DNA from: Rufibacter roseus
GTDB lineage: Bacteria; Bacteroidota; Bacteroidia; Cytophagales; Hymenobacteraceae
Reading direction: 5' to 3'
Assembly (NCBI RefSeq): GCF_001647285.1
Contig: NZ_LRML01000004.1
Location: forward strand, 310,001-374,000
DNA: 64,000 nt
The stretch's first letter is position 1. Each line of letters starts with the position of its first letter. A program made the position numbers and the translations under genes. This document shows, one piece after another, positions 1 through 64,000 of this stretch. The notes beneath the pieces are model-generated. The model was not told the DNA's origin. It saw only the letters and a program-made list of their open reading frames with translations, and ran no database searches.

Positions 1-2
1 AA

Positions 3-359
3 GGCATGGCCGCCGCTGAGAAGAAATACGGTAAGCTGCCTGCTTTGCCAGCTCCACCGCCACCGGCACCACCCGCCCCAGATGCGCCTCAGGCCAAACT
101 ACCACCACCACCACCCTTCACCACTGACTTGCCCCAAGAGTTCAAGGAGCGAAACCCAACTGTAAAAGGATTGAGCAGCGATGAAGGAACCTTGTATGTC
201 ATCTTTAAGTCTGGCGAGGTGGAGAGTTTCGACCAAACCCCCGAAGGCAGAACTGCCTTTGAAAAGAAGTTTGGAACTTTGCCTCCTCCCCCGCCGCCGG
301 TGCGGGTGAAGAAAGACCTTCCGCCACCTCCGCCGCCCACAAGAAATAAGCTCAATTAG
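3..359 (+). CDS. Proline-rich C-terminal tail of a protein cut by the left edge
   Basis: The reading frame is open to the left edge, so the ATG at position 6 is probably internal. What is visible is two similar units: a KKYGKLP stretch followed by proline/alanine runs, then a globular-looking segment (VKGLSSDEGTLYVIFKSG) leading to EKKFGTLP and two more polyproline runs before the stop. Bacteroidota M56/BlaR1-type sensor peptidases often end in tails like this, but the catalytic part is not in the window, so the family is a guess. Low complexity makes homology by composition unreliable. Confidence 0.5.
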   Translation, partial: GMAAAEKKYGKLPALPAPPPPAPPAPDAPQAKLPPPPPFTTDLPQEFKERNPTVKGLSSDEGTLYVIFKSGEVESFDQTPEGRTAFEKKFGTLPPPPPPVRVKKDLPPPPPPTRNKLN

Positions 360-360
360 C

Positions 361-388
361 CCTGTTTTTTGAAAAACTGCTCCAAAAC
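361..388. repeat. PIR-A palindrome, copy 1 (degenerate)
   Basis: A weak match to the family: CCTGTTTTTTGAAAAACTG followed by CTCCAAAACG. Only the centre and right arm are recognisable. It starts 1 bp after the stop of the first gene and runs into a canonical terminator. Confidence 0.4.
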
Positions 389-416
389 GCCTTCCTCCCC
401 GGAAGGCGTTTTCTTT
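384..416 (+). terminator. Intrinsic terminator of the proline-rich gene
   Basis: A perfect 12-bp stem, AAAACGCCTTCC paired with GGAAGGCGTTTT around a TCCCC loop, is followed by a T-rich run (TTTTCTTTT). It lies 24 bp after the stop codon. Confidence 0.8.
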
Positions 417-455
417 TGCCCGAGCGTAACCAGTAGGTTTTCAGGCAAATCCTTC

Positions 456-463
456 TAGCTTTG
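456..463 (+). promoter_or_regulatory. Bacteroidota -7 box (TAGCTTTG) of the ABC operon
   Basis: TAGCTTTG matches TAnnTTTG and lies about 30 bp before the TTG start of the ABC ATPase. No convincing -33 TTTG is visible at standard spacing. Confidence 0.5.
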
Positions 464-492
464 TAGAAACCAAACCTCAACCAAACATCATT

Positions 493-1395
493 TTGGCAAA
501 CGTATTAGACATTCAGGGGCTGAGCAAGCGCTACGGCAGAGTGCAGGCCCTGGACCAACTGAGCATTGGCGTTCCGCAGGGCAGCATTTACGGGCTGCTA
601 GGACCCAACGGCAGCGGCAAAACCACCACGCTAGGCATTGTGCTGGATGTGATCAACCCCTCGGGCGGCACCTTCCAATGGTTCGGGCAAACCATGTCCA
701 AGAGCACCAAGCGGCGCATTGGCGCGTTGCTGGAAACTCCCAATTTTTACCCCTACCTCAGCGGCGAACAGAACCTCAGAATTTCAGCCGACATAAAGAA
801 AGTAGATCACGCACATATTCAAAGGGTGCTGGACATGGTAGGCCTTTCGCACCGGAAGCAGAACAAGTTCAAGGGCTATTCTTTGGGTATGAAACAACGG
901 CTGGCCATTGCCTCGGCGCTGCTAGGCGACCCAGAGGTGCTGGTGCTGGATGAACCCACCAATGGTTTAGACCCCGAGGGCATTGCCGAAGTACGTCAGC
1001 TCATTTTAGACGTGGCGGCGCAGGGCAAAACTATTTTATTGGCCAGTCACTTACTTGATGAAGTGGAGAAAGTCTGCACCCACATGGCAGTACTGCGCAA
1101 CGGCAAATTGAAAGCAGAGGGACCGGTTTCCTCCATCATGTCCACCAACGATCAAGTGTTCATCAGCGGCGGGGCACCTCTGGAGCAGCTATTAGTATTG
1201 GCGCAGCAGTTACCCTTTGTGACTGAGGCGCGGGTACAGCAGAACCAGGTGCAGTTGGTGCTGCAATCTGGCACAGACAGCTCAGAATTGAACAGCGCGT
1301 TTTTTGCACAGGGCGTGGCGCTAGGGCAGCTGACTGTTAAAAAGAAAAGCCTTGAAAGCCAGTTTATGGAAATCATTAAAGCCGAAACCGTATGA
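493..1395 (+). CDS. ABC transporter ATP-binding protein (exporter type)
   Basis: 300-residue ATPase. Walker A GPNGSGKT is at 37-44, the signature SLGMKQR at 130-136 and Walker B VLVLDE at 149-154, followed by the switch histidine in LLASHLLDE. A C-terminal domain of about 80 residues without a recognised motif follows. This is the architecture of the bacitracin/ABC-2 exporter family. The start is TTG: no in-frame ATG lies between the -7 box and the conserved N-terminus. Its stop overlaps the start of the permease gene by 4 bp (ATGA), so the two are translationally coupled and should form one exporter. Substrate unknown. Confidence 0.9.
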   Translation: MANVLDIQGLSKRYGRVQALDQLSIGVPQGSIYGLLGPNGSGKTTTLGIVLDVINPSGGTFQWFGQTMSKSTKRRIGALLETPNFYPYLSGEQNLRISADIKKVDHAHIQRVLDMVGLSHRKQNKFKGYSLGMKQRLAIASALLGDPEVLVLDEPTNGLDPEGIAEVRQLILDVAAQGKTILLASHLLDEVEKVCTHMAVLRNGKLKAEGPVSSIMSTNDQVFISGGAPLEQLLVLAQQLPFVTEARVQQNQVQLVLQSGTDSSELNSAFFAQGVALGQLTVKKKSLESQFMEIIKAETV

Positions 1396-2168
1396 CCTCT
1401 TCGTTACTTAGCATAGAACTCCGCAAGCTGCTACCCTACCGCACGTTCTGGGTTATTTTAGCCGTGTACGTAGCCCTGCTGGTGCTTATTCTGTACTTCA
1501 GCAGCCACGTGACCATTAACGGTCAAAAAGCCGGCGAATCTTTTTACCAGTTCCCCGACCTCTGGGTTAAGCTCACCTACATTGCCAGCTATTTTAACCT
1601 GCTGCTGGGCATATTAGTGATTATTGCCGTGACCGATGAATACGCCTTCAGAACCATCAGGCAGCAGGTAATTGACGGCTACACCCGTGCCAACGTAGTG
1701 CAGGCCAAATATTCAGTAGTGCTTTTGTTGGGAGTGGTGTGCGCCTTATTGGTGTTCCTATTAGGCATTATCTTCGGAAACATCTTCAGTCCGGCCTCTA
1801 ACACGGCTAACATGTTCACTGACTCGCACTACGTGTTCTTTTACTTTATACAGGCGGTAGGGTACATGACGCTGGCCATGCTGTTCGGTTTCCTGATTAA
1901 GAAAAGCGGATTAGCCATTATTGCTTTTTTGATTTACGCTAAAATTGTAGAGCCCATTATTCATTACCAACTTCCTGATTCGGTAGACAAGTATTTCCCC
2001 ATGAAAGCCCTGTCTACCCTCACGCCTATTCCAAATAAAGAGCTGTTTGAAATGGTCACCGGAGCTTCTGAAAGCCTTGGCATTTGGGGAGCCGCCGCAC
2101 AATCAGTTATTTACATCATGCTCTTTTGCTTGCTAAGTTACATTCTGCTACGGTCAAGAGATTTATAA
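1392..2168 (+). CDS. ABC-2 type transporter permease
   Basis: 258-residue integral membrane protein with about six hydrophobic segments (around 18-38, 60-80, 100-130, 150-170, 175-195 and 235-253) and a cytoplasmic N-terminus starting with charged residues (IELRKLLPYRT). This fits the permease half of an ABC-2 exporter. It overlaps the ATPase gene by 4 bp and is followed by a PIR-A palindrome and then a strong terminator, so the operon is two genes long. The cargo cannot be inferred from sequence; lipid or antimicrobial peptide export would be typical of relatives. Confidence 0.85.
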   Translation: MTSSLLSIELRKLLPYRTFWVILAVYVALLVLILYFSSHVTINGQKAGESFYQFPDLWVKLTYIASYFNLLLGILVIIAVTDEYAFRTIRQQVIDGYTRANVVQAKYSVVLLLGVVCALLVFLLGIIFGNIFSPASNTANMFTDSHYVFFYFIQAVGYMTLAMLFGFLIKKSGLAIIAFLIYAKIVEPIIHYQLPDSVDKYFPMKALSTLTPIPNKELFEMVTGASESLGIWGAAAQSVIYIMLFCLLSYILLRSRDL

Positions 2169-2171
2169 GCT

Positions 2172-2209
2172 CGTTTTAGGCCTATTTTTTACAAAACAGG
2201 CCTAAAACA
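2172..2209. repeat. PIR-A palindrome, copy 2
   Basis: Arms GTTTTAGGCCT and AGGCCTAAAAC are perfectly complementary around a T6-AC-A4 centre. It begins 4 bp after the permease stop. A separate canonical terminator follows, so the palindrome is not itself needed as the intrinsic terminator here. Confidence 0.9.
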
Positions 2210-2213
2210 ACAA

Positions 2214-2255
2214 CCAAGAGCCCCGTTGCAAAAAGCAACGGGGCTCTTGGTTTTT
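2214..2255 (+). terminator. Strong intrinsic terminator after the ABC operon
   Basis: A perfect 16-bp stem (CCAAGAGCCCCGTTGC and its complement) with an AAAAA loop is followed by TTTTT. The preceding A-rich bases may also let it work toward the minus strand. Confidence 0.92.
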
Positions 2256-2298
2256 AACCACTCATTGAACGCTTGCGTTTTTTTGCTGCTTCTTTTCT

Positions 2299-2979
2299 TT
2301 AAGTAGATTTTACATCTGAGGCAGAAATGCTTCCAAAATAAGCTACTATTTTAGCTAAATCTGGCAGGTGCGTGTACCTGAGCTTGTTCTGCTTGATGTA
2401 CGCTTTCATTTGACCTTTTTTCTTGCCGTATATCGTTTCCAAATCCTTTTTCACGTTGCGTAGTTCTTTTACTTTGCCGCTAGGCAGCAGAATAAAATAC
2501 GAATCAACACGCTGCTCTACATAGTAAGGCCTGTTGGCCATAGGGTATCCGTATGGACTGTAGCCTCCGCGGTACATGGCATCACGGCTTACGTCGCGGC
2601 GGGTCATGGTTTCGCGGCGGAGCAGCCCGTAATTACCAAAGACAATCTGTTCAAAAAAGGCCGGAGCCAGAAAATCACTGTAGTCATTGCCCATGTTCCA
2701 GCGCTGTGTCACAAACACGCGGCGGAACCTTCCGTCTTTTTCAACGGCCTCAAAGCCACGTACCGTCACAGGAGCATAAGCCGCTACCGTTCCATCGGTT
2801 TTGGTGATCTTAATTAAATCTTCGGAACGGTGGTAAGTAATTTTACCCATGACTGAATCGCCAGAGGCTAGGTATACTCTGCCCATCGCCCATTCATCTA
2901 CCAGACCAGACGCTTGCGCCATGGCATTGCCCGCTATTAAAAGCAAGGCTGTTAAAAGACCAAATACTTTTCTTTCCAT
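2299..2979 (-). CDS. Secreted protein of unknown function
   Basis: About 226 residues with a clear signal peptide (MERKVFGLLTALLLIAGNAMAQA, cleavage after AQA). The mature part begins with strands such as GRVYLASGDSVMGKITYH, and a Tyr/Pro/Gly-rich stretch (RGGYSPYGYPMANRPYY) sits near the middle. The start chosen is the ATG at 2979 because AGGAG lies 8 bases before it; ATG at 2985 or GTG at 2988 would only lengthen the signal peptide. It is likely periplasmic or outer-membrane associated. No family recognised. Its terminus faces the terminator at 2214-2255. Confidence 0.75.
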   Translation of the reverse strand: MERKVFGLLTALLLIAGNAMAQASGLVDEWAMGRVYLASGDSVMGKITYHRSEDLIKITKTDGTVAAYAPVTVRGFEAVEKDGRFRRVFVTQRWNMGNDYSDFLAPAFFEQIVFGNYGLLRRETMTRRDVSRDAMYRGGYSPYGYPMANRPYYVEQRVDSYFILLPSGKVKELRNVKKDLETIYGKKKGQMKAYIKQNKLRYTHLPDLAKIVAYFGSISASDVKST

Positions 2980-3260
2980 CTTCATCACTCCTATTGCTTA
3001 AGTCTTCCGTCAATATATAGAACAATTTCTATACTAAGAAAAACATCAGAAAGTTTTCTAGCATAGCGTTTTATAACGAAAAAAGTAATTGGCTATTATG
3101 TTAGCTCCAGCTGACAGCACCTCCAGAATTATTTTTCACCCAATGCAACGCTTTCCGCACTTTAGGTATCTATGAGTAAGGAATAACCCAAACCGGTTGC
3201 TTCTGTGGCTGGCAAATAGCCTCTATTTTATAACCTATTTTATCTCTTTATTGTTCAAAC

Positions 3261-3782
3261 ATGCATTACCTTAAAAACCTCCTCCTGCTGCTAAGTTTCA
3301 GCTTCTTCCTGTTTTCTTGCTCCGATGACGATGCCGGTAATCCGGCACCCGTTTCACCTTACCAGAACTACCTGAAAATAGACAACGAATTCTATGAGTT
3401 GAACAGCGCTCAGGCATTTTATGATGAAGACTACCCCACCCTTTTTACCTTATGGTTGCTGAAAGATGATGATGAGCAACTAATATCATTTGACTTTTTG
3501 AGAAGCGCTGAAGAAGCCGATCTTTCTAACGGCACCTATTCTTTTAAACAGCCGGTAAGCGGCAATGCCTCCAACTTTGAGCAGGGCAAGTTTTATTATG
3601 TTCTTGCCAAGGCCAATGCCGAAACCAGCATCAACTCAGGAGAGACCCAGGTGGTGCAAGGGGAGACAAAAATTAAAAAGCTGGGCGAGGGCAACTATGA
3701 AATTACTTACAAAGTTAAGTTCCAGAACAAAACAGTGGAAGGATATTATAAAGGCGAAGTAGAGATCATGGAATCATGGTAA
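3261..3782 (+). CDS. Small lipoprotein of unknown function
   Basis: 173 residues. A type II signal peptide (MHYLKNLLLLLSFSFFLFSC) has its lipobox cysteine at 20, followed by SDDD, an acidic patch after the lipidated Cys. The rest is beta-rich (YLKIDNEFYELNSA, FYYVLAKANAET, YEITYKVKFQNKTVEGYYKGE) and resembles small Bacteroidota lipoproteins with a single lipocalin-like sheet, but no family is assigned. It stands alone between a divergent neighbour and a terminator shared with ribBA. Confidence 0.75.
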   Translation: MHYLKNLLLLLSFSFFLFSCSDDDAGNPAPVSPYQNYLKIDNEFYELNSAQAFYDEDYPTLFTLWLLKDDDEQLISFDFLRSAEEADLSNGTYSFKQPVSGNASNFEQGKFYYVLAKANAETSINSGETQVVQGETKIKKLGEGNYEITYKVKFQNKTVEGYYKGEVEIMESW

Positions 3783-3791
3783 GTCTCTTTT

Positions 3792-3844
3792 GAAGTAGAA
3801 CAAAAAAGGCGGAAGATTTTCTTCCGCCTTTTTTGTTCTACTTC
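3792..3844. terminator. Bidirectional terminator between the lipoprotein gene and ribBA
   Basis: A perfect 25-bp stem with a 3-base loop runs from 3792-3816 to 3820-3844. Each strand has a T6 run inside the descending arm after a GC-rich top (GGCGGAAG/CTTCCGCC), so it can end transcription from both convergent genes. It overlaps the last codons of ribBA. This convergent junction has no PIR-A copy. Confidence 0.92.
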
Positions 3845-5040
3845 TTCAAAATCTCGTGCCCCAGCTTATCACGTTTAGTAGTGAGGTAACGCTGGTTAAA
3901 CTCATTGGGCTCTATCTCAATTGGCAACTGTTCCACTATCTCCAGTCCATAGCCTATAAGGCCGGTACGCTTGCGGGGATTGTTAGACAGCAGGCGCATT
4001 TTAGTGACACCCAAGTCTCTCAGTATTTGCGCTCCCACGCCATAATCTCGCTCATCTGTCCCAAAACCTAACTGAATGTTAGCTTCAACGGTATCTAAGC
4101 CCTGCTCCTGCAGTTTGTAGGCTTTCAATTTGTTGAGCAGCCCAATGCCGCGGCCTTCCTGGTTCATGTAGACAACCACGCCTTTTCCTGCCTCTTCCAC
4201 CATTTGCATGGCCTTGTGCAGTTGCGGACCGCAGTCACAGCGGCAAGAACCAAATATATCACCCGTTACGCAGGAAGAGTGCACGCGCACTAAAATTGCT
4301 TCGCCTTCTTCCCAAGTACCTTTTACCAAGGCCAGATGTTTGGCGTTGTTGCTGCGCTGTGTGTAGGCGTACAAATCAAACTTGCCCCAGTCAGTGGGTA
4401 GCTCCACGGCAATTTCGCGGTCTATAAGACTTTCTTTCTGCAGGCGGTACTGTATCAGGTCTTTGATGGAAATGAGCTTGAGGTTAAAGCGCTCCGCCAC
4501 CTTTTCCAGGTCAGGCATACGGGCCATGGTTCCGTCCTCGTTCATGATTTCCACCAACACGCCGGCTGGCGCCAGTCCCGCCAGTTTGGCTAAATCAACG
4601 GCAGCCTCGGTATGCCCAGCTCTACGAATCACGCCTTCTTTGCGAGCCCGTAGCGGGAAAATGTGCCCAGGACGGCCTAAAGTAGCAGGGTCTGTTTTAG
4701 GGTCAGCCAGGGCCATAATGGTTTTGGCACGGTCAGAGGCCGAGATACCGGTAGTGCAACCGTTGCCCAGCAAATCGACAGATACTGTGAACGGTGTGGC
4801 ATGTACGGCAGTGTTACGACCTACCATCAACTCCAGCCCCAGTTCATCGCAACGCTCTTCGGTTAGAGGTGCGCAGATAAGTCCTCGGCCGTGGGTGGCC
4901 ATAAAGTTTACTATTTCAGGGGTAATTTTTTCAGCGGCGCAGATAAAATCGCCTTCGTTCTCACGGTCATCATCATCTACCACAATCACTACTTTCCCTG
5001 CCCTGATATCTTCTATTGCGTCTTCTATATTGTCTAGCAT
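3838..5040 (-). CDS. ribBA: Bifunctional 3,4-dihydroxy-2-butanone-4-phosphate synthase / GTP cyclohydrolase II
   Basis: 400 residues, normal for RibBA. The N-terminal half is DHBP synthase (acidic metal site RENEGDF at 26-32; later RAGHTEA), which makes the four-carbon unit of riboflavin from ribulose 5-phosphate. The C-terminal half is GTP cyclohydrolase II, opening GTP; the zinc cysteines are in [15 protein letters not shown] starting at C257, and the GTP loop in NQEGRGIGL. It is monocistronic, with a -7 box about 70 bp upstream. No FMN riboswitch is seen in the short leader. Confidence 0.97.
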
Positions 5041-5108
5041 AGTATTAGCATCTGGTAAAGGCTAGTTCTGGCCACAATGGCCAAAGACTACTCTTGCCTT
5101 TTGATGCA

Positions 5109-5116
5109 CAAAGATA
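5109..5116 (-). promoter_or_regulatory. -7 box (TATCTTTG) of ribBA
   Basis: Reads TATCTTTG on the minus strand, a full TAnnTTTG match about 70 bp upstream of the ribBA ATG. Confidence 0.5.
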
Positions 5117-5176
5117 GCGGATTTTGACTGTTTCTGCCGGTTACCTGCCTGAAACCCGTATCTGATTAAAAGAGAA

Positions 5177-5218
5177 TGCGTTTTCAGTCTGTTTTTCAGA
5201 AAACAGGCCGAAAACGCA
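5177..5218. repeat. PIR-A palindrome, copy 3
   Basis: TGCGTTTTC and the complementary right arm AAAACGCA enclose a CTGTTTTTCAGAAAACAG centre. It lies 48 bp after the stop of the porin gene, in the gap before ribBA. Confidence 0.88.
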
Positions 5219-5265
5219 CCTCAATTGTAAGCTTTCTTCTTTGGTTTGTTTGCAGAGAGTATGGG

Positions 5266-6393
5266 TTAATTAAGAGAGAACATGTATACAAAAGCTGCCC
5301 CCACAGTTGTTTGGTTTTTCTTGGTGAACATACCTACATTGTCTTCAAAGAACGCATCTTTGGCTTGGTCTATGCGCACCTCTGGTTTAAACAACAGGTT
5401 TCCTTTCGCCATTTTAACGTTTCCGGTAACGGTGTAAGACGTTACCTCTAATGGTCCCGAGTATCTTACTCCTTCTGGGTCAGAAAAATATTCACCTCGG
5501 AAGCCTAAGCCAAATTTATCAGTAAGGTCATAGTTAAAGTAAAGGGCGGCTCCTTTCCAGGTAGCGTCTTTTGACCAACGGTCGGTGGCGTCTTCCACTA
5601 CAGCTCCTGTATAGAAAGAACCGTAGGCGGCATTTACACCTACTTTGAAAACATCCGTCAGTTGGTAAGAAGTAGTCAGATCAAACAAGCTGGTGTAGCT
5701 CCCTTTTGTGTCGCCAAAGGCGGAGAGAGATTTATATTCATCGCCCCCAATCCAGTTAATGTACATGTCCATGCCTTCAGCTGGTGAAAGGCGCAGCTGT
5801 GTGGTGATAGACTTCTGCTCATTGAAATCGCTGAGGCAATCCCAGCCATTTACAACACCCACCATCAGCCCCAGACGCTCATTAATGGAATAATCTAGTT
5901 TGGCGCCGGTGTGGTAAAAAGGTCCGTTGCCGAACAAGTAAGAAAGGCTGTAGTTGTAGTTTAAGGGAGCGTCTACCAGTTCGTAGCCAATGTGCGTACC
6001 GTATTGCCCCACAGTCAGCTTTAGCCGGTCATTGAAATCATAGGCAATGTAAGCTTGTTTGATAAGTCTTGCTGAGCTTCCGTTGCCAAAATTTGCCAGA
6101 TCAGCGTTAGGACCCACTGTAATGTCTGCCACGGCAGTAACCTTGTCTTTTGAGTAAGTTAACACTGTTTGCACCAGCCCTAAGGAAATGTTGTTATGGT
6201 AGAGGTCAAATATGCGACCTTGATTGGCCCCTGACTCTGGCCGGTTTAGGTTATACTGGTAAAAGGCATCTACATAACCATTTACATTAAAGCTGCCTTT
6301 ACTTTCTGGAACTGATGTTTCCTGGGCTAGCGCCGAATTGACTATATTTGCCATAGCGAAGAGCGCCGCCGATGTGCGTAAAATCTTTTTCAT
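5266..6393 (-). CDS. Outer-membrane beta-barrel porin next to the ammonium channel
   Basis: 375 residues from the ATG at 6393 (MKKILRTSAALFAMANIVNS, signal peptide ending ALAQ); the longer frame adds an implausible prefix. The mature protein is a run of amphipathic strands (VNGYVDAFYQYNL, AYIAYDFNDRLKLTVGQYG, LGLGFRGEYF) ending in an aromatic-rich last strand (VGAAFVYMFSLN), as in Bacteroidota porins. The strand pattern and the neighbour suggest passage of small nitrogenous solutes, which is inference. It follows amt on the same strand after a gap of about 300 bp. Confidence 0.85.
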   Translation of the reverse strand: MKKILRTSAALFAMANIVNSALAQETSVPESKGSFNVNGYVDAFYQYNLNRPESGANQGRIFDLYHNNISLGLVQTVLTYSKDKVTAVADITVGPNADLANFGNGSSARLIKQAYIAYDFNDRLKLTVGQYGTHIGYELVDAPLNYNYSLSYLFGNGPFYHTGAKLDYSINERLGLMVGVVNGWDCLSDFNEQKSITTQLRLSPAEGMDMYINWIGGDEYKSLSAFGDTKGSYTSLFDLTTSYQLTDVFKVGVNAAYGSFYTGAVVEDATDRWSKDATWKGAALYFNYDLTDKFGLGFRGEYFSDPEGVRYSGPLEVTSYTVTGNVKMAKGNLLFKPEVRIDQAKDAFFEDNVGMFTKKNQTTVGAAFVYMFSLN

Positions 6394-6696
6394 ACTTATT
6401 CGGTTAATTGTTAGAAATATTTTGGGAAAAGTATTCTGATAGGACATACCGGTTCTGCCTCCTCAAATTGCCGTTTGAGGAAAAATGGCTGAAACAGGAA
6501 TGGTACTATTACTAATAAAAACGGGTAAGCGGAAAAGAAACGACACGGTTGTTCTTTGTGAAGGTGAAGACAGGGGTAATGCGCTAACATTACCTCCTGT
6601 TTTTACCAACCATGTCTTCAGAATTCTATTGGTTTGTCAGAATTGAACTAAAGGCTTTTTCATTCGCCCAATCACAAACCAATCATACAAGGGAAA
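6394..6696. other. Gap between amt and the porin gene
   Basis: No gene seen. A hairpin lies at 6571-6600 (ACAGG, one-base bulge, then TAATG and complements, TTAGCG-type loop), and a short stem CCTCAAA/TTTGAGG at 6461-6480. The first could be a 5'-leader structure of the porin transcript or a partial terminator after amt. Confidence 0.4.
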
Positions 6697-8001
6697 TTAG
6701 ACCAGCGCCTCTACTCTGCCGGGAACGGCCGTCACTACTACTTCTTCTTTTTCTGGCATGCTCAGCTCATAGGCCGGCCCATTTATGTCTGGGTAAGCGT
6801 GCATCTTGTGCTCATGAATATCCAGGCCTTCCAGTTCTTCCTGCTCAGTTACTCTAATGCCCGTAGTCACTTTCAAGACAAACCACACTACAAAAGCAAA
6901 GGTAAAACTAAAAGCGCCCACCGCGCCCACGCCAATGAGCTGACTTACAAACTGACCTGTTCCGGCAAGCTTACCAAACAAACCAACCGCCAGCGTTCCC
7001 CAAACACCACAAATCAAGTGCACCGACAAAGCACCAACCGGGTCATCAATCTTAAGGCGGTCAAACAGCATCACGCCTACTACAACCAAAGAACCGGCCA
7101 CTAAACCTATAATCACGGAGTCAACTACGCCCATTTGGTCTGCTCCGGCAGTAATGCCCACTAAACCTGCTAAAATTCCGTTCAATACCATAGTGAGGTC
7201 ACTTGCTTTGAACAGAATCTGAGACATAAGGCACCCACCCACCGCTCCGGCAGCGGCAGCCAAGGTAGTCATTACCAAAACTCTGGACACGGCACCCGGA
7301 TCAGCGGAAAGAACTGAACCACCGTTAAACCCAAACCAGCCTAACCATAATATGAATACACCAATAGTAGCCAACGGAATGCTGTGGCCCGGAATTGGCT
7401 TGGCTTTACCGTCTACAAACTTGCCAATTCTTGGACCTAACAATATAATACCGGCCAATGCGCCCCAGCCACCTACAGAGTGTACTATAGTAGAACCGGC
7501 AAAGTCATAAAAAGGAGTAGCCAAGGTATTTAAAAAGCCTCCGCCCCACTTCCACATGCCTACTATAGGGTAGCACAGCCCCACAAACAGCAAAGAGAAA
7601 ATCATAAACGAAGATAGCTTTATACGCTCGGCCACCGCGCCAGAGACAATAGTGGCGGCCGTGGCGGCAAACATCCCCTGAAACAGGAAATCAGTCCAGA
7701 AGGTGTAGCCTGGGTTATAAGCAGAGGTTTCCCCGCCCTCTGGCAACGGAATACCAAAACCAGAGAAACCAAACAACGCACCCGCAAAGTTTTCGCCTGG
7801 GTACATCATTGAAAATCCCCAAAGTGTGTAGGTAATCAACCCAATAGGAAGAATCATGCTGTTCTTAAACAAGACATTAACTGTGTTTTTAGACCTGGCT
7901 AAGCCAGATTCCAGCGTGGCAAACCCAAGGTGCATGGCAAATACCAGAAAGATGGAGACCATCATCCAGACATTGTTGACAACAAATAGTTCTTGTGACA
8001 T
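6697..8001 (-). CDS. amt: Ammonium transporter, Amt/Mep/Rh family
   Basis: 434 residues with about 11 membrane segments, the normal Amt topology; the N-terminus enters the membrane directly (NNVWMMVSIFLVFAMHLGFATLESGL). The twin pore histidines are visible in STIVHSVGGWGAL and LSVHLICGVWGTLA, and the family motif FQGMFAATAATIVSGAVAER is present. It conducts ammonium across the inner membrane. The P-II protein gene is 75 bp upstream on the same strand, so the channel should be gated by that protein. The C-terminal tail (MPEKEEVVVTAVPGRVEALV) is longer than the minimal Amt tail. Confidence 0.97.
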   Translation of the reverse strand: MSQELFVVNNVWMMVSIFLVFAMHLGFATLESGLARSKNTVNVLFKNSMILPIGLITYTLWGFSMMYPGENFAGALFGFSGFGIPLPEGGETSAYNPGYTFWTDFLFQGMFAATAATIVSGAVAERIKLSSFMIFSLLFVGLCYPIVGMWKWGGGFLNTLATPFYDFAGSTIVHSVGGWGALAGIILLGPRIGKFVDGKAKPIPGHSIPLATIGVFILWLGWFGFNGGSVLSADPGAVSRVLVMTTLAAAAGAVGGCLMSQILFKASDLTMVLNGILAGLVGITAGADQMGVVDSVIIGLVAGSLVVVGVMLFDRLKIDDPVGALSVHLICGVWGTLAVGLFGKLAGTGQFVSQLIGVGAVGAFSFTFAFVVWFVLKVTTGIRVTEQEELEGLDIHEHKMHAYPDINGPAYELSMPEKEEVVVTAVPGRVEALV

Positions 8002-8011
8002 GGTGTAAAGT

Positions 8012-8052
8012 TTTAATGAATAATGAACAATGATTAATGAGTAATGAGGGAA
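8012..8052. repeat. Degenerate TAATGA-type short tandem repeat before amt
   Basis: Five imperfect units such as TAATGAATAATGA, CAATGATTAATGAG and TAATGAGG lie in the glnK-amt junction. Unit length is about 6-9 bp with drift. No protein or hairpin is implied. Confidence 0.6.
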
Positions 8053-8076
8053 AGAGAGAAATAAACTATTCCAGCG

Positions 8077-8415
8077 TTACAAGGCCATTTGCCCCACTTC
8101 GCCGTTTCTGATTCTAATGACTTCCTCTACATCCAGTATGAAGATTTTACCATCGCCTACTTTACCTGTATTGGCAATGCGTAGAATAGTAGAGACAACG
8201 TCATCTACATGATCATCGGTGGCAACGATCTCTATTTTGGTTCTGGGAATAAACCCCACGCTATAGGTAGCCCCGCGGTACACTTGAGCCGATCCGTGCT
8301 CCAGCCCAAACCCTTTAACATCATAAGTAGACATAAAAGGAATGCCAATTTGAGATAATGCCTCATACACCTCCTCAAATTTGGATGTTCTAATGATTGC
8401 TTCAATCTTTTTCAT
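8077..8415 (-). CDS. glnK: P-II nitrogen regulatory protein (GlnB/GlnK family)
   Basis: 112 residues, the exact P-II size. The T-loop YRGATYSVGF keeps the modifiable tyrosine at position 51, and the B-loop TGKVGDGKIF binds ATP/ADP with 2-oxoglutarate. The T-loop start (KGFGLEHGSAQ) differs from the usual KGFGRQKGHTE, so uridylylation or partner contacts may differ. It lies just upstream of amt, the arrangement of GlnK proteins that plug the ammonium channel when nitrogen is plentiful. Confidence 0.95.
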   Translation of the reverse strand: MKKIEAIIRTSKFEEVYEALSQIGIPFMSTYDVKGFGLEHGSAQVYRGATYSVGFIPRTKIEIVATDDHVDDVVSTILRIANTGKVGDGKIFILDVEEVIRIRNGEVGQMAL

Positions 8416-8715
8416 TAAGTATTATTTTATAAACAGTGTATTTCAAGAGGGGATATTTTTCAAAAACAATATAAATATACACTCCACCCCCTAAAAAGCA
8501 AGGGGGTATTAATAAATTTTTATATGTTTTTACAGAACACCCCCTTCATTATTAAACACACCCCTTTAAAATATACCACCTTATTATTATATTAAATATT
8601 ATATAAGACCACCATTTTTAACACTATCTTATTTTCATATATGGCGCAGAACCTTCTATTAAAATTTTAGAATATTATCAGAGTTTTTCTTAACACTTTC
8701 ACATGTCTTGCGCAT

Positions 8716-8750
8716 GCAGCCTATCTGATTACTAAAATCAGATAGGCTGC
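8716..8750. other. Perfect 15-bp hairpin upstream of glnK
   Basis: GCAGCCTATCTGATT (8716-8730) and its exact complement (8736-8750) flank a 5-base loop. There is no T-run on either side, so it is not a standard terminator. It is about 300 bp upstream of glnK. Confidence 0.75.
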
Positions 8751-9007
8751 CCTTAGCCAAGTGCTGCTAGGTTTAAAAAATTTTGAGAGATGGATTAAAA
8801 ATTTAGATGATGGGCAGCAGAAGCAAACAGATGTGACTGAGTCTTACTTTTGCTTGCACAAGAGAATTTCTGCTACGAAAGGTCTTGCCTGAATTGTACT
8901 GAACATTTACAGCTCATTACAAGGCTTTCTCAAAATAGGTTTACGTATAGAAACACAGCCAAACCAGGCTTACCTGAATTCAGCAGTGCATCAGGTACCT
9001 AATAGAA

Positions 9008-9069
9008 AAGCAGAGGGGCTGTTTTAGACCTGTTTCCGAGAAAACAGGCTTAAAACAGCCCCTCTGCTT
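9008..9069. repeat. PIR-A palindrome, copy 4, extended by a gene-specific stem
   Basis: The core (CTGTTTTAGACCTGTTT and right arm) is extended outward by AAGCAGAGGGG paired with CCCCTCTGCTT, giving a stem of nearly 30 bp. It lies 56 bp after the dnaG stop. Confidence 0.9.
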
Positions 9070-9124
9070 ATTAACCCAAGATAAAATTTTCAGCTATCAC
9101 TGGGCATTAGTCACCACACCTAAC

Positions 9125-11092
9125 TTAGCTCACCACAATACCTAACATATCAGCTATTTGTTTCTCTAGCTCTTTCAGTGTTTTGATGGTGCGCAAGCAT
9201 TTGTCTAGCTCCTGATCATTATGGATGTTGGGCAGCTCGTTCATGTGGTTCTTGATCATCAGCTGCACGTTGCGCCATTTTAGCCGCAGCACCTCGCGCT
9301 CGGTACCATACACAATCAGGTCGCTTTCATGGGGCACAAAAATTTCATGCGTGGCCCAGCCGTCGCTGATTTCGTATTTCTCGCTCACCAGGTCAATTAC
9401 CTCATGGCGTATTTCCTTGTCTTCATGCTGCATAAACTCTGAGGCTGACGGCACAAAGCCCTGCTCCAGCTTCAGCTTACACATTTCAAAGAGGCGCTTA
9501 TAGATAGGTGTTCTGAATTCAATATCTTCCAGCTCGCTTAGAATAAACTGGCTGGCGGTAAGCCCTTCGTCCACCTCTTTGTCAGCGTAATTGAGCACCC
9601 ACCGGATAACCTCCCGCTCCCGTAACTTCAATACACTGGTTTGGTCCGCCTCCTGCTGGTCCTCCTCCTCATACATGGCGGCCTCTGCCGCGGCCGCGGC
9701 TTCTGCCTCAGCCGCCATTTCATCAAAAGATGAGCCATAGGAAGTAGGCTGCGGCGGCTGGTTACGTGAGGCTTTTTGCTCTGATAGGTGAATCTTATTG
9801 TACTCCGAAATAAGCACCTGCTCGTCAATGCCGAATTGAATACTGCACTGCTTCAGGAATACTGAGCGCTTAATAGCATCTGGTATCTTGGCAATAGATA
9901 CAACCATCTCCCGGATGGCCTCCGCCTTTTTAACCGGATTATCTTTGGCCTCTTTGGCGAACAGCTCCGACTTGAAAGAGATAAAGTCTTGGCTGTGGGC
10001 TTTCAGGTATTCTCTAAAAGCCGTGTCGCCTACCTTTCTTATATAAGAGTCAGGGTCGTCACCGTCTGGGAACAGAACTACGTTCACATTCAGGCCGCCT
10101 TCTAAAATCAAGTCAATTCCGCGGAGCGAGGCTTTGATACCGGCAGGGTCACCGTCGTACAGAACGGTAATGTTCTTGGTGTAGCGGCCAATGAGTTTGA
10201 TTTGGTTCTCTGTCAAAGACGTACCCGAAGACGCCACCACGTTTTCAATGCCGCCCTGGTGCAGTGAGAGCACATCCAAATACCCTTCTACCAAAAAGCA
10301 TTCGTCTTCTTGCCTAATGGCCTGCTTGGCCTGGAACATGCCGTAGAGCACGTCGCTCTTGTGGTAAATGCGAGACTCCGGCGAGTTAACGTACTTAGGA
10401 GATTTCTTGTCGTTGCTTTTGAGCGTACGGGCCCCAAAGCCAATGGTACGACCACTTACGTTGTGGATAGGAAACATGACCCTTCCGCGGAAACGGTCAT
10501 ACTGCTTGCTCTCTTCTTGCTTGACAATGGTGAGCCCTGTTTCCTCCAGGTATTTCAGCTGATAACCTTTCTCTAGGGCCGCCTTGGTGAAATCATCCCA
10601 GCTGTCTAAGCTGTAACCTAGTTCAAATTTTTGAATGGTAGCCGCTGAAAGACCGCGCTGCTTGAAGTAGGGCATGCCAATGCTCTGGCCCTCGTCGTTC
10701 TTATGCAGGGCGTTGACAAAGTATTTCTTGGCGAAGTCAGAGAGAATATACAGACTGTCGCGCTCGTTCTGGGCCTGCACCGCCGCCGGGCTCTGGTCTT
10801 CCTCAATGTCAATGCTGTACTTCTTGGCCAGGTACCGGAGCGCCTCTACATAGCTGGTGCCCTCCACGTCCATGATGAACTGAACAGAGTTACCAGCCTT
10901 TCCGCAACCGAAGCATTTGTAAATACCTTTTTTAGGAGCTACACTGAAGGACGGAGACTTTTCGTGGTGAAAAGGACAACACGCCCACATGTTCTGGCCC
11001 TTCTTCTTCAAATCCACGAAATCACCCACCACCTCTACAATGTCGGCTTGCTGGATGATCTGGTCAACAACTTCTTTCTTTATCAGGGCCAT
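9125..11092 (-). CDS. dnaG: DNA primase
   Basis: 655 residues. The N-terminal CHC2 zinc finger is visible (C39-PF-H42, then C60-FG-C63 after FSVAPKKGIY). The catalytic core and TOPRIM fold follow, with EGYLDVLSLHQGG and the metal-binding YDGDPAG. An acidic alanine/glutamate-rich linker (MAAEAEAAAAAEAAMYEEED) precedes a C-terminal helicase-binding domain. It makes RNA primers for lagging-strand synthesis with the DnaB helicase. It is a single-gene unit with a -7 box about 30 bp upstream. Confidence 0.98.
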   Translation of the reverse strand: MALIKKEVVDQIIQQADIVEVVGDFVDLKKKGQNMWACCPFHHEKSPSFSVAPKKGIYKCFGCGKAGNSVQFIMDVEGTSYVEALRYLAKKYSIDIEEDQSPAAVQAQNERDSLYILSDFAKKYFVNALHKNDEGQSIGMPYFKQRGLSAATIQKFELGYSLDSWDDFTKAALEKGYQLKYLEETGLTIVKQEESKQYDRFRGRVMFPIHNVSGRTIGFGARTLKSNDKKSPKYVNSPESRIYHKSDVLYGMFQAKQAIRQEDECFLVEGYLDVLSLHQGGIENVVASSGTSLTENQIKLIGRYTKNITVLYDGDPAGIKASLRGIDLILEGGLNVNVVLFPDGDDPDSYIRKVGDTAFREYLKAHSQDFISFKSELFAKEAKDNPVKKAEAIREMVVSIAKIPDAIKRSVFLKQCSIQFGIDEQVLISEYNKIHLSEQKASRNQPPQPTSYGSSFDEMAAEAEAAAAAEAAMYEEEDQQEADQTSVLKLREREVIRWVLNYADKEVDEGLTASQFILSELEDIEFRTPIYKRLFEMCKLKLEQGFVPSASEFMQHEDKEIRHEVIDLVSEKYEISDGWATHEIFVPHESDLIVYGTEREVLRLKWRNVQLMIKNHMNELPNIHNDQELDKCLRTIKTLKELEKQIADMLGIVVS

Positions 11093-11117
11093 GGGTAAAC
11101 GGTAAGCGGTGCGTAGA

Positions 11118-11125
11118 CAAAGATA
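11118..11125 (-). promoter_or_regulatory. -7 box (TATCTTTG) of dnaG
   Basis: Full TAnnTTTG match on the minus strand, about 26 bp upstream of the dnaG ATG. Confidence 0.55.
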
Positions 11126-11251
11126 CAGAATTCGCTGTTGGTTGTTAGCGACTCGTTATTAGATGTTCAGGATTTGCGGCCGAAAAGCTCAGGAATGGGT
11201 AAAAATGAAAGAAGAGCTAGTCGGGGGAAACTAGCTCTCCAAAAGGGGATG

Positions 11252-11290
11252 TGTTTTAGGCTTGTTTTTCAAAAAAGAACTGTAAAACAG
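11252..11290. repeat. PIR-A palindrome, copy 5 (imperfect)
   Basis: Left arm TGTTTTAGGCTTG, centre TTTTTCAAAAAA, right arm CTGTAAAACA with several mismatches. It is 116 bp downstream of the META-domain gene. Confidence 0.7.
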
Positions 11291-11405
11291 ACTAAGTATT
11301 TTTGCTATGGCGAAACCATTCTGCCATTTAAGACGCAATATACGGCAAGCCCATGAAAAAGGTTTACAAAAATTATAGTATGGGAGGCCCACAGCTAGAG
11401 GCGCC

Positions 11406-11909
11406 TCATACAAATACCAGAGTTACTATACCCTCAGCTGAACGAAGCGTTAACACATCATCTTTCACTTCGTACGAATCAACTGACTTCAAAGCAGCCA
11501 TATAATATGATTCAAACTGCATTTGCTTGGCCATTCCGCCTACTTTTGTGTAAGCTAGATTGACAAATTTTATTGTTCCGCTCAACCTCAAAAGAGCATC
11601 ATCAGTAACCTGAAAATTTCCGAAGTAGTTGTTAATAGGCATTTTGCCGCTCATTTTATATCCCCATAGCTTGCTGGAGTGCTCCGGCTCCTCTTCTTCT
11701 GTCAGAACCAACGTAGCACACATTTCTGACCACGTCTTGCTTTCATTATTACCCGCCGCGGGCTCAATGGCAGAAAACATCTAGGAACCCGTTAATTTTT
11801 GATCCAACTCTGAACCATCAGGGGTGCAAGCCGAAAAGAAGGCGACACTGATAACAGTAGTCAGGATAAGCAAATAATTTGAATGAACGCAGGCAACTTA
11901 GGTTTTCAT
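11406..11909 (-). pseudogene. META-domain (HslJ-like) lipoprotein with two in-frame stops
   Basis: The open part (ATG 11780 to stop 11406, 124 residues) ends in a META-type fold: NYFGNFQVTDDALLRLSG, then MAKQMQFESYYMAALKSVDSYEV and LTLRSAEGIVTLVF. Reading the same frame upstream gives a lipoprotein signal (LLILTTVISVAFFSAC) and KLTGS, then TAG exactly where this family usually has the Trp of a GxW/GSW motif, then the ATG. Further upstream the frame reaches ATG AAA ACC followed by TAA. So the secretion leader is broken by TAA (11898-11900) and TAG (11781-11783). As it stands the product would lack a signal and be cytoplasmic. Either two nonsense changes or base-call errors explain this. Confidence 0.6.
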
Positions 11910-12043
11910 ATAAAACACAACTTAGGTTATTACTATGACCCAGCCCTCACCCAATAATTGCACCACCGAAAAACCTATTTTTGACTTACTTTCTGTAAAC
12001 CAAGCCAAAACGGCTTTTGATAGGGAGTTACCCATATAGTTTG

Positions 12044-12051
12044 TACCTTTG
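12044..12051 (+). promoter_or_regulatory. -7 box (TACCTTTG) of mrp-nfu, with upstream TTTTGA
   Basis: TACCTTTG matches TAnnTTTG; TTTTGA at 12015-12020 is at a reasonable distance for the -33 element. The mrp ATG is 30 bp downstream. Confidence 0.6.
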
Positions 12052-12080
12052 CCATAGCGAATTATTACGCTGTTTTACTT

Positions 12081-13184
12081 ATGGCCATTACCCAAGAAGA
12101 AGTATTAAGAGCCCTCAGTTATGTAGAGGAACCAGATCTGGGCAAAGATTTGGTGACTCTTAACATGATTGAGGATGTACAGATAAATGGGTTAGATGTA
12201 ACTTTCACGGTTATTCTAACTACCCCCGCTTGCCCACTCAAAGACCTTATCCGGAACGCCTGTATCCGCGCCATACATACTATGGTGGACAAAGATGCGA
12301 ACGTAACGGTGAATATGACCTCCCGCGTAACCTCGGCCCGTCAAGACAACCAGGCGCTGCTGAAAGGCGTGAAAAACATTATTGCTGTGGCCTCAGGCAA
12401 AGGTGGTGTGGGCAAATCTACGCTTACCGCTAACCTGGCTGTGGCACTGGCACAATCTGGCGCAAAGGTTGGTCTGGTTGATGCTGATATTTCTGGCCCT
12501 TCAGTACCCACTATGTTTGGGGTGGAAGATGCCCGCCCTCACGTGTACCGCACCCCTGATGGACGTAATTTAATTGAGCCTATTGAGAAATACGGTATAA
12601 AGTTAATATCTATAGGTTTTCTGGCGCCTTCAGAGCATGCTGTGGTATGGCGTGGCCCCATGGCTAGCTCCGCCTTAAAGCAGTTTATAACGGAGGTAGA
12701 TTGGGGTGAGCTAGATTATTTGCTTATTGACCTGCCTCCGGGAACCAGCGACATTCACCTGACGTTGGTACAAACGGTACCCGTAACGGGAGCTATTATT
12801 GTGACTACCCCGCAAAAGGTGGCCATTGCCGATGCTGTTAAAGGTTTGCAGATGTTCCGTCAGCCGCAAATCAACGTGCCGATCTTAGGACTGGTAGAAA
12901 ACATGGCTTATTTCACGCCGGCCGAGTTACCTGATAATAAATATTATATCTTCGGGCAAGGCGGCGGACGTGAGCTGGCAGAACGCTACGGCGTTCCGTT
13001 TATTGGTGAAGTACCGCTGGTACAGAGCATCCGCGAAAGCGGCGACCAGGGAACCCCGCAGATTTTGCAGTCGGGCAACCCGGCCTCTGAGGCATTTGAA
13101 CAGGTAGCCCAGGAAGTGGCCCGTCAGGTTTCTGTACGGAACGCCAGCCTAGGCAAAACCAAAGTAGTAGAAATTAAAGCGTAA
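12081..13184 (+). CDS. mrp: Mrp/Nbp35 family ATP-binding Fe-S cluster carrier
   Basis: 367 residues. An N-terminal MIP18/DUF59 domain (ALSYVEEPDLGKDLVTLNMI) precedes a deviant Walker A P-loop GKGGVGKS at 106-113 and the ParA/MinD-type ATPase core (DADISGPSVPTMFG, LLIDLPPGTSDIHLTL). The usual C-terminal CxxC of Mrp proteins is not evident here: the region reads LGLVENMAYFTPAEL, so cluster binding may differ. It should deliver Fe-S clusters to target enzymes. An Nfu-type gene follows after 4 bp, so the two form one operon. Confidence 0.93.
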   Translation: MAITQEEVLRALSYVEEPDLGKDLVTLNMIEDVQINGLDVTFTVILTTPACPLKDLIRNACIRAIHTMVDKDANVTVNMTSRVTSARQDNQALLKGVKNIIAVASGKGGVGKSTLTANLAVALAQSGAKVGLVDADISGPSVPTMFGVEDARPHVYRTPDGRNLIEPIEKYGIKLISIGFLAPSEHAVVWRGPMASSALKQFITEVDWGELDYLLIDLPPGTSDIHLTLVQTVPVTGAIIVTTPQKVAIADAVKGLQMFRQPQINVPILGLVENMAYFTPAELPDNKYYIFGQGGGRELAERYGVPFIGEVPLVQSIRESGDQGTPQILQSGNPASEAFEQVAQEVARQVSVRNASLGKTKVVEIKA

Positions 13185-13188
13185 GAAT

Positions 13189-13458
13189 ATGGCAGAGAAC
13201 GCACTAAACGAAATTTTACTCCAGCAAGTGGAGGCCGCCCTTGACACCATTCGCCCCTACCTGAAAACCGACGGTGGTGACGTAAAGGTGCTGGACATTA
13301 CTGAAGAAAAGGTAGTGCAGCTGGAACTGATGGGTGCCTGCGGCTCCTGCCCTATGTCGGCTATGACTTTTAAAGGCGGTATTGAGCAGGCTATCATGCG
13401 TGCCGTGCCTGAAATTAAAGGCATTGAGGCCGTGAACTTGACTCCTATGGACGTATAG
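13189..13458 (+). CDS. NifU C-terminal domain (Nfu) Fe-S scaffold
   Basis: 89 residues, a single Nfu domain without the IscU-like part of full NifU. The cluster cysteines are C51 and C54 in GACGSCPMS; the N-terminal signature is IRPYLKTDGGDVKVLDI. It carries a 4Fe-4S cluster bridged between two subunits for transfer to apoproteins. It is cotranscribed with mrp. Confidence 0.95.
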   Translation: MAENALNEILLQQVEAALDTIRPYLKTDGGDVKVLDITEEKVVQLELMGACGSCPMSAMTFKGGIEQAIMRAVPEIKGIEAVNLTPMDV

Positions 13459-13478
13459 ATAAAATTTAAATTTTGTAC

Positions 13479-13530
13479 AGCCCGCCAATGGTAGAAGCTT
13501 TTGCCTCTGCTGTTGGCGGGCTTTGCGTTT
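13479..13530 (+). terminator. Terminator-like hairpin after nfu
   Basis: AGCCCGCCAA and TTGGCGGGCT form a perfect 10-bp stem with a long 24-base loop, followed by TTGCGTTTT. Confidence 0.65.
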
Positions 13531-13562
13531 TAGGGCTATTTTAGCAAAAACAGCCCTAAAAC
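13526..13562. repeat. PIR-A palindrome, copy 6
   Basis: CGTTTTAGGGCT and AGCCCTAAAACG pair perfectly; the third arm pair is GGGCT/AGCCC rather than the commoner GGCCT. It is 68 bp after nfu, overlapping the end of its terminator. Confidence 0.9.
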
Positions 13563-13608
13563 GGAAGTAAGAAAAGCCTCAACTTCTCTTATCATTACTT
13601 CAAAGCAG

Positions 13609-13645
13609 AATCCCCCTTTGAAGGGGGCGAAGGGGGATGTTTACA
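13609..13645. repeat. C-run hairpin repeat, copy 1
   Basis: TCCCCCTTTGAAGGGGGCGA then AGGGGGATGTTTACA. The CCCCCTT run can pair with either of two AAGGGGG-like runs. Related copies are near 36364 and 36584. Confidence 0.75.
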
Positions 13646-13684
13646 CCAGCAGATCCACGCATTCCAGATCCTAATCTTTGTTGC

Positions 13685-14131
13685 GGTCATCCTGAGCGCC
13701 AGCCGAAGGATCTAACGAAGACGCAGTCCTTCTACCTTTTAAGTAAACCCCACCACCACTTTATCACCCGCCGTTGTTGCATGTTTTCACCAACAACAAA
13801 AATACCTTTTGCTCCCAATACAGCTTCTGCCTTATTTCAGTCTGCATCTCTCCTTGCATGGTTTTGTCACTTTTCTCCTTGATGTTCAACCTAACCAAAA
13901 GAATCAAGAAGCCCTTAAACTCGCTGCCGCTCAAACAGTAAGGGCTTCATTAAATTTACCACCTGGCCGATGTGCGCTGTTCCATTGCGGAAGTGGCTAC
14001 TGCTAACTTGAACCTGTATCTCGTGCTCCCGCTAAGCGCCTCGGCGCCTTCGGCTTCTGCGTTGCCCGCTCCCGCAGGAAACAGTAAGGAGGGTGTGGTA
14101 ATTAAATTTGTTTTTTTTGACTCAGGACTCG
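13685..14131 (+). repeat. E447 dispersed element, copy 1
   Basis: Matches 48823-49268 in reverse orientation over its whole length, 447 against 446 bp. Landmarks in order: GTCATCCTGAGCG...AAGGATCTAACGAAG (hairpin-forming end), CCGCCGTTGTTGC, TCACCAACAAC, GCTTTTGCTCCCA-like, GTCACTTTTCTCCTTGATG, ACCAAAAGAATCAAGAAGCCC, CTCGTGCTCCCGCTAAGCGC, TTGCCCGCTCCCGCAGGAAA, and GACTCAGGACTCG at the far end. The copies differ by many substitutions and small indels, and reading frames are not shared. No transposase is inside. Confidence 0.85.
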
Positions 14132-14151
14132 CGACTCAAGACTCAGAACTC
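14119..14151. repeat. Degenerate GACTCA(A/G)GA short tandem repeat
   Basis: About four 8-10 bp units: GACTCAGGACTCGCGACTCA then AGACTCAGAACTC. It starts at the far end of E447 copy 1. Confidence 0.65.
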
Positions 14152-14291
14152 ATTTATAATAAGTGGGCACAGTCAGTTTGCCTACGTTTCACCGCTTGCT
14201 AATTGGCCTCTTTGAATCCTGAGTGCTCCTGATTATCTGACCGGAAGTACCAAACCAAAACACTCCCCCTTTCATTTCGCGTATAGGTTTC

Positions 14292-14299
14292 TATCTTTG
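14292..14299 (+). promoter_or_regulatory. -7 box (TATCTTTG) of fahA
   Basis: Full TAnnTTTG match 24 bp before the fahA ATG. Confidence 0.6.
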
Positions 14300-14322
14300 T
14301 TTGCTACCTAACTAAGCCCACT

Positions 14323-15597
14323 ATGAAAGCCAATGATCCCTCTATCCACTCTTGGATACAGATTGCGCCAGACTGTGATTTTCAACTACAGAACCTCCCT
14401 TTCGGAATTTTCCAGACGGTTGACCGTGACCCACGCGTGGGCGTTGCCATTGGTGACTATATAGTTGATGTGTATGCCCTTACTCAGCATCGCCTCTTCG
14501 ACATGCTGGACATAGATGACCCCACCGTTTTCCACCGGCCCTACCTAAACGATTTTATGGCTCTTGGACGGCCTATTTGGCGCCAGGTGCGGGAGCGTAT
14601 TTCTGAGTTACTCCGCAACGACAATCCTGAAATAAGGGACAACCGGGAGCTGATGTACGAGTGCCTGGTTAAGCAAAAAGATGCTCAGATGCTCATGCCG
14701 GTCAAGGTACCTAATTATACTGATTTTTACTCTAGCATTGACCACGCCACTAATGTAGGCTCTATGTTCCGTGATCCGGCCAATGCCCTTTTACCTAACT
14801 GGAAGCACCTGCCGGTGGGCTACCATGGCCGCGCCTCCTCCATTATACCCTCTGGTGCCCCCATCAGGCGACCCAAAGGACAGACCAAACCCGCCGATGC
14901 CGATGCCCCCGTCTTTGGACCGACCAAACAGCTGGACTTTGAGCTGGAGGTAGCTTTCATCACTGGGCAGGCCACCGTTTTGGGCACTAGCCTCACTACA
15001 TTGGAGGCAGAAGAATACATTTTCGGATTAGTGTTGTTCAATGACTGGTCAGCCCGCGATATTCAAGCTTGGGAGTACGTGCCGCTGGGACCTTTTCTGG
15101 CCAAAAACTTTGCATCGTCTATCTCTCCCTGGGTGGTGACCTTAGACGCTTTGGAGCCTTTCAGAGTACTGGGGCCAAAGCAAGACCCTAAAGTTCTTCC
15201 TTATCTGGAGTACAGCGGCGACGGTAACTTTGATATACAACTGGATGTAACGCTCCAGGCACCAGGTCTGGAGCAGGAAATAAGTATTTGCCGCTCAAAC
15301 TACAAGTACCTGTACTGGAACATGAACCAACAGCTGGCGCACCATACCGTGAACGGCTGCAACATTGAAGTAGGTGATATGTATGCCTCGGGCACCATCA
15401 GCGGCCCTACTCCAGATTCATATGGCTCTATGCTGGAGCTCACTTGGCGCGGCACCAAACCCCTGCAGCTCCCCGACGGTACTGAGCGTAAGTTCCTGCA
15501 CGACGGCGACATTATTACCATGCGTGGTTACGCTGAGAAAAATGGAATCAGGGTTGGTTTTGGTGAAGTCCGGACAGAAATTATGCGCGCTCTTTAG
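14323..15597 (+). CDS. fahA: Fumarylacetoacetase
   Basis: 424 residues, normal length. It cleaves 4-fumarylacetoacetate to fumarate and acetoacetate, the last step of tyrosine/homogentisate breakdown. An N-terminal SH3-like domain (FGIFQTVDRDPRVGVAIGDYIVD) precedes the FAH fold with the metal and substrate residues in TDFYSSIDHATNVG, LPVGYHGRASSI, LDFELEVAFITG and FNDWSARDIQAWEYVPLGPF. It stands alone; homogentisate dioxygenase is not in the window. Confidence 0.97.
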   Translation: MKANDPSIHSWIQIAPDCDFQLQNLPFGIFQTVDRDPRVGVAIGDYIVDVYALTQHRLFDMLDIDDPTVFHRPYLNDFMALGRPIWRQVRERISELLRNDNPEIRDNRELMYECLVKQKDAQMLMPVKVPNYTDFYSSIDHATNVGSMFRDPANALLPNWKHLPVGYHGRASSIIPSGAPIRRPKGQTKPADADAPVFGPTKQLDFELEVAFITGQATVLGTSLTTLEAEEYIFGLVLFNDWSARDIQAWEYVPLGPFLAKNFASSISPWVVTLDALEPFRVLGPKQDPKVLPYLEYSGDGNFDIQLDVTLQAPGLEQEISICRSNYKYLYWNMNQQLAHHTVNGCNIEVGDMYASGTISGPTPDSYGSMLELTWRGTKPLQLPDGTERKFLHDGDIITMRGYAEKNGIRVGFGEVRTEIMRAL

Positions 15598-15600
15598 AAT

Positions 15601-15645
15601 TTGAAGATGTGGAAATGAAAAGATGTGGAAATTTAAAATTTTAGG
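15601..15645. repeat. Degenerate GAAATGTGGA-type short repeat after fahA
   Basis: Units TGAAGATGTGGAAATG, AAAAGATGTGGAAATT and AAATTTTAGGAA. A related stretch, GGAAATGTGGAGATGTGACG, is at 42152-42171 after the E2 gene. Confidence 0.5.
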
Positions 15646-15666
15646 AATACTTATTAAGATAGATTT

Positions 15667-15744
15667 ATGGCGCAAGCGTCCGCTTGTTTCCGCACGCATT
15701 GGTGATCAGGAATGCGTGCGGACTTAAGCGGACGCTTGCGCCAT
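15667..15744. repeat. Double-hairpin repeat (GGCGCAAGCG family), copy 1
   Basis: The outer arm ATGGCGCAAGCGTCCGCTT (19 bp) is matched exactly by the right end, and an inner arm CCGCACGCATT/AATGCGTGCGG (11 bp) lies around a 10-base loop. The design (short structured unit, two nested stems) resembles REP elements. A second copy is at 28988-29060. Confidence 0.88.
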
Positions 15745-15804
15745 GGAATAATTCTCACAGTTTCAAATCCACCCAACCTTCATTACGTCTCCTAACCTAA
15801 TTGT

Positions 15805-16716
15805 ATGAAAACTTTCAATCCTAAAGAAATACCCACCAATGAGTTTCATCCTTTGATGTTGGGAGCCATAGCGCCACGGCCCATTGCATTTGCCAGCACG
15901 GTAGACAACGAGGGAAATGTGAACCTCAGCCCGTTTAGTTTCTTTAACTGCTTTGGGTCAAATCCGCCGGTGCTGGTATTCTCGCCCTCGCGGCGGGTGC
16001 GGGATAATACGGGCAAACACACCTTAGATAATGTGCTGGAGACGGGTGAGGTAGTGATAAACATAGGAAACTATGCCATTGTGGAGCAAATGTCGTTGGC
16101 TAGCACCGAATATGATAAAGGCGTAAATGAATTCATAAAAGCAGGCCTTACTGCAGAAGCATCTACTTTGGTAAAACCACCGCGTGTGGCCGAAGCCCCA
16201 GCCGCTTTTGAGTGCAGGGTACTGGAGGTAAAACCCATAGGGAGTGGCGGTGGCGCGGCTAATCTGGTTATCTGCGAAGTGCTGTTGCTGCACGTTCGGG
16301 AAGACATCTTCAATGCTGACGGCAAAACCATAGACCCTTTTAAACTCGATGCCGTTGCTCGCTTGGGCGGAGATTGGTATCTGCGCGCCATCCCCGACAG
16401 CCTTTTTGAATTACTAAAACCCCTGCGCACTAAAGGCATGGGCGTAGATCAGCTTCCCGACCACATCCGAAACAGCTCTGTACTGACGGGCAACAACTTG
16501 GCCCGCTTGGGTAACACCGAGACAATACCCACCGAGGCTGAGCTACAGGAATTCGCCAGTGAACCTATGTACCGCTATCTGGTACAAACCCATGAAAATA
16601 ATAAGGAGGAAAAGGAACGCCAGATTCACCTGCTGGCCCAGCGGCTGTTAGAAGAGGGCCGTGTGCACGAGGCCTGGAAAGCATTGCTGGTGTGCGGCAG
16701 AGAAATGGAAAACTAG
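15805..16716 (+). CDS. Flavin reductase-like (DIM6/NTAB family) FMN-binding protein
   Basis: 303 residues. The N-terminal two-thirds is the split-barrel flavin reductase fold (MLGAIAPRPIAFASTVDNEGN, NLSPFSFFNCFGSNPPVLVFSP) that binds FMN. About 90 extra C-terminal residues (after LARLGNTE) are helical and charged, ending in LLEEGRVHEAWKALL, longer than minimal members of the family. Likely reduces FMN with NAD(P)H or acts as an oxidoreductase on an unknown substrate. No partner monooxygenase is nearby. Confidence 0.88.
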   Translation: MKTFNPKEIPTNEFHPLMLGAIAPRPIAFASTVDNEGNVNLSPFSFFNCFGSNPPVLVFSPSRRVRDNTGKHTLDNVLETGEVVINIGNYAIVEQMSLASTEYDKGVNEFIKAGLTAEASTLVKPPRVAEAPAAFECRVLEVKPIGSGGGAANLVICEVLLLHVREDIFNADGKTIDPFKLDAVARLGGDWYLRAIPDSLFELLKPLRTKGMGVDQLPDHIRNSSVLTGNNLARLGNTETIPTEAELQEFASEPMYRYLVQTHENNKEEKERQIHLLAQRLLEEGRVHEAWKALLVCGREMEN

Positions 16717-16721
16717 GATGC

Positions 16722-16759
16722 TGTTTTCAGGCTACTTTAGCAAAAACAGACTGAAAACA
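16722..16759. repeat. PIR-A palindrome, copy 7
   Basis: TGTTTTCAGGCTA, centre CTTTAGCAAAAA, right arm CAGACTGAAAACA. It begins 6 bp after the flavin reductase stop. Confidence 0.85.
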
Positions 16760-16811
16760 CATTTACATGGCGTTGAAAAACTATACTAGAAAAGAAGAAT
16801 AGCTTTTACGT

Positions 16812-17303
16812 CTAATGGCTAGGTTTTCTCTTTTTAAACCAAGGCACATGCTTTTTCAATGTCCAGGTGCCTTTTACTTTTTTCTTCTGCAATTTGCCTT
16901 TGTTATTGATGTGGAGTAATCTGTCTTTGCTGTAAAAGAGCTTTTCCGGAATTTTCCTGATGTTTTGCCCTCCACTAAACAAGCCGTGAAGCGAGTAATG
17001 TTCTGGTGAGATAACCTCTGGCAAAAGATCTAACGACAACACCAAAGAGTCTCTGCGGTTCTCTTGCCTTACCGTATCATAAACAGGTACTATTCTAAAA
17101 TAGACAGTGTCGTCCACTACTCTCCAACTTCCCTGGGTCCAGCTAGAAGATAAGTCAAAGCGCCACGTGTGTAAAAACGTTGAATCCGGATTAAGCTCTA
17201 TTTCCTCCCCAAAGTGGTTATAGTACACTCCCGAGTATTGCCTCTGGGCATATACCTGAATTACGGTAACACAAATCAAAATTAATAAACAGACTTTCTT
17301 CAT
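16812..17303 (-). CDS. Small secreted protein of unknown function
   Basis: 164 residues from the ATG at 17303 (MKKVCLLILICVTVIQVYAQ, signal peptide); the seven extra upstream codons add nothing. The mature part is RQYSGVYYNHFGEEIELNPDSTF, then WRFDLSSSWTQGSWRVVDDTVYF, resembling small beta-barrel proteins that start from a G-x-W core, and ends in a basic stretch (KVKGTWTLKKHVPWFKKRKPSH). No family assigned. It is followed on its own strand by the flavin reductase tail, which is convergent. Confidence 0.75.
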   Translation of the reverse strand: MKKVCLLILICVTVIQVYAQRQYSGVYYNHFGEEIELNPDSTFLHTWRFDLSSSWTQGSWRVVDDTVYFRIVPVYDTVRQENRRDSLVLSLDLLPEVISPEHYSLHGLFSGGQNIRKIPEKLFYSKDRLLHINNKGKLQKKKVKGTWTLKKHVPWFKKRKPSH

Positions 17304-17350
17304 ACTAACCCTATACAGTAGCACTGGTCACACTTTGCTTTGTCTAAAAA

Positions 17351-17394
17351 TACTGTTTTGAAGCTGTTTTCAGAAAAACAGCTTCAAAACAGTA
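17351..17394. repeat. PIR-A palindrome, copy 8
   Basis: TACTGTTTTGAAGCTGTTTT, a CAG spacer, then the exact complement: about 20 bp of perfect stem. Arm variant GAAGC/GCTTC. It lies 48 bp upstream of a minus-strand start rather than after a stop. Confidence 0.92.
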
Positions 17395-17558
17395 CAAACA
17401 TTATTACAGGTCGATTTAGAGCAGCGCTATGCGCACTTTTGATAGCCAGTCTATTTTCGTCGTTGTTGCTGCCTTGGCAACAGCTACTGGCACAGACATA
17501 AGCAGGCCTGGAAAATACTTCTAAGTCATTTAACCAGACTACATCGCAGAAAAAAAAG

Positions 17559-17604
17559 AATCCGTTTAGGGGCTGTTTTATTAAAAACAGCCCCTAAACG
17601 GATT
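17559..17604. repeat. PIR-A palindrome, copy 9
   Basis: AATCCGTTTAGGGGCTGTTT and its complement with a 4-6 base centre (TTATTAA), a perfect stem of about 20 bp. Arm variant GGGGC/GCCCC. It is 41 bp after the ald stop. Confidence 0.9.
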
Positions 17605-17644
17605 TCAAAAATCTTGTGTTTAATATTTAAAATCTGACTTCCTC

Positions 17645-18883
17645 TCAATTACGAACGGCAATCATCAGGCTTAACTCTTTATATCGCATATTAAATTTCT
17701 TGGCAATAGGTGCATTGGTCAGGCTGCCTTTGTAAATGTACACTCCACTGCGGTAATGCTCGTGGGTAAACAGCGCTTCGTTGATGCCGCCATATTTAGA
17801 CACCTCCAGGAACATGGGCGTGAAAATATTGCTCAAGGCTTTGGTGGCAGTTCTTGGCACCCTTGACGGTATATTTGGTACGCAGTAATGAATCACATCA
17901 TATTTGCGGTACACAGGCCGGTTGTGCGTGGTCATTTCTGACGTTTCAAAGCAACCGCCCTCGTCTATACTCACGTCTATAATCACGGAACCAGGATTCA
18001 TTCCAGCTACCACGTCTTCGGAAATCATGCAGGGAACCTGGCCCTCGTCGGCGGTCACAGCACCAATAACTACGTCAGCATCTTGAATTTCTTTGTGCAG
18101 AATAGTATGGTCTAGGGTAGAAGTAAACAGCTGGGTACCTACGTTGTGTTTCAGGCGGCGAAGCTTGTAGAGGTGATCATCAAACACTTTTACCTCAGCC
18201 CCCAGACCCAATGCCGCACGGGTGGCATATTCGGCTACGGTACCGGCCCCTATGATCACTACCTTAGACGGAGGAACACCGGTGATTCCGCCTAGAATGA
18301 CACCTTTCCCTTCGTTACTGCTGCTCAGGTATTCTGCGGCTATCAGCATGACGGTACTGCCAGCAATTTCACTCATGGCGCGTACTACAGGCTTTGATTC
18401 TGACTTGTCTTTGAGCAGTTCAAATGAAATGGCGTTGATGCGCTTGCGGCAGAGAGAGTTTATATAATCGGAGGTGAGACTACCTAATTGAAGCGCCGAA
18501 ATAAGCGTTTGCCCCGGCCGGAAATACTCCATTTCATCATAGGTAGGCGGCGCAATCTTCAGAATAATATCCGCCTCGTACACTTCTCTGGCTGAGTACA
18601 CAATCACGCCACCCGCCTCAGAGAATTCATGGTCTGAGTATTTAGAAGGCTCACCGGCCCCAGATTCGATCCAAATTTCATGGCCGTGGTCGGTGAGTTG
18701 CTTTACGGCTTCGGGGGTGAGGCCAATGCGGTTCTCCTGCAAAGAAGACTCTTTGGGAATGCCAATGAAGAGCGAGCGCTTGCGGGTCTCTACCGCCAGC
18801 ATTGACTCTTTGGGCATCAGGCTCCGAGCGGTTGCTTTGGTAAGGGCCTCAAACCCGCTGGTCTTCTCCTTCATTTCCTCCAT
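17645..18883 (-). CDS. ald: Alanine dehydrogenase
   Basis: 412 residues, slightly longer than usual because of a 40-residue N-terminal extension (MEEMKEKTSGFEALTKATAR). The family signatures are GIPKES..ENRIGLTPEAV (substrate domain), KIAPPTYDE, the Rossmann loop IGAGTVAEYATRAALGLGAEV, and VIIDVSIDEGG. It catalyses reversible NAD-dependent deamination of L-alanine to pyruvate. Its start overlaps the end of the tsaE remnant by 35 bp, making porX-tsaE-ald one minus-strand unit. Confidence 0.92.
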   Translation of the reverse strand: MEEMKEKTSGFEALTKATARSLMPKESMLAVETRKRSLFIGIPKESSLQENRIGLTPEAVKQLTDHGHEIWIESGAGEPSKYSDHEFSEAGGVIVYSAREVYEADIILKIAPPTYDEMEYFRPGQTLISALQLGSLTSDYINSLCRKRINAISFELLKDKSESKPVVRAMSEIAGSTVMLIAAEYLSSSNEGKGVILGGITGVPPSKVVIIGAGTVAEYATRAALGLGAEVKVFDDHLYKLRRLKHNVGTQLFTSTLDHTILHKEIQDADVVIGAVTADEGQVPCMISEDVVAGMNPGSVIIDVSIDEGGCFETSEMTTHNRPVYRKYDVIHYCVPNIPSRVPRTATKALSNIFTPMFLEVSKYGGINEALFTHEHYRSGVYIYKGSLTNAPIAKKFNMRYKELSLMIAVRN

Positions 18884-19327
18884 ATACTCTCATTGTAATA
18901 TTTCTAGCTTCGTCTGTAGGACCATGCTCAAGGGTTACTTCTACACGGTCCTGCGGAAGCAATTCTGCCACTTTTGAGGGCCATTCTATCAGACACAAAT
19001 TTCCGGAGCCAAAATATTCCAGGGCACCCATGTCCAGGGCCTCTGCCGGATGATCTATCCGGTAAAAGTCAAATGGTAAATGAGTTCTTGGTTGGCTCCT
19101 TCGTATTCATTTACCAATGCAAAGGTAGGGCTGCTCACCGGCTCCTCCACACCTAAGGCTTCACATATAGCCTTTATGAATGTGGTTTTTCCGGCCGCCA
19201 TTTCGCCCTCGAACAAAATTACCTTTTTTTCCTCTATAAATGACAGAAAATCAGCGGCTGCCTGAGGTAAATCTGCTTTAGACAATAGGGTTAGCTTCTG
19301 CTCTTTCAGCACCTCCTGCTCAGGCAT
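18849..19327 (-). pseudogene. tsaE: tsaE split by a frameshift (tRNA t6A ATPase)
   Basis: The 5' part encodes the TsaE P-loop (FEGEMAAGKTTFIKAICEALG) and PTFALVNEYEG, then reads IYHLTFTG and stops. One base over, the frame continues IYHFDFYRIDHPAEALDMGALEYF and GNLCLIEWPSKVAELLPQDRV, the normal second half. The defect fits loss of one base in the AAA run at 19071-19073 (CAT-TTT-GAC read as CAT-TTG-AC). TsaE is the ATPase partner of TsaB/TsaD in making the N6-threonylcarbamoyladenosine of tRNA and is essential in most bacteria. So a base-call error, a very recent mutation or ribosomal frameshifting are the options. Overlaps porX by 8 bp and ald by 35 bp. Confidence 0.87.
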
Positions 19328-20882
19328 TTTTAGGACTCAACGTTATAAATGGAATAATGCACTCTTCTAAAGATACGCCGCCGTGCTGGAACGTGTCTTT
19401 GTAGTGGTTCACGTAGTAGTTGTAATTGTTAGGGTACGCAAAGAAGTCATCATTCATAGCGAAGACGTAGGCCGTAGACACATTGCTTTTTGGCAAATGA
19501 AAACGCTCCGGCTTGCGCGCCACCAGCACATCTTTATCAGTGAAGCCCAGGTTCTTTCCGTGCTTGTACCGCAGGTTGGTGTTGGTGTTGCGGTCGCCCA
19601 CAATTTTGAAAGGCTTCTTCACCCGTATGGTGCCGTGGTCGGTGGTGATGATGAGGCGGCCTTTCTTATCGGCTATGGCTTTTAAGGTGTCAAAAAGCGG
19701 CGAGTGCATAAACCATGAGCGGGTAAGCGAGCGGTAAGCAGCCTCGTCGGCGGCCAACTCCCGAATCATCTGCATGTCGGTACGGGCATGGCTGAGCATG
19801 TCCACGAAGTTGTAGACAATCACGTTCAGCTTGTTGTTATCAAGGTTGCTGAACTTGCTCAGCAGCTCACGGCCAGCCGTGTTGTGCAGAATCTTATGGT
19901 AGCTGAATTTCTCGTTGATTTTGTTCTGCTGCAACTGTATCTCCAGAAACTCTTCTTCGTGCAGGTTCTTGCCTTCCTCCTCATCGTCAGACACCCATAG
20001 GTTAGGGTAGCGCTTGGCAATGTCGGCGGGCAGCATGCCTGAAAAAATGGCGTTTCGGGCGTAGGCAGTGGTGGTAGGCAAGATAGAATAGTACATCTCC
20101 TCTTGGTCTACATTAAAGTAATCGGTGATGATGGGCTCCAGCACTTTCCATTGGTCGTAGCGCAGGTTGTCTATCAAGATGAAGTACACAGGCGTGTCGC
20201 TTTCTTTCATCATGGGGAACACCCGCTCTTTGAACAGACGGTGACTCATGAGCGGTGTTTCGTCGCTTTCATCGTTCACCCACTCCTCATAGCTGTCCAT
20301 GATAAACTTGGCGAAGTTGGTGTTCGCCTCGTCTTTCTGCATATTGATGACTTCGGCCATGCTTTTCCCCTCGGTCTCGTAGATCTCCAGCTCCCAGTAC
20401 ACCAGCTTTTTGTACACATCGGCCCATTCCTGGTAATTGAGGCGGTCACCGAAGGCCATACCCAGGGTCCGGAAATCGCGCTGGTATGAACTGTTGGTTT
20501 TTTCATCTACCAGCCGGCGGTTGTCCAGTATCTTCTTCACCGAAAGCAGAATCTGGTTGGGGTTGATAGGCTTGATGAGGTAATCGGCTATTTTAGAGCC
20601 GATAGCCTCTTCCATAATGCTTTCTTCTTCGCTTTTGGTGATCATGACCACCGGCAAGCCGGGGCGCAGGGCTTTTATTTCACTCAGCGCTTCCAGACCG
20701 CTAAGGCCCGGCATATTTTCATCAAGGAAGACAATGTCATAGGTTTGCTCCTGTACCTGCTCAACGGCATCGGCGCCGCTGTTCACGGGGGTAACGTCGT
20801 AACCGCGTTCCTGCAGGAACAGAATATGGGGCTTGAGCAGGTCTATTTCATCATCGGCCCATAAAATACTATATCTTTGCAT
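19320..20882 (-). CDS. porX: PorX: response regulator with PglZ (alkaline-phosphatase-like) domain
   Basis: 520 residues. Receiver domain 1-120: acidic pair D10/D11, phosphoacceptor D54 in FLDENMPG, switch residues in MITKSEEES and the KP pair in YLIKPIN. A helical linker follows, then a PglZ/alkaline-phosphatase-superfamily domain with metal-ligand motifs LIDNLRYDQW, ILPTTTAYARN, VYNFVDMLSH and ITTDHGTIRV. This two-part architecture is that of PorX, which with PorY controls the type IX secretion system of Bacteroidota. PorY and T9SS structural genes are not in the window. Confidence 0.93.
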   Translation of the reverse strand: MQRYSILWADDEIDLLKPHILFLQERGYDVTPVNSGADAVEQVQEQTYDIVFLDENMPGLSGLEALSEIKALRPGLPVVMITKSEEESIMEEAIGSKIADYLIKPINPNQILLSVKKILDNRRLVDEKTNSSYQRDFRTLGMAFGDRLNYQEWADVYKKLVYWELEIYETEGKSMAEVINMQKDEANTNFAKFIMDSYEEWVNDESDETPLMSHRLFKERVFPMMKESDTPVYFILIDNLRYDQWKVLEPIITDYFNVDQEEMYYSILPTTTAYARNAIFSGMLPADIAKRYPNLWVSDDEEEGKNLHEEEFLEIQLQQNKINEKFSYHKILHNTAGRELLSKFSNLDNNKLNVIVYNFVDMLSHARTDMQMIRELAADEAAYRSLTRSWFMHSPLFDTLKAIADKKGRLIITTDHGTIRVKKPFKIVGDRNTNTNLRYKHGKNLGFTDKDVLVARKPERFHLPKSNVSTAYVFAMNDDFFAYPNNYNYYVNHYKDTFQHGGVSLEECIIPFITLSPKNA

Positions 20883-21017
20883 AGTTTATATTTTTCATAG
20901 TTTGGGTTGTGGCGCATTTTAAGTGAGCAAAATATACGTTCCGCCAAGGCAAAATTTGCGTATAGAAGCGCACCTAAATCATTTAACGACAACGGACACA
21001 AGAAGAACTAAGTTATC

Positions 21018-22256
21018 TTGAATAAGAAAAAAATCTTCAACGACCCTGTATACGGCTTTATCACCGTACCGTCAGACTTACTCTTTGACATTATTCAGCA
21101 CCCCTACTTTCAGCGACTGCGCCGCATTAAGCAATTGGGGCTGACGGAGTTTGTTTACCCAGGGGCCTTGCATACACGTTTTCATCATGCTTTGGGAGCC
21201 ATGCACCTAATGAGCATAGCACTACAGAGCCTGAGCGGTAAAGATAACCGTATTTCCGATAAAGAGTGCGAAGCCTCCATGGCCGCCATTCTGCTGCACG
21301 ATGTAGGCCACGGCCCATTCTCCCACGCTCTGGAAACGGCCATTTTCAACCAGGTGCCGCACGAACAGATTTCTTTGCACATTATGGAGCTGCTGAACCA
21401 GCAGTTCAACGGCAGGCTGCAATTGGCCATTGATATTTTCACCGACAGCTATGAGCGGCGCTTCTTCCACCAACTGGTGAGCAGCCAGCTGGATGTGGAC
21501 CGCCTGGACTACCTGAACCGCGACAGCTTTTACACTGGGGTGTCTGAGGGCAAGATAGGTGCAGACCGACTGCTCAAGATGCTGAACGTGCACGACGACC
21601 ACCTGGTAGTAGAGGAAAAGGGCATTTATTCCATTGAAAGCTTTCTGGTAAGCCGCCGCCTCATGTACTGGCAGGTGTACATGCACAAAACCGTAACCAG
21701 TGCCGAGCAAATGGTCATGAAGATCATGCAGCGCGCCCGTGAGCTAACGCAACGCGGTGTAGAAGTACCCGCCAGCCCCAACCTACAGTACTTCCTGAAA
21801 CAAACAGTCTCCATTCTGGACTTCGAGCGCGACCCGTCTATCATGAAGCGGTTTGTGTCACTAGATGACTACGATGTGTGGAGCGGCATTAAAGTGTGGG
21901 CCCATCACCCAGACAAGATCCTGAGCTACCTTTCTACCTGCATGCTGGAGCGCAAGCTGTTCAAAATTTGGCTTTCCCCTACTCCGTTCGACGAGGAATT
22001 TCTGGCGGGCGTGCGTGAGCTGGCGCAGGATCATTTCGACCTTAGCGAAGAGGAGGTGCATTACCTGGTGGTAGAGGGGAAAATCAGTAACAATGCCTAC
22101 GAAAGTGGCGGAGAGAATATTAATGTTCTCACCAAAAGCAGCACAGTGGTAGACGTAGCGCACGCATCTGATTTACCTAATATTCAGGCTTTAAGTAAAA
22201 AAGTGGAGAAGTTTTACGTGTGTTACCCAAAGGAAATTGCTAGGCTGAGTTTGTAG
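21018..22256 (+). CDS. HD-domain phosphohydrolase
   Basis: 412 residues. The HD metal site is HHALGAMHLM and LLHDVGHGPFSHALE, with the later SQLDVDRLDYLNRDS. These match the dGTPase/HD family with the DVDRLDYL signature (YpjQ/YwfO-like), which act on deoxynucleotide triphosphates or (p)ppGpp-like substrates; the substrate here is unknown. The start is TTG at 21018, immediately before NKKKIFNDPVYGFI; no in-frame ATG is available upstream. Confidence 0.88.
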   Translation: MNKKKIFNDPVYGFITVPSDLLFDIIQHPYFQRLRRIKQLGLTEFVYPGALHTRFHHALGAMHLMSIALQSLSGKDNRISDKECEASMAAILLHDVGHGPFSHALETAIFNQVPHEQISLHIMELLNQQFNGRLQLAIDIFTDSYERRFFHQLVSSQLDVDRLDYLNRDSFYTGVSEGKIGADRLLKMLNVHDDHLVVEEKGIYSIESFLVSRRLMYWQVYMHKTVTSAEQMVMKIMQRARELTQRGVEVPASPNLQYFLKQTVSILDFERDPSIMKRFVSLDDYDVWSGIKVWAHHPDKILSYLSTCMLERKLFKIWLSPTPFDEEFLAGVRELAQDHFDLSEEEVHYLVVEGKISNNAYESGGENINVLTKSSTVVDVAHASDLPNIQALSKKVEKFYVCYPKEIARLSL

Positions 22257-22403
22257 GTTGAATTTTAATATACTTTTTGATATATTTAAAAGTTAAACCT
22301 TTTTGCTTTTTGTCTGTTTCAAGGAAACTACACGAAATAGCCATTATAAAAAAAGAACTTCGCCCGTAAACAATTTCACAAAGCACCACCTGATATTTTC
22401 TAT

Positions 22404-22817
22404 ATGATCATTTACCAAAGCGGTATCTTAACCTTAGATTACGACCCTGCTACTGACATTTTGTTTGTGGAATGGCCTGATATGCAACATGTCCTGCTGC
22501 CGGAAATACGACAGGCTCTTAAAGTGCTGGTAGACCATATTCGAAATTATGACATAAAGCGGCTTCTGATTGATTCAACCAAGGCTAATATTGACTTGGA
22601 GGGCGAGGAGTATAAAGAAGTTTTGAAGGAGTTTGGGCTGAACATCATGACTACCCGATTGCAAAAACTTGCCCGTGTTCTGACCAAAGACAAAAAGCGC
22701 GAGCAACAGGTTGAGCAAGTAAAGCAAGAAATAAACCTGACGGTGGAACTAAGAACCTTTACCCAAAGAACTGAAGCATTGGCGTGGCTAAAAGCCTCGG
22801 TAGCCGAGACCATTTAA
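22404..22817 (+). CDS. SpoIIAA/STAS-like protein
   Basis: 137 residues. The pattern LDYDPATDILFVEWPDMQHVLLPEIRQALKVL followed by IKRLLIDSTKANIDLEGEEY is that of SpoIIAA/STAS-like proteins found as single domains in Bacteroidota. A basic helix (LTKDKKREQQVEQVKQEINLTVELR) and a C-terminal helix follow. Many relatives have no known role. Starts at ATG 22404 and ends in its own terminator. Confidence 0.65.
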   Translation: MIIYQSGILTLDYDPATDILFVEWPDMQHVLLPEIRQALKVLVDHIRNYDIKRLLIDSTKANIDLEGEEYKEVLKEFGLNIMTTRLQKLARVLTKDKKREQQVEQVKQEINLTVELRTFTQRTEALAWLKASVAETI

Positions 22818-22841
22818 GATATTCTGGTTGCTATTACTTTC

Positions 22842-22895
22842 CCGTCTGCTTTAGGGCTGTTTTTGTAAAAGCAGCCCTAAAGCAGACGGTTTTTA
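22842..22895 (+). terminator. PIR-A palindrome, copy 10, working as a terminator
   Basis: CCGTCTGCTTTAGGGCTG-type arms pair over about 20 bp with only a small mismatch, and the stem is followed by TTTTTATTT. This is the clearest PIR-A copy with a trailing T-run. It is 25 bp after the stop. Confidence 0.88.
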
Positions 22896-23015
22896 TTTAA
22901 AAAGGAATGGGCAAACCTGCCGGTTATGCCAATCTATTGTTTTCTCTTTCTATCTATGGGTAGGTCTTGGCCAATCTGCTGTGGTTGCAGTGAATCACCC
23001 TTTTATGAAAATGAG

Positions 23016-23050
23016 CTTCGTTAGATCCCTCGGCGTTGCTCGGGATGACC
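23016..23050. repeat. GTCATCC hairpin repeat (E447 end fragment), solo copy
   Basis: On the minus strand: GGTCATCCCGAGCAACGCC, then GAGGGATCTAACGAAG. Compared with E447 the stem pair CCT/AGG is replaced by CCC/GGG on both sides. Confidence 0.75.
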
Positions 23051-23165
23051 GCAAAACAATCAGATCAACTGTGCGTGGCTTTCCTGTGTAAAAAACCCCT
23101 ACCCTCTCCAAAAGCAGAATTAGCTAATAACAACTGCTTTACCAGGGGGAAAGACCTCCCTAAAG

Positions 23166-25586
23166 CTACTCTTTCGCAAACACTAGTTTTACTTCTTTAC
23201 CGGCTGGCAACATTACTTTCACCTTACCTCCATCCTCCTCAGCTTTGCCGCCAGATACTAACCTCATACCGTTGGGCACTTGCACCGTTAGCATCTGCTT
23301 TTTGTCAGAATGTAAAACTGCTGTTACCTCTTTGGGAGCCCATTTCAACTCATTAACTAGTACTCCACCTCGCAGGAGCAGACCTGAAATGCTGCCGTTT
23401 TCCCAGGCTTCGGGTTTTGCAGGAAGTAGTTTTACCAGCCCCGGCTCTGAATACACCAGCGCCCGCATAATGACAGACGGATAGCCTCCGCTCAGGTCCA
23501 TGTTGAAGAGGTTGCCGGGGTTATGGTAGGTGGCCAGGCCGTTGGTCCAGTAGTAGCGGGCGAGCCAGTCTATGAGTTGAGCAGTGGTGGTGGCGTCTTC
23601 GAGGTTGGCGGTGACAAAGGCCATTTGTGCCAGTCCGAACACCATTTCGCCGCCATTCTCTCGGTAGCGGAACTTCATTTTCTCTTCTATCACTTTACGC
23701 GCTCCTGCCAGCAGCTTGGGGTTATTTTTGAAATCGGGATTAATCTGGTCGTAGAGGCTGTAAAGGTGCGAGAGGTGGCGGTGCTGGTGGTTGTTTTGCA
23801 GCCCCGGCCAGAGCCATTCTTTCAGCGCTCCACTCTCATCCAGCTCGTAAGTGGGCATTTTGGTGAGCATTTCCTGCCACTTCTTCACCTGTACTTTGTC
23901 TGTTTTTAGTTCCTGCGCGGCGTTAATGCAATTCCGGAGCAGTTGCTTGGCAATCATGACGTCCATGGTCGCGTTGATGCTGGCTTGAGATTTGGAGTTG
24001 GTTGGGTTGTTTTCGGGGGAATATGATGGATTGAACATGTATTTACCGTCTTCGCCAACGGTCACAAAGTCTTCATAAAACAGGGCAGCTTCTTTCATGA
24101 ACGGGTACGCCCGCTCTTTCAGGAATTTCCTGTCTCCGGTGTGCAGCCAATAGTCATGGTAGAAACTGGCGGTCCAGCCGGCCCCACCGGTCCAGAGGCT
24201 GAGGCACCAGATAGGGTCGAAGTGGTTGTCCCAGCCGTGGCTGCTGGTGTGCGAGGGCACGTGAATGCCTCGGGTGCCGAACATTCTCTTGGCATTGTCG
24301 CGGTAAAAGGGCAGGCGCTCATCGTGGTAATCAAAATAGGCCAGCATGAGCTCAGGCGTGCGACTGGTGAGCAAGGCCGAGATGGCTACTTCCACGTTAC
24401 CGTCGTGGGTAAAATCTGCGGACCAGGGCGGAGTCCAGGAGCCGCCCCAGATGCCCTGCAGATTAGGAGGATTGGTGCCGGTGGCCGAGATGATGTGGTA
24501 GCGCGCGGCGTTAAACTGCTTTTCAATGATGGCCGGAGAAACCTTGCCGCTTTGGGTTTTAAGGTTCATGGTTTCGCTGTACAGCTCCGTTTCTTGCACT
24601 CCCCCACCCAAATTTAACTGCACCCGGTTGAACAGCTCGCCGTGCACGTTCCGGTGGCGGTTCACCAGCGTTTGGTAATCTGCGGGCAACCCCGATAAGT
24701 ACTGCTTTATTTGGGCTACCTGAGATTGCGCGTAGTTGTAGTTGGCGTTGATCTTGATGAACACTAAAACCTCATCAGCATTCTGAATGACCATTTCCTG
24801 ACCCTCGGTTAGGGAAGTTCCGCCTTTCACTTCTACCCTTCCAACCCCCTCATAGCCCTGCAAGCTGCCCGGCCAGCGCTTTTTATAGCCACTGCGGTAG
24901 CTGAGCCATTTGTTTTCAGAGGCCTCTATGTTGACACTTTCAATAGTGCTGTTGATGAGCTCCCACTGGGTCCATTCTACCGGGCGACGGGCAAAGGACA
25001 GCCTGCCGTTGATCTTGCCCGTGCCTTTCAGGGAAATCACTACCGCGCTGTCGGGCCTTGACACGAAGACTTTGCGGGTGTAGGTGCCGTTTTTATCGGT
25101 CCAGACTACTTTGACCTCACCGGTTTCAAAGTCAACCATGCGCACGTACTTTTCAATGTTGGTGGGCTCCAATTGAAGGCGCACGTCAAAGGCGGGCACG
25201 TACGGATCTGACCAGCGGTGGCCACCGTAGCCTTCTTTCAGGCTCTGCTCCACCGGAATTTTGGCCGCTTCTTCGTATTTGCCTTGCAGAATCAAAGACC
25301 GGATTTCGGCTAAACGGCTGGCTTGGTCAATGGGCGGCAGCGGCTGACTGTTGGGCAAATACAGCAGCGCGTGGTTCAGAATAATAGTCTCGTCATGCGG
25401 ATTCCCCATGACCATGGCACCCATAGTCCCGTTGCCGCTCAATAGCGCGTGCTCCCAAGCCGGAGCCGGCAACCAACTGGCGAAGCCTTTTTTAGGAGCC
25501 GCAAACGGATCTGCTTGGGCAAAGGCTGACTCAGTACCCATCAAGAGGAGACAACTCAAAATCAAATACAGGAAACGACGGCACAT
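23166..25586 (-). CDS. GH95 family alpha-L-fucosidase (secreted)
   Basis: 806 residues with a signal peptide (MCRRFLYLILSCLLLMGTESAFAQ). The N-terminal GH95 beta-domain has WLPAPAWEHALLSGNGTMGAMVMG and DETIILNHALLYLP. The (alpha/alpha)6 catalytic barrel shows SPEN (the general-acid glutamate in SYSPENNPT), NLQGIWGGSWTPPWSADFTHD and HRHLSHLYSLYD. Family members release alpha-1,2-L-fucose from glycans; some act on alpha-L-galactose instead. It is the last gene of a minus-strand group with an SGNH esterase, a GH2 and a GH31, which points to fucosylated xyloglucan as substrate. Confidence 0.9.
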   Translation of the reverse strand: MCRRFLYLILSCLLLMGTESAFAQADPFAAPKKGFASWLPAPAWEHALLSGNGTMGAMVMGNPHDETIILNHALLYLPNSQPLPPIDQASRLAEIRSLILQGKYEEAAKIPVEQSLKEGYGGHRWSDPYVPAFDVRLQLEPTNIEKYVRMVDFETGEVKVVWTDKNGTYTRKVFVSRPDSAVVISLKGTGKINGRLSFARRPVEWTQWELINSTIESVNIEASENKWLSYRSGYKKRWPGSLQGYEGVGRVEVKGGTSLTEGQEMVIQNADEVLVFIKINANYNYAQSQVAQIKQYLSGLPADYQTLVNRHRNVHGELFNRVQLNLGGGVQETELYSETMNLKTQSGKVSPAIIEKQFNAARYHIISATGTNPPNLQGIWGGSWTPPWSADFTHDGNVEVAISALLTSRTPELMLAYFDYHDERLPFYRDNAKRMFGTRGIHVPSHTSSHGWDNHFDPIWCLSLWTGGAGWTASFYHDYWLHTGDRKFLKERAYPFMKEAALFYEDFVTVGEDGKYMFNPSYSPENNPTNSKSQASINATMDVMIAKQLLRNCINAAQELKTDKVQVKKWQEMLTKMPTYELDESGALKEWLWPGLQNNHQHRHLSHLYSLYDQINPDFKNNPKLLAGARKVIEEKMKFRYRENGGEMVFGLAQMAFVTANLEDATTTAQLIDWLARYYWTNGLATYHNPGNLFNMDLSGGYPSVIMRALVYSEPGLVKLLPAKPEAWENGSISGLLLRGGVLVNELKWAPKEVTAVLHSDKKQMLTVQVPNGMRLVSGGKAEEDGGKVKVMLPAGKEVKLVFAKE

Positions 25587-25658
25587 GTGCTTTGAGTTAA
25601 ATTAATCGTGTCCTGAAGAAAAGCCATATCATTGGTGGCGAATCTGATTCCAGCCACT

Positions 25659-25696
25659 TGTTTTGGAGCTGTTTTAAGGAAAACAGCTCCAAAACA
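25659..25696. repeat. PIR-A palindrome, copy 11
   Basis: TGTTTTGGAGCTGTTTT, an AAGG spacer, then the perfect complementary arm. Arm variant GGAGC/GCTCC. It is 15 bp after the SGNH gene stop and 73 bp before the GH95 start. Confidence 0.92.
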
Positions 25697-25710
25697 CACT
25701 ATTGCTTGAT

Positions 25711-26382
25711 TTACTTTTTCTTCTTTACCTTCTTTTTCGGGAGCCCTTTAAAGACTTCGGATGCCAGCAAGACAACTCCTTCTTCATTAGGGTGAATTTG
25801 ATCGTAGGTCAGGTTGGCTTTCCCTAGAAAGGGAGTGTACAGATCTATGGTCTTCGCTTTGGTTTGTTTGGCCACTTCCTTTACCGCCGGAATCACTTCG
25901 TTTTTGACGATGTCCCCGTTGATGCCCCACTTTATTTCAAACGCTGGCATGGGCAAAGCTAAAAACACCTTTGGCTCAGATGGCAGTGCTTTAAAGGAAT
26001 TCACGAAGGCCACGTAATTCGGGACGAACTCATCTTTGAACTTCCAGTTCTGCGGCTTGGTGTCGTTGGTGCCCAGTTTAATGATGACAATATCCGGCTG
26101 CCATGCCAGCACTTCCTTGTATTTGTCTTCGTTCCAATAAGGGTGGTCTCCCTGCTTGAGGAGGGTGCGTCCGCCTAACCCAAAGTTGCGGACCTCATAA
26201 GCATCACCCAACATCTGTTGCAGGGCCTGCGGGTACGTTACTTTGAGACCATACCCTTCGGTAATGCTGTTGCCTACGCAAGCTATTTTTATCCTATCCT
26301 GCGCCTGCGTCTGTAAGCCCACCAACAGCAGAATCAACAGAGCAAAGTAAGAGTGTAATCTGGCTTTAAAAGGATGTTTCAT
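25711..26382 (-). CDS. SGNH/GDSL hydrolase (probable carbohydrate acetylesterase)
   Basis: 223 residues, signal peptide to LQTQAQD. Conserved blocks: I, VGNSITEGYG with the nucleophile Ser; II, Gly in NFGLGGRT; III, KLGTNDTKP with the oxyanion Asn; V, YDQIHPNEEG with the catalytic Asp and His. The C-terminus is a lysine run (KKKVKKKK). Predicted to remove O-acetyl groups from plant polysaccharide; in xyloglucan these sit on the side-chain galactose, consistent with the flanking GH95 and GH2 genes. That substrate is inference. Confidence 0.87.
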   Translation of the reverse strand: MKHPFKARLHSYFALLILLLVGLQTQAQDRIKIACVGNSITEGYGLKVTYPQALQQMLGDAYEVRNFGLGGRTLLKQGDHPYWNEDKYKEVLAWQPDIVIIKLGTNDTKPQNWKFKDEFVPNYVAFVNSFKALPSEPKVFLALPMPAFEIKWGINGDIVKNEVIPAVKEVAKQTKAKTIDLYTPFLGKANLTYDQIHPNEEGVVLLASEVFKGLPKKKVKKKK

Positions 26383-26398
26383 GATTAAGTTAAGTTTC

Positions 26399-26436
26399 TG
26401 TTTTGGGCCTAATTTCTAAAAAACAAGCCTAAAACA
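26399..26436. repeat. PIR-A palindrome, copy 12
   Basis: TGTTTTGGGCCTA, centre ATTTCTAAAAAA, right arm CAAGCCTAAAACA. It is 37 bp after the GH2 stop and 17 bp upstream of the SGNH start. Confidence 0.85.
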
Positions 26437-26472
26437 ATGGTATTAGTAAAAATTCACCCTCCAAACAGACCA

Positions 26473-28899
26473 CTATTCCTTCACCTGAATAACTACCGTA
26501 GCAGGTTCCAGGCCTTCTGAAGTAGCGGTTAATTTCACGGTGTCAGCTTCTTCCGTAGCTTGAATGATGGCCAAAGCCAAGCCGTTGAAAGTGCTGCGGT
26601 AGTTGGCTTTAAAGGGTTCCATACTGGTTTGAAGGCCATTGTCTACGCCGGCAATGGTGGCTTTGCCGTTTAGCTTGAAGTTTACAAGATTATCTGCCCT
26701 CGGCACCAGGTTGCCGTCTTTGTCCACTATTCTCACGGTCACGAACGAAAGGTCTTTGCCGTCTGCTTTTAGTTGGCTGCGGTCGGCTTCCAGAATGATC
26801 TTGGCGGGGGCGCCAGCGGTTTTGATTTCTTTGGTAAGAACTTCTTGGCCGTTGCGTCTGGAAACTGCCCGTAAGGTGCCCGGCTGGAAAGGCAGGCGCC
26901 ACATCACGTGCAGGTCATCGCCCTGCTTCTTTTTTGTGCCTAAAGACTTACCGTTCAGGAAGAGTTCTACCTCCTCAGCGTTATTATAATAAGCCCATAC
27001 GTCCACGATTTTGCCGGGCTCCCAGTTCCAGTGCGGGAAAATGTGCAGCACGGGTTTATCTGTCCACTCGCTTTGGTACATGTAGTAAGTGTCTTTGGGG
27101 ATGCCGGCTAAATCAACCACGCCAAAGTAGGAACTTCGGGCGGGGAAGGTGTACGGCGTTGGCTCGCCCAAATAATCGAAACCGGTCCAGATAAACATAC
27201 CCGAGAGGAACGGGTGCTTCTTCATGATTTTCCAGGTTTCTTCGTGGGTAGAGCCCCATGGCGTACTCACATTGTCATACGCCGACACAGTGAGGTCTTT
27301 GTTTCCGTCCACAAATTTCTCATCCCACTTGTAGGGCCAGCGGCGGATGCTGTCTGAAGGCATATCGTAGTGCCCGCGGGTGGCCAAGGCCGAGGTGGTT
27401 TCGGTGGCAATGAATTTCTGGCCCGGGAACGTCTGCGGGAACTTCTCGAAATCCTGGTGGTGGTAGTTGAAACCCACCAAATCCAACACACCGGCTTTAA
27501 AAATGCTGTTGTGCGGGTAAGGTTCATTTAAACCAGCGGTGATGGGTCTGGTAGGGTCTAAGCTTTTTACAATGGCGGCCAGTTCCTTGGCAATAGGCGT
27601 ACCCTCCGGCCCCCACTGCTCTGGTATCTCGTTGCCTATGCTCCAAATGAAAACGCTTGGGTGGTTGCGATCGCGTTTGATGAAATCGGCTAAATCCTGC
27701 TGGTGCCACTCGTCCCACACCTGACTGTAGTCAAACTTGGTTTTGCTTTTCTTCCACATGTCAAAGACCTCATCCATGACAATGAAGCCCATGCGGTCGC
27801 ACAAGTCCAGCAGTTCCGGGGCAGGCGGATTGTGAGAGGTTCTGATAGCATTTACCCCCATGCCGCGCATTATTTCCAGCTGACGCTCCAGCGCCCGTAC
27901 GTTAATGGCCGCGCCCAGAGCCCCTAGGTCGTGGTGGTTGCAGACGCCCAGAATCTTCATGGGCTTTCCGTTCAGGAAGAATCCCTCTTTCGCATCAAAC
28001 CGGAATTCTCGAATACCCAGCGGCGTCTCGTAATTGTCGATGGTGTTGCCATCTTTTTGCACCAGCGTGACTACTCTATATAAATAAGGCTGCTCCGGAG
28101 ACCACAACTTAGGATTAGTAACGGTCAACTCCTGCTTTACCTCGGTGGCGGGGTTGGTCAGCGAAATTTTTTCAGCATCGGTTTTGGCTACTGTGTTTCC
28201 CTCGGCATCTAGCACCAGCGTCTGTAAAGAAAATTTACCTGCTTGCTGCCTAGGGTTGTTGATGCTGGTACTCACCGCCACTTTAGCCGATTGTTCCGAC
28301 ACCTCTGGGGTAGTCACAAAGGTGCCATACTGCGCCACGTGCACCGGATTGGTCTTCACCAACCACACGTTCCGGTAAATGCCGGAGCCGGAGTACCAGC
28401 GGGAGTTGGGCTGCTGTGAGTTATCCACTTTTACCGCCACTACATTCTCCTGCCCAAACTTTAGATGTGGCGTGAGGTCATACCTAAAGGAGATGTAGCC
28501 ATTCGGCCGCTTGCCCAGATAATGCCCGTTCACCCAAACTTCAGAGTTGTGGTACACCCCATCAAAGTAAATGAAGAACAGCTTGTCTTTGTCCGCCTCA
28601 GAGACGGTAAAGGTTTTGCGGTACCAACCTATGCCGCCAGGCAAAGCACCGCCGTTGTAGCTGGCTGGGTGTTTCTCACTGAACTGGCCCTCAATGCTCC
28701 AGTCGTGCGGCAAGTTGAGTTTCCGCCATTGATTGTCATTGAAGTTGGTTTCTTTGGCCTGTGGATTTTCGCCCAGACTGAAGGCCCAATTTTTGGTGAA
28801 CTCCTGCCGCTCCCGCACGCTGGTTTGCATGGTAGAGCAACTGGCTAAAAGCCCAAGTGCCAAGAAAAGAAGTAAGTGGGAGTGCAGTTTTTGCCGCAT
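26473..28899 (-). CDS. GH2 family beta-galactosidase-like lipoprotein
   Basis: 809 residues from the ATG at 28899 (MRQKLHSHLLLFLALGLLASC, lipobox Cys). A longer frame runs into a PIR-A repeat and is rejected. Domains in order: GH2 sugar-binding (KNWAFSLGE... NLPHDWSIEGQF), immunoglobulin-like, TIM barrel with acid/base E424 in WSIGNEIPEQWG and nucleophile E500 in IATETTSAL, then DUF4982 (EEVELFLNGKSLG) and a C-terminal Ig-like domain (LSFVTVRIVDKDGNLVPRADN). Predicted outer-surface or periplasmic exo-enzyme; beta-galactosidase fits the neighbourhood, but beta-glucuronidase cannot be excluded. Confidence 0.9.
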   Translation of the reverse strand: MRQKLHSHLLLFLALGLLASCSTMQTSVRERQEFTKNWAFSLGENPQAKETNFNDNQWRKLNLPHDWSIEGQFSEKHPASYNGGALPGGIGWYRKTFTVSEADKDKLFFIYFDGVYHNSEVWVNGHYLGKRPNGYISFRYDLTPHLKFGQENVVAVKVDNSQQPNSRWYSGSGIYRNVWLVKTNPVHVAQYGTFVTTPEVSEQSAKVAVSTSINNPRQQAGKFSLQTLVLDAEGNTVAKTDAEKISLTNPATEVKQELTVTNPKLWSPEQPYLYRVVTLVQKDGNTIDNYETPLGIREFRFDAKEGFFLNGKPMKILGVCNHHDLGALGAAINVRALERQLEIMRGMGVNAIRTSHNPPAPELLDLCDRMGFIVMDEVFDMWKKSKTKFDYSQVWDEWHQQDLADFIKRDRNHPSVFIWSIGNEIPEQWGPEGTPIAKELAAIVKSLDPTRPITAGLNEPYPHNSIFKAGVLDLVGFNYHHQDFEKFPQTFPGQKFIATETTSALATRGHYDMPSDSIRRWPYKWDEKFVDGNKDLTVSAYDNVSTPWGSTHEETWKIMKKHPFLSGMFIWTGFDYLGEPTPYTFPARSSYFGVVDLAGIPKDTYYMYQSEWTDKPVLHIFPHWNWEPGKIVDVWAYYNNAEEVELFLNGKSLGTKKKQGDDLHVMWRLPFQPGTLRAVSRRNGQEVLTKEIKTAGAPAKIILEADRSQLKADGKDLSFVTVRIVDKDGNLVPRADNLVNFKLNGKATIAGVDNGLQTSMEPFKANYRSTFNGLALAIIQATEEADTVKLTATSEGLEPATVVIQVKE

Positions 28900-28927
28900 T
28901 ATTTTTATAGCTGTTTGATTGAGCTTC

Positions 28928-28965
28928 TGTTTTGGACCTGTTTTCTCCAAAACAAGCCCAGAACA
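28928..28965. repeat. PIR-A palindrome, copy 13
   Basis: TGTTTTGGACCTG, centre TTTTCTCCAAAA, right arm CAAGCCCAGAACA. It lies 29 bp upstream of the GH2 start and shows that the longer GH2 frame is not coding. Confidence 0.82.
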
Positions 28966-28987
28966 TGTTTATTTGAATGTCAATTTA

Positions 28988-29060
28988 ATGGCGCAAGCGT
29001 CCGCTTGTGCCGACTTTGCAGTGTTACAATGCGTGCGGACACAAGCGGACGCTTGCGCCA
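28988..29060. repeat. Double-hairpin repeat (GGCGCAAGCG family), copy 2
   Basis: Outer arms TGGCGCAAGCGTCCGCTTGT and the complement are intact (20 bp), but the inner hairpin is decayed on its left side (GCCGACTTTGCA against AATGCGTGCGGA). It lies 50 bp after the GH31 stop, 23 bp from a PIR-A copy. Confidence 0.87.
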
Positions 29061-29110
29061 GAATCTGCTTACATGCATTTTGGAACTGGGACATCTCTTT
29101 GTAGTTGAAC

Positions 29111-31984
29111 TTATTTCAATTTCACCGATTTCGCCTCACCATTATAGACAATGGTGGCATCTGGCTTGGCGTCAAAATCCATGGCTTTTGATTTGCCAGG
29201 CTGCACGAACACTACATGAAAAGTGCGGTTCTTTAACATTCCGTTGAACTCGCCCTGGCGCTTGCCAACCGTTAAGGTCTTAGTGGCTTCGTTGTAGGTG
29301 ATCGGAATGGTGGAGAACTTTCCTTGCTCGTAGTTGTAGTTCGTGTTTTCATCTTCGTACAGCTCAAATTGGGCATCTTTGCCACCGTACACATAGAGCA
29401 TAATGGTCTCTGCCGGTTTTTCTGTGGTGTACTGAATTTCCGGCCCGAACGGCAGAATGGAGCCCTCTTTCACGAAGAGCGGCATGCGCTCGTAAGGCGC
29501 ATCGGCAGAAATCTGGCGACCGCCTTGCTGATAGGTTCCGTCATAAAGGTTGTACCAGCCGGTGTTAGCGGGTAGATACAAGTTGCGTTTGGTGGCCCCT
29601 TTTTCGTACACTGGATTCACCAGCAGGCTCGGCCCGAATAGGAACTGGTCGCCAATGTTCTGCACATTTTTATCTGCACTAAAATCCATCACCAACGGTC
29701 GCATGATAGTTCCGTTCTCATGGTACACTTTGCCGGTGAGCGAGTAGATGTACGGCATCAGACGGTACCGCAATTTATTGTAGTACACAATAGACTGGTA
29801 GGCCTTGTGGTCTTCAGGGGCAATGTTGAATACCTCGCGGAACGGGAACTGCCCGTGCGAGCGGTACAGCGGCGTGAACGTGCCGTACTGGTACCAGCGG
29901 GTATTGAGCTCGCGCCATTCTTCCTGCGCGGCTGGGGTCATGGGTCCTCGGTCGTACTTATTTTCCACAAAGAAGCCGCCAATATCAGTCGTCCAATACG
30001 GCAAGCCCGACAAGGAGAAGTTGAGGCCAGCAGGAATCTGACGACCCATTTCCTCAAAGGTGGCGGCAATGTCACCGCTCCAAGTGGCGGCCCCGTACCT
30101 TTGCAATCCTCCGAAAGCCGAGCGGGTCAAAATGAACACACGGTCTTTGGGGTTACTGCTGCGCTGGCCTTCGTAGATACCCTTGTTATGCTGCAGCACA
30201 TACGCGTTGAAGTATTTGGTAGCAGGGCCGAGATACGTCGGGTTCATAAGTGCCTTACGGTGCGGGATAGATGCGTTGGAAAGAATATCTGGCTCCGAGG
30301 CGTCTTGCCACCAAGCGTCAATATCCAGGTGGTAGAGTTTTTCGTCAAGTAGTTTCCAGAACAACTTGCGCCCCTCTGGGTTAAAGGCATCATAAAACGT
30401 AGACACATAGCCTTGGCCAATCCAGTCCCTGATTTGCTCTTTGATGCTGGTTTTGTAAAGCAGGCCTTTTTCATCGAAGGCTTTGTATGCCTCAATTCCT
30501 TCATAAAACTTGGGCCAGGTGGAGATCATGAAGTGGGCATTTTGGTCGTGCACCTCTTTAATCATTCCTTTAGGGTCTGGAAAACGGGTTTCATCGAACT
30601 CTTGGCTCCCCCATTGGTCTTCTTTCCAGTAAGACCAATCCTGCACAATATTGTCTAGCCCAATCTTCCGTTTACGGAACTCTTTCACCACGTCCAGCAG
30701 CTCCTGCTGGGTTTTGTAGCGCTCGCGGCTTTGCCAGAAGCCCATGGCCCACTTAGGCATTACCTGCGCCTTGCCTGTCAACTGCCGGTAGCCGGAAATA
30801 ACTTCGTCCATATTCTGACCGTGCACAAAATAGTAGTTCAGGATATCACCGGCCTCAGAAGAGAAGGCAATTTTGTTCAGGTCAGCGGCCGGAATGGGTG
30901 GCAAATACCGAAGCGCCAGATAAGACACGTTGCCGTCTGGGTTCCACTCAAGCTTGAAAGCATGCTTCTGTCCTTTCTTCAGCTCATGCTTAAACACTGA
31001 CAGCCCCGGATTCCATGCTTCGCGCCAGCGGTCCAGCAGCAGTTTGCCGTCTATCCATACTTTCACGTAGCCGCTGGATGGCATCTCGAAACGGTGCACA
31101 CCAGAAGCATCACTTTCCAGAAAGCCCTCCCAGGTCATGAGACCACCTTCCAACTTATATCCTGCGGGGTACTCTGTCTGATCTTCTAAGAACTCATAGC
31201 TGATTTCCTGCTCCTGCCGCACAATGGGCGCCTTGCCCGTATTAAGGTCAAAAGCATAGGTAGCCGTGAGGCCACTTGGCTGCTGATCTTTGCCATAGAG
31301 TTTCAGCGCTGACAATTGCCGGTACGGGCGCACATCGCCAAACTTAGTGATGGAATAGTTGTCCCAGAGAATGCCATAGTTTTTGCTGGACACCAGAAAT
31401 GGCACCACCGCCACTGAATTGTACTGCGTTAAATCCACCTGCCAGTCGCGGTAGTTCATGAGCCCCGCCTGGTGTTGGCCCAATCCGTAGAAAGCTTCGT
31501 CTGCCGCCACATTGAACCCTTGGTGCAATTGGTAGCTTTGCGAATTGTCCAGCTTTACGGGCACAAAAACCTTTTGTCCCTGGTTATTCTCCTGCAGTAG
31601 CTTCTTGCCGTTTTTGTCATAGAACGTTACCGCCCCAGTCTCAGCAGATACCTCTGCCCGAAGTTTATTAGTGGAAAGCACTAGCGTCTTTCCTTTCTCC
31701 TGCAGCTGCCATTTTGGTGCAGCACCTTTGTTTTCCAGTACCATCAGGCTGGGCTCTTGGTCAAAGTTCTCTTCCGGCGTAGCCGATACGTGAATAATGT
31801 TATCTGCGACAACGCGCACTTTAACAGCCCGAGGCGCTCCGGCGGATTTCGTACTCAGATTCACCAACACACCATCTTTTAACTTCTCATAGTTTTTGCC
31901 GGTTGGTTTTTGGAAAGAGAACAGCCCAATGAGCAACGTAAAGCAAATGATGTTTTTGAACTTCAGTAGCATAAATTTATTCAT
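29111..31984 (-). CDS. GH31 family alpha-xylosidase/alpha-glucosidase with PA14 insert
   Basis: 957 residues, N-terminal hydrophobic leader (LKFKNIICFTLLIGLFSF). A beta-sandwich and galactose-mutarotase-like domain precede a PA14 insert near 245-370 (GLMTWEGFLESDASGVHRFEM, VKVWIDGKLLLDRWREAWNPG), then the barrel with PKWAMGFWQSRERYKTQQEL and the nucleophile D561 in WWQDASEPD. PA14-carrying GH31 enzymes characterised in Cellvibrio are xyloglucan-specific alpha-xylosidases. First gene of the minus-strand group, so it probably opens the operon. Confidence 0.92.
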   Translation of the reverse strand: MNKFMLLKFKNIICFTLLIGLFSFQKPTGKNYEKLKDGVLVNLSTKSAGAPRAVKVRVVADNIIHVSATPEENFDQEPSLMVLENKGAAPKWQLQEKGKTLVLSTNKLRAEVSAETGAVTFYDKNGKKLLQENNQGQKVFVPVKLDNSQSYQLHQGFNVAADEAFYGLGQHQAGLMNYRDWQVDLTQYNSVAVVPFLVSSKNYGILWDNYSITKFGDVRPYRQLSALKLYGKDQQPSGLTATYAFDLNTGKAPIVRQEQEISYEFLEDQTEYPAGYKLEGGLMTWEGFLESDASGVHRFEMPSSGYVKVWIDGKLLLDRWREAWNPGLSVFKHELKKGQKHAFKLEWNPDGNVSYLALRYLPPIPAADLNKIAFSSEAGDILNYYFVHGQNMDEVISGYRQLTGKAQVMPKWAMGFWQSRERYKTQQELLDVVKEFRKRKIGLDNIVQDWSYWKEDQWGSQEFDETRFPDPKGMIKEVHDQNAHFMISTWPKFYEGIEAYKAFDEKGLLYKTSIKEQIRDWIGQGYVSTFYDAFNPEGRKLFWKLLDEKLYHLDIDAWWQDASEPDILSNASIPHRKALMNPTYLGPATKYFNAYVLQHNKGIYEGQRSSNPKDRVFILTRSAFGGLQRYGAATWSGDIAATFEEMGRQIPAGLNFSLSGLPYWTTDIGGFFVENKYDRGPMTPAAQEEWRELNTRWYQYGTFTPLYRSHGQFPFREVFNIAPEDHKAYQSIVYYNKLRYRLMPYIYSLTGKVYHENGTIMRPLVMDFSADKNVQNIGDQFLFGPSLLVNPVYEKGATKRNLYLPANTGWYNLYDGTYQQGGRQISADAPYERMPLFVKEGSILPFGPEIQYTTEKPAETIMLYVYGGKDAQFELYEDENTNYNYEQGKFSTIPITYNEATKTLTVGKRQGEFNGMLKNRTFHVVFVQPGKSKAMDFDAKPDATIVYNGEAKSVKLK

Positions 31985-32197
31985 GGAATGGCTAATCTTT
32001 TGGCAGAAACAGTTATTTCTTGCAGCTCTGCAAAAACAGATAATTTAATGAGCCTAAAGATAAGTAGGATAGAAAAAGCAGGCAGGCACCAAATGTTTCC
32101 TATGGGGGCTGAATTGGTTAACAGCTACAAAGGAGATTCGCACCTTTGGGATTACAGGTTAACTCCTCCCTCACTTACGGCACAATTGGTATGGCTC

Positions 32198-32235
32198 TGT
32201 TTTGGGCCTGTAATTCAGAAAGCAAGCCAAAAGCA
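32198..32235. repeat. PIR-A palindrome, copy 14 (imperfect)
   Basis: TGTTTTGGGCCTG, centre TAATTCAGAAA, right arm GCAAGCCAAAAGCA. It is between two divergent starts, not after a stop. Confidence 0.7.
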
Positions 32236-32338
32236 AGTAGGCATAGCACCTGTCATCTCTCCTATATCGCGCTACCCACTCCGGCAGACTCTTTGCGCTT
32301 TGGGCATTGTGGGGTGGGCACCATATCATTTGTTTCTG

Positions 32339-32346
32339 TAACTTTG
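32339..32346 (+). promoter_or_regulatory. -7 box (TAACTTTG) directly before lpxD
   Basis: Ends only 4 bp before the lpxD ATG, so transcription from it should start close to or at the ATG. Confidence 0.55.
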
Positions 32347-32350
32347 CCCC

Positions 32351-33373
32351 ATGGAATTTACGGTACAACAAATTGCTGATTTACTCCAGGGCCAGGTACA
32401 AGGAGACGGGAACGCCAAAGTAAACAGACTCGCCAAGATAGAGGAAGGTGCCCCGGGCGCTCTTTCTTTTCTTTCAAACGCCAAATACGAGCACTTTCTC
32501 TACACTACCGGTGCCACGGCCGTGATTGTGTCAAAGAATCTGGAGCTCAAGCAGGCTGTAAATACCAATCTTATTCAGGTAGAAGACCCTTACACGGCCT
32601 TCTCTGCTTTGCTAGAGGTGTACCAGAATGCACTTGCCGCCATGCGCGAGGGTGTGGAGGAACCTTGCTTCATAGGCGATAATTCCACCATCGGGGAAAA
32701 ACATTACCGCGGCGCCTTCTCTTATATAGGTAAAAACTGTAAAATTGGTAGCGGCGTGCATATTTACCCGCATGTGTACATTGGTGACAACGTGACCATT
32801 GGCAATAACACAGTGCTTTACGCTGGTGTGAAAGTGTATCCTGATTCGGTTATTGGGAGCTACTGCACGCTACATGCCGGGGCGGTGATTGGCTCTGACG
32901 GCTTCGGGTTTGCGCCTCAGAAAGACGGCAGTTACAAAGCCATTCCACAGATCGGCAACGTAGTACTGGAAGATAATGTACGCATTGGCGCCAACACCAC
33001 TGTTGACTGTGCCACTATGGGTTCCACCATTATAAGGGAGGGCACCAAAATCGACAACTTGGTACAGGTAGCCCATAATGTGGAAATTGGGCGCCACACC
33101 GTAGTAGCCGCCCAAACCGCTTTTGCGGGTTCATCTAAAGTAGGGAATTACTGCACCATTGCCGGACAGGTGGGCGTGGTAGGCCATATCTCTATTGCCG
33201 ACAGAACCATTGTTGGGGCAAAATCAGGCATTTCTAAGAACATAAAAGAAGAGGGAACCTTTGTGCAGGGAGCCCCTGCGTTTGATTATAAACAGAATCT
33301 CAGGGCTATGGCCGTGTTCCGGAAACTGCCTGAGTTGCAGAAACAGATAGAGGAACTCAGAGAAAAGCTTTAA
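32351..33373 (+). CDS. lpxD: UDP-3-O-(3-hydroxyacyl)glucosamine N-acyltransferase
   Basis: 340 residues. The N-terminal uridine-binding domain (FTVQQIADLLQGQVQGDG, LSFLSNAKYEHFLYTT) precedes a left-handed beta-helix of hexapeptide repeats (IGDNVTIGNNTVLYAGVKVYP, IGANTTVDCATMG) with the catalytic His in LVQVAHNVEIG, and a C-terminal helix. It adds the second acyl chain of lipid A. First gene of lpxD-lpxC/fabZ-lpxA. Confidence 0.97.
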   Translation: MEFTVQQIADLLQGQVQGDGNAKVNRLAKIEEGAPGALSFLSNAKYEHFLYTTGATAVIVSKNLELKQAVNTNLIQVEDPYTAFSALLEVYQNALAAMREGVEEPCFIGDNSTIGEKHYRGAFSYIGKNCKIGSGVHIYPHVYIGDNVTIGNNTVLYAGVKVYPDSVIGSYCTLHAGAVIGSDGFGFAPQKDGSYKAIPQIGNVVLEDNVRIGANTTVDCATMGSTIIREGTKIDNLVQVAHNVEIGRHTVVAAQTAFAGSSKVGNYCTIAGQVGVVGHISIADRTIVGAKSGISKNIKEEGTFVQGAPAFDYKQNLRAMAVFRKLPELQKQIEELREKL

Positions 33374-33404
33374 CTTTAACCCCTCTTTACCTATTACGTG
33401 CTTC

Positions 33405-34799
33405 ATGAACGATAAACAGCATACCATTAAGGCGCCGGTGACGGTATCTGGTATTGGATTGCATACCGGGGTAGTGTCTAACATGACTTTCATGCCTGCC
33501 CCCATCAACCACGGGTACAAATTCCAACGCATCGATTTGCCTGACCAGCCCATTGTAGATGCTGACGTAGATAATGTGGTAGACCTTTCCCGCGGAACCA
33601 CCATTGAGCAGAACGGAGCACGCGTAAACACGGTTGAGCACGTTTTGGCTGCCTTGGTTGGCTTGGAAATAGACAACGTGCTCATTCAAATTGACGGCCC
33701 CGAGCCCCCAATCATGGATGGTTCTTCTATTCTTTTTGTGCAGCCGCTTTTAGACGTTGGTTTGGAAGAACAGAACGCGCTTCGCAACTTCTTTGAGGTA
33801 CCCGAAGAAATCAGGTTCAAAGACGGCTCCCGCGAAACAGAAATCGCCATTCTGCCTTTAGACGATTACCGCGTAACCGTTATGGTAGACTACCATTCTC
33901 CGGTTTTGGGCAGCCAGCATGCCTCTTTAACGGACCTGAACCAGTTCAAAGATGAGATAGCCTCTTGCCGCACCTTCTGCTTTCTGCACGAGCTGGAAAT
34001 GCTTTACAAGCAAAACCTTATCAAAGGTGGCGATTTGAGCAATGCCATTGTAGTGGTAGACCGCGTGGTGGAAGAAAACGAGCTGGATTATTTATCTGAT
34101 CTGCTCAAGAAGCCTAAGGTTAGAGTAAAGAAAGAAGGCATTCTGAACAACGTGGACCTGCGTTACAAAAACGAGCCTGCCCGCCACAAACTGCTGGATC
34201 TTATTGGCGACTTAGCACTAGTTGGCCGTCCGCTGAAAGGCCAGATTTTGGCTGCCAGACCAGGGCATGCTTCTAACGTAGCTTTCGCTAAGAAGATAAA
34301 GAAGTACATAAACGAGACCATGGTGAAAAATGCGCCGATGTATGACCCAAAGCGTACCCCGGTCATGGATATCAACAAAATCATGCAGACGCTGCCGCAC
34401 CGGTACCCATTTGTATTGATTGATAAGATCATTCACCTAGATGACACCACCGTTACCGGTATCAAGAACGTCACAGTAAATGAGCCATTTTTTCAGGGCC
34501 ACTTCCCGGGTAACCCTGTTTTCCCGGGGGTTTTCCAGATAGAGGCCATGGCCCAGACTGGCGGCATTTTGGTGCTGAACACCGTGCCAGACCCAGAGAA
34601 TTACTGGACGTACTTTTTAGGAATTGACAAGTGCCGGTTCCGTCGAAAAATAATACCCGGCGATACCATCATATTCAAATGTGAACTGCTGGCTCCAATA
34701 AAGCGTGGTATCGCGAAAATGCAAGGTCAAGCTTACGTGGCTGGCCAATTAGTAATGGAAGCAGAGATGTCTGCCAGCATCGTAAGAAAAGACGCATGA
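33405..34799 (+). CDS. lpxC/fabZ: Fused LpxC deacetylase / FabZ 3-hydroxyacyl-ACP dehydratase
   Basis: 464 residues. Residues 1 to about 300 are LpxC (KAPVTVSGIGLHTG; zinc histidines in TVEHVLAAL and ARHKLLDLIGDLAL), the committed zinc deacetylase of lipid A synthesis. From about 325 it is FabZ (LPHRYPFVLIDKI, QGHFPGNPVFPGVFQIEAMAQTGG with the catalytic His and Glu), a dehydratase of fatty-acid elongation. The fusion, typical of Bacteroidota, joins two enzymes competing for 3-hydroxyacyl-ACP. Its stop overlaps lpxA by 4 bp (ATGA). Confidence 0.97.
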   Translation: MNDKQHTIKAPVTVSGIGLHTGVVSNMTFMPAPINHGYKFQRIDLPDQPIVDADVDNVVDLSRGTTIEQNGARVNTVEHVLAALVGLEIDNVLIQIDGPEPPIMDGSSILFVQPLLDVGLEEQNALRNFFEVPEEIRFKDGSRETEIAILPLDDYRVTVMVDYHSPVLGSQHASLTDLNQFKDEIASCRTFCFLHELEMLYKQNLIKGGDLSNAIVVVDRVVEENELDYLSDLLKKPKVRVKKEGILNNVDLRYKNEPARHKLLDLIGDLALVGRPLKGQILAARPGHASNVAFAKKIKKYINETMVKNAPMYDPKRTPVMDINKIMQTLPHRYPFVLIDKIIHLDDTTVTGIKNVTVNEPFFQGHFPGNPVFPGVFQIEAMAQTGGILVLNTVPDPENYWTYFLGIDKCRFRRKIIPGDTIIFKCELLAPIKRGIAKMQGQAYVAGQLVMEAEMSASIVRKDA

Positions 34800-35587
34800 A
34801 CCAACCCCTAGCTTACATACACCCCGAAGCCAGAATTGCGCAGAACGTAGTGGTTGAGCCATTTACCACCATCTCAAAAGACGTGGAAATTGGCGAAGGA
34901 ACCTGGATAGGCCCCAACGTAACCATCATGGAGGGCGCCCGCATTGGCAAAAACTGCCGCATTTTTCCGGGTGCGGTAATTTCGGCCCCGCCGCAAGACT
35001 TAAAGTACAAAGGCGAACCGTCTACCGTACAGATTGGCGACAACACCATCATTAGAGAGTGCGTGACCCTGAACCGCGGTACGGCCCTTGATAAAAACAC
35101 CACCGCCATTGGTGAGAACTGTCTTATCATGGCTTATGTGCACGTGGCGCACGACTGCCTTATTGGGAACAACGTGATTGTTGCAAATGGCGTGCAGTTG
35201 GCAGGTCATATTCTGGTGCATGACCACGTGTTTATTGGGGGCACGTCAGCGGTGCACCAGTTCGTGAGCATTGGTGCCCACGCCATGGTCTCTGGTGGTT
35301 CTTTGGTACGTAAAGATGTTCCTCCGTTTATAAAAGCCGCCCGTGAGCCATTGGCTTATGCGGGGGTAAATTCCATTGGCTTGCGCCGGAGAGGTTTCAC
35401 CAACGAACAAATCAACGATATTCAGCAAATCTACCGCATTTTGTTCATGAGCGGCTTGAACACTGCCTCTGCTGTAGATAGAATAGAGCTAGACCTTTCC
35501 CCTAGCCCGGAGCGCGACGAGATTGTAAATTTTGTGCGTAACTCTGGCCGCGGCATTATCAAAGGCTATCAGCGCGATGCAGATTAA
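34796..35587 (+). CDS. lpxA: UDP-N-acetylglucosamine acyltransferase
   Basis: 263 residues, hexapeptide beta-helix (IHPEARIAQNVVVEPFTTI, IGEGTWIGPNVTIMEGARIG) with the catalytic histidine in MAYVHVAHDCLIGNNV, and the C-terminal helical domain (NEQINDIQQIYRILF). It adds the first 3-hydroxyacyl chain of lipid A. Coupled to lpxC/fabZ through ATGA, and its last 11 bp overlap the following ABC ATPase. Confidence 0.97.
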   Translation: MNQPLAYIHPEARIAQNVVVEPFTTISKDVEIGEGTWIGPNVTIMEGARIGKNCRIFPGAVISAPPQDLKYKGEPSTVQIGDNTIIRECVTLNRGTALDKNTTAIGENCLIMAYVHVAHDCLIGNNVIVANGVQLAGHILVHDHVFIGGTSAVHQFVSIGAHAMVSGGSLVRKDVPPFIKAAREPLAYAGVNSIGLRRRGFTNEQINDIQQIYRILFMSGLNTASAVDRIELDLSPSPERDEIVNFVRNSGRGIIKGYQRDAD

Positions 35588-36218
35588 GCTTTCCAATTTA
35601 GGCAAGCGTTTTAATTACGAGTGGATTTTCCGGAATCTGTCCTATGAGTTCACCACAGGCAAGGCGTATGCCATCTTGGGGCACAACGGGTCCGGGAAAT
35701 CCACTTTGCTTTCTATCCTGAGCGGTTTCCAGTTAGCCTCTGAGGGTAAAATTGATTATGCGGTGAATGGTAGAGCCGTGACTGTTGAGGAGTTGTATCG
35801 TTACCTTTCTATTGCAGCGCCCTATCAAGACTTACTGGAGGAACTCACACTGGAGGAGATGATACTATTCCACACCCGCTTCAAGGCACTTAGGAACATT
35901 ACCCCCCAGCAACTCCCCGACCTCCTCAACCTTCAAGCCTCCCGCCATAAACTGGTGCGCGATTTTTCCTCAGGTATGCGCCAACGGCTGAAACTGGGGT
36001 TGGCCATTTACTCCGACACTCCCCTGTTGCTGTTAGATGAACCTACCACCAATTTAGACCAAGATGGCGTGGCGTGGTATCTAGAGCACCTGCACCAGAA
36101 CCGCAGGAATCGTTTGGTCATTATCGGCTCAAATGTACCGCATGAATACAGTTTCTGCGAGGAGCAACTGCCAATAAACCAGTTTCATTATAAGGCACAG
36201 GGACGGAAGAAGCTATAG
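35577..36218 (+). CDS. ABC transporter ATP-binding protein downstream of lpxA
   Basis: 213 residues from the ATG at 35577 (MQIKLSNLGKRFNYEWIFRN); the frame reaches further up inside lpxA but the conserved ABC start is here. Walker A GHNGSGKST is near 37-45, signature FSSGMRQRLKLG, Walker B LLLLDEPT. No permease is adjacent. Sharing the lpx transcript suggests a role with cell-envelope lipids, but this is context only. Confidence 0.85.
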   Translation: MQIKLSNLGKRFNYEWIFRNLSYEFTTGKAYAILGHNGSGKSTLLSILSGFQLASEGKIDYAVNGRAVTVEELYRYLSIAAPYQDLLEELTLEEMILFHTRFKALRNITPQQLPDLLNLQASRHKLVRDFSSGMRQRLKLGLAIYSDTPLLLLDEPTTNLDQDGVAWYLEHLHQNRRNRLVIIGSNVPHEYSFCEEQLPINQFHYKAQGRKKL

Positions 36219-36227
36219 GTATTTTCC

Positions 36228-36265
36228 TGTTTTCAGGCTGTTTTTCAAAAAAGAGGGCTAAAACA
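36228..36265. repeat. PIR-A palindrome, copy 15
   Basis: TGTTTTCAGGCTG, centre TTTTTCAAAAAA, right arm GAGGGCTAAAACA with mismatches. It starts 10 bp after the ABC ATPase stop. Confidence 0.75.
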
Positions 36266-36275
36266 GAATGCGCCC

Positions 36276-36318
36276 GCTCAAAAAGACCTCGCAGTGTCTC
36301 CAAGACCTGCGAGTGTCT
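36276..36318. repeat. GACCTCGCAG hairpin repeat, copy 1
   Basis: CTCGCAG pairs with CTGCGAG and inner GTCT with AGAC around CCA. Very similar copy at 43109-43150; a diverged, inverted copy at 48737-48777. Confidence 0.8.
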
Positions 36319-36363
36319 GTGCCAGTATCGTTTGCCTACCAATTCAGCACACTACAAGCGATT

Positions 36364-36394
36364 CACCCATTGAAGGGGGCAGAAATGTTTACAC
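36364..36394. repeat. C-run hairpin repeat, copy 2 (degenerate)
   Basis: CACCCATTGAAGGGGGCAGA then AATGTTTACAC keeps the AAGGGGGC and ATGTTTACA blocks of copy 1 at 13609, but has lost the second G-run. Confidence 0.5.
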
Positions 36395-36422
36395 GTTTTA
36401 GCCATGACTTTCTCGACTGTAA

Positions 36423-36442
36423 GGACAGGTCGCGACCTGTCC
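36423..36442. repeat. GGACAGGT palindrome, copy 1
   Basis: GGACAGGTCGCGACCTGTCC, a perfect 20-bp palindrome with no loop. Confidence 0.9.
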
Positions 36443-36536
36443 AATCCGGTAGCCGCAGCAGCCAAGCCAGCCCTAAAAGAATAAACTGGCAATTTCTCTT
36501 GTTACATTGCGAACCAAATACCTCTCCTAGCGCAAA

Positions 36537-36556
36537 GGACAGGTCGCGACCTATCC
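36537..36556. repeat. GGACAGGT palindrome, copy 2
   Basis: One mismatch to copy 1 (CTATCC for CTGTCC); followed by CTACATCA, a flank shared in part with copy 4 at 60960. Confidence 0.85.
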
Positions 36557-36583
36557 CTACATCAGCAATGCGTGCTCTCCTTT

Positions 36584-36616
36584 CTAAACATCCCCCTCGC
36601 CCCCTTCAAAGTGGGA
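36584..36616. repeat. C-run hairpin repeat, copy 3 (inverted)
   Basis: Reverse complement of copy 1 at 13609: TAAACATCCCCCTCGCCCCC, then TTCAAAGTGGGA. Confidence 0.75.
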
Positions 36617-36675
36617 GTATGCTCTTTGCTCACTTTGATAATAACAGCAACTGAAAAAATAAAAAGCTAGACTGT

Positions 36676-36713
36676 CGTTTTCGGCCTGTTTTCCAAAAAT
36701 CAGCCCCAAAACA
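36676..36713. repeat. PIR-A palindrome, copy 16
   Basis: CGTTTTCGGCCTG, centre TTTTCCAAAAAT, right arm CAGCCCCAAAACAG. It is 163 bp after the erythromycin esterase stop. Confidence 0.8.
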
Positions 36714-36723
36714 GCTTTAAAAG

Positions 36724-36751
36724 TAAAAAAGCCACCGCAAGTGGTGGCTTT
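36724..36751 (-). terminator. Terminator of the erythromycin esterase gene
   Basis: On the minus strand: AAAGCCACC, 6-base loop, GGTGGCTTT, then a T-run. 125 bp after the stop. Confidence 0.8.
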
Positions 36752-36875
36752 CCCATATATGTAGTAAGGTGGCGCAGGGCTTTGCTTTGGGCAAAGCATA
36801 TATCTACAAGAGAAGTCTAATTACAGACCTCTTACCTTTCAGTCTTAATACAAAAAACGTTCCAAGTTTTACCAG

Positions 36876-38159
36876 TTACTCATTAGCCGGATACAGCACT
36901 GGGGGCTCCTTTTCCTTTGTTTTAAGGATGAACGGCCGAAGGGCTTCGGTCTCCTCTAAGTACAAGAATGCGTCGTACCGTTCCGGAATGATGGTAGGTA
37001 CGTAATTGCCGAACATTTCGCGGTTAGGGTCATAGACTACACCAATGGCGCGGTGCCCTATCTGCTGACGGGCTTCGTCAATTTCGCGGAGTTCGCGGGA
37101 AAGCAGGAGCTTGTCGGTGGCGCCCAAGTTATGGAGCCAATCTTCCCAAGAACCTTCCTGGGCAGGTGGCATCTCCATCTTCTTCATTGGGGCACCCCAA
37201 GAGTCGCCGGCAATGACGGTACCTTCATAAGACCCGAAACCAGCTAAGTACACGTTTTCACGGCCGTACTGCTCGCGGGCCAGCTGACCTATGTTTACCA
37301 TTCCGGCACGGGCCATATCGGTGAAGCGGGCGTCGCCTACATGGGTGTTGTGTTCCCAAATAATTACTTTGGAGTCAGGGCCATGGAATTCAAGCAGGCG
37401 GTTCAGCGTCTCCATCATGTGCGTGTCGCGCACGTTCCATGAGTTTCCGCCGCCCCTTACCATGGTCTTATAGTATTTCTCAGCGTTAACCGCTACCAAG
37501 GCATTCTGCTCAGCATCAAAATCAGACTCTGGATTAGAAGCAGGATTTTTGTGCTGTTGCTGTGCCATTTCCTTCAGCAGTTCAAGCACTTCTTCCTCGC
37601 AATCTTCTGAGACGTAAGCCACGGCTCTGGCATAATCCTGCGGGTCTGAGCTGTAAGGTTCAAAACATTTAAAGGCTTCTTTCGCGGCTTTTACGGCTTG
37701 GCCGTCTTTCTTCTCCAGGTATTTCATGATACGCTGCAGAGAATCCCAGAGGCTGTACACATCTAAGCCATAGAACCCTACTTTCTTGTTGTTGGGGTGG
37801 TCGTTGTGTTCTTTCAGCCACTCTACCAGCGCCGCAATTTCCCAGTTGCCCCACATCCAGGTAGGCCACCGGTTAAAATGCTTCAGCACGTCAGACACTT
37901 TAGTACCTGGCTTACAATAACCCTTAATGAATTGGTTTACCTGATAGCAGTCGGGCCAATCGCCTTCCACGGCAATAAAGGTAAAGCCTTTCTCTTCTAT
38001 CAGTCTTTTAGAAATAGCCGTACGCCAGGCGTAGTAGTCAGACGTGCCATGTGAGGCTTCCCCCAACATCACAATACGGGCATCTCCTATATCATCTAAT
38101 AAAACATCTAAATCAGCTTTGTTCTCCAGCCTATGGTATGGCAAGTTAGTGTATGTCAT
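36876..38159 (-). CDS. Erythromycin esterase family protein
   Basis: 427 residues. The family active-site loop GEASHGTSDYY is at 33-43 with E34 and H37, followed by FIAVEGDWPDCYQVN, WMWGNWEIAALVEWLKEHN and IWEHNTHVGDARFTDM. Members hydrolyse macrolide lactones (EreA/B) or, more often in environmental bacteria, have unknown esterase-like roles. No signal peptide and no mobile-element context, so this is better read as a chromosomal housekeeping-type homologue than as an acquired resistance gene. Single-gene unit. Confidence 0.88.
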   Translation of the reverse strand: MTYTNLPYHRLENKADLDVLLDDIGDARIVMLGEASHGTSDYYAWRTAISKRLIEEKGFTFIAVEGDWPDCYQVNQFIKGYCKPGTKVSDVLKHFNRWPTWMWGNWEIAALVEWLKEHNDHPNNKKVGFYGLDVYSLWDSLQRIMKYLEKKDGQAVKAAKEAFKCFEPYSSDPQDYARAVAYVSEDCEEEVLELLKEMAQQQHKNPASNPESDFDAEQNALVAVNAEKYYKTMVRGGGNSWNVRDTHMMETLNRLLEFHGPDSKVIIWEHNTHVGDARFTDMARAGMVNIGQLAREQYGRENVYLAGFGSYEGTVIAGDSWGAPMKKMEMPPAQEGSWEDWLHNLGATDKLLLSRELREIDEARQQIGHRAIGVVYDPNREMFGNYVPTIIPERYDAFLYLEETEALRPFILKTKEKEPPVLYPANE

Positions 38160-38437
38160 GGATAAAGCGGTAAAAGAATTACTTGCCCTTTTACCCCTCC
38201 TGCTTTCATAAGGTTTGCCTGATTTAAACCATTTTTTAAAAAAATATTACAAAATCATAAAAAGTCAGGTTTAGCAACGGGCGGAACAAAGCTTTTATCA
38301 AAAACCAGGACCTACATTTCTAAATCGCCACTCCCTCAGCTAAATATATCATTTTTAATATACTTTCTGTCTCAAATCAACCGCCCTTACGCCATAATTA
38401 TCACCTATCACAGGTTGGCACGGGCAGTGAGACTTCT

Positions 38438-38475
38438 TGTTTTAGGCCTATTTTTACAAAAACAGACCTAAAACA
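38438..38475. repeat. PIR-A palindrome, copy 17
   Basis: TGTTTTAGGCCTA, centre TTTTTACAAAAA, right arm CAGACCTAAAACA. It is 53 bp after the DUF4197 stop, beyond its terminator. Confidence 0.9.
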
Positions 38476-38506
38476 AAAAAGCCCCACTCCAAAAAGGAAT
38501 GAGGCT
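38474..38506 (-). terminator. Terminator of the DUF4197 gene
   Basis: On the minus strand AGCCTCATTCC pairs with GGAGTGGGGCT (two G-U pairs in RNA), A/T loop, then TTTTTTG. It abuts the PIR-A copy. Confidence 0.75.
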
Positions 38507-38527
38507 TCTTTAGCGACAAGAGTAAAT

Positions 38528-39280
38528 CTAATTAGCGGCACCGCCAAACACACGGCGTAATAACTCGGTGGTGCGGGCAATAGGGTTTTCGCGGATGTTG
38601 GCTTCCTCCTGGGCAACTAATAAGAATAATCCGTCAATGGCTTTTTGGGTGGCATAGGCCTCTAAATCTGGATTAACCTTTTGCACTAGCGGTATGCGGT
38701 TGTATTGGTTCACCAAATCAGCGTAATACTTGGTGGCGTTCACCTTATCTAGCGACTGGCTCATGATGGGCCGGAAAGCCTGCGTCAGTTGGTCAGTCGT
38801 GGTGCGGCGCAGAAACTGGGTAGCGGCGTCTTTCTCGCCTCTTAAAATGTTCCAGACATCGTTAAACGTGAGTTGCCTGATAGCATTCATAAAAATAGGC
38901 ACTGAGCTTTTTGCTGCGTCTTCGGCCCCACGGTTGAGCGTGAGAATAAACTTGTCAACTTGGTCGCCCAGCCCTACATTGCGAAGCGTATTTTCTACCC
39001 GCTGCACATCAGGCGGAAACGGAATACGGATAAGGCTGTTTTGGTAAAACCCGTTGGTTTGCGAAGCCTGCGTAGCTCCTCTGTTAATTCCTTGTGCCAG
39101 GGCTTCACGCAGACCCGAGGCAACTTCGGTTTGGGTCAAAGGTCGGTTGGCGCCTACGGTACCATTGATTCCGTCCATGGTTTGCTGAATCTGGCTGGCG
39201 GTGCAACCGGAAAGGCCAATAAAAGCGAGTACAGCCAAAACAAAAGCTGGCGATATAAGTTTGCTCATACGTGCGTTCAT
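38528..39280 (-). CDS. DUF4197 family lipoprotein
   Basis: 250 residues; lipobox LSGC after a hydrophobic leader (LISPAFVLAVLAFIGLSGC). The DUF4197 body is recognisable: ALAQGINRGATQASQTNGFY, LIRIPFPPDVQRVENTLRNVG, WNILRGEKDAATQFLRRTTTD, and ATQKAIDGLFLLVAQEEANIR. Function unknown; widespread in Gram-negative envelopes. Divergent from cinA with only 48 bp between. Confidence 0.88.
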   Translation of the reverse strand: MNARMSKLISPAFVLAVLAFIGLSGCTASQIQQTMDGINGTVGANRPLTQTEVASGLREALAQGINRGATQASQTNGFYQNSLIRIPFPPDVQRVENTLRNVGLGDQVDKFILTLNRGAEDAAKSSVPIFMNAIRQLTFNDVWNILRGEKDAATQFLRRTTTDQLTQAFRPIMSQSLDKVNATKYYADLVNQYNRIPLVQKVNPDLEAYATQKAIDGLFLLVAQEEANIRENPIARTTELLRRVFGGAAN

Positions 39281-39328
39281 AGTGTTAAAAGTTGGTAAAG
39301 TACCCTACGCATAAATCAGACCAAAGAA

Positions 39329-40591
39329 ATGAAAAAAAATATATTGGCAGAAATTATCACCGTTGGTGATGAACTTCTGTACGGACAGGTCATTGACACC
39401 AACTCGGCCTGGATGGGCGAGGAACTGGGCAAAATTGGCATAAGAATTAAACAGATAACCAGTATTTCTGACCAAAGAGAGGCCATTTGTGAAGCCTTGT
39501 CGGCGGCCATAGAACGGGCGGATGTGGTATTAATGACCGGCGGACTGGGCCCAACCAAAGATGACCTTACCAAACACACTCTTGCCGAATACTTTAAAAC
39601 CGAGCTGCAATTGCACCAGCCTTCTTTAGACGATGTAGAAGCCATTTTTAAACGCTACAACAGGCCTATGCTGGAGGTAAACCGGCAACAGGCTTTCCTT
39701 CCGGCTACCTGCACCCCCATCAGAAATGTGTTAGGCACTGCACCCGGAATGCTGTTTCAGGAGCAAGACACCTTGATTTGCTCTATGCCTGGCGTGCCGT
39801 TTGAAATGAAACGCATGATGACCGATACCGTGCTGCCGCTCCTGCAATCCCACTTCCAGCTGCCAAAAATTGTGCACAAAGTGGTACAGACCATTGGCAT
39901 AGGCGAATCATTTTTAGCCGAAGCCATTGCCGATTGGGAAAATAACCTGCCCCCCAACCTGAAACTGGCATATTTGCCACACCTTGCGGGGGTGCGTTTG
40001 CGGCTAACCGGTGTGCCTACCGCCGAAGAAAATCTGGAGCCCCTCATGCAAGCGCAAATAGAACAGTTAAGCCTGTTGATTCAGCCATACATTTTTGCCT
40101 ACGGCGAAGTAACCTTAGAAGAAGCCATAGGCCAACTGCTCAAAAAACAGAACCTGACCATTGCCACAGCTGAAAGTTGCACCGGTGGATTGGTGGCACA
40201 TAAACTCACCAGCGTGCCCGGCTCCTCGGCATATTTCATGGGCAGTGTGGTAGCCTACAGCAATGACGTAAAAACGGCGCAATTGGGGGTGAAATCAGAA
40301 ACGTTGGCTCAACATGGCGCTGTAAGTGAAGAAACCGTCAAGCAAATGGCTGAAGGGGTGCGTACCCTGCTGAAAACCGACATTGGTGTGGCCACCAGTG
40401 GCATTGCAGGGCCAGACGGTGGCACCCCAGAAAAACCCGTCGGCACCATTTGGATTGCCTATTCTGATGCCCACCAAACCCTAGCCCGCAAAATTAACTA
40501 CAACAAAACCCGATTGCTCAACATAGAGTACACCACCCTACAGGTGCTAAACCTAATCCGGCAAAGTTTACCGCCAACCGTTGACCAATAA
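39329..40591 (+). CDS. cinA: CinA-like competence/damage-inducible protein (NMN amidohydrolase)
   Basis: 420 residues. The N-terminal MoaB/MogA-like domain (EIITVGDELLYGQVIDTNSAWM, MTGGLGPTKDDLT) precedes the C-terminal CinA domain (TIATAESCTGGLVAHKLTSVPG, TSGIAGPDGGTPEKPVGTIW), which deamidates nicotinamide mononucleotide for NAD salvage in characterised members. Together they are the standard two-domain CinA. No terminator or PIR-A copy follows; the E2 gene starts 171 bp later. Confidence 0.95.
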   Translation: MKKNILAEIITVGDELLYGQVIDTNSAWMGEELGKIGIRIKQITSISDQREAICEALSAAIERADVVLMTGGLGPTKDDLTKHTLAEYFKTELQLHQPSLDDVEAIFKRYNRPMLEVNRQQAFLPATCTPIRNVLGTAPGMLFQEQDTLICSMPGVPFEMKRMMTDTVLPLLQSHFQLPKIVHKVVQTIGIGESFLAEAIADWENNLPPNLKLAYLPHLAGVRLRLTGVPTAEENLEPLMQAQIEQLSLLIQPYIFAYGEVTLEEAIGQLLKKQNLTIATAESCTGGLVAHKLTSVPGSSAYFMGSVVAYSNDVKTAQLGVKSETLAQHGAVSEETVKQMAEGVRTLLKTDIGVATSGIAGPDGGTPEKPVGTIWIAYSDAHQTLARKINYNKTRLLNIEYTTLQVLNLIRQSLPPTVDQ

Positions 40592-40762
40592 GCAAAAATC
40601 TCTAATTTTGCCTAACAGATGTTAGCTTTTCAGGATTCTCTGCCTTGTTTGCCTGTTTGGTTTCAGGTTTTTCTGTAACATTGCATAGAAGACTATTTGC
40701 CTTCATCTCACAGACACCACGGTTTCTGTTTATTTTTAACTGATAACCCCAATACTGACAAT

Positions 40763-42148
40763 ATGGCCCTTGTAGAAATGGTGATGCCCAAAATGGGCGA
40801 AAGTATCATGGAAGGTACCGTGCTTAAATGGTTGAAACAAGTAGGTGACACCATTGAGCAAGATGAATCTGTACTGGAAGTAGCCACCGACAAAGTGGAT
40901 ACTGAAGTACCTGCCATTCAAGGCGGTGTACTGAAAGAGATTCTGGTACAAGAGGGTCAGGTAGTGGCCGTAGGCGCTCCCATTGCAGTAATTAGCACTG
41001 GCGGCGATGAAGGCAGCTCCTCTACTTCTGCTCCGGCACAAGCATCAGAAGCACCATCTGCCCCAGCAGCACAACCTACTACCCAGCCCGCCGCCCATCC
41101 AGCCGAGGCACCGCAGGCTTCCGCCCAAACGACACAGCGTCTGGAGCAGCCGGCATCCGGTAGATTCTATTCACCGCTGGTACTGAACATTGCCCGCGAG
41201 GAAGGTATTTCAATGCAGGAACTGGAGTATATTCCGGGTACCGGCAAAGAAGGACGTGTTTCTAAAAAAGATATTCTGGAGTATGTGGCTAACCGCCAAA
41301 GCGGCGCCCAAACTGCTCCGGCTCAGCCACAGCCAGCTGTCCAACCACAGGCACAAGCACCTGCTCAGCCATCTGCCCCACAACCGGCCGCTTCGGCACC
41401 AGCTTCTGCCCCATCGGCTCCGGCCCAGTCCTACAGCGGCAACGTAGAGATTATAGAGATGGACCGCATGCGGAAAATGATTTCGCAGCGCATGGTAGAC
41501 AGCAAGCGCATTTCACCGCACGTCACCTCTTTTGTAGAGGCCGATGTGACCAACATTGTGAACTGGCGGAATAAAAATAAAGACGCCTACAAGAAGCGCG
41601 AAGGCGAAAACCTCACCTTTACGCCTATTTTTATTGAAGCCATCGTGAAAGCTATTAAAGACTTCCCGATGATTAACGTGAGCGTAGACGGTGACAAAAT
41701 CATTAAGAAGCGCGACATCAACATTGGCGTGGCCGTTGCCTTGCCGAGCGGTAACCTGATTGTGCCGGTTATTCATAATGCCGACCAGATGAATCTGAAC
41801 GGTTTGTCTAAAAAGCTGAACGACCTGGCCAACCGCGCCCGCATCAATAAACTCACGCCAGCTGACCTGTCAGACCCTACCTACACCATTTCTAACGTAG
41901 GTTCTTTCGGCAACGTGATGGGTACGCCTATCATTATGCAGCCGCAGGTAGCCATTATGGCCGTGGGCGCTATCAAAAAGAAACCAGCCGTAATTGAAAC
42001 TCCGGAAGGCGATTTAATTGGCATCCGCCAGTTTATGTTCCTGTCGCACAGCTATGACCACCGCGTGGTAGACGGCTCTTTGGGAGGTATGTTTGTTCGC
42101 CGCGTAGCCGATTACCTTGAGGCTTTCGACCCGAATCAATCCATCTAA
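40763..42148 (+). CDS. 2-oxoacid dehydrogenase E2 (dihydrolipoamide acyltransferase)
   Basis: 461 residues from the ATG at 40763 (MALVEMVMPKMGESIMEGTV), the conserved lipoyl-domain start. K44 in ATDKVDTE is the lipoylation site. Two Ala/Pro-rich linkers flank a peripheral-subunit-binding domain (YSPLVLNIAREEGISMQELE). The catalytic domain has H433 and Asp in HRVVDGSLGG. Transfers acyl groups from E1 to CoA; whether pyruvate, 2-oxoglutarate or branched-chain type is not settled, since E1 and E3 are not adjacent. Confidence 0.92.
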   Translation: MALVEMVMPKMGESIMEGTVLKWLKQVGDTIEQDESVLEVATDKVDTEVPAIQGGVLKEILVQEGQVVAVGAPIAVISTGGDEGSSSTSAPAQASEAPSAPAAQPTTQPAAHPAEAPQASAQTTQRLEQPASGRFYSPLVLNIAREEGISMQELEYIPGTGKEGRVSKKDILEYVANRQSGAQTAPAQPQPAVQPQAQAPAQPSAPQPAASAPASAPSAPAQSYSGNVEIIEMDRMRKMISQRMVDSKRISPHVTSFVEADVTNIVNWRNKNKDAYKKREGENLTFTPIFIEAIVKAIKDFPMINVSVDGDKIIKKRDINIGVAVALPSGNLIVPVIHNADQMNLNGLSKKLNDLANRARINKLTPADLSDPTYTISNVGSFGNVMGTPIIMQPQVAIMAVGAIKKKPAVIETPEGDLIGIRQFMFLSHSYDHRVVDGSLGGMFVRRVADYLEAFDPNQSI

Positions 42149-42190
42149 ATCTGGAAATGTGGAGATGTGACGATGTTTTCGTTTCCGGTT

Positions 42191-42230
42191 CAGAACGGCT
42201 CTCTGCAAAAACAGAGAGCCGTTCTGTTTT
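42191..42230 (+). terminator. Terminator after the E2 gene
   Basis: A perfect 15-bp stem, CAGAACGGCTCTCTG with its complement, 6-base A-rich loop, then TTTT. It overlaps the start of a PIR-A copy. Confidence 0.9.
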
Positions 42231-42261
42231 CTGCCTGTTTTAAGAAAATCAGCCCTAAAAC
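42224..42261. repeat. PIR-A palindrome, copy 18
   Basis: CTGTTTTCTGCCTG, centre TTTTAAGAAAAT, right arm CAGCCCTAAAACA; 76 bp after the E2 stop. Confidence 0.78.
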
Positions 42262-42334
42262 ACATATTGCAAAACTCGATATCCTAGAATATAGTAAAAG
42301 CTTTATCTTGGCTGGCAAAACCTGACCTAACACT

Positions 42335-42877
42335 ATGAAAAATACCCTGTTTCTTATTCTTACTGCTTTCTTCTTATTCTTAGCCATTTACTTTTATTGG
42401 GGCATGAGCAAAGCCGAAAGCCAGTTGGTGGTGTATGAAGAAAAGGTCACTAGCCTGGAAGAACAGGTGCGCCGGTACACCCACCGACCAAACGTTGACT
42501 CGCTCACCCCTATCTCACCTGTAACCCCACAGGTTGACACGTCACCGGATGACACTAAAGTCACGCCACCAGAATCTGCCGCCTTTGAAGACGAACTAGG
42601 TAGTTTGAGCAATGGAGATGTGCAAAGACTAAAGCGGAAAGGACTTAAAAACCCGGAAGCTGATTTGATGAATGACCTTATGCGCAAGCAGAAAAGCCTG
42701 CTCACCACTTCCGGTACTATGGGCGGCACCATGGCCATCAGAGACATCCGCATTTTAAACGACCGCCACGCCCTCGCCTATTTTGAAGACGGACACAACG
42801 GCGGCCACCTGTTGCTCAGATACAGCGTAGAAAACGGCAACATCTCCTGGACCAGGCTTGATTCTTATACTATCTAG
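42335..42877 (+). CDS. Membrane-anchored protein with coiled coil, unknown function
   Basis: 180 residues. One N-terminal membrane helix (NTLFLILTAFFLFLAIYFYW) is followed by a short coiled coil (SQLVVYEEKVTSLEEQVRRY), a Pro/Thr/Ser linker (TPISPVTPQVDTSPDD), and a compact domain (NDRHALAYFEDGHNGGHLLLR, VENGNISWTRLDSYTI). Likely faces the periplasm. No family recognised. Confidence 0.75.
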   Translation: MKNTLFLILTAFFLFLAIYFYWGMSKAESQLVVYEEKVTSLEEQVRRYTHRPNVDSLTPISPVTPQVDTSPDDTKVTPPESAAFEDELGSLSNGDVQRLKRKGLKNPEADLMNDLMRKQKSLLTTSGTMGGTMAIRDIRILNDRHALAYFEDGHNGGHLLLRYSVENGNISWTRLDSYTI

Positions 42878-42915
42878 CTTTTTTGGTTTGTTTTTAAGAA
42901 ATTAGGGCAGAAACA
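42878..42915. repeat. PIR-A palindrome, copy 19 (degenerate)
   Basis: CTTTTTTGGTTTG, centre TTTTTAAGAAA, right arm TTAGGGCAGAAACA. It begins at the stop of the preceding gene. Confidence 0.5.
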
Positions 42916-42998
42916 TACTTCGGCTGCAATTCCTAATATTATTCTTTTTTGAAGGGATAATTTTCTGCTGATTGTAAAATTCTTGATCCTTCACTTTT

Positions 42999-43031
42999 GT
43001 CATCCCGAGCGAAGCCGAGGGACCTAACGGA
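42999..43031. repeat. GTCATCC hairpin repeat (E447 end fragment), solo copy 2
   Basis: GTCATCCCGAGCGAAGCCGA then GGGACCTAACGGA. As in the 23016 copy, both sides of the stem carry CCC/GGG. Confidence 0.7.
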
Positions 43032-43108
43032 AACATTTTATAGAGAAAGGCGAAGTGGCTGCTACTGCATCTGATGGGTCTCGAGCTGTCCGTACATCAT
43101 CATCAGCT

Positions 43109-43150
43109 GCTCAAAAGACCTCGCAGTGTCTCCAAGACCTGCGAGTGTCT
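43109..43150. repeat. GACCTCGCAG hairpin repeat, copy 2
   Basis: Nearly identical to 36276-36318 over about 42 bp, including the GCTCAAAA lead-in. Confidence 0.8.
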
Positions 43151-43175
43151 CCGCCAATAGCCATTGAGCATTCAG

Positions 43176-43547
43176 CTACTTATTCAAAAACCTATAGTAA
43201 ATCCAACCGCCTACTGCATACAGCACCACATCTACCACATCACCGGTGTAGCGTTCCATATACTGCGGCAGAACTACCTCAAACAGAACAGACACATACA
43301 CCACCACAAACGCCACCTGATATACACTGAACCTAACCTGTGTTCCGTAGAAAAACCGCATGACAAACAGCGTGACGGTTAGAACAAGAGGCAGGCACAG
43401 CAGGTCGTCTAAGAAATGTTGAACAACTAGCGGACGCGGTATCTGGAGCCAAACAATGCCCCTATGCCCCAGGTAAATAGCCGTCAGTATCCAAAAGATT
43501 GGCCGGAAAGTTTGCCAGCTTAACCGGCCAGCACTGCTATCAGCCAT
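43176..43547 (-). CDS. Small integral membrane protein
   Basis: 123 residues with four predicted membrane segments (PIFWILTAIYLGHRGIVWLQ; HFLDDLLCLPLVLTVTLFVM; VAFVVVYVSVLFEVVLPQYM; VVDVVLYAVGGWIYYRF). Relatives in Bacteroidota are annotated as putative small transporters, but no substrate evidence exists. It overlaps the end of the zinc-ribbon gene by 28 bp, so the two are probably cotranscribed. Confidence 0.65.
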   Translation of the reverse strand: MADSSAGRLSWQTFRPIFWILTAIYLGHRGIVWLQIPRPLVVQHFLDDLLCLPLVLTVTLFVMRFFYGTQVRFSVYQVAFVVVYVSVLFEVVLPQYMERYTGDVVDVVLYAVGGWIYYRFLNK

Positions 43548-43840
43548 AAAATAAAAGATACTACGGCTGCAAAGGCCAACTGGAACCCTAACCCTATAGA
43601 TTTCCAGAGTTTGGTGAAGGAAGAATCATCGGGGTTAATCTTGATGAGGTCAACGGTGAAGCGCTTGCTTTCTTCTTCCTTCCGCTCTTCCTGCGCCTGC
43701 TGCCGGGCAAAGGCATCGGGATCTAAAAGGTGCTGGCAGTGCTCACATCTATCAGCTGGATCATGGTTCCAACTAGACCATTGGCCGCAGTGAGGGCATT
43801 TCTTACTTGATTTCATATCTTTACGTACGGGCTCAGGCAT
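43520..43840 (-). CDS. Zinc-ribbon membrane protein of unknown function
   Basis: 106 residues (98 if the ATG at 43816, before KSSKKCPHCG, is used). The N-terminal zinc ribbon has CPHC and CEHC pairs separated by 14 residues. A charged helix (ARQQAQEERKEEESKRF) leads to a C-terminal membrane segment (QLAFAAVVSFILWLIAVLAG). Role unknown. Confidence 0.75.
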   Translation of the reverse strand: MPEPVRKDMKSSKKCPHCGQWSSWNHDPADRCEHCQHLLDPDAFARQQAQEERKEEESKRFTVDLIKINPDDSSFTKLWKSIGLGFQLAFAAVVSFILWLIAVLAG

Positions 43841-43944
43841 CAGAAGATTGTAAAAACGGAGTGTTCTGTCCCTTCATTCTTTGCTAAAGTAAAACAGGAA
43901 AAGAAAACTATACCATTGTGGCACCTACATCTTCTGAATAAACC

Positions 43945-44006
43945 CTGCTCTGCTTCTGCTTTTAACCTACTTTCTGAAAAACAGGCCCTAAACAGAAGCA
44001 GAGCAG
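43945..44006. repeat. PIR-A palindrome, copy 20, extended by a gene-specific stem
   Basis: CTGCTCTGCTTCTG and CAGAAGCAGAGCAG (14 bp) flank a degenerate core (CTTTTAACCTACTTTCTGAA). It is between divergent starts. Confidence 0.8.
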
Positions 44007-44115
44007 CTACTTCAGCCAGTTCAGGTTTGAAAACAAGCAAAGGTATTTTCTGATAGTCATAGCGGTCTTGCAGATACAGGAAATCTGAAACTGTGGCAAC
44101 GCATTCATTCTTGCT

Positions 44116-44123
44116 TATCTTTG
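44116..44123 (+). promoter_or_regulatory. -7 box (TATCTTTG) of pyrD
   Basis: Full match, 16 bp upstream of the GTG start, leaving room for only about a 10-nt leader. Confidence 0.55.
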
Positions 44124-44139
44124 CCCAAACCCGACTGCC

Positions 44140-45168
44140 GTGTATAAACAACTCATTCGCCCGCTGCTTTTTCAGATGGACCCTGAAAAGGTGCACCACC
44201 TTACCGCCAATACTTTAAAAGGAGCTTTTCAACTACCGCTAACCAAATCTATTTGCCGCTCTATGTTTCAGGTCTCAGACCCTAGGCTGGAGCGTGAGGT
44301 GTTTGGGCTGAAGTTTCCTAATCCGGTAGGACTTGCCGCAGGTTTTGACAAAGACGCACGGCTGATTGATGAGTTCTCTGAGTTGGGTTTCGGGTTTATT
44401 GAAATAGGAACGCTTACCCCTAAAGCGCAGGAAGGAAACCCTAAACCACGCCTGTTTCGGTTACCGCAAGACGGAGCCATTATCAACCGCATGGGCTTTA
44501 ACAACCAAGGAGTTGACAGAGCGGTGGAACAACTGCGCATGCGCAAAAGCAATGTGATTGTGGGCGGCAACATCGGCAAAAACAAAGTCACGCCCAACGA
44601 GCAGGCGCTGCAAGACTACCTCTACTGTTTTGATGCGCTGTATGACGTGGTAGATTATTTTGTGGTGAACGTAAGCTCACCCAACACGCCAGATTTGCGG
44701 GCCTTGCAAGAAAAAGAGCCGCTGCTGGAACTGTTGAGCAATCTACAGAACCGGAACCAAGGCAAAGCTAAGCCAAAGCCCCTACTCCTGAAAATTGCCC
44801 CAGACCTAAATCATGCCCAGTTGAACGACATTGTGGAGATAGCCGTGCAAACGAATCTTTCTGGTGTTATTGCCACCAACACCACCATTAGCCGGGCTAA
44901 TTTGAATACACCGGCGCAGGCCGTAACGGAAATTGGCGCGGGCGGTCTAAGCGGAAAGCCTTTGACCAACGCCTCTACTGAAGTGCTGAAATACCTTCGG
45001 CAGCAGTTGCCACAGCAAGTGAGGTTAGTGGGCGTGGGCGGCATTATGACACCCGAAGATGCCTTGGAGAAGTTAGCGGCCGGCGCCGACTTAGTGCAAC
45101 TTTACACGGGCTTTATTTATGAAGGACCTGCCCTCATAAAGCAAATTAACCAACGCCTTATCAGTTAA
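44140..45168 (+). CDS. pyrD: Dihydroorotate dehydrogenase (quinone), class 2
   Basis: 342 residues. GTG start ([21 protein letters not shown]), chosen because it gives the conserved class-2 N-terminal membrane-binding helices. The FMN barrel shows [52 protein letters not shown] (catalytic Ser) and AGGLSGKPL. It oxidises dihydroorotate to orotate in pyrimidine synthesis and passes electrons to quinone. pyrF, the last step of the same pathway, is 4.2 kb away on the same strand. Confidence 0.97.
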
Positions 45169-45264
45169 CTACTCTGTCTTTCACTATATTCAGAGAACCA
45201 TATACAGCTAAATTCTTCCAAACTAATTGAACAGAAAATTGTAGATTTGAGGTTTGGAGATATC

Positions 45265-47931
45265 ATGGCTACGAATACATATAAACGAGATGTAGGGACT
45301 GATCCGCGGCCTAAGAACATGCCGAGGAGTCAGAACGAACCAAAGGGGAAGTTTGAAGGACGGGCTCCTAAAGAGCCCCGGCAGAAAAGGACTTTTTCAG
45401 CCCCTCAGCTGCCTTTTACCTTTCTGAAAGATCGGCGGCTGCAGCTGTTCTTCGGTTTCTTCTTTCTGTTGTCTTCTTTGTACCTGTCTATTGCTTTTGT
45501 CTCGTTCTTGTTCACCGGAGCCGCTGACCAAAGTGTGGTTGAGTCTGTTACTACTTCTGATGTAAAAGAGGCGGGTCTGGAGTCAGAAAATTGGCTGGGC
45601 TTATTTGGCGCCTGGATTTCTGATTACTTTATTAACCGCTGGTTTGGAGTTGCTTCCTTTTTCTTTGTCCCAATGGTCTTTTACATTGGGTACCGTATTG
45701 TTTTCCGCCGCACCAATGTCACCCTATCCTCTATTGTTACCCTTTGCCTGTTTGGCCTGCTATGGGGCAGCATTTCTGCCGGCTACATTGTTCTCACTAG
45801 CCTGAATGTAGAAGGATATGGCTTTCTAAGTGGAGCCATTGGATATGAATCTGCCCTTTGGCTGCAAAGCCTGATTGGTGTAGGCACAGGGTTTTTACTT
45901 GTGTTTTTACTCGTGATGTTCGTGATTTTCTTCTTTGACATCACCACCCTTAACCGGCCTAAAGCCTCTAAGGCCAGTGAACCTGCCGTGGCGGCCAACA
46001 CTGTGGCCAGACCAACAGAATCAGCAGCAAACGTGTATGCTTCTCCTTCTGTGGCCATGAACCACCTCACCAACCCGACCGGCACACTTGAACCCGAAGA
46101 AGAGGAAGAGCAAGAGCCCACTATAGAGCCGGAAGAAGAATTCACACCACCATTTGCCGTGCAGCAACAGGTATCTGCTGCTGCTAAGGAACTAATTATT
46201 GATCAAGAAGAAGAGAATGAAGTCGAATTATTCGCTGAAAATGATCTTCCCGTTACTCCGCGGCCCACTACTTCCACTTCCGTTCCGCTGTCTCTGGAGG
46301 TAGAAGACGATGTGCTGATCATTGAAAATGAGCAGAATGTACCGGCACTGGAAGATGAGGAGTTAGATTTGGACATAGCCAAAGTGGAGCCGGAAGACGA
46401 AGCCGACACCTTGACGAGTGAAAACTATGATCCTACCTTGGATTTGCCGCGCTACCAGTATCCTTCTATTGATTTACTCACCGATTACGGCGCCGCCAAA
46501 GTACAGGTAACCAAAGAAGAACTGGAGGCAAACAAAGACAAAATTGTAGAAACCCTCGGTAACTATAGCATTGGCATAGCCAGCATAAAAGCGACCATTG
46601 GCCCTACCGTTACACTGTATGAAATAGTACCAGAGGCTGGTGTGCGTATTTCCAAAATCAAAAGCCTTGAAGATGATATTGCTTTGAGTTTGGCTGCCCT
46701 AGGAATCCGGATCATCGCTCCTATTCCGGGTAAAGGCACTATTGGTATTGAGGTACCGAACAAGAAAAAGGAAATGGTGCCTATCAAGGCAATTTTGAGT
46801 ACTGAGAAGTTCATGAAGAGCGAAATGGATTTGCCTATCGCCTTCGGAAAAACCATCACGAACGAAGTATTTATCACTGACTTGGCCAAAATGCCTCACT
46901 TACTTATGGCGGGTGCCACGGGGCAGGGTAAATCGGTAGGTTTGAACGCCATACTTACTTCGCTGTTGTACAAGCGCCACCCCTCACAGCTCAAATTTGT
47001 GTTGGTAGACCCTAAAAAAGTGGAATTGTCGCTGTTCAACAAGATTGAACGCCATTTCCTGGCCAAACTGCCTGACACAGATGAAGCCATCATTACTGAT
47101 ACAAAGAAAGTAGTTAACACGCTGAACTCGCTCTGTATGGAGATGGACCAGCGCTATGACCTTTTGAAGGAGGCAGGTTGCCGCAACCTAAAGGAGTACA
47201 ACCTTAAATTTGTAGAGCGACGCCTCAATCCAAAGAAAGGGCACCGCTTTATGCCGTACATCGTGTTGGTAATTGATGAGTTAGCTGACTTGATGATGAC
47301 CGCCGGTAAAGAAGTGGAAACACCTATTGCCCGTTTGGCCCAGCTGGCCCGTGCCATTGGTATTCACTTAGTGGTGGCCACACAGCGTCCATCAGTGAAC
47401 GTAATCACAGGTATTATCAAAGCCAACTTCCCGGCTCGTATATCTTTCAAAGTAACGTCTAAAATTGACTCACGTACAATCCTGGACACTGGCGGAGCCG
47501 ATCAGTTAATTGGCCAGGGCGACATGCTGTTCTCACTGGGTTCAGACCTGATCAGGGTACAGTGCGCGTTCGTTGACACCCCTGAGGTTGATCGTATCTG
47601 TGATTTCATTGGTGAACAACAGGGCTATCCGGATGCGTATATGCTGCCAGAGTTTGTAGGCGATGACAGCGGCAACGAAAAAGCCGAGTTCGACCCTAGC
47701 AACAAAGACGCTATGTTTGAAGAAGCAGCCCGGATTGTGGTGACTCACCAACAGGGAAGTACTTCTTTGCTGCAACGCCGCCTGAAGCTGGGCTATAACC
47801 GCGCAGGCCGTTTAATTGACCAATTAGAAGCCGCCGGCGTGGTTGGTCCGTTTGAAGGAAGCAAAGCCCGTGAAGTTTTAATTCCAGATGAATACAGTTT
47901 GGAACAGTTATTGAATAACATGAATCCATAA
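45265..47931 (+). CDS. ftsK: DNA translocase FtsK/SpoIIIE
   Basis: 888 residues from the ATG at 45265 (MATNTYKRDVGTDPRP), with GGAG upstream. Four N-terminal membrane segments, a Glu/Pro-rich acidic linker (EPEEEEEQEPTIEPEEEF), and the alpha/beta motor with Walker A GATGQGKS at 550-557 and Walker B VLVIDELADLMM. The C-terminal gamma winged helix (LLQRRLKLGYNRAGRLIDQL) reads KOPS-type sites. It pumps chromosome dimers through the division septum for XerCD resolution. lolA follows after 37 bp. Confidence 0.97.
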   Translation: MATNTYKRDVGTDPRPKNMPRSQNEPKGKFEGRAPKEPRQKRTFSAPQLPFTFLKDRRLQLFFGFFFLLSSLYLSIAFVSFLFTGAADQSVVESVTTSDVKEAGLESENWLGLFGAWISDYFINRWFGVASFFFVPMVFYIGYRIVFRRTNVTLSSIVTLCLFGLLWGSISAGYIVLTSLNVEGYGFLSGAIGYESALWLQSLIGVGTGFLLVFLLVMFVIFFFDITTLNRPKASKASEPAVAANTVARPTESAANVYASPSVAMNHLTNPTGTLEPEEEEEQEPTIEPEEEFTPPFAVQQQVSAAAKELIIDQEEENEVELFAENDLPVTPRPTTSTSVPLSLEVEDDVLIIENEQNVPALEDEELDLDIAKVEPEDEADTLTSENYDPTLDLPRYQYPSIDLLTDYGAAKVQVTKEELEANKDKIVETLGNYSIGIASIKATIGPTVTLYEIVPEAGVRISKIKSLEDDIALSLAALGIRIIAPIPGKGTIGIEVPNKKKEMVPIKAILSTEKFMKSEMDLPIAFGKTITNEVFITDLAKMPHLLMAGATGQGKSVGLNAILTSLLYKRHPSQLKFVLVDPKKVELSLFNKIERHFLAKLPDTDEAIITDTKKVVNTLNSLCMEMDQRYDLLKEAGCRNLKEYNLKFVERRLNPKKGHRFMPYIVLVIDELADLMMTAGKEVETPIARLAQLARAIGIHLVVATQRPSVNVITGIIKANFPARISFKVTSKIDSRTILDTGGADQLIGQGDMLFSLGSDLIRVQCAFVDTPEVDRICDFIGEQQGYPDAYMLPEFVGDDSGNEKAEFDPSNKDAMFEEAARIVVTHQQGSTSLLQRRLKLGYNRAGRLIDQLEAAGVVGPFEGSKAREVLIPDEYSLEQLLNNMNP

Positions 47932-47968
47932 CGTAGGAATTCATTTATTCTCATTTAACTATAGAACC

Positions 47969-48622
47969 ATGAAAAGATTATTTTCTATGCTGCTCGCTCT
48001 CTTAGCTGTTGTTCAGATAGCAAGCGCGCAGAATAATACCAAAGACCCGCAGGCAGAGAAGATTCTGGATGCCATGAGCAAGAAGTACCAAAGCATGAAA
48101 GCTTTCAGGGCTTCTTTCTCTCAAACTACTGAGAGTCCTTCTGCCAAAGCGAAGGAGACTATTAATGGCGACATAACGGTGGCCGGCAATAAATTCAGAC
48201 TGGCGGTAGCCGGACAGGAAATCATCAACAACGGCACTACCATCTGGACTTACATGAAAGATGTAAACGAAGTGAACATCTCTGACTTTGACCCGGATGA
48301 TCAGGAAATGACACCTAACCAAATCTATTCGCTTTACAAGAAAGGCTACAAGTATTATTACGCCGGTGAAGCAAAAGAGGGCGGTGAGGCCGTACATGTG
48401 ATAGAATTAACTCCGGAAGATCGGCAGAACCAGGTGTTCAAGATCCGGATGCACATCAGCAAGAAGGACAACACCCTGAAATCATGGAAAATGTTCCGCA
48501 AAAACGGCAACCGCTATACGTACACCATTAAAAAATTCACACCCAACCCAACCCTTGAAGCAAACTACTTCGCGTTTGACAAGAGCAAGTACAAAGGCGT
48601 GAATGTAGTGGATCTCAGATAG
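47969..48622 (+). CDS. lolA: LolA-like outer-membrane lipoprotein carrier
   Basis: 217 residues, signal peptide to ASAQ. The LolA fold is visible as AEKILDAMSKKYQSMKAFRASFSQ, then KETINGDITVAGNKFRLAV and GTTIWTYMKDVNEVNI. It should ferry lipoproteins across the periplasm. In the same transcription unit as ftsK, a common Bacteroidota order. Confidence 0.92.
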   Translation: MKRLFSMLLALLAVVQIASAQNNTKDPQAEKILDAMSKKYQSMKAFRASFSQTTESPSAKAKETINGDITVAGNKFRLAVAGQEIINNGTTIWTYMKDVNEVNISDFDPDDQEMTPNQIYSLYKKGYKYYYAGEAKEGGEAVHVIELTPEDRQNQVFKIRMHISKKDNTLKSWKMFRKNGNRYTYTIKKFTPNPTLEANYFAFDKSKYKGVNVVDLR

Positions 48623-48629
48623 AATCAGG

Positions 48630-48653
48630 TAGCACGTATCAAGTATCAAGACA
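48630..48653. repeat. Degenerate TATCAAG short tandem repeat after lolA
   Basis: AGCACGTATCAAGTATCAAG then ACA; two TATCAAG units 8 bp apart. Confidence 0.5.
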
Positions 48654-48654
48654 A

Positions 48655-48692
48655 AGAGGCTCCTGCTTTAAAGCAGGGGCCTCTTCTGTTTT
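48655..48692 (+). terminator. Terminator after ftsK-lolA
   Basis: AGAGGCTCCTGCTT pairs with AAGCAGGGGCCTCT (one wobble), then TCTGTTTT. The T-run is also the left arm of the next PIR-A copy. Confidence 0.85.
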
Positions 48693-48723
48693 AGTGCTGT
48701 TTTCTGAAAAGAATAGCTAAAAG
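48686..48723. repeat. PIR-A palindrome, copy 21
   Basis: CTGTTTTAGTGCTG, centre TTTTCTGAAAAG, right arm AATAGCTAAAAG with mismatches; 64 bp after the lolA stop. Confidence 0.7.
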
Positions 48724-48736
48724 GGCACTCAGCAAA

Positions 48737-48777
48737 GACTCTCGCAGGTCCTCCGGACGCTACGAGGTCGTTTGAGC
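48737..48777. repeat. GACCTCGCAG hairpin repeat, copy 3 (inverted, diverged)
   Basis: On the minus strand GCTCAAACGACCTCGTAGCG then TCCGGAGGACCTGCGAGAG; the CTCG.../...CGAG stem is kept. Confidence 0.65.
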
Positions 48778-48822
48778 AGGCGGTTTGGTATCAGCAGGCG
48801 AACTGAACCCACCCCTACCCCT

Positions 48823-49268
48823 CGAGTCCTGAGTCATCAAATAATATAGAAAAGATACCATTCCCACTCTTGCCTTTCCTGCGGGAGCGGGCAACGCAGT
48901 GCCAAGGGCACGCAGGCGCTTAGCGGGAGCACGAGACGAAGGTTCAAATTAGTAGTAGCCACCGATACAATGGAACTTCGCACGGCTGCCAAGTGGTAAA
49001 ATAATTGGAGCCCCTCCTGTCTGAGCGGCAGCGAGTCAGGGGCTTCTTGATTCTTTTGGTTACTTTTCTCATCAAGGAGAAAAGTGACAAACCCCAGCAG
49101 GGAGAGAAGAAGCTAGAAATATAGGAATAGCGGTTGTGGGAGCAAAAGCCGTAGAGGTTGTTGGTGAGAACACGCAACAACGGCGGAAGGTACAGCGGTG
49201 TTGGGAGTAAAAGTGCTGGTAGAATATTGCATCTTCGTTAGATCCTTCGGCTAGCGCTCAGGATGACC
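48823..49268 (-). repeat. E447 dispersed element, copy 2
   Basis: Inverted relative to 13685-14131, 446 bp. It has the same block order on the minus strand: GTCATCCTGAGCG..., CCGCCGTTGTTGC, TCACCAACAAC, GCTTTTGCTCCCA, GTCACTTTTCTCCTTGATG, ACCAAAAGAATCAAGAAGCCC, CTCGTGCTCCCGCTAAGCGC, CGCTCCCGCAGGAAA, GACTCAGGACTCG. It has an extra GAGAAAAGTAAC arm next to CTTGAT that copy 1 has partly lost (GTTCAACCTAAC), allowing a 10-12 bp hairpin. Confidence 0.85.
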
Positions 49269-49303
49269 AGAAGAAGTAGAATTTGAATTATGTTAGCTGA
49301 AAC

Positions 49304-49342
49304 CTGTTTTTCATCCATTTCCCTAAAAACAAGGCAAAAACA
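49304..49342. repeat. PIR-A palindrome, copy 22 (degenerate)
   Basis: CTGTTTTTCATCC, centre ATTTCCCTAAAAA, right arm CAAGGCAAAAACA. It ends 4 bp before the pyrF -7 box, so it covers the -33 region. Confidence 0.45.
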
Positions 49343-49345
49343 ACT

Positions 49346-49353
49346 TAGCTTTG
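49346..49353 (+). promoter_or_regulatory. -7 box (TAGCTTTG) of pyrF
   Basis: Full match 25 bp before the ATG at 49378. It includes the TTG at 49351, which therefore cannot be the translation start. Confidence 0.6.
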
Positions 49354-49377
49354 CAACAACCCAATCCTGCCAAAACT

Positions 49378-50208
49378 ATGACCAGAGACCAGCTATTTGA
49401 GCAAATCCAACGCAAGCGTTCTTATCTGTGCGTTGGCCTAGACACCGACATAAAAAAAATCCCGCCGCACTTACTCAACCACGAAGACCCAATTTTTGAG
49501 TTTAACCGTCAGATCATTGAGGCAACGTCAGATCTGTGTGTGGCATATAAACCTAACATTGCCTTTTATGAAGCCCATGGCCCCAAAGGCTGGGTGAGCC
49601 TACAGAAAACATTGGAAGTTATTCCGCAAGATGTCTTCACCATAGCAGATGCCAAACGTGGCGACATCGGCAACACATCAGAGCTATACGCGAGGGCATT
49701 TTTTGAGCAGATGAATTTCGACTCCATCACGGTGGCACCCTACATGGGCGTTGACTCGGTGCAGCCATTCCTGCAGTTCCCAAACAAATGGGTAATTCTG
49801 CTGGCACTCACCTCTAACCCGGGGCACGATGACTTCCAGATGCTGAGTGTGGTATCACATGGCAAATCATATTTCTTATTTGAGAAGGTGTTGGAAAAAA
49901 GTCAAGCTTGGGGTACGCCAGAAAATTTAATGTACGTGGTAGGCGCTACCCGCTCAGATTATGTAGAAAGAATAAGAGCCTTAGCGCCAGATAGTTTCTT
50001 GTTGGTGCCTGGCGTGGGCGCTCAGGGAGGAAGTCTTGAGGAGATTTCAAAATTCGGAATGAACAGCCATTGCGGTTTGTTAGTAAATTCTGCAAGACAA
50101 ATTATTTACGCCTCACAAGGAGAAGATTTTGCAGAAAAAGCGAGAGAAGCGGCCTTGGCAGTACAGCAGGAAATGGACCGCTACCTGAACGACTATTTAC
50201 CTGCCTAA
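49378..50208 (+). CDS. pyrF: Orotidine 5'-phosphate decarboxylase
   Basis: 276 residues from the ATG at 49378. Signatures: [31 protein letters not shown], the catalytic [20 protein letters not shown] with K93, and [17 protein letters not shown]. This is the longer type-2 OMP decarboxylase, final step to UMP. Terminated by a PIR-A copy 2 bp after its stop, then coupled loosely to the DUF2851 gene. Confidence 0.96.
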
Positions 50209-50209
50209 G

Positions 50210-50247
50210 CGTTTTAGACCTAATTAAAGGAAATCAGCTGGAAAACG
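50210..50247. repeat. PIR-A palindrome, copy 23
   Basis: CGTTTTAGACCTA, centre ATTAAAGGAAAT, right arm CAGCTGGAAAACG; starts 2 bp after the pyrF stop. Confidence 0.75.
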
Positions 50248-50250
50248 GCA

Positions 50251-50301
50251 ACAGCCTTTCGGGCGCTCCTGCGTAAGAACAGGAGACGCACGAAAGGCTG
50301 T
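50251..50301 (+). other. Hairpin ending 3 bp before a start codon
   Basis: ACAGCCTTTCG (50251-50261) pairs with CGAAAGGCTGT (50291-50301); inner CTCCTG (50267-50272) pairs with CAGGAG (50280-50285) around CGTAAGAA. TCT then separates it from the ATG of the DUF2851 gene. The only AGGAG-like sequence near that ATG is in the inner stem. Confidence 0.7.
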
Positions 50302-50304
50302 TCT

Positions 50305-51600
50305 ATGAAAGAGGATTTTCTGCACTACATCTGGCAATACCAGTATTTCCACAAAGAACAACTGCAAACCACCGCAGGCGAGGAAGTGGTAGTGCTACAC
50401 CCTGGCTTCTACAACAAAGGAGACGCTGGCCCAGATTTTTCCTCGGCGCGGGTACTAATTAACAACACTGAATGGGCTGGAAGTGTGGAAATACACTTAA
50501 AATCATCTGACTGGCGGCGCCACCAGCACCAGCATGATGCTAAGTATAATCAAGTAATTCTGCATGTGGTGTGGGAAGAAGACGAACCTGTGCGCCGGCA
50601 AGAAGGAACTCTTATGCCCACTCTTGAACTGAAAGGACTGGTAAATCTGCCGTTGCAGGCGCAGTACCAAGAACTGTTCTGGAGCAAAGAGATCATTCCC
50701 TGCGCTCCTCAGGCACCAAAGATTGATTCCGTGCACAAATCTTCCATGATGGATAAAACCTTGGTGGAGCGATTGGAGCTTAAAGCGGGTCTTGTGCTGG
50801 AAAGGCTGGAACAAAACAAGCAGGATTGGGAAGCCACTGTTTACCAAACCATGGCTTACGGCTTTGGATTTAAAATAAACCAAGATGGCTTTCTGCGGCT
50901 TACACAGGTACTGCCATGGAACATAATAAACCGGTACTGCAATAACCCAAACCAACTGGAAGCTCTTCTTTTCGGACAAGCTGGTTTTTTACATGTTGCA
51001 GAAACAGCCATTGCCGACGAATACGTGCAAACCTTAGCAAAAGAACACCGCTTCCTCGCTCATAAGCACAACCTCTCCCAGCCCTTGCCCAAGAGCGCAT
51101 GGAACATGCTTCGCTTGAGGCCCGCTAATTTTCCGGCAGTGCGACTGGGTCAGTTTTTTGCCGTTCTGCAGGCGCACCCGCACCTATGGTCGGAGTTGGC
51201 TCTCTGTGACAGCAAAGAAAACTATTACCGCTACTTCCTTCAAACTCCACCTATTTACTGGCAACAGCATTATGCCCCTGGCAAACCATCAGCCCACCAG
51301 TTCCCGCACATAGGTGAAGAGAGCATACAGAACCTGTTAATCAATGTGGTGGCGCCATTACTGGTAGCCTATGGCAAGCGCATGGGCAATGAAACGTATC
51401 AAGATAAAGCCATAGAGTTGCTGGAGAGCCTAGGTAAAGAACAAAACAGAATCACTAGGTTGTACAGCAATTTAGGTTTCACCCATAGAAGTGCCGCTGA
51501 CTCTCAGGCGCTCATTGGCCTCTACCACACGTACTGTACACCCCGAAAATGCGTACATTGCGCTGTTGGCCATCGCCTGATGAAACAGAACCTCACCTAA
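50305..51600 (+). CDS. DUF2851 family protein
   Basis: 431 residues. The family start MKEDFLHYIWQYQYFHKEQL is intact; GFYNKGDAGPDFSSARVLIN and WAGSVEIHLKSSDWRRHQHQ carry conserved Asp/Glu/Lys residues reminiscent of a nuclease-like fold. The C-terminus has a possible Cys/His metal site (HTYCTPRKCVHCAVGHRLM). Function unknown. It lies 97 bp downstream of pyrF and 4 bp upstream of a membrane-protein gene. Confidence 0.88.
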   Translation: MKEDFLHYIWQYQYFHKEQLQTTAGEEVVVLHPGFYNKGDAGPDFSSARVLINNTEWAGSVEIHLKSSDWRRHQHQHDAKYNQVILHVVWEEDEPVRRQEGTLMPTLELKGLVNLPLQAQYQELFWSKEIIPCAPQAPKIDSVHKSSMMDKTLVERLELKAGLVLERLEQNKQDWEATVYQTMAYGFGFKINQDGFLRLTQVLPWNIINRYCNNPNQLEALLFGQAGFLHVAETAIADEYVQTLAKEHRFLAHKHNLSQPLPKSAWNMLRLRPANFPAVRLGQFFAVLQAHPHLWSELALCDSKENYYRYFLQTPPIYWQQHYAPGKPSAHQFPHIGEESIQNLLINVVAPLLVAYGKRMGNETYQDKAIELLESLGKEQNRITRLYSNLGFTHRSAADSQALIGLYHTYCTPRKCVHCAVGHRLMKQNLT

Positions 51601-51604
51601 TTCA

Positions 51605-52879
51605 ATGCCGTTGCACTCTAACTGGCTTCACCTTCCTGTTTTCTTTCTGCTGGTATACTGGCTGTGGCGTTCTTTGGGTAAGCCAGAGCAGAAGCCGCTC
51701 ATCTTTTGGAGTGCATTGCTATTGAAGCTAGTGTGCGGAATCTTGCTTGGGTGGCTGTACTTAACTTACCTGCCAGGCGGCGACACGTGGGGCTACCATA
51801 AGCAGGCGGCAGTAGTAGCAAATTGGGCGACTGACAATCCCGTGGATTACCTGCGGTTCCTCATTTTCAATGAGCACGTTCCTCTGCAGATACGGTTCAA
51901 AGAATTCTCCAATACCTTTTTCTTTCTGAAACCACTAAGTCTGCTACACCTGTTCACAGGCAATTCTTACTGGGGCAGCAGCCTTTACTTATCCCTTTTC
52001 AGCTTTTGGGGATGCTGGTTCCTGGTGTCTCACCTCCGGCGGCACTTCCCCCAATTTGGTACGGCAGCTACTATTTCATTTTTATTCTTCCCTTCAGTAG
52101 TTTTCTGGACGAGCGGAGTCACAAAAGACAGTGTCTTAATGGGCAGCCTTTGCTTTACGATTGGCCTCTTCCTGCAGATTTTAAAGCAAGAACAACCGAA
52201 GCCATTTTATAAGTACCTGCTCTTGATACCGGCAATTTGGCTCTTGTGGCGAATTAAATTTTTTCTGGCAGCCGTCTTAATTGTGTTAATGGTCACGCAC
52301 CTACTTTTAAAAACTATTACGCAGCGGGTAGTTTGGTTGCAGTCGAAAGAGCGGCAACTGCTGGCTTGGTCTGCACTCATGTCGGGCGGGGCATTTGTGG
52401 CCTCGTTTGCCCATCCCACATTCAACCTCAGCTTTTTTGTGCGGCACATTGTCTGGAACTACCGGAACATTATGGCTGTCTCAGACCCCGAAAAGCCGCT
52501 GCTGGTGGTGTACAAACTACAGCCCAGCCTGTGGTCAGTCATACAAAATGCTCCTTCTGCCCTCCTCCAGATGGTCTTCCGGCCTTTCATCTGGGAACCA
52601 GCGCCGCTATTTTATAAACTGGCTGGTATAGAGAATCTGCTTATTGCTCTATTAGTAGTGGTCGCCATTACAAATTTGGTACGTCACAAGAAATTCCCAT
52701 CGTTGCCGGCATTTCTTGGGGTGCTGCTGCTGTTTTTCGTGATTGGAGGGGTGCTGGTTTCTTTGCCCACGCCCAACTTCGGTTCTTTGCACCGTTACCG
52801 CGCGCCGTTGTTGCCGTTTTTCCTATTGCCCATTTTGGCTTGGGGACCAGTTCCGCAGTGGCTCCGGAAGCTCCTCTAA
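51605..52879 (+). CDS. Polytopic membrane protein of unknown function
   Basis: 424 residues with about ten membrane segments. A conserved-looking loop, YLPGGDTWGYHKQ, follows the second segment, and FFPSVVFWTSGVTKDSVLMG lies mid-protein. Both features recall GT-C glycosyltransferases or polysaccharide polymerases, where an acidic residue follows an early helix, but this is weak. Starts 4 bp after the DUF2851 stop. Confidence 0.7.
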   Translation: MPLHSNWLHLPVFFLLVYWLWRSLGKPEQKPLIFWSALLLKLVCGILLGWLYLTYLPGGDTWGYHKQAAVVANWATDNPVDYLRFLIFNEHVPLQIRFKEFSNTFFFLKPLSLLHLFTGNSYWGSSLYLSLFSFWGCWFLVSHLRRHFPQFGTAATISFLFFPSVVFWTSGVTKDSVLMGSLCFTIGLFLQILKQEQPKPFYKYLLLIPAIWLLWRIKFFLAAVLIVLMVTHLLLKTITQRVVWLQSKERQLLAWSALMSGGAFVASFAHPTFNLSFFVRHIVWNYRNIMAVSDPEKPLLVVYKLQPSLWSVIQNAPSALLQMVFRPFIWEPAPLFYKLAGIENLLIALLVVVAITNLVRHKKFPSLPAFLGVLLLFFVIGGVLVSLPTPNFGSLHRYRAPLLPFFLLPILAWGPVPQWLRKLL

Positions 52880-52927
52880 AACAGGAACTAACCTATTCCG
52901 TTTTCTTTCCCTATTTTTGCAGGATAT

Positions 52928-52969
52928 TCTGTTTTAGCCTTATTTTCTTCAAGACAGCCCTGAAACAGA
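52928..52969. repeat. PIR-A palindrome, copy 24
   Basis: TCTGTTTTAGCCTTA, centre TTTTCTTCAAGA, right arm CAGCCCTGAAACAGA; 49 bp after the preceding stop. Confidence 0.8.
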
Positions 52970-53030
52970 CTCAAATGTTCTCTCCAGACGCATTGTCTTG
53001 TGTAGAGAAGCACCTATAAAATTAAAATTT

Positions 53031-53663
53031 ATGCAGAATCCTGTTATCATATTGGGCGCCCAGGAACTGGGAATATTAGCTTTGGATGCCTTTCAGAGCA
53101 ACGATGTAGTGGTGTATTGTTTCTTAGACGACCAAGTAGCCCTGCAACAGAAAGAAGTGAATGACATCACCGTGATGGGCAACACCGAGGATGAGAATTT
53201 CCTGAAGCTGCTGGGCAAAAAATGTGATGTGTTTGTGGCCGCCGAAGATACAGCCGCCCGCAAAAGCCTCACCAAAATGCTTAAAGACGAATACAAGGTA
53301 GTACCGGTAAACGCCATCCATAAATTCAGCTATGTATCTGAGCACGCTTGGCTGGGTCACGGAAACTCAGTTCAAGCCGGAGCGGTAATCAACTCTAACG
53401 CTAAAGTGGGTGACAGCTGCGTTATTGGTCCCAGAGCTGTAATAGACGCCAATGCCGTGCTGGAGGACCATGTACAGCTAGGAGCCGGTGCCATGGTTAA
53501 CGCCGGAGTTACTATTGCCGAGGGTGCCTTCATCGGAACCGGAGCCGTGGTGGTATCAGGTGTAAAAATTGGCAAGAACGCCCGCGTAGGAGCCGGTGCC
53601 GTGGTAGTAGCCGACGTAGCCGCCAAGCAAACCGTATTCGGTAATCCCGCAAAACCAGTTTAG
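53031..53663 (+). CDS. NeuD/PglD-like acyltransferase
   Basis: 210 residues from the ATG at 53031 (MQNPVIILGAQELGILALDA). A Rossmann-like N-terminal domain (VIILGAQELG, then YCFLDDQVALQ) precedes a left-handed beta-helix of hexapeptide repeats (VGDSCVIGPRAVIDANAVLE, AGVTIAEGAFIGTGAVVVSG). Family members acetylate sugar amines for surface glycans. It stands alone, so the sugar is unknown. Confidence 0.85.
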   Translation: MQNPVIILGAQELGILALDAFQSNDVVVYCFLDDQVALQQKEVNDITVMGNTEDENFLKLLGKKCDVFVAAEDTAARKSLTKMLKDEYKVVPVNAIHKFSYVSEHAWLGHGNSVQAGAVINSNAKVGDSCVIGPRAVIDANAVLEDHVQLGAGAMVNAGVTIAEGAFIGTGAVVVSGVKIGKNARVGAGAVVVADVAAKQTVFGNPAKPV

Positions 53664-53679
53664 TTTGAACTTAAGACGC

Positions 53680-53745
53680 AAGATTCAAGACACAAGACTT
53701 TCCCAAAGTACTGACTCAGAACCTAGGCTCAAGACTAAAGCTGAC
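53680..53745. repeat. Degenerate AAGACA/CAAGACT short tandem repeat, left part
   Basis: AAGATTCAAGACACAAGACT, later GACTCAGAACCTAGGCTCAA then GACTAAAG. It is the inverted partner of 53810-53843. Confidence 0.6.
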
Positions 53746-53757
53746 GAATGTCATTTT

Positions 53758-53796
53758 CTGTTTTGGGACTGTTTTTCCTAAATTTGCCCTAAAATG
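53758..53796. repeat. PIR-A palindrome, copy 25
   Basis: CTGTTTTGGGACTG, centre TTTTTCCTAAAT, right arm TTGCCCTAAAATGG; sits between the two inverted short-repeat tracts. Confidence 0.7.
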
Positions 53797-53809
53797 GAAT
53801 TCAGGATAA

Positions 53810-53843
53810 AAGTCTTGTGTCTTATGTCTTGAATCTTGTGTCT
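53810..53843. repeat. Short tandem repeat, right part (inverted)
   Basis: AAGTCTTGTGTCTTATGTCT then TGAATCTTGTGTCT; with 53680-53700 it forms an inverted pair of about 21 bp with a 7-base insertion. Confidence 0.6.
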
Positions 53844-53878
53844 CACAAAAATTTACACTTAGCTTGAAACTAAGCAGT

Positions 53879-54847
53879 ATGAAAAAGTACAGTATCTTAC
53901 TCTATTACCACTACACCAAAATTGAAGACCCGGAACTGTTCCGCGAGGAGCACCATTTGCTGTGTCTTAAGTTAAACCTGTTGGGTCGTATAATTGTGGC
54001 CGCCGAAGGCTTGAATGGTACCGTCTCCGGATTGGTGGAAGATTGCGAGGCTTACATGGCCGCCGTAAAGGCAGACCCTCGTTTTGCCGGCATTGACTTT
54101 AAAGTTGATTACGCCGATGAGCACGCCTTCACCAAACTGCACGTGCGCCACAAGCCGGAAATTGTACACGCAGGCCTCCGCAACATAGACCCAACGGAAC
54201 GAACGGGGGTGCATCTGTCGCCGCAGGAGTTCAAGGAGATGAAGGACCAGGAGGACGTGGTGGTGCTGGATGTGCGCTCTGACTATGAGCACAGCATGGG
54301 CAAATTCAAAAATGCCGTGACACTTGATATTGAGAACTTCAGGGAGTTTCCGGAGAAGCTGGACGAGCTGAAGGAGAAGTACGACGGTAAAAAAATTCTG
54401 ACCTACTGCACCGGCGGTATTAAATGCGAGAAAGCCAGCGCCTTTTTGCTGGAAAAAGGCTTTGAAAACGTGTACCAGCTGCACGGCGGCATCATTAAAT
54501 ACGGCATAGAAGCCGGCGGCGAAGACTTCGAGGGCAAATGCTATGTATTTGACAACCGCGTGGCCGTTGACGTGAACAAGGTGAACCCAGTGGTGATTTC
54601 CCGCTGCCACGTGTGTGAAACGCCATCGGCTAGAATGGTGAACTGCGCTAATCCGCACTGTAACCTGCACGTACCTATTTGCGAGGAGTGCGGCGTAAAA
54701 ATGGACGGAGCCTGCTCTACCACCTGCCAGGAGCACCCAGACAAGCGTCCTTACGACGGCACTGGCTATTACCAGAAAAACACCAACGGCTACAACCCGT
54801 ACAAAGGCTTGAACCGCCGCAAGACGGAGCAACCCAAGGCTGTTTAA
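53879..54847 (+). CDS. trhO: tRNA uridine(34) hydroxylase, rhodanese-fold
   Basis: 322 residues from the ATG at 53879 (MKKYSILLYYHYTKIEDPE). An N-terminal ferredoxin-like domain (IIVAAEGLNGTVSG) precedes a rhodanese domain with C177 in TYCTGGIKCEKA, and a Cys-rich C-terminus (CHVCETPSARMVNCANPHCN, CEECGVKMDGACSTTC) that may bind zinc. It forms 5-hydroxyuridine at the tRNA wobble position. Ends in its own terminator. Confidence 0.95.
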   Translation: MKKYSILLYYHYTKIEDPELFREEHHLLCLKLNLLGRIIVAAEGLNGTVSGLVEDCEAYMAAVKADPRFAGIDFKVDYADEHAFTKLHVRHKPEIVHAGLRNIDPTERTGVHLSPQEFKEMKDQEDVVVLDVRSDYEHSMGKFKNAVTLDIENFREFPEKLDELKEKYDGKKILTYCTGGIKCEKASAFLLEKGFENVYQLHGGIIKYGIEAGGEDFEGKCYVFDNRVAVDVNKVNPVVISRCHVCETPSARMVNCANPHCNLHVPICEECGVKMDGACSTTCQEHPDKRPYDGTGYYQKNTNGYNPYKGLNRRKTEQPKAV

Positions 54848-54863
54848 TTTACTATATCATAAA

Positions 54864-54908
54864 CAAAGCGCCGCTAGTTGCTTCTAAGGCAATAGCGGCG
54901 CTTTTCTA
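54864..54908 (+). terminator. Terminator after trhO
   Basis: AAAGCGCCGCTAGTTGC pairs with GCAATAGCGGCGCTTT with one bulge, then TTCTATTTT. No PIR-A copy here. Confidence 0.85.
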
Positions 54909-55004
54909 TTTTCATACCTTTACCCGATAGCCGCTTCTCTTTACCGGATCGGCTGTACCAGGCAAAGAATATTTTTAAGCTCGTACCACCTAAAAAATAA
55001 AACT

Positions 55005-55868
55005 ATGGCCCGAATACCGGAGTCTGAATTAATCCTGAACGCAGACGGCAGCATCTATCACCTGAACCTGCTGCCAGAGATGATATCTGACACCATCATC
55101 ACCGTTGGCGACCAAGACCGGGTGGCTTTGGTGAGCAAACATTTTGATTCCATTGAGATACAGGTGGCCAAGCGGGAGTTTGTCACCCACACCGGCTACT
55201 ACAAGGGCAAACGTATATCGGTAGTGTCTACGGGCATTGGCACCGACAACATTGACATTGTGCTGAATGAGCTAGACGCGCTGGTGAACGTTGATTTTGT
55301 TACCCGCGAACCATTGGCCCCAGAAGATAGAATCTCGCTGAAGATTGTGCGCATTGGCACCTCCGGCGCCCTGCAGGAAGACGTGCCGCTGGGTAGTCAT
55401 TTGGCTACCGAATACGCCGTGGGCTTAGATACGCTTATGCAGTTCTACCCGCTCATGGAAACAGGTTTCGAGACCGAGATTGCGGTGCAGCTGCAGCTGG
55501 CACTTGGCCTCGGCTTCCTCCCCTACTGCGTGAAAGGCTCTGATTTGCTAAGAGAGCAGGTTGCGCATGACATGATCATGGGCAACACCTTCACCTGCCC
55601 TGGTTTCTACGCTCCGCAGGGTAGATTACTGCGCCTGCAGCCAAAAATTGAAGGTGTCATTGAAAAGCTGAAGTCGTTTGAGTACGAGACCATCAAGTTC
55701 ACGAACTTCGAAATGGAAACAGCCGGTATTTACAGCTTAGGCCGCCTGCTGGGCCATGATGTTCTTTCTCTGAATGCAATTGTAGCAAACAGAATCACTC
55801 ATCAGTTCGCACCTAATGTGAATGAAATCATTGATGATTTAGTGGTGAAAGTGCTGGAACGTATATAG
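55005..55868 (+). CDS. Nucleoside phosphorylase (uridine phosphorylase-like)
   Basis: 287 residues. Signatures: GDQDRVALVSKHFDSIEIQV, VVSTGIGTDNIDIVLNELDA, VRIGTSGALQEDVPLGS and the base-site NFEMETAGIYSLGRLLGHD. It phosphorolyses a nucleoside to base and (deoxy)ribose 1-phosphate in salvage; uridine is the most likely substrate by similarity. Confidence 0.9.
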   Translation: MARIPESELILNADGSIYHLNLLPEMISDTIITVGDQDRVALVSKHFDSIEIQVAKREFVTHTGYYKGKRISVVSTGIGTDNIDIVLNELDALVNVDFVTREPLAPEDRISLKIVRIGTSGALQEDVPLGSHLATEYAVGLDTLMQFYPLMETGFETEIAVQLQLALGLGFLPYCVKGSDLLREQVAHDMIMGNTFTCPGFYAPQGRLLRLQPKIEGVIEKLKSFEYETIKFTNFEMETAGIYSLGRLLGHDVLSLNAIVANRITHQFAPNVNEIIDDLVVKVLERI

Positions 55869-55893
55869 AAGCTGTGAAGGCATTTGAGCCGCT

Positions 55894-55932
55894 GGTTTTA
55901 GGCGCGTTTTCTTGAAAATAGGCCTAAAACAG
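55894..55932. repeat. PIR-A palindrome, copy 26
   Basis: GGTTTTAGGCGCG, centre TTTTCTTGAAAA, right arm TAGGCCTAAAACAG; 26 bp after the phosphorylase stop, overlapping the next terminator by 3 bp. Confidence 0.85.
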
Positions 55933-55970
55933 AAGAGCCTCTGATTTAATATCAGAGGCTCTTCTGTTTT
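55930..55970. terminator. Terminator between convergent genes
   Basis: Perfect 16-bp stem CAGAAGAGCCTCTGAT with its complement, TTAAT loop, then TTTTA. On the minus strand the T-run comes from the PIR-A right arm (CTAAAAC), so the pair may serve both genes. Confidence 0.88.
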
Positions 55971-55985
55971 ATATAATTGATTAAC

Positions 55986-56285
55986 TCAGAAAAACTCAAC
56001 CGAATAAATAGCGGAAGTAGGCAAAGTCACGCCCGCCTTGATGGTTACAAACTCTTTATCAGCTTGCCAGATGGTGGTTCTTACGCGCAACATATCGCCG
56101 GTGGCCACCTTAAAAACTATTTCTACTTTGCCTTGGTACCCGTTACCCAAACGACTGCCCCGCTCCAGATTATGCAGGCGGCGTACTTTTGATTCATTAT
56201 CGGTCAGCACATCTTCCTGGGGAAACTGAAGCTGCGGAATCACTTCTTTCTCAATTAGAGTATAGGGCGAGTTTTTTGTTTCCAT
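55986..56285 (-). CDS. Small conserved protein of unknown function
   Basis: 99 residues from the ATG at 56285 (METKNSPYTLIEKEVIPQLQ). Middle: NESKVRRLHNLERGSRLGNGYQGKVEIVF, then VRTTIWQADKEFVTIKAGVTLP; beta-rich with a basic patch. Similar short proteins occur in related Bacteroidota. Cytoplasmic; no domain name assigned. Confidence 0.7.
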   Translation of the reverse strand: METKNSPYTLIEKEVIPQLQFPQEDVLTDNESKVRRLHNLERGSRLGNGYQGKVEIVFKVATGDMLRVRTTIWQADKEFVTIKAGVTLPTSAIYSVEFF

Positions 56286-56398
56286 AATGCTCTGCTTTTG
56301 TTGAGGTCTGTACACTAATCAAACAAGAATTTGTCATAAAAGCAAATGAATGTACAAACATTCAACAGGTAGCAAAAGAGCCACTCAAATGTTAAAAA

Positions 56399-56440
56399 TC
56401 TGTTTTAGTCCTCTTTTCTTAAAAATAGGCCTAAAACAGA
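56399..56440. repeat. PIR-A palindrome, copy 27
   Basis: TCTGTTTTAGTCC, centre TCTTTTCTTAAAAA, right arm TAGGCCTAAAACAGA. It abuts the stop codon of the acyl-CoA reductase gene. Confidence 0.88.
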
Positions 56441-57460
56441 CTACAATTTAAGCAAGAATTCCATAGTGTCTACTCCATCGGCGTAATCGCTCACGGCAGG
56501 GCATTGCGCCTGCCCGAAAGAGAAACTGTTTTCCCAGTCGGCATTCTTGGAGACGATGCACTGCAGTTTCTCCTGCACTCCAGCTACCTTCTCACGCAAA
56601 TCCTGTTCATCCGTATAAGTCTCATAAAACAGCACCGAAATAGGCGAAACAAGTTGCTGGCTCTCCGTCACCATTAAAAAACCGTTATCTAGGTGCGGCA
56701 CAGCGTTTACCAGAAATATAGACTTGTTGTAGTCATAGTTGTTCTGGTATTTGTGGTGGTTCACTACTTCCTTTTTGTATTCTATGGCCTCAAAAAATGG
56801 CGTGAAGTCATACCCTTCGGGAACATAAGCTTTGGCCACGTTTCGGCAGCCCAGCCCGTAGTAGCGCAAAATATCATCGCCTAAGGCGGCCAGTTCTTCT
56901 TGCGTTTCTTCTCCGGTGAGCACGGCAATGCTGGTGCGGTTTTTCCGGATGATGTGCGGCCGCTTGGCGAAATAGTATTCAAAGTAGCGGGCCGTGTTGT
57001 CAGAGCCGGTGGCAATAATGGCGTCAGATTCTTTTAGCATCTGCACCAACTGAATCTGCTCCTGAAAGGCTGGCTCTATCTCCACCAACTTGCTCAGCAA
57101 ATGCGGCAGCAGAAAAGGGTCATCGGAGCTTGGCTTGGCTTGCAAGATATGGCCCGATAATAGAATACATAGCGCATCATGAAACCCTACGGCCGGAATG
57201 TTCCCCGCCATCACCACCCCCACTTTTTTAGGGGCTTCATTGGTTTCCGGAAAATTATATTGGCCAATCCACGTTCTTAGTTGGTCGGCCTGCAGCATGC
57301 TGGCAATTCCGTCTAGCGCGGCGGAAACATTTGGCAGGTCAAAGAAGTTATTGTGCTGTCCGGCGCGCCGGGCCAGGTATTCGCGCTCCTCCAAGGGTAA
57401 ATCCCGAAGGTAATCGCCTAATTTTATGAATGCGGTAAGTCTATTTTCTAAAGTTAGCAT
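56441..57460 (-). CDS. LuxC-like acyl-CoA reductase
   Basis: 339 residues from the ATG at 57460 (MLTLENRLTAFIKLGDYLRD); the longer frame runs into the promoter gap. Aldehyde-dehydrogenase-like: GVVMAGNIPAVGFHDALCIL, then KESDAIIATGSDNTARYFEYY, and the catalytic Cys in YYGLGCRNVAKAYVPEG. Predicted to reduce acyl-CoA to aldehyde with NADPH. It is divergent from the ferredoxin gene, an order seen in other Bacteroidota. Confidence 0.88.
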   Translation of the reverse strand: MLTLENRLTAFIKLGDYLRDLPLEEREYLARRAGQHNNFFDLPNVSAALDGIASMLQADQLRTWIGQYNFPETNEAPKKVGVVMAGNIPAVGFHDALCILLSGHILQAKPSSDDPFLLPHLLSKLVEIEPAFQEQIQLVQMLKESDAIIATGSDNTARYFEYYFAKRPHIIRKNRTSIAVLTGEETQEELAALGDDILRYYGLGCRNVAKAYVPEGYDFTPFFEAIEYKKEVVNHHKYQNNYDYNKSIFLVNAVPHLDNGFLMVTESQQLVSPISVLFYETYTDEQDLREKVAGVQEKLQCIVSKNADWENSFSFGQAQCPAVSDYADGVDTMEFLLKL

Positions 57461-57514
57461 GAAGGGGTAACAGTGGGTGCGTGAGAAACGTTTGAAACAA
57501 TGCGCACTAAGTAT

Positions 57515-57522
57515 TACTTTTG
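57515..57522 (+). promoter_or_regulatory. -7 box (TACTTTTG) with -33 TTTG before the ferredoxin gene
   Basis: TTTG at 57491-57494, 20-bp spacer, then TACTTTTG: the clearest two-part Bacteroidota promoter in the window. ATG is 62 bp further on. Confidence 0.65.
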
Positions 57523-57562
57523 CGCGCGGAATGGCGTGCCGATGCCGGCGCAAAATTACTAA

Positions 57563-57931
<369 letters not shown>

Positions 57932-57957
57932 TCATTTCTTTGATGATAATTTGAATG

Positions 57958-57986
57958 GAAACCCGCCCTGTGCGGGTTTTCTTTTG
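57958..57986 (+). terminator. Terminator after the ferredoxin gene
   Basis: AAACCCGC, CCTGT loop, GCGGGTTT, then TCTTTTG. Confidence 0.85.
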
Positions 57987-57990
57987 TATA

Positions 57991-58030
57991 TCTTTTTTGG
58001 GCTTATTTTTCAGAAAACAGGGCTAAAACA
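57991..58030. repeat. PIR-A palindrome, copy 28
   Basis: TTTTTTGGGCTTA, centre TTTTTCAGAAAA, right arm CAGGGCTAAAACA; 60 bp after the ferredoxin stop, directly after its terminator. Confidence 0.78.
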
Positions 58031-58086
58031 AAATTCTCTCTCCCTCAACGTCTATCTAAGGCTAAAGCCTAACCAAAACTATTTAC

Positions 58087-58094
58087 TATTTTTG
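58087..58094 (+). promoter_or_regulatory. -7 box (TATTTTTG) of valS
   Basis: Full match, 62 bp upstream of the valS ATG. Confidence 0.55.
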
Positions 58095-58155
58095 CCATTC
58101 CATTGTGGCGCAAGGTCCTGCAACCAGATAAGCGCTGCCTGATACAATAACAAAG

Positions 58156-60789
58156 ATGTCGATTCCGAAGACCTATAATCCTAAAGAAGTAGAAGACAAG
58201 TGGTACGCCACCTGGCTGGAGCGCGGCTTTTTCAAGTCGAAACCAAACCCTAAAAAGCAGCCGTACACGGTGGTTATTCCGCCGCCCAACGTAACGGGCG
58301 TGCTGCACATGGGCCACATGCTCAACAATACCATTCAGGATGTGCTGGTGCGCCGTGCGCGTATGCAGGGAAAGGAAGCGTGTTGGGTACCTGGTACCGA
58401 CCACGCCTCTATTGCCACCGAGGCTCGTGTGGTGAACATGCTCAAGGAAAAAGGCATCAAGAAATCTGACCTCACCCGCGAGGAGTTTCTGCAGCACGCG
58501 TTTGAGTGGAAAGAAAAGTACGGCGGCATCATTCTGGAGCAGCTGAAGAAACTGGGCGCCTCCTGCGACTGGGACCGCACCCGCTTCACCATGGAGCCAG
58601 ACATGACCGAGGCCGTGATTCAGGTGTTCGTGGATTTGTACCGCAAAGGCCACATTTACCGCGGCGTGCGCATGGTCAACTGGGACCCGCAAGGCCTCAC
58701 TGCTTTGTCAGATGAAGAAGTAAACTTTAAGCAGGTTAACGGTAAGCTGTACTACCTGCGCTACGGCATCGAGGGCTCAGACGATGTGCTCACCGTAGCC
58801 ACCAAACGCCCAGAGACTATTATGGGTGACGTGGCTATCTGTGTGCACCCCGAGGATGAGCGCTATAAGCACTTGGAGGGCAAAAAAGCCATTATTCCGC
58901 TAGTGAACCGCGCCATTCCAATTATTTTTGATGAATACGTAGACCGCGAGTTCGGGACGGGTGTGCTGAAAGTAACCCCAGCCCACGACATCAACGACTA
59001 CGAGCTGGGCGTGAAGCACAACCTGCCTAGCATTGACGTACTCAACGACAACGGTACTATTCACGAGCGGGCTGGCCTGTACGTGGGCGAAGACCGTTTT
59101 GTGGTGCGCAAGAAAATCACGAAAGAGCTAGAGGAAAAAGGGCTGCTGGAGAAAGTAGAAGACTCGGTGACCAACGTTGGTTTCTCGGAGCGTACGGATG
59201 CCGTGATTGAGCCGAAGCTTTCCATGCAGTGGTGGTGCAAGATGGATGAAATGGCCAAGCCCGCGCTGGAGAACGTGATGAACGACACCATTAAGCTGCA
59301 TCCGCCTAAGTTCAAGAACATGTACCGTTCCTGGATGGAGAACGTGCGCGATTGGTGTATCTCACGCCAGTTGTGGTGGGGTCAGCGAATTCCGGCGTAC
59401 TACCTGCCAGATGGCACCTTTGTAGTAGCCTGTACGCCTGAAGAAGCTTTGGAAGAAGCCCGCACTAAGTCTGGTAACGCCAAACTGAAACTGGAAGACC
59501 TGCGCCAAGACGAAGACGTGCTGGACACCTGGTTCTCCTCTTGGCTGTGGCCCATCTCGGTGTTCGACGGATTCAAAGACCCGGACAACGAAGATATTCT
59601 GTACTACTACCCCACCAATGACCTGGTAACTGCCCCTGAGATTCTGTTCTTCTGGGTGGCCCGTATGATTATGGCTGGGTATGAGTTCCGCCGTGAGCTG
59701 CCGTTCCAGAACGTGTATTTGACCGGTATTGTGCGTGATGCCCAGGGCCGTAAAATGTCAAAATCGTTGGGTAATTCACCAGACCCGCTGGACCTGATTG
59801 AGCAGTACGGTGCAGACGGTGTAAGAGCCGGTATGTTGTTCAGCTCCCCTGCCGGAAATGACCTCTTATTCGATGAGAAACTATGCGAGCAGGGTCGTAA
59901 CTTCAGCAACAAAATCTGGAATGCATTCCGCCTCATCAACGGCTGGGAAGTAGACGAAACCCTGGAGAACCCGAACGAGAAAGCCATCAAGTGGTTCGAC
60001 TCTAAATACAACGAGGCCCTGAACGTACTGGAAGACCACTTCGACAAGTTCCGTATTTCCGATGCCCTGTTGACGGTGTATAAATTAGTTTGGGACGACT
60101 TCTGCTCTAATTACCTGGAGATGATTAAGCCTGCGTTTGGCTCTCCTATAGATGCGGCCACGCTGCAGGCTACAAATGACTTCCTGGAGAAACTGATGAA
60201 AGTGCTGCACCCGTTCATGCCGTTCATCACCGAGGAAATCTGGAACTCTATGAAAGAGCGGGCCCCTAAAGATTGCTTAGTGGTAGCCAAATGGCCGGAG
60301 AAAGGACGCATTGACGCTGATTTGCTAAGACAGACCGAGTACGTACTGAACGTGGTAGGCCAAATCCGGAACACGCGCAACAGCAAGAACATCTCGCCTG
60401 CTAAAAAGCTAGCTCTGCACGTACGTCTGGCGGAGGGCAAAAACCCTATTGCCGGCTATGAAACTCTGGTGAGTAAATTAGCTAACTTAAATGAAATTCA
60501 GGAGACCGAAGAACAGTTGGATAATGCCTTGTCATTCGTGGTGGAGAGCTCTGAGTTCTTCATCCCGATGGAGGGTAACATTGACGCCGCCGCCGAACGT
60601 GCCCGCATCTTGAAAGAGCTGGACTACACCAAAGGCTTTCTGGCCAGCGTAGAGAAAAAGCTCAGCAACGAGCGTTTCGTGAGCGGCGCCCCAGAGGCCG
60701 TTATCAGCGCCGAACGTAAAAAGCAAGCCGACGCCGAAGCTAAAATTGCTGCGCTAGAGCAGAGTTTGGCGGCACTGCCGAGTGAATAG
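58156..60789 (+). CDS. valS: Valyl-tRNA synthetase
   Basis: 877 residues, normal length. Class I signatures [15 protein letters not shown] (HIGH-like) near 35-49 and KMSKS near 533. An editing domain lies between them ([20 protein letters not shown]), then the anticodon-binding domain and a C-terminal coiled coil ([20 protein letters not shown]) typical of ValRS. It charges tRNA-Val and hydrolyses mischarged Thr-tRNA. Confidence 0.98.
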
Positions 60790-60808
60790 ATTATATTATT
60801 AATTGTTT

Positions 60809-60846
60809 CAAAAGCGCTGCTCCATCTAGAGCAGCCGCTTTTGTTT
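60809..60846 (+). terminator. Terminator after valS
   Basis: AAAAGCGCTGCTC pairs imperfectly with GAGCAGCCGCTTTT around CATCTA, then GTTTT. Confidence 0.7.
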
Positions 60847-60874
60847 TAAGAAAATCGCCCATATCAGATCGTTC

Positions 60875-60894
60875 GGACAGGGCTTGACCTGTCC
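60875..60894. repeat. GGACAGGT palindrome, copy 3 (centre changed)
   Basis: GGACAGGGCTTGACCTGTCC: outer arms kept, the central GTCGCGAC half lost. Confidence 0.75.
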
Positions 60895-60959
60895 CCTGCG
60901 GTTCCAATATATCATCGCCTCCTATGCAACGTTATGTGTGATTCTCGGGATTGCGTGGC

Positions 60960-60979
60960 GGACAGGTCGCGACCTGTCC
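60960..60979. repeat. GGACAGGT palindrome, copy 4
   Basis: GGACAGGTCGCGACCTGTCC, identical to copy 1 at 36423. It would lie inside the long form of the DUF72 frame, so it argues for the downstream start. Confidence 0.9.
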
Positions 60980-61022
60980 CTACGTCACAACCTCCTGCCT
61001 TTACCAACTGTATAACCCATCT

Positions 61023-61760
61023 ATGCAGGAAAAGGGAAAAATACACATCGGCACCTCGGGTTGGCACTACAATCACTGGAAAGGTAATTTCTATCCGCCC
61101 GGTGTCACCTCCAAACAGTTCACAGAGTACTACCTACGCTATTTCCGAACAGTAGAAATCAACAATTCTTTCTACCGTCTTCCTACTGCTGAAACATTTG
61201 CCAGCTGGCGCACCAGTGTACCCGATGATTTTCTTTTTGCGGTGAAAGGCAGCCGCTACATCACCCACATGAAGAAGCTGAAAGACCCGCAGCAGGGACT
61301 TTCGCTGTTGTTGGGCAATGCGCAGGCACTGGAGGAAAAGCTTGGGCCTATCCTGTTCCAATTGCCGCCCATGTGGCGCGTGAACGTGGAGCGCTTACGT
61401 GATTTCCTAAAAGCCCTGCCGCCTTACTTCAGGTATACCTTTGAGTTTAGGGAGCCTAGCTGGTACAACGAAGAAATTTACGCTTTGCTACGCGAGCACA
61501 ACCATGCATTCTGCATCTATGAACTAGCGGGGCACATGTCGCCGCTGGAAGTTACGGCTGACTTTGTTTACGTGCGTTTGCACGGGCCCGGCGGCAAGTA
61601 CCAGGTAAGCTACTCAGACAGCGCCCTGCAATGGTGGGCTACCGCCTGCCACAACTGGGCCAGCCAAGGCAAAGATGTGTTTGTGTACTTTGACAATGAC
61701 CAAGAGGGCTACGCTGCATTCAACGCCATCACCCTACAACAAATGGTCAATAGTGCCTAA
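61023..61760 (+). CDS. DUF72 (YecE-like) protein
   Basis: 245 residues from the ATG at 61023 (MQEKGKIHIGTSGWHYNHWK). TIM-barrel family signatures: IGTSGWHYNHWKGNFYP, FAVKGSRYITHMKKL, LGPILFQLPPMW, YTFEFREPSWYNEEI and VYVRLHGPGGKYQVSYSD. Biochemical role unsettled. Upstream in-frame ATG at 60951 rejected because it precedes a dispersed palindrome. Confidence 0.9.
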   Translation: MQEKGKIHIGTSGWHYNHWKGNFYPPGVTSKQFTEYYLRYFRTVEINNSFYRLPTAETFASWRTSVPDDFLFAVKGSRYITHMKKLKDPQQGLSLLLGNAQALEEKLGPILFQLPPMWRVNVERLRDFLKALPPYFRYTFEFREPSWYNEEIYALLREHNHAFCIYELAGHMSPLEVTADFVYVRLHGPGGKYQVSYSDSALQWWATACHNWASQGKDVFVYFDNDQEGYAAFNAITLQQMVNSA

Positions 61761-61780
61761 TTCTAAACTCATCAAATTAT

Positions 61781-61819
61781 CTGTTTTTGACCTCTTTTTC
61801 TAAAAACAAGCTAAAAGCA
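61781..61819. repeat. PIR-A palindrome, copy 29
   Basis: CTGTTTTTGACCTC, centre TTTTTCTAAAAA, right arm CAAGCTAAAAGCA; 21 bp after the DUF72 stop. Confidence 0.7.
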
Positions 61820-61883
61820 ATGTAACCCAACAGCAGGCGTTGGGGTAAGCATAGGCCTGTATCTATTTCCCTGATTACGCAGC

Positions 61884-64000
61884 ATGTCTTTATCCAAGTC
61901 TATTTCAGAAAAGCTTTTCGCCTGGCTTTCTGCCCAAGGGCAAAAGTTTCGATTCTGGATAGCTCCAAAATTTACTTTTAACTATTGGCGCAATTTAGGA
62001 GTCAGAGGCTGGGCGCGCGTTTTTCTGAAAGGGATAATGGCCTTGGTACTCTTCTTTTTCATCTTCTACCTGATGGTGTACATCGGGTTCTTCGGCAACA
62101 TGCCCTCTCAGCGGAAACTCAAAGCGGTGCAGAACAACATGCCCTCTGAGGTGTACACTGCTGATGGTGTTCTGATTGGTCGCTTTTTTATCCAGGACCG
62201 GACCAATGTAAAGTATGATAAGATTGCCGAGCCTGCCATTCATGCCCTCATTGCCACCGAAGATGCTCGTTTCTACGAGCACGGCGGCGTAGACTACAGG
62301 AGCCTGGCCCGCGTACTCATAAAAACCTTGCTCCTGCAGAAAGAAACATCAGGCGGGGGCAGCACCATATCTCAGCAGATTATCAAAAACCTCTTCCCGC
62401 GCAAGAGCCTTGGGGTTCTATCTATGCCTGTGAACAAGCTACGCGAGGCTATTCTGGCTAAGCGGCTAGAGCAGGTGTACAACAAGCAGGAGATTCTGGA
62501 GCTGTACCTGAATACTGTGCCCATGGGTGGCAATATCTACGGCATTGAATCAGCGGCTCGCCGGTTTTTCAGCACCTCCGCAGACTCCTTAAAAACCGAA
62601 GAAGCCGCCGTGCTGATTGGCCTGCTTAAAGGTACTACTTATTATCACCCCAGATTACACCCAGAGCGTTCCAAAATCCGGCGGAATGTGGTGCTTGCCC
62701 AAATGGAGAAGTATGGTTTCCTCACTGCCGCCCAAACAGATTCGCTGCAGGCCCTCCCCCTCAAGCTTAGATATAACCCCTACTCGCATAACACCGGTTT
62801 GGCTACCTATTTCAGAGAGCACCTGCGGGAGGAATTAAGCCAATGGGTATCCCAAGTAGATAAGCCCAACGGAGAGCCATACAACCTGTACACCGATGGT
62901 CTGAAAATCACCACCACCCTAGACAGCCGCGCCCAACGGCACGCGGAGGCTTCCTTAAAGAAGCGGATGTACTCGCTACAAATTGATTTTGACAAGCACT
63001 GGGGCAAGAGGGCACCATGGTCGGGGCAGCCGGAAATATTAACCGCAGCCAAGCAAAGGTCGCTTCGGTACAAGCGCCTGAAAGAGGCCGGGGCATCTGA
63101 AGAGGAGATAAACGAAATTTTCAATACCCCAGTAAAGATGAACGTTTTCCGCTGGAGTGGCACTACCTCCCGTACCCTCTCCCCCTTAGATTCTATTAGG
63201 CATTACCTGCGGTACCTGAATGCGGGCTTTCTGGCTATGGAGCCAGAAACTGGCTACATCAGGGCTTGGGTAGGCGGCATCAATCACTCCTTTTTCAAAT
63301 ATGACCACGTGCGTGCCAAGCGTCAGATTGGCTCCACATTCAAGCCCATTGTATATGCTGCTGCCCTTGAGAAAGGCATTGCCCCCTGCTCCTATTTTTC
63401 AAATGACCGTCGCACTTTTCCGGATTATGAAAACTGGTCGCCCCGCAATGCTGATAATCAATATGGCGGAGCTTATTCCATGCAAGGAGCCCTCACCCAA
63501 TCAGTGAACACCGTGGCCGTGAACGTGGCGCTCCAGGCGGGTCTGCCCAGTGTCATCAACACAGCCAAAAGCTTGGGCATTACTGACCAGATTCCGGAAA
63601 CACCAGCCATTGCCCTAGGCACCATGGATGCCAATCTTCTGGAAATGGTGACCGCCTACGCCACCTTGGCCAATGGCGGATACGAGGTTGAGCCACGGTA
63701 CATTCTTAAAATTGAGGACCGGCAGAATAGGGTCCTATTAGACTACACCACACCTGAAGAAAACAGAAGAAAGATTCTGTCTAGCCAAACGACCGCTCTG
63801 CTACGCCCCATGCTAGAGAGTGTCATCAGCCAAGGCACCGGCCGCCGCCTACGAAGCACCTATAACTTAAAGATGGACATAGCGGGCAAAACCGGCACCA
63901 CGCAATCGCACGCCGATGGCTGGTTTGTGGGCTTCACGCCTGACTTGGTAGCCGGGGCTTGGGTAGGTGGCGAGGACCGCCGCATTCGCTTCCGTGATTT
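61884..64000 (+). CDS. Class A penicillin-binding protein (PBP1A type), right end missing
   Basis: At least 705 residues; the frame is open at the right edge. Short cytoplasmic tail and one membrane helix (GIMALVLFFFIFYLMVYIGF). GT51 glycosyltransferase: E126 in ATEDARFYEHGGVD, GGGSTISQQIIKNLF, and KQEILELYLNTVPMGG. Transpeptidase: catalytic S484 in QIGSTFKPIVYAA, SxN in TQSVNTVAVN, KTG in AGKTGTTQSHADGW. It polymerises and cross-links peptidoglycan on the outer face of the inner membrane. A region of about 90 residues between the two domains (DKHWGKRAPWSGQPEILTAA and on) matches the longer Bacteroidota type. Confidence 0.96.
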   Translation, partial: MSLSKSISEKLFAWLSAQGQKFRFWIAPKFTFNYWRNLGVRGWARVFLKGIMALVLFFFIFYLMVYIGFFGNMPSQRKLKAVQNNMPSEVYTADGVLIGRFFIQDRTNVKYDKIAEPAIHALIATEDARFYEHGGVDYRSLARVLIKTLLLQKETSGGGSTISQQIIKNLFPRKSLGVLSMPVNKLREAILAKRLEQVYNKQEILELYLNTVPMGGNIYGIESAARRFFSTSADSLKTEEAAVLIGLLKGTTYYHPRLHPERSKIRRNVVLAQMEKYGFLTAAQTDSLQALPLKLRYNPYSHNTGLATYFREHLREELSQWVSQVDKPNGEPYNLYTDGLKITTTLDSRAQRHAEASLKKRMYSLQIDFDKHWGKRAPWSGQPEILTAAKQRSLRYKRLKEAGASEEEINEIFNTPVKMNVFRWSGTTSRTLSPLDSIRHYLRYLNAGFLAMEPETGYIRAWVGGINHSFFKYDHVRAKRQIGSTFKPIVYAAALEKGIAPCSYFSNDRRTFPDYENWSPRNADNQYGGAYSMQGALTQSVNTVAVNVALQAGLPSVINTAKSLGITDQIPETPAIALGTMDANLLEMVTAYATLANGGYEVEPRYILKIEDRQNRVLLDYTTPEENRRKILSSQTTALLRPMLESVISQGTGRRLRSTYNLKMDIAGKTGTTQSHADGWFVGFTPDLVAGAWVGGEDRRIRFRD

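What the first reader, a model, noticed from the sequence alone, without database searches (positions are those of the whole stretch)
361..61819. PIR-A: about 29 copies of a 36-44 bp palindrome, strictly intergenic
Seen: one copy roughly every 2.2 kb (29 in 64 kb, of which about 3 are degenerate), all outside coding sequence. The core is TGTTTTAGGCCTG, a T4-5/A4-5 centre, then the complementary arm, so the whole unit folds back with a loop of 3-5 bases. About 24 copies lie within 165 bp after a stop codon, several within 10 bp. The others are upstream of starts: near 17351, 32198, 43945 and 49304. Most lack the trailing T-run of an intrinsic terminator, and several sit next to a separate strong terminator (2214, 42191, 48655, 57958), so simple termination does not explain them. 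Inference: a REP/BIME-like family, a 3'-end RNA processing or stability signal, or a site for a DNA-binding protein.
Basis: partly seen in the sequence, partly recalled or inferred. Interest (0 to 1): 0.8.

Follow-up and report, generated by a model that had tools for sequence, protein, structure and literature searches.

The report
Palindromic DNA marks at gene ends
The bacteria of one genus, Rufibacter, carry about two thousand copies per genome of a 38-letter mirror-symmetric DNA site, mostly where genes end, which tends to stay in place between species but changes its spelling in some lineages, as if an unknown DNA-binding protein were reading it.

Summary
The window holds 29 copies of a 38-bp palindrome; an own-genome sample has 204 in 564 kb, shuffles none. 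All 16 Rufibacter-genus genomes have 32-53 per 100 kb, about 1,500-2,900 per genome. Of 134 other family genomes 8 have any match, 1-4 each.

Copies sit at gene ends: 60 of 77 short convergent gaps, 82 of 244 tandem, 3 of 27 divergent. "Strictly intergenic" is wrong: 56 of 983 lie in called genes; one in scpA passes threshold in 15 of 16 species.

In 84% of copies the arms vary nearly independently, and tandem copies show no RNA-strand bias. Half-sites are mostly paired, at a fixed 4-bp spacing. Junctions tend to keep or lack a site across species, while some lineages have sharp dialects. RAYT does not track the sites.

Best reading: binding sites of an unidentified symmetric DNA-binding protein marking transcription-unit ends. 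The DNA-site inference is fairly strong; protein and function are not shown. About 16% extend into terminator-like hairpins.

The parts
352..389 (.). partial, degenerate copy
   Evidence: score 18 with the retrained model; R1 16.2 bits at 356-385
2172..2209 (.). 38-bp palindromic site, convergent gap, 3 bp after a stop
5179..5216 (.). 38-bp palindromic site
9020..9057 (.). 38-bp palindromic site with 12 further paired bases outside the core
11252..11289 (.). 38-bp palindromic site
11976..12013 (.). 38-bp palindromic site, weak
13526..13563 (.). 38-bp palindromic site
16722..16759 (.). 38-bp palindromic site, 5 bp after a stop
17354..17391 (.). 38-bp palindromic site, 3 further paired bases
17563..17600 (.). 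38-bp palindromic site, 4 further paired bases
22847..22884 (.). 38-bp palindromic site, 5 further paired bases
25659..25696 (.). 38-bp palindromic site; a weak counterpart in G002, the one relative compared
26399..26436 (.). 38-bp palindromic site
28928..28965 (.). 38-bp palindromic site
32198..32235 (.). 38-bp palindromic site in a divergent gap; counterpart in G002, the one relative compared
36228..36265 (.). 38-bp palindromic site, 9 bp after a stop; 11 of 12 relatives compared have at least one site in this gap
36676..36713 (.). 38-bp palindromic site (same gap as 36228)
38438..38475 (.). 38-bp palindromic site; 12 of 14 relatives compared have one in this gap, mostly at another place in it
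42225..42262 (.). 38-bp palindromic site; a counterpart (score 16-51) in the same gap in 14 of 14 relatives compared
42878..42915 (.). 38-bp palindromic site, weak, abutting a stop codon
43957..43994 (.). 38-bp palindromic site with 12 further paired bases outside the core
48687..48724 (.). 38-bp palindromic site, degenerate; 5 of 5 relatives compared have at least one site in this gap
49305..49342 (.). 38-bp palindromic site, degenerate (same gap as 48687)
50210..50247 (.). 38-bp palindromic site, weak, 1 bp after a stop; same junction occupied in 5 of 5 relatives compared (scores 18-57), G005, G012 and G013 in their own dialect
52930..52967 (.). 38-bp palindromic site; counterpart in 2 of 2 relatives compared
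53759..53796 (.). 38-bp palindromic site, 3 further paired bases; right arm similar in four of four relatives compared
55894..55931 (.). 38-bp palindromic site, convergent gap; only 2 of 5 relatives compared have one
56401..56438 (.). 38-bp palindromic site, 2 bp after a stop; counterpart in 5 of 5 relatives compared
57993..58030 (.). 38-bp palindromic site
61782..61819 (.). 38-bp palindromic site

Best explanation
The palindromes are double-stranded DNA sites for an unidentified, symmetric (dimeric or tetrameric) sequence-specific DNA-binding protein of Rufibacter. The half-site in the window's species is about TTC-TGTTTT-AGGCC-TGTTTT-Y: two T-tracts about 11 bp apart. Two half-sites meet head to head across a fixed 4-bp centre. 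Shown: the sites, their number, placement, rigid spacing, prevalent pairing, near-independence of the arms, conservation by junction, and dialects in some lineages. Inferred: that a protein reads them as duplex DNA, and that dialects follow changes in its specificity. More weakly inferred: that occupancy at transcription-unit ends insulates neighbouring units (blocking read-through, or confining the positive supercoiling expected between convergent genes), with about 16% of copies also forming the top of an intrinsic-terminator-like hairpin.
For: Rigid 4-bp centre in 854 of 933 copies when spacers 0-14 were scanned without penalty. Half-sites mostly paired: 1447 inside palindromes against 121 alone (34 in shuffles); in the six species whose threshold exceeds 21 bits, 442 against 4 (2 in shuffles). 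In 750 of 894 copies the arms vary nearly independently at positions 8-18, and tandem copies show no RNA-strand bias (606 G.U against 579 A.C mismatches, p 0.45). Swapping arms between copies of a species changes mean RNA folding energy only from -9.68 to -9.08 kcal/mol in that class. T at 89-100% at positions 3-6 and 97-98% at 15-17. Placement: convergent 60/77, tandem 82/244, divergent 3/27 of gaps of 60-149 bp (convergent v tandem p 1e-11). Presence goes with the junction: tandem 238 both / 30 one / 160 neither; 21 of 28 junction families uniform, 7.6 expected. Derived G012 dinucleotide spread over arms independently: both arms 27, expected 27.4, n=66. Sites inside genes without length change.
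Against: No protein was found or tested. Positions 6-7 co-vary between arms in the bulk class (z 5.7 and 7.3), position 9 slightly (z 3.2), and G005 shows a slight coupling of its derived dinucleotide (31 copies with both, 28.2 expected). G.T and A.C mismatches cluster slightly by strand within copies (1.118 against 0.999, sd 0.046). The centre avoids self-complementary pairs (17% against 29.5%), which a symmetric protein does not demand. 144 of 894 copies are extended hairpins. The scpA site lies 31 bp inside a coding sequence, awkward for a strong transcription block. Conservation is not universal: the convergent site at 55894 is matched in 2 of 5 relatives. Copies can be gained in blocks: three in a G012 junction that is 84 bp long and empty in three species. 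Over all species, copies within a species are hardly more alike than between species (23.8 against 23.6 of 38), so dialects are sharp only in some lineages. A few copies lie in other genera and a viral contig, so some may spread with DNA.
Confidence: 0.55

Rival explanations
1. RNA hairpins: bidirectional intrinsic terminators or 3'-end stabilisers selected for folding in the transcript.
For: 144 of 894 copies have >=3 extra pairs outside the core, with co-variation along the stem; several of the own-genome examples printed show A-run/T-run flanks. In tandem gaps of 90-600 bp with one site and a separate terminator, 44 of 83 sites lie within -20 to +15 nt of it, 12.5 expected (range chosen after seeing the histogram). 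Gene ends in convergent gaps without a site more often have a separate terminator (53/112 against 119/368).
Against: 84% of copies lack stem co-variation except mainly at positions 6-7; no G.U over A.C bias in 489 tandem copies, nor in the 77 of them with extended stems (67 against 59, p 0.53); no U-tract at most window copies; rigid centre; terminator frequency at tandem gene ends is the same with (76/392) and without (68/354) a site.
Confidence: 0.17
2. REP-like mobile elements, single-stranded DNA hairpins spread by a RAYT (TnpA-REP) transposase.
For: Size, copy number and placement resemble REPs (PMC3733652, passages). RAYT homologues occur in 15 of 16 Rufibacter genomes. A few copies lie in other genera.
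Against: G007 has no RAYT match but 43 sites in 120 kb. G018 has RAYT homologues but no whole-genome match to the site model. Of four own RAYT genes measured none has a site within 200 bp on both sides, against 45 of 319 genes in general (small n). No GTAG or CGTC tag. Presence conserved by junction. No indel, or one residue, where a coding site is absent in a homologue (16 cases).
Confidence: 0.1
3. Molecular drive as in DNA-uptake sequences: biased uptake or recombination spreads and homogenises a lineage-specific word.
For: Thousands of copies, dialects and inverted pairing near terminators recall the Neisseriaceae DUS (PMC3630211, passages). Dialects are sharp in G012, G005 and G007+G013.
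Against: Single half-sites are few (121 against 1447 paired), whereas a single DUS word is the repeated unit. Only 56 of 983 copies lie in called genes. Presence is tied to particular gene junctions.
Confidence: 0.1

Closest known systems
REP / BIME elements and RAYTs (GTAG- and CGTC-tagged repeats; PMC3733652 and PMC6006769, passages read)
   Same: 20-40-bp palindromes in high copy, mostly between convergent and co-directional genes, close to stops
   Different: symmetric, no GTAG or CGTC tag, no RAYT correlation, rigid centre, arms varying nearly independently, presence conserved by junction across a genus, sites in genes without length change
DNA uptake sequences and their dialects (PMC3630211, passages read)
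   Same: about two thousand copies, dialects, inverted pairs near terminators
   Different: solitary half-sites few, the unit is a 38-bp pair with 4-bp spacing, mostly outside genes, tied to particular junctions
Binding sites of chromosome-organising proteins (parS, matS and Noc sites: recalled; HU as insulator of transcription units, PMC4992867: search listing only; GapR on positively supercoiled DNA between convergent genes, PMC8360656: abstract)
   Same: dispersed sites; palindromic for parS, matS and Noc (recalled); the convergent-gene preference recalls GapR
   Different: many more copies than parS, matS or Noc sites (recalled), longer bipartite half-sites, placed at gene ends, essentially restricted to one genus in the genomes searched, protein unknown
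Intrinsic transcription terminators (general knowledge)
   Same: some 16% of copies continue into a longer stem, with A-run and T-run in several examples
   Different: the rest lack stem-wide co-variation, most window copies lack a U-tract, and some sit beside a separate terminator

Membership tests
REP elements (GTAG or CGTC class) | GTAG or CGTC tetranucleotide at one end | tested here: not met
   Own-genome half-site ends read TTC-[T/C]GTTTT; position 4 is T in 100%, which excludes CGTC there
REP elements (GTAG or CGTC class) | RAYT gene present and flanked by the repeats | tested here: not met
   G007 has none but carries the sites; 0 of 4 own RAYT genes measured have a site within 200 bp on both sides, against 45 of 319 genes in general
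REP elements (GTAG or CGTC class) | intergenic, near stops, convergent more than divergent | tested here: met
Intrinsic terminator | GC-rich hairpin followed by a U-tract | tested here: not met
   Bulk class: >=5 T in 8 after either end in 6 of 30 window copies; 144 of 894 copies do have extended stems
Intrinsic terminator | pairing conserved on the transcribed strand (G.U tolerated, A.C not) | tested here: not met
   606 G.U against 579 A.C in 489 tandem copies, p 0.45
DNA uptake sequence | single word abundant outside inverted pairs | tested here: not met
   121 solitary against 1447 paired half-sites, 34 solitary in shuffles
DNA uptake sequence | stimulates DNA uptake | not testable with these tools
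   needs transformation assays
MITE or insertion element | copies appear as insertions relative to empty sites | tested here: inconclusive
   16 of 56 coding copies had a homologue without a site in the gene: no gap at the place in 14, a one-residue gap in 2; half of the 16 are weak hits. But a G012 junction is about 680 bp longer, with three copies, than in three species without
Operator of a symmetric DNA-binding protein | paired half-sites at fixed spacing, arms constrained in sequence but independent | tested here: met
   exceptions: positions 6-7 co-vary, and the extended-stem class co-varies throughout
Operator of a symmetric DNA-binding protein | a protein that binds it | not testable with these tools
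   no candidate identified

The most novel reading that the evidence does not exclude
Rufibacter has a genome-wide DNA-marking system in which an unknown oligomeric protein occupies about two thousand largely conserved transcription-unit ends and insulates units from one another. Its sequence specificity has shifted in several lineages, with the sites in those genomes following in place, half-site by half-site.
Probability: 0.35. Interest if true: 0.88.

Novelty: new variant of a known kind. Interest (0 to 1): 0.74.

Why it matters
If a protein reads these sites, it would be an abundant, nearly genus-restricted, sequence-specific chromosome protein placed at gene ends, a position usually assigned to terminators or REP elements. 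Sharp dialects in some lineages on a background of conserved junctions offer a natural experiment in how a trans-factor and some two thousand cis-sites change together. The data also show how to separate double-stranded sites from hairpins within one family: arm independence, G.U against A.C, spacer rigidity, solitary half-sites.

Tried and rejected
RNA-hairpin reading: first favoured because 27 window copies co-vary. It weakened when 187 own copies and then 894 copies from 16 species showed that the co-variation comes mainly from an extended-stem minority plus positions 6-7.

RAYT/REP: Pfam PF01797 and a protein search, and the surroundings of own RAYT genes (five places fetched, four with a called gene): no link.

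DUS-like drive: solitary half-sites scanned; few.

Outgroup genera having their own version: repeated 8-mers in G017 and G029 first looked similar, but these words are short and very frequent, apparently also inside genes, so rejected as the same thing.

Copies in other genera as an ancestral operator next to the gene of the binding protein: seven stretches from six of the eight genomes showed no clearly shared neighbouring gene apart from the near-identical pair G110/G146 and one weak match (26% identity, L194 against L198). Some stretches share short DNA repeats around the sites. Rejected; the origin of these copies is not settled.

Rfam: nothing at gathering score in the window; a permissive scan of 13400-18000 gave microRNA and snoRNA matches below their cut-offs. 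Viral collection: two patterns, one contig found, with four sites. Plasmids: one 38-bp query, no match covering most of it. Literature: the listings show no description of these repeats in Rufibacter or its family; the two papers hold each word once and were not opened.

Limits: gene calls come from my own simple codon-usage caller, not a standard annotation; some 'divergent' or 'coding' labels will be wrong. Sampling was 564 kb of the own genome and 120 kb of each relative, partly orthologous blocks. Pairwise ortholog comparisons share junctions; the non-redundant count is 28 junction families. In one search ortholog identity used one orientation, paralog identity the better of two for the per-species figures, which favours paralogs. 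Shuffles were done once per setting. Whole-genome model searches score a capped number of candidates (150 or 40 per genome), with stricter filters, so they give presence, not copy number. About half of the in-gene copies that could be compared have scores of 18-25 and may be chance.
Full report
What was checked. The window lies in a 5.1-Mb genome of 39 contigs, from the genus of Rufibacter: the eight closest named loci for one of its proteins (79-83% identity) are from seven Rufibacter species or strains and Sabulibacter ruber. Eight unnamed relatives share contig lengths with those records: G002 R. psychrotolerans, G003 R. latericius, G004 R. hautae, G005 R. immobilis, G010 R. sediminis, G011 S. 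ruber, G014 Rufibacter sp. SYSU D00344, G015 R. glacialis. The search tool places all 16 genomes G000-G015 in one genus, called Rufibacter here.

The repeat. Twenty-seven copies align without gaps. A profile scanner finds 29 in the window and 175 in 500 kb of other own sequence, with none in a shuffle, which extrapolates to about 1,860 per genome. The element is a 38-bp inverted repeat around a 4-bp centre, with a weaker TTC/GAA extension on each side. Each arm holds two T-tracts: positions 3-6 (89-100% T) and 15-17 (97-98% T); positions 8-14 are constrained less strictly.

Distribution. In the 16 genomes (564 kb of the own, 120 kb of each relative) there are 983 copies, 31.7 to 52.5 per 100 kb, none in shuffles. 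Outside the genus, 0 of 13 genomes had a model match. In a wider draw 8 of 134 other family members had 1-4 matches each, both strands counted, with stricter filters and 40 candidates scored per genome. Seven stretches from six of these eight were read. Two (L197, L199) held transposase-like reading frames by my own reading of the translations; no neighbouring gene was clearly shared except in the near-identical pair G110/G146. How these copies got there is open.

Where they sit. By my simple gene caller, gaps of 60-149 bp hold a site in 60 of 77 convergent, 82 of 244 tandem and 3 of 27 divergent cases (convergent v tandem p 1e-11, tandem v divergent p 0.016). In the own genome 20 of 22 convergent gaps of that size are occupied, and the median distance to a stop is 35.5 bp against 81 for random placement in the same gaps. 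Tandem gaps under 40 bp have 1 of 276, but the element hardly fits there. Separate intrinsic terminators are equally frequent at tandem gene ends with (76/392) and without (68/354) a site, and rarer at convergent gene ends with a site (119/368 against 53/112). Where a tandem gap holds both, they tend to be adjacent: 44 of 83 lie within -20 to +15 nt, 12.5 expected.

Duplex site or hairpin. A hairpin selected as RNA should show compensatory pairing, a G.U over A.C bias on the transcribed strand and tolerance of loop length. Of 894 copies with a 4-bp centre and full flanks, 750 have fewer than three extra paired bases outside the core. In these, pairing at positions 8-18 lies close to the arm-shuffled expectation (excess at 9, z 3.2; deficits at 12-14, z -2.0 to -3.4), while positions 6 and 7 do co-vary (z 5.7, 7.3). 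Tandem copies have 606 G.U and 579 A.C mismatches (p 0.45), and those with extended stems 67 and 59 (p 0.53). The arm upstream in transcription is no better than the other (p 0.54, n 455). A small clustering of G.T against A.C within copies exists (1.118 against 0.999, sd 0.046) and is unexplained. The centre is 4 bp in 854 of 933 copies with spacers 0-14 allowed, and half-sites are mostly paired (1447 against 121 alone, 34 in shuffles). These features describe a symmetric duplex DNA site. The other 144 copies have extended stems with co-variation along the arms (the longest extension seen among all copies is 18 pairs); several own-genome examples carry A-run and T-run flanks. They look like intrinsic terminators with the site at the top.

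Conserved junctions, changing spelling. Of 28 junction families seen in at least three species, 11 always have a site, 10 never, and 7 are mixed; 7.6 uniform families would be expected if presence were independent. Counted pairwise, with overlap, tandem junctions are 238 both, 30 one, 160 neither; divergent 42, 5, 127; convergent 168, 19, 1, the last showing no association because nearly all have sites. The window site at 42225 has a counterpart in the same gap in 14 of 14 relatives compared, while the empty gaps at 39281 and 40592 are empty in 14 of 14 each. Exceptions exist: the convergent site at 55894 is matched in only 2 of 5. Some species spell the site their own way: CA at positions 13-14 in 68% of G012 arms and at most 2% elsewhere; AG at 6-7 in 72% of G005 arms and at most 18% elsewhere; T at 7 in 96% and 90% of G007 and G013 arms and at most 42% elsewhere. 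Leave-one-out assignment puts 49 of 53 G012 and 43 of 54 G005 copies in their own species, but only 361 of 897 overall, because nine species share a broad common form. Over all species, orthologous copies are somewhat more alike (26.1 of 38, 223 pairs) than random copies between species (23.6), and random copies within a species are hardly more alike than that (23.8). In the dialect species this reverses: G005 copies average 24.2 to orthologs and 31.3 to their own paralogs (25 pairs), G013 25.2 and 28.6 (30), G007 25.0 and 29.1 (31) (paralogs had the benefit of two orientations). In G012 the derived dinucleotide is distributed over arms independently (27 copies with both, 27.4 expected, of 66), as expected from change by point mutation arm by arm and not from copying whole elements; G005 shows slight coupling (31 against 28.2 of 54). 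Dialect distance follows the protein tree loosely (Spearman 0.37), and G012 and G005 sit on unremarkable branches; G012 had fewer residues in that tree.

Sites in genes. 56 of 983 copies lie at least 20 bp inside called genes. For 25 of these a homologue was in the sample, and for 16 one without any site in the gene; the proteins showed no gap at the place in 14 of the 16 and a one-residue gap in two. Eight of the 16 score 25 or less and may be chance. A G005 copy of score 44 lies where five relatives have protein of equal length and no site at that place. In scpA (methylmalonyl-CoA mutase; name from recall of the sequence) a site 31 bp into the gene scores 21-51 in 15 of 16 species and 8 in G003, while the encoded residues vary; in four other genera there is none in the stretch read, and a fifth could not be framed. 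G016 and G017 align over the same protein range. So sites can arise and persist by substitution, which argues for selection on the DNA word.

What it is not. The REP tags GTAG or CGTC are absent in the own-genome consensus (definitions from passages of PMC3733652). RAYT homologues do not track the sites and four own RAYT genes are not specially flanked. DNA uptake sequences share the dialects (PMC3630211, passages) but the single word is their repeated unit. No Rfam family matches the window at gathering score.

Most likely working. An unidentified symmetric protein binds the sites as duplex DNA. Placement between convergent genes and after stops suggests insulation of transcription units or handling of the positive supercoils that are enriched between convergent genes (PMC8360656, abstract). 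That step is inference; the scpA site, inside a coding sequence, speaks against a strong block to transcription there. The protein remains to be found.

Verdict. A real and unusual genus-wide site family; the REP and RNA readings mostly fail; the duplex-site reading is the best supported but unproven. I file it as a new variant of a known kind (dispersed palindromic protein sites), not as a member of any named family.

Noticed in passing
window about 48821-49287 and, inverted, 13678-14100: A separate interspersed repeat of about 445 bp; 17 further own-genome places at 81-86% identity are listed (list truncated), with shorter matches in G001, G002, G005, G006 and G013.
   Followed up: partly
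window 36423, 36537, 60875, 60960: Small second palindromic family around GGACAGGTCGCGACCTGTCC.
   Followed up: no
window 36281-36334, 43113-43166, 48732-48773: Another dispersed repeat, AAAAGACCTCGCAGTGTCTCC..., present in both orientations.
   Followed up: no
window 15667-15744, related copy at 29027-29063: Long inverted repeat with arms of 39 nt, 87% complementary, no spacer.
   Followed up: no
L158-L161 (G029) and L150-L153 (G017): Other genera of the family carry short, very frequent words, ACCTAGG/CCTAGGT and TATATAG/CTATATA, apparently also inside genes, reminiscent of HIP1 (comparison recalled).
   Followed up: partly
L170 (G012), junction orthologous to window 45169-45318: The junction is 764 bp with three sites in G012, 383 bp with one in G013, and 84 bp with none in G004, G005 and G006: gain of copies together with new DNA.
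   Followed up: no
L200 (part of a 39-kb viral contig): Four sites in a viral record, two of them strong, so virus or prophage DNA can carry the word.
   Followed up: partly
centre of the copies: The two central bases avoid being complementary (17% against 29.5% expected) and prefer CA/TG and CT/AG, giving many copies a polarity that does not clearly follow gene direction (137 against 112, 206 without polarity).
   Followed up: partly
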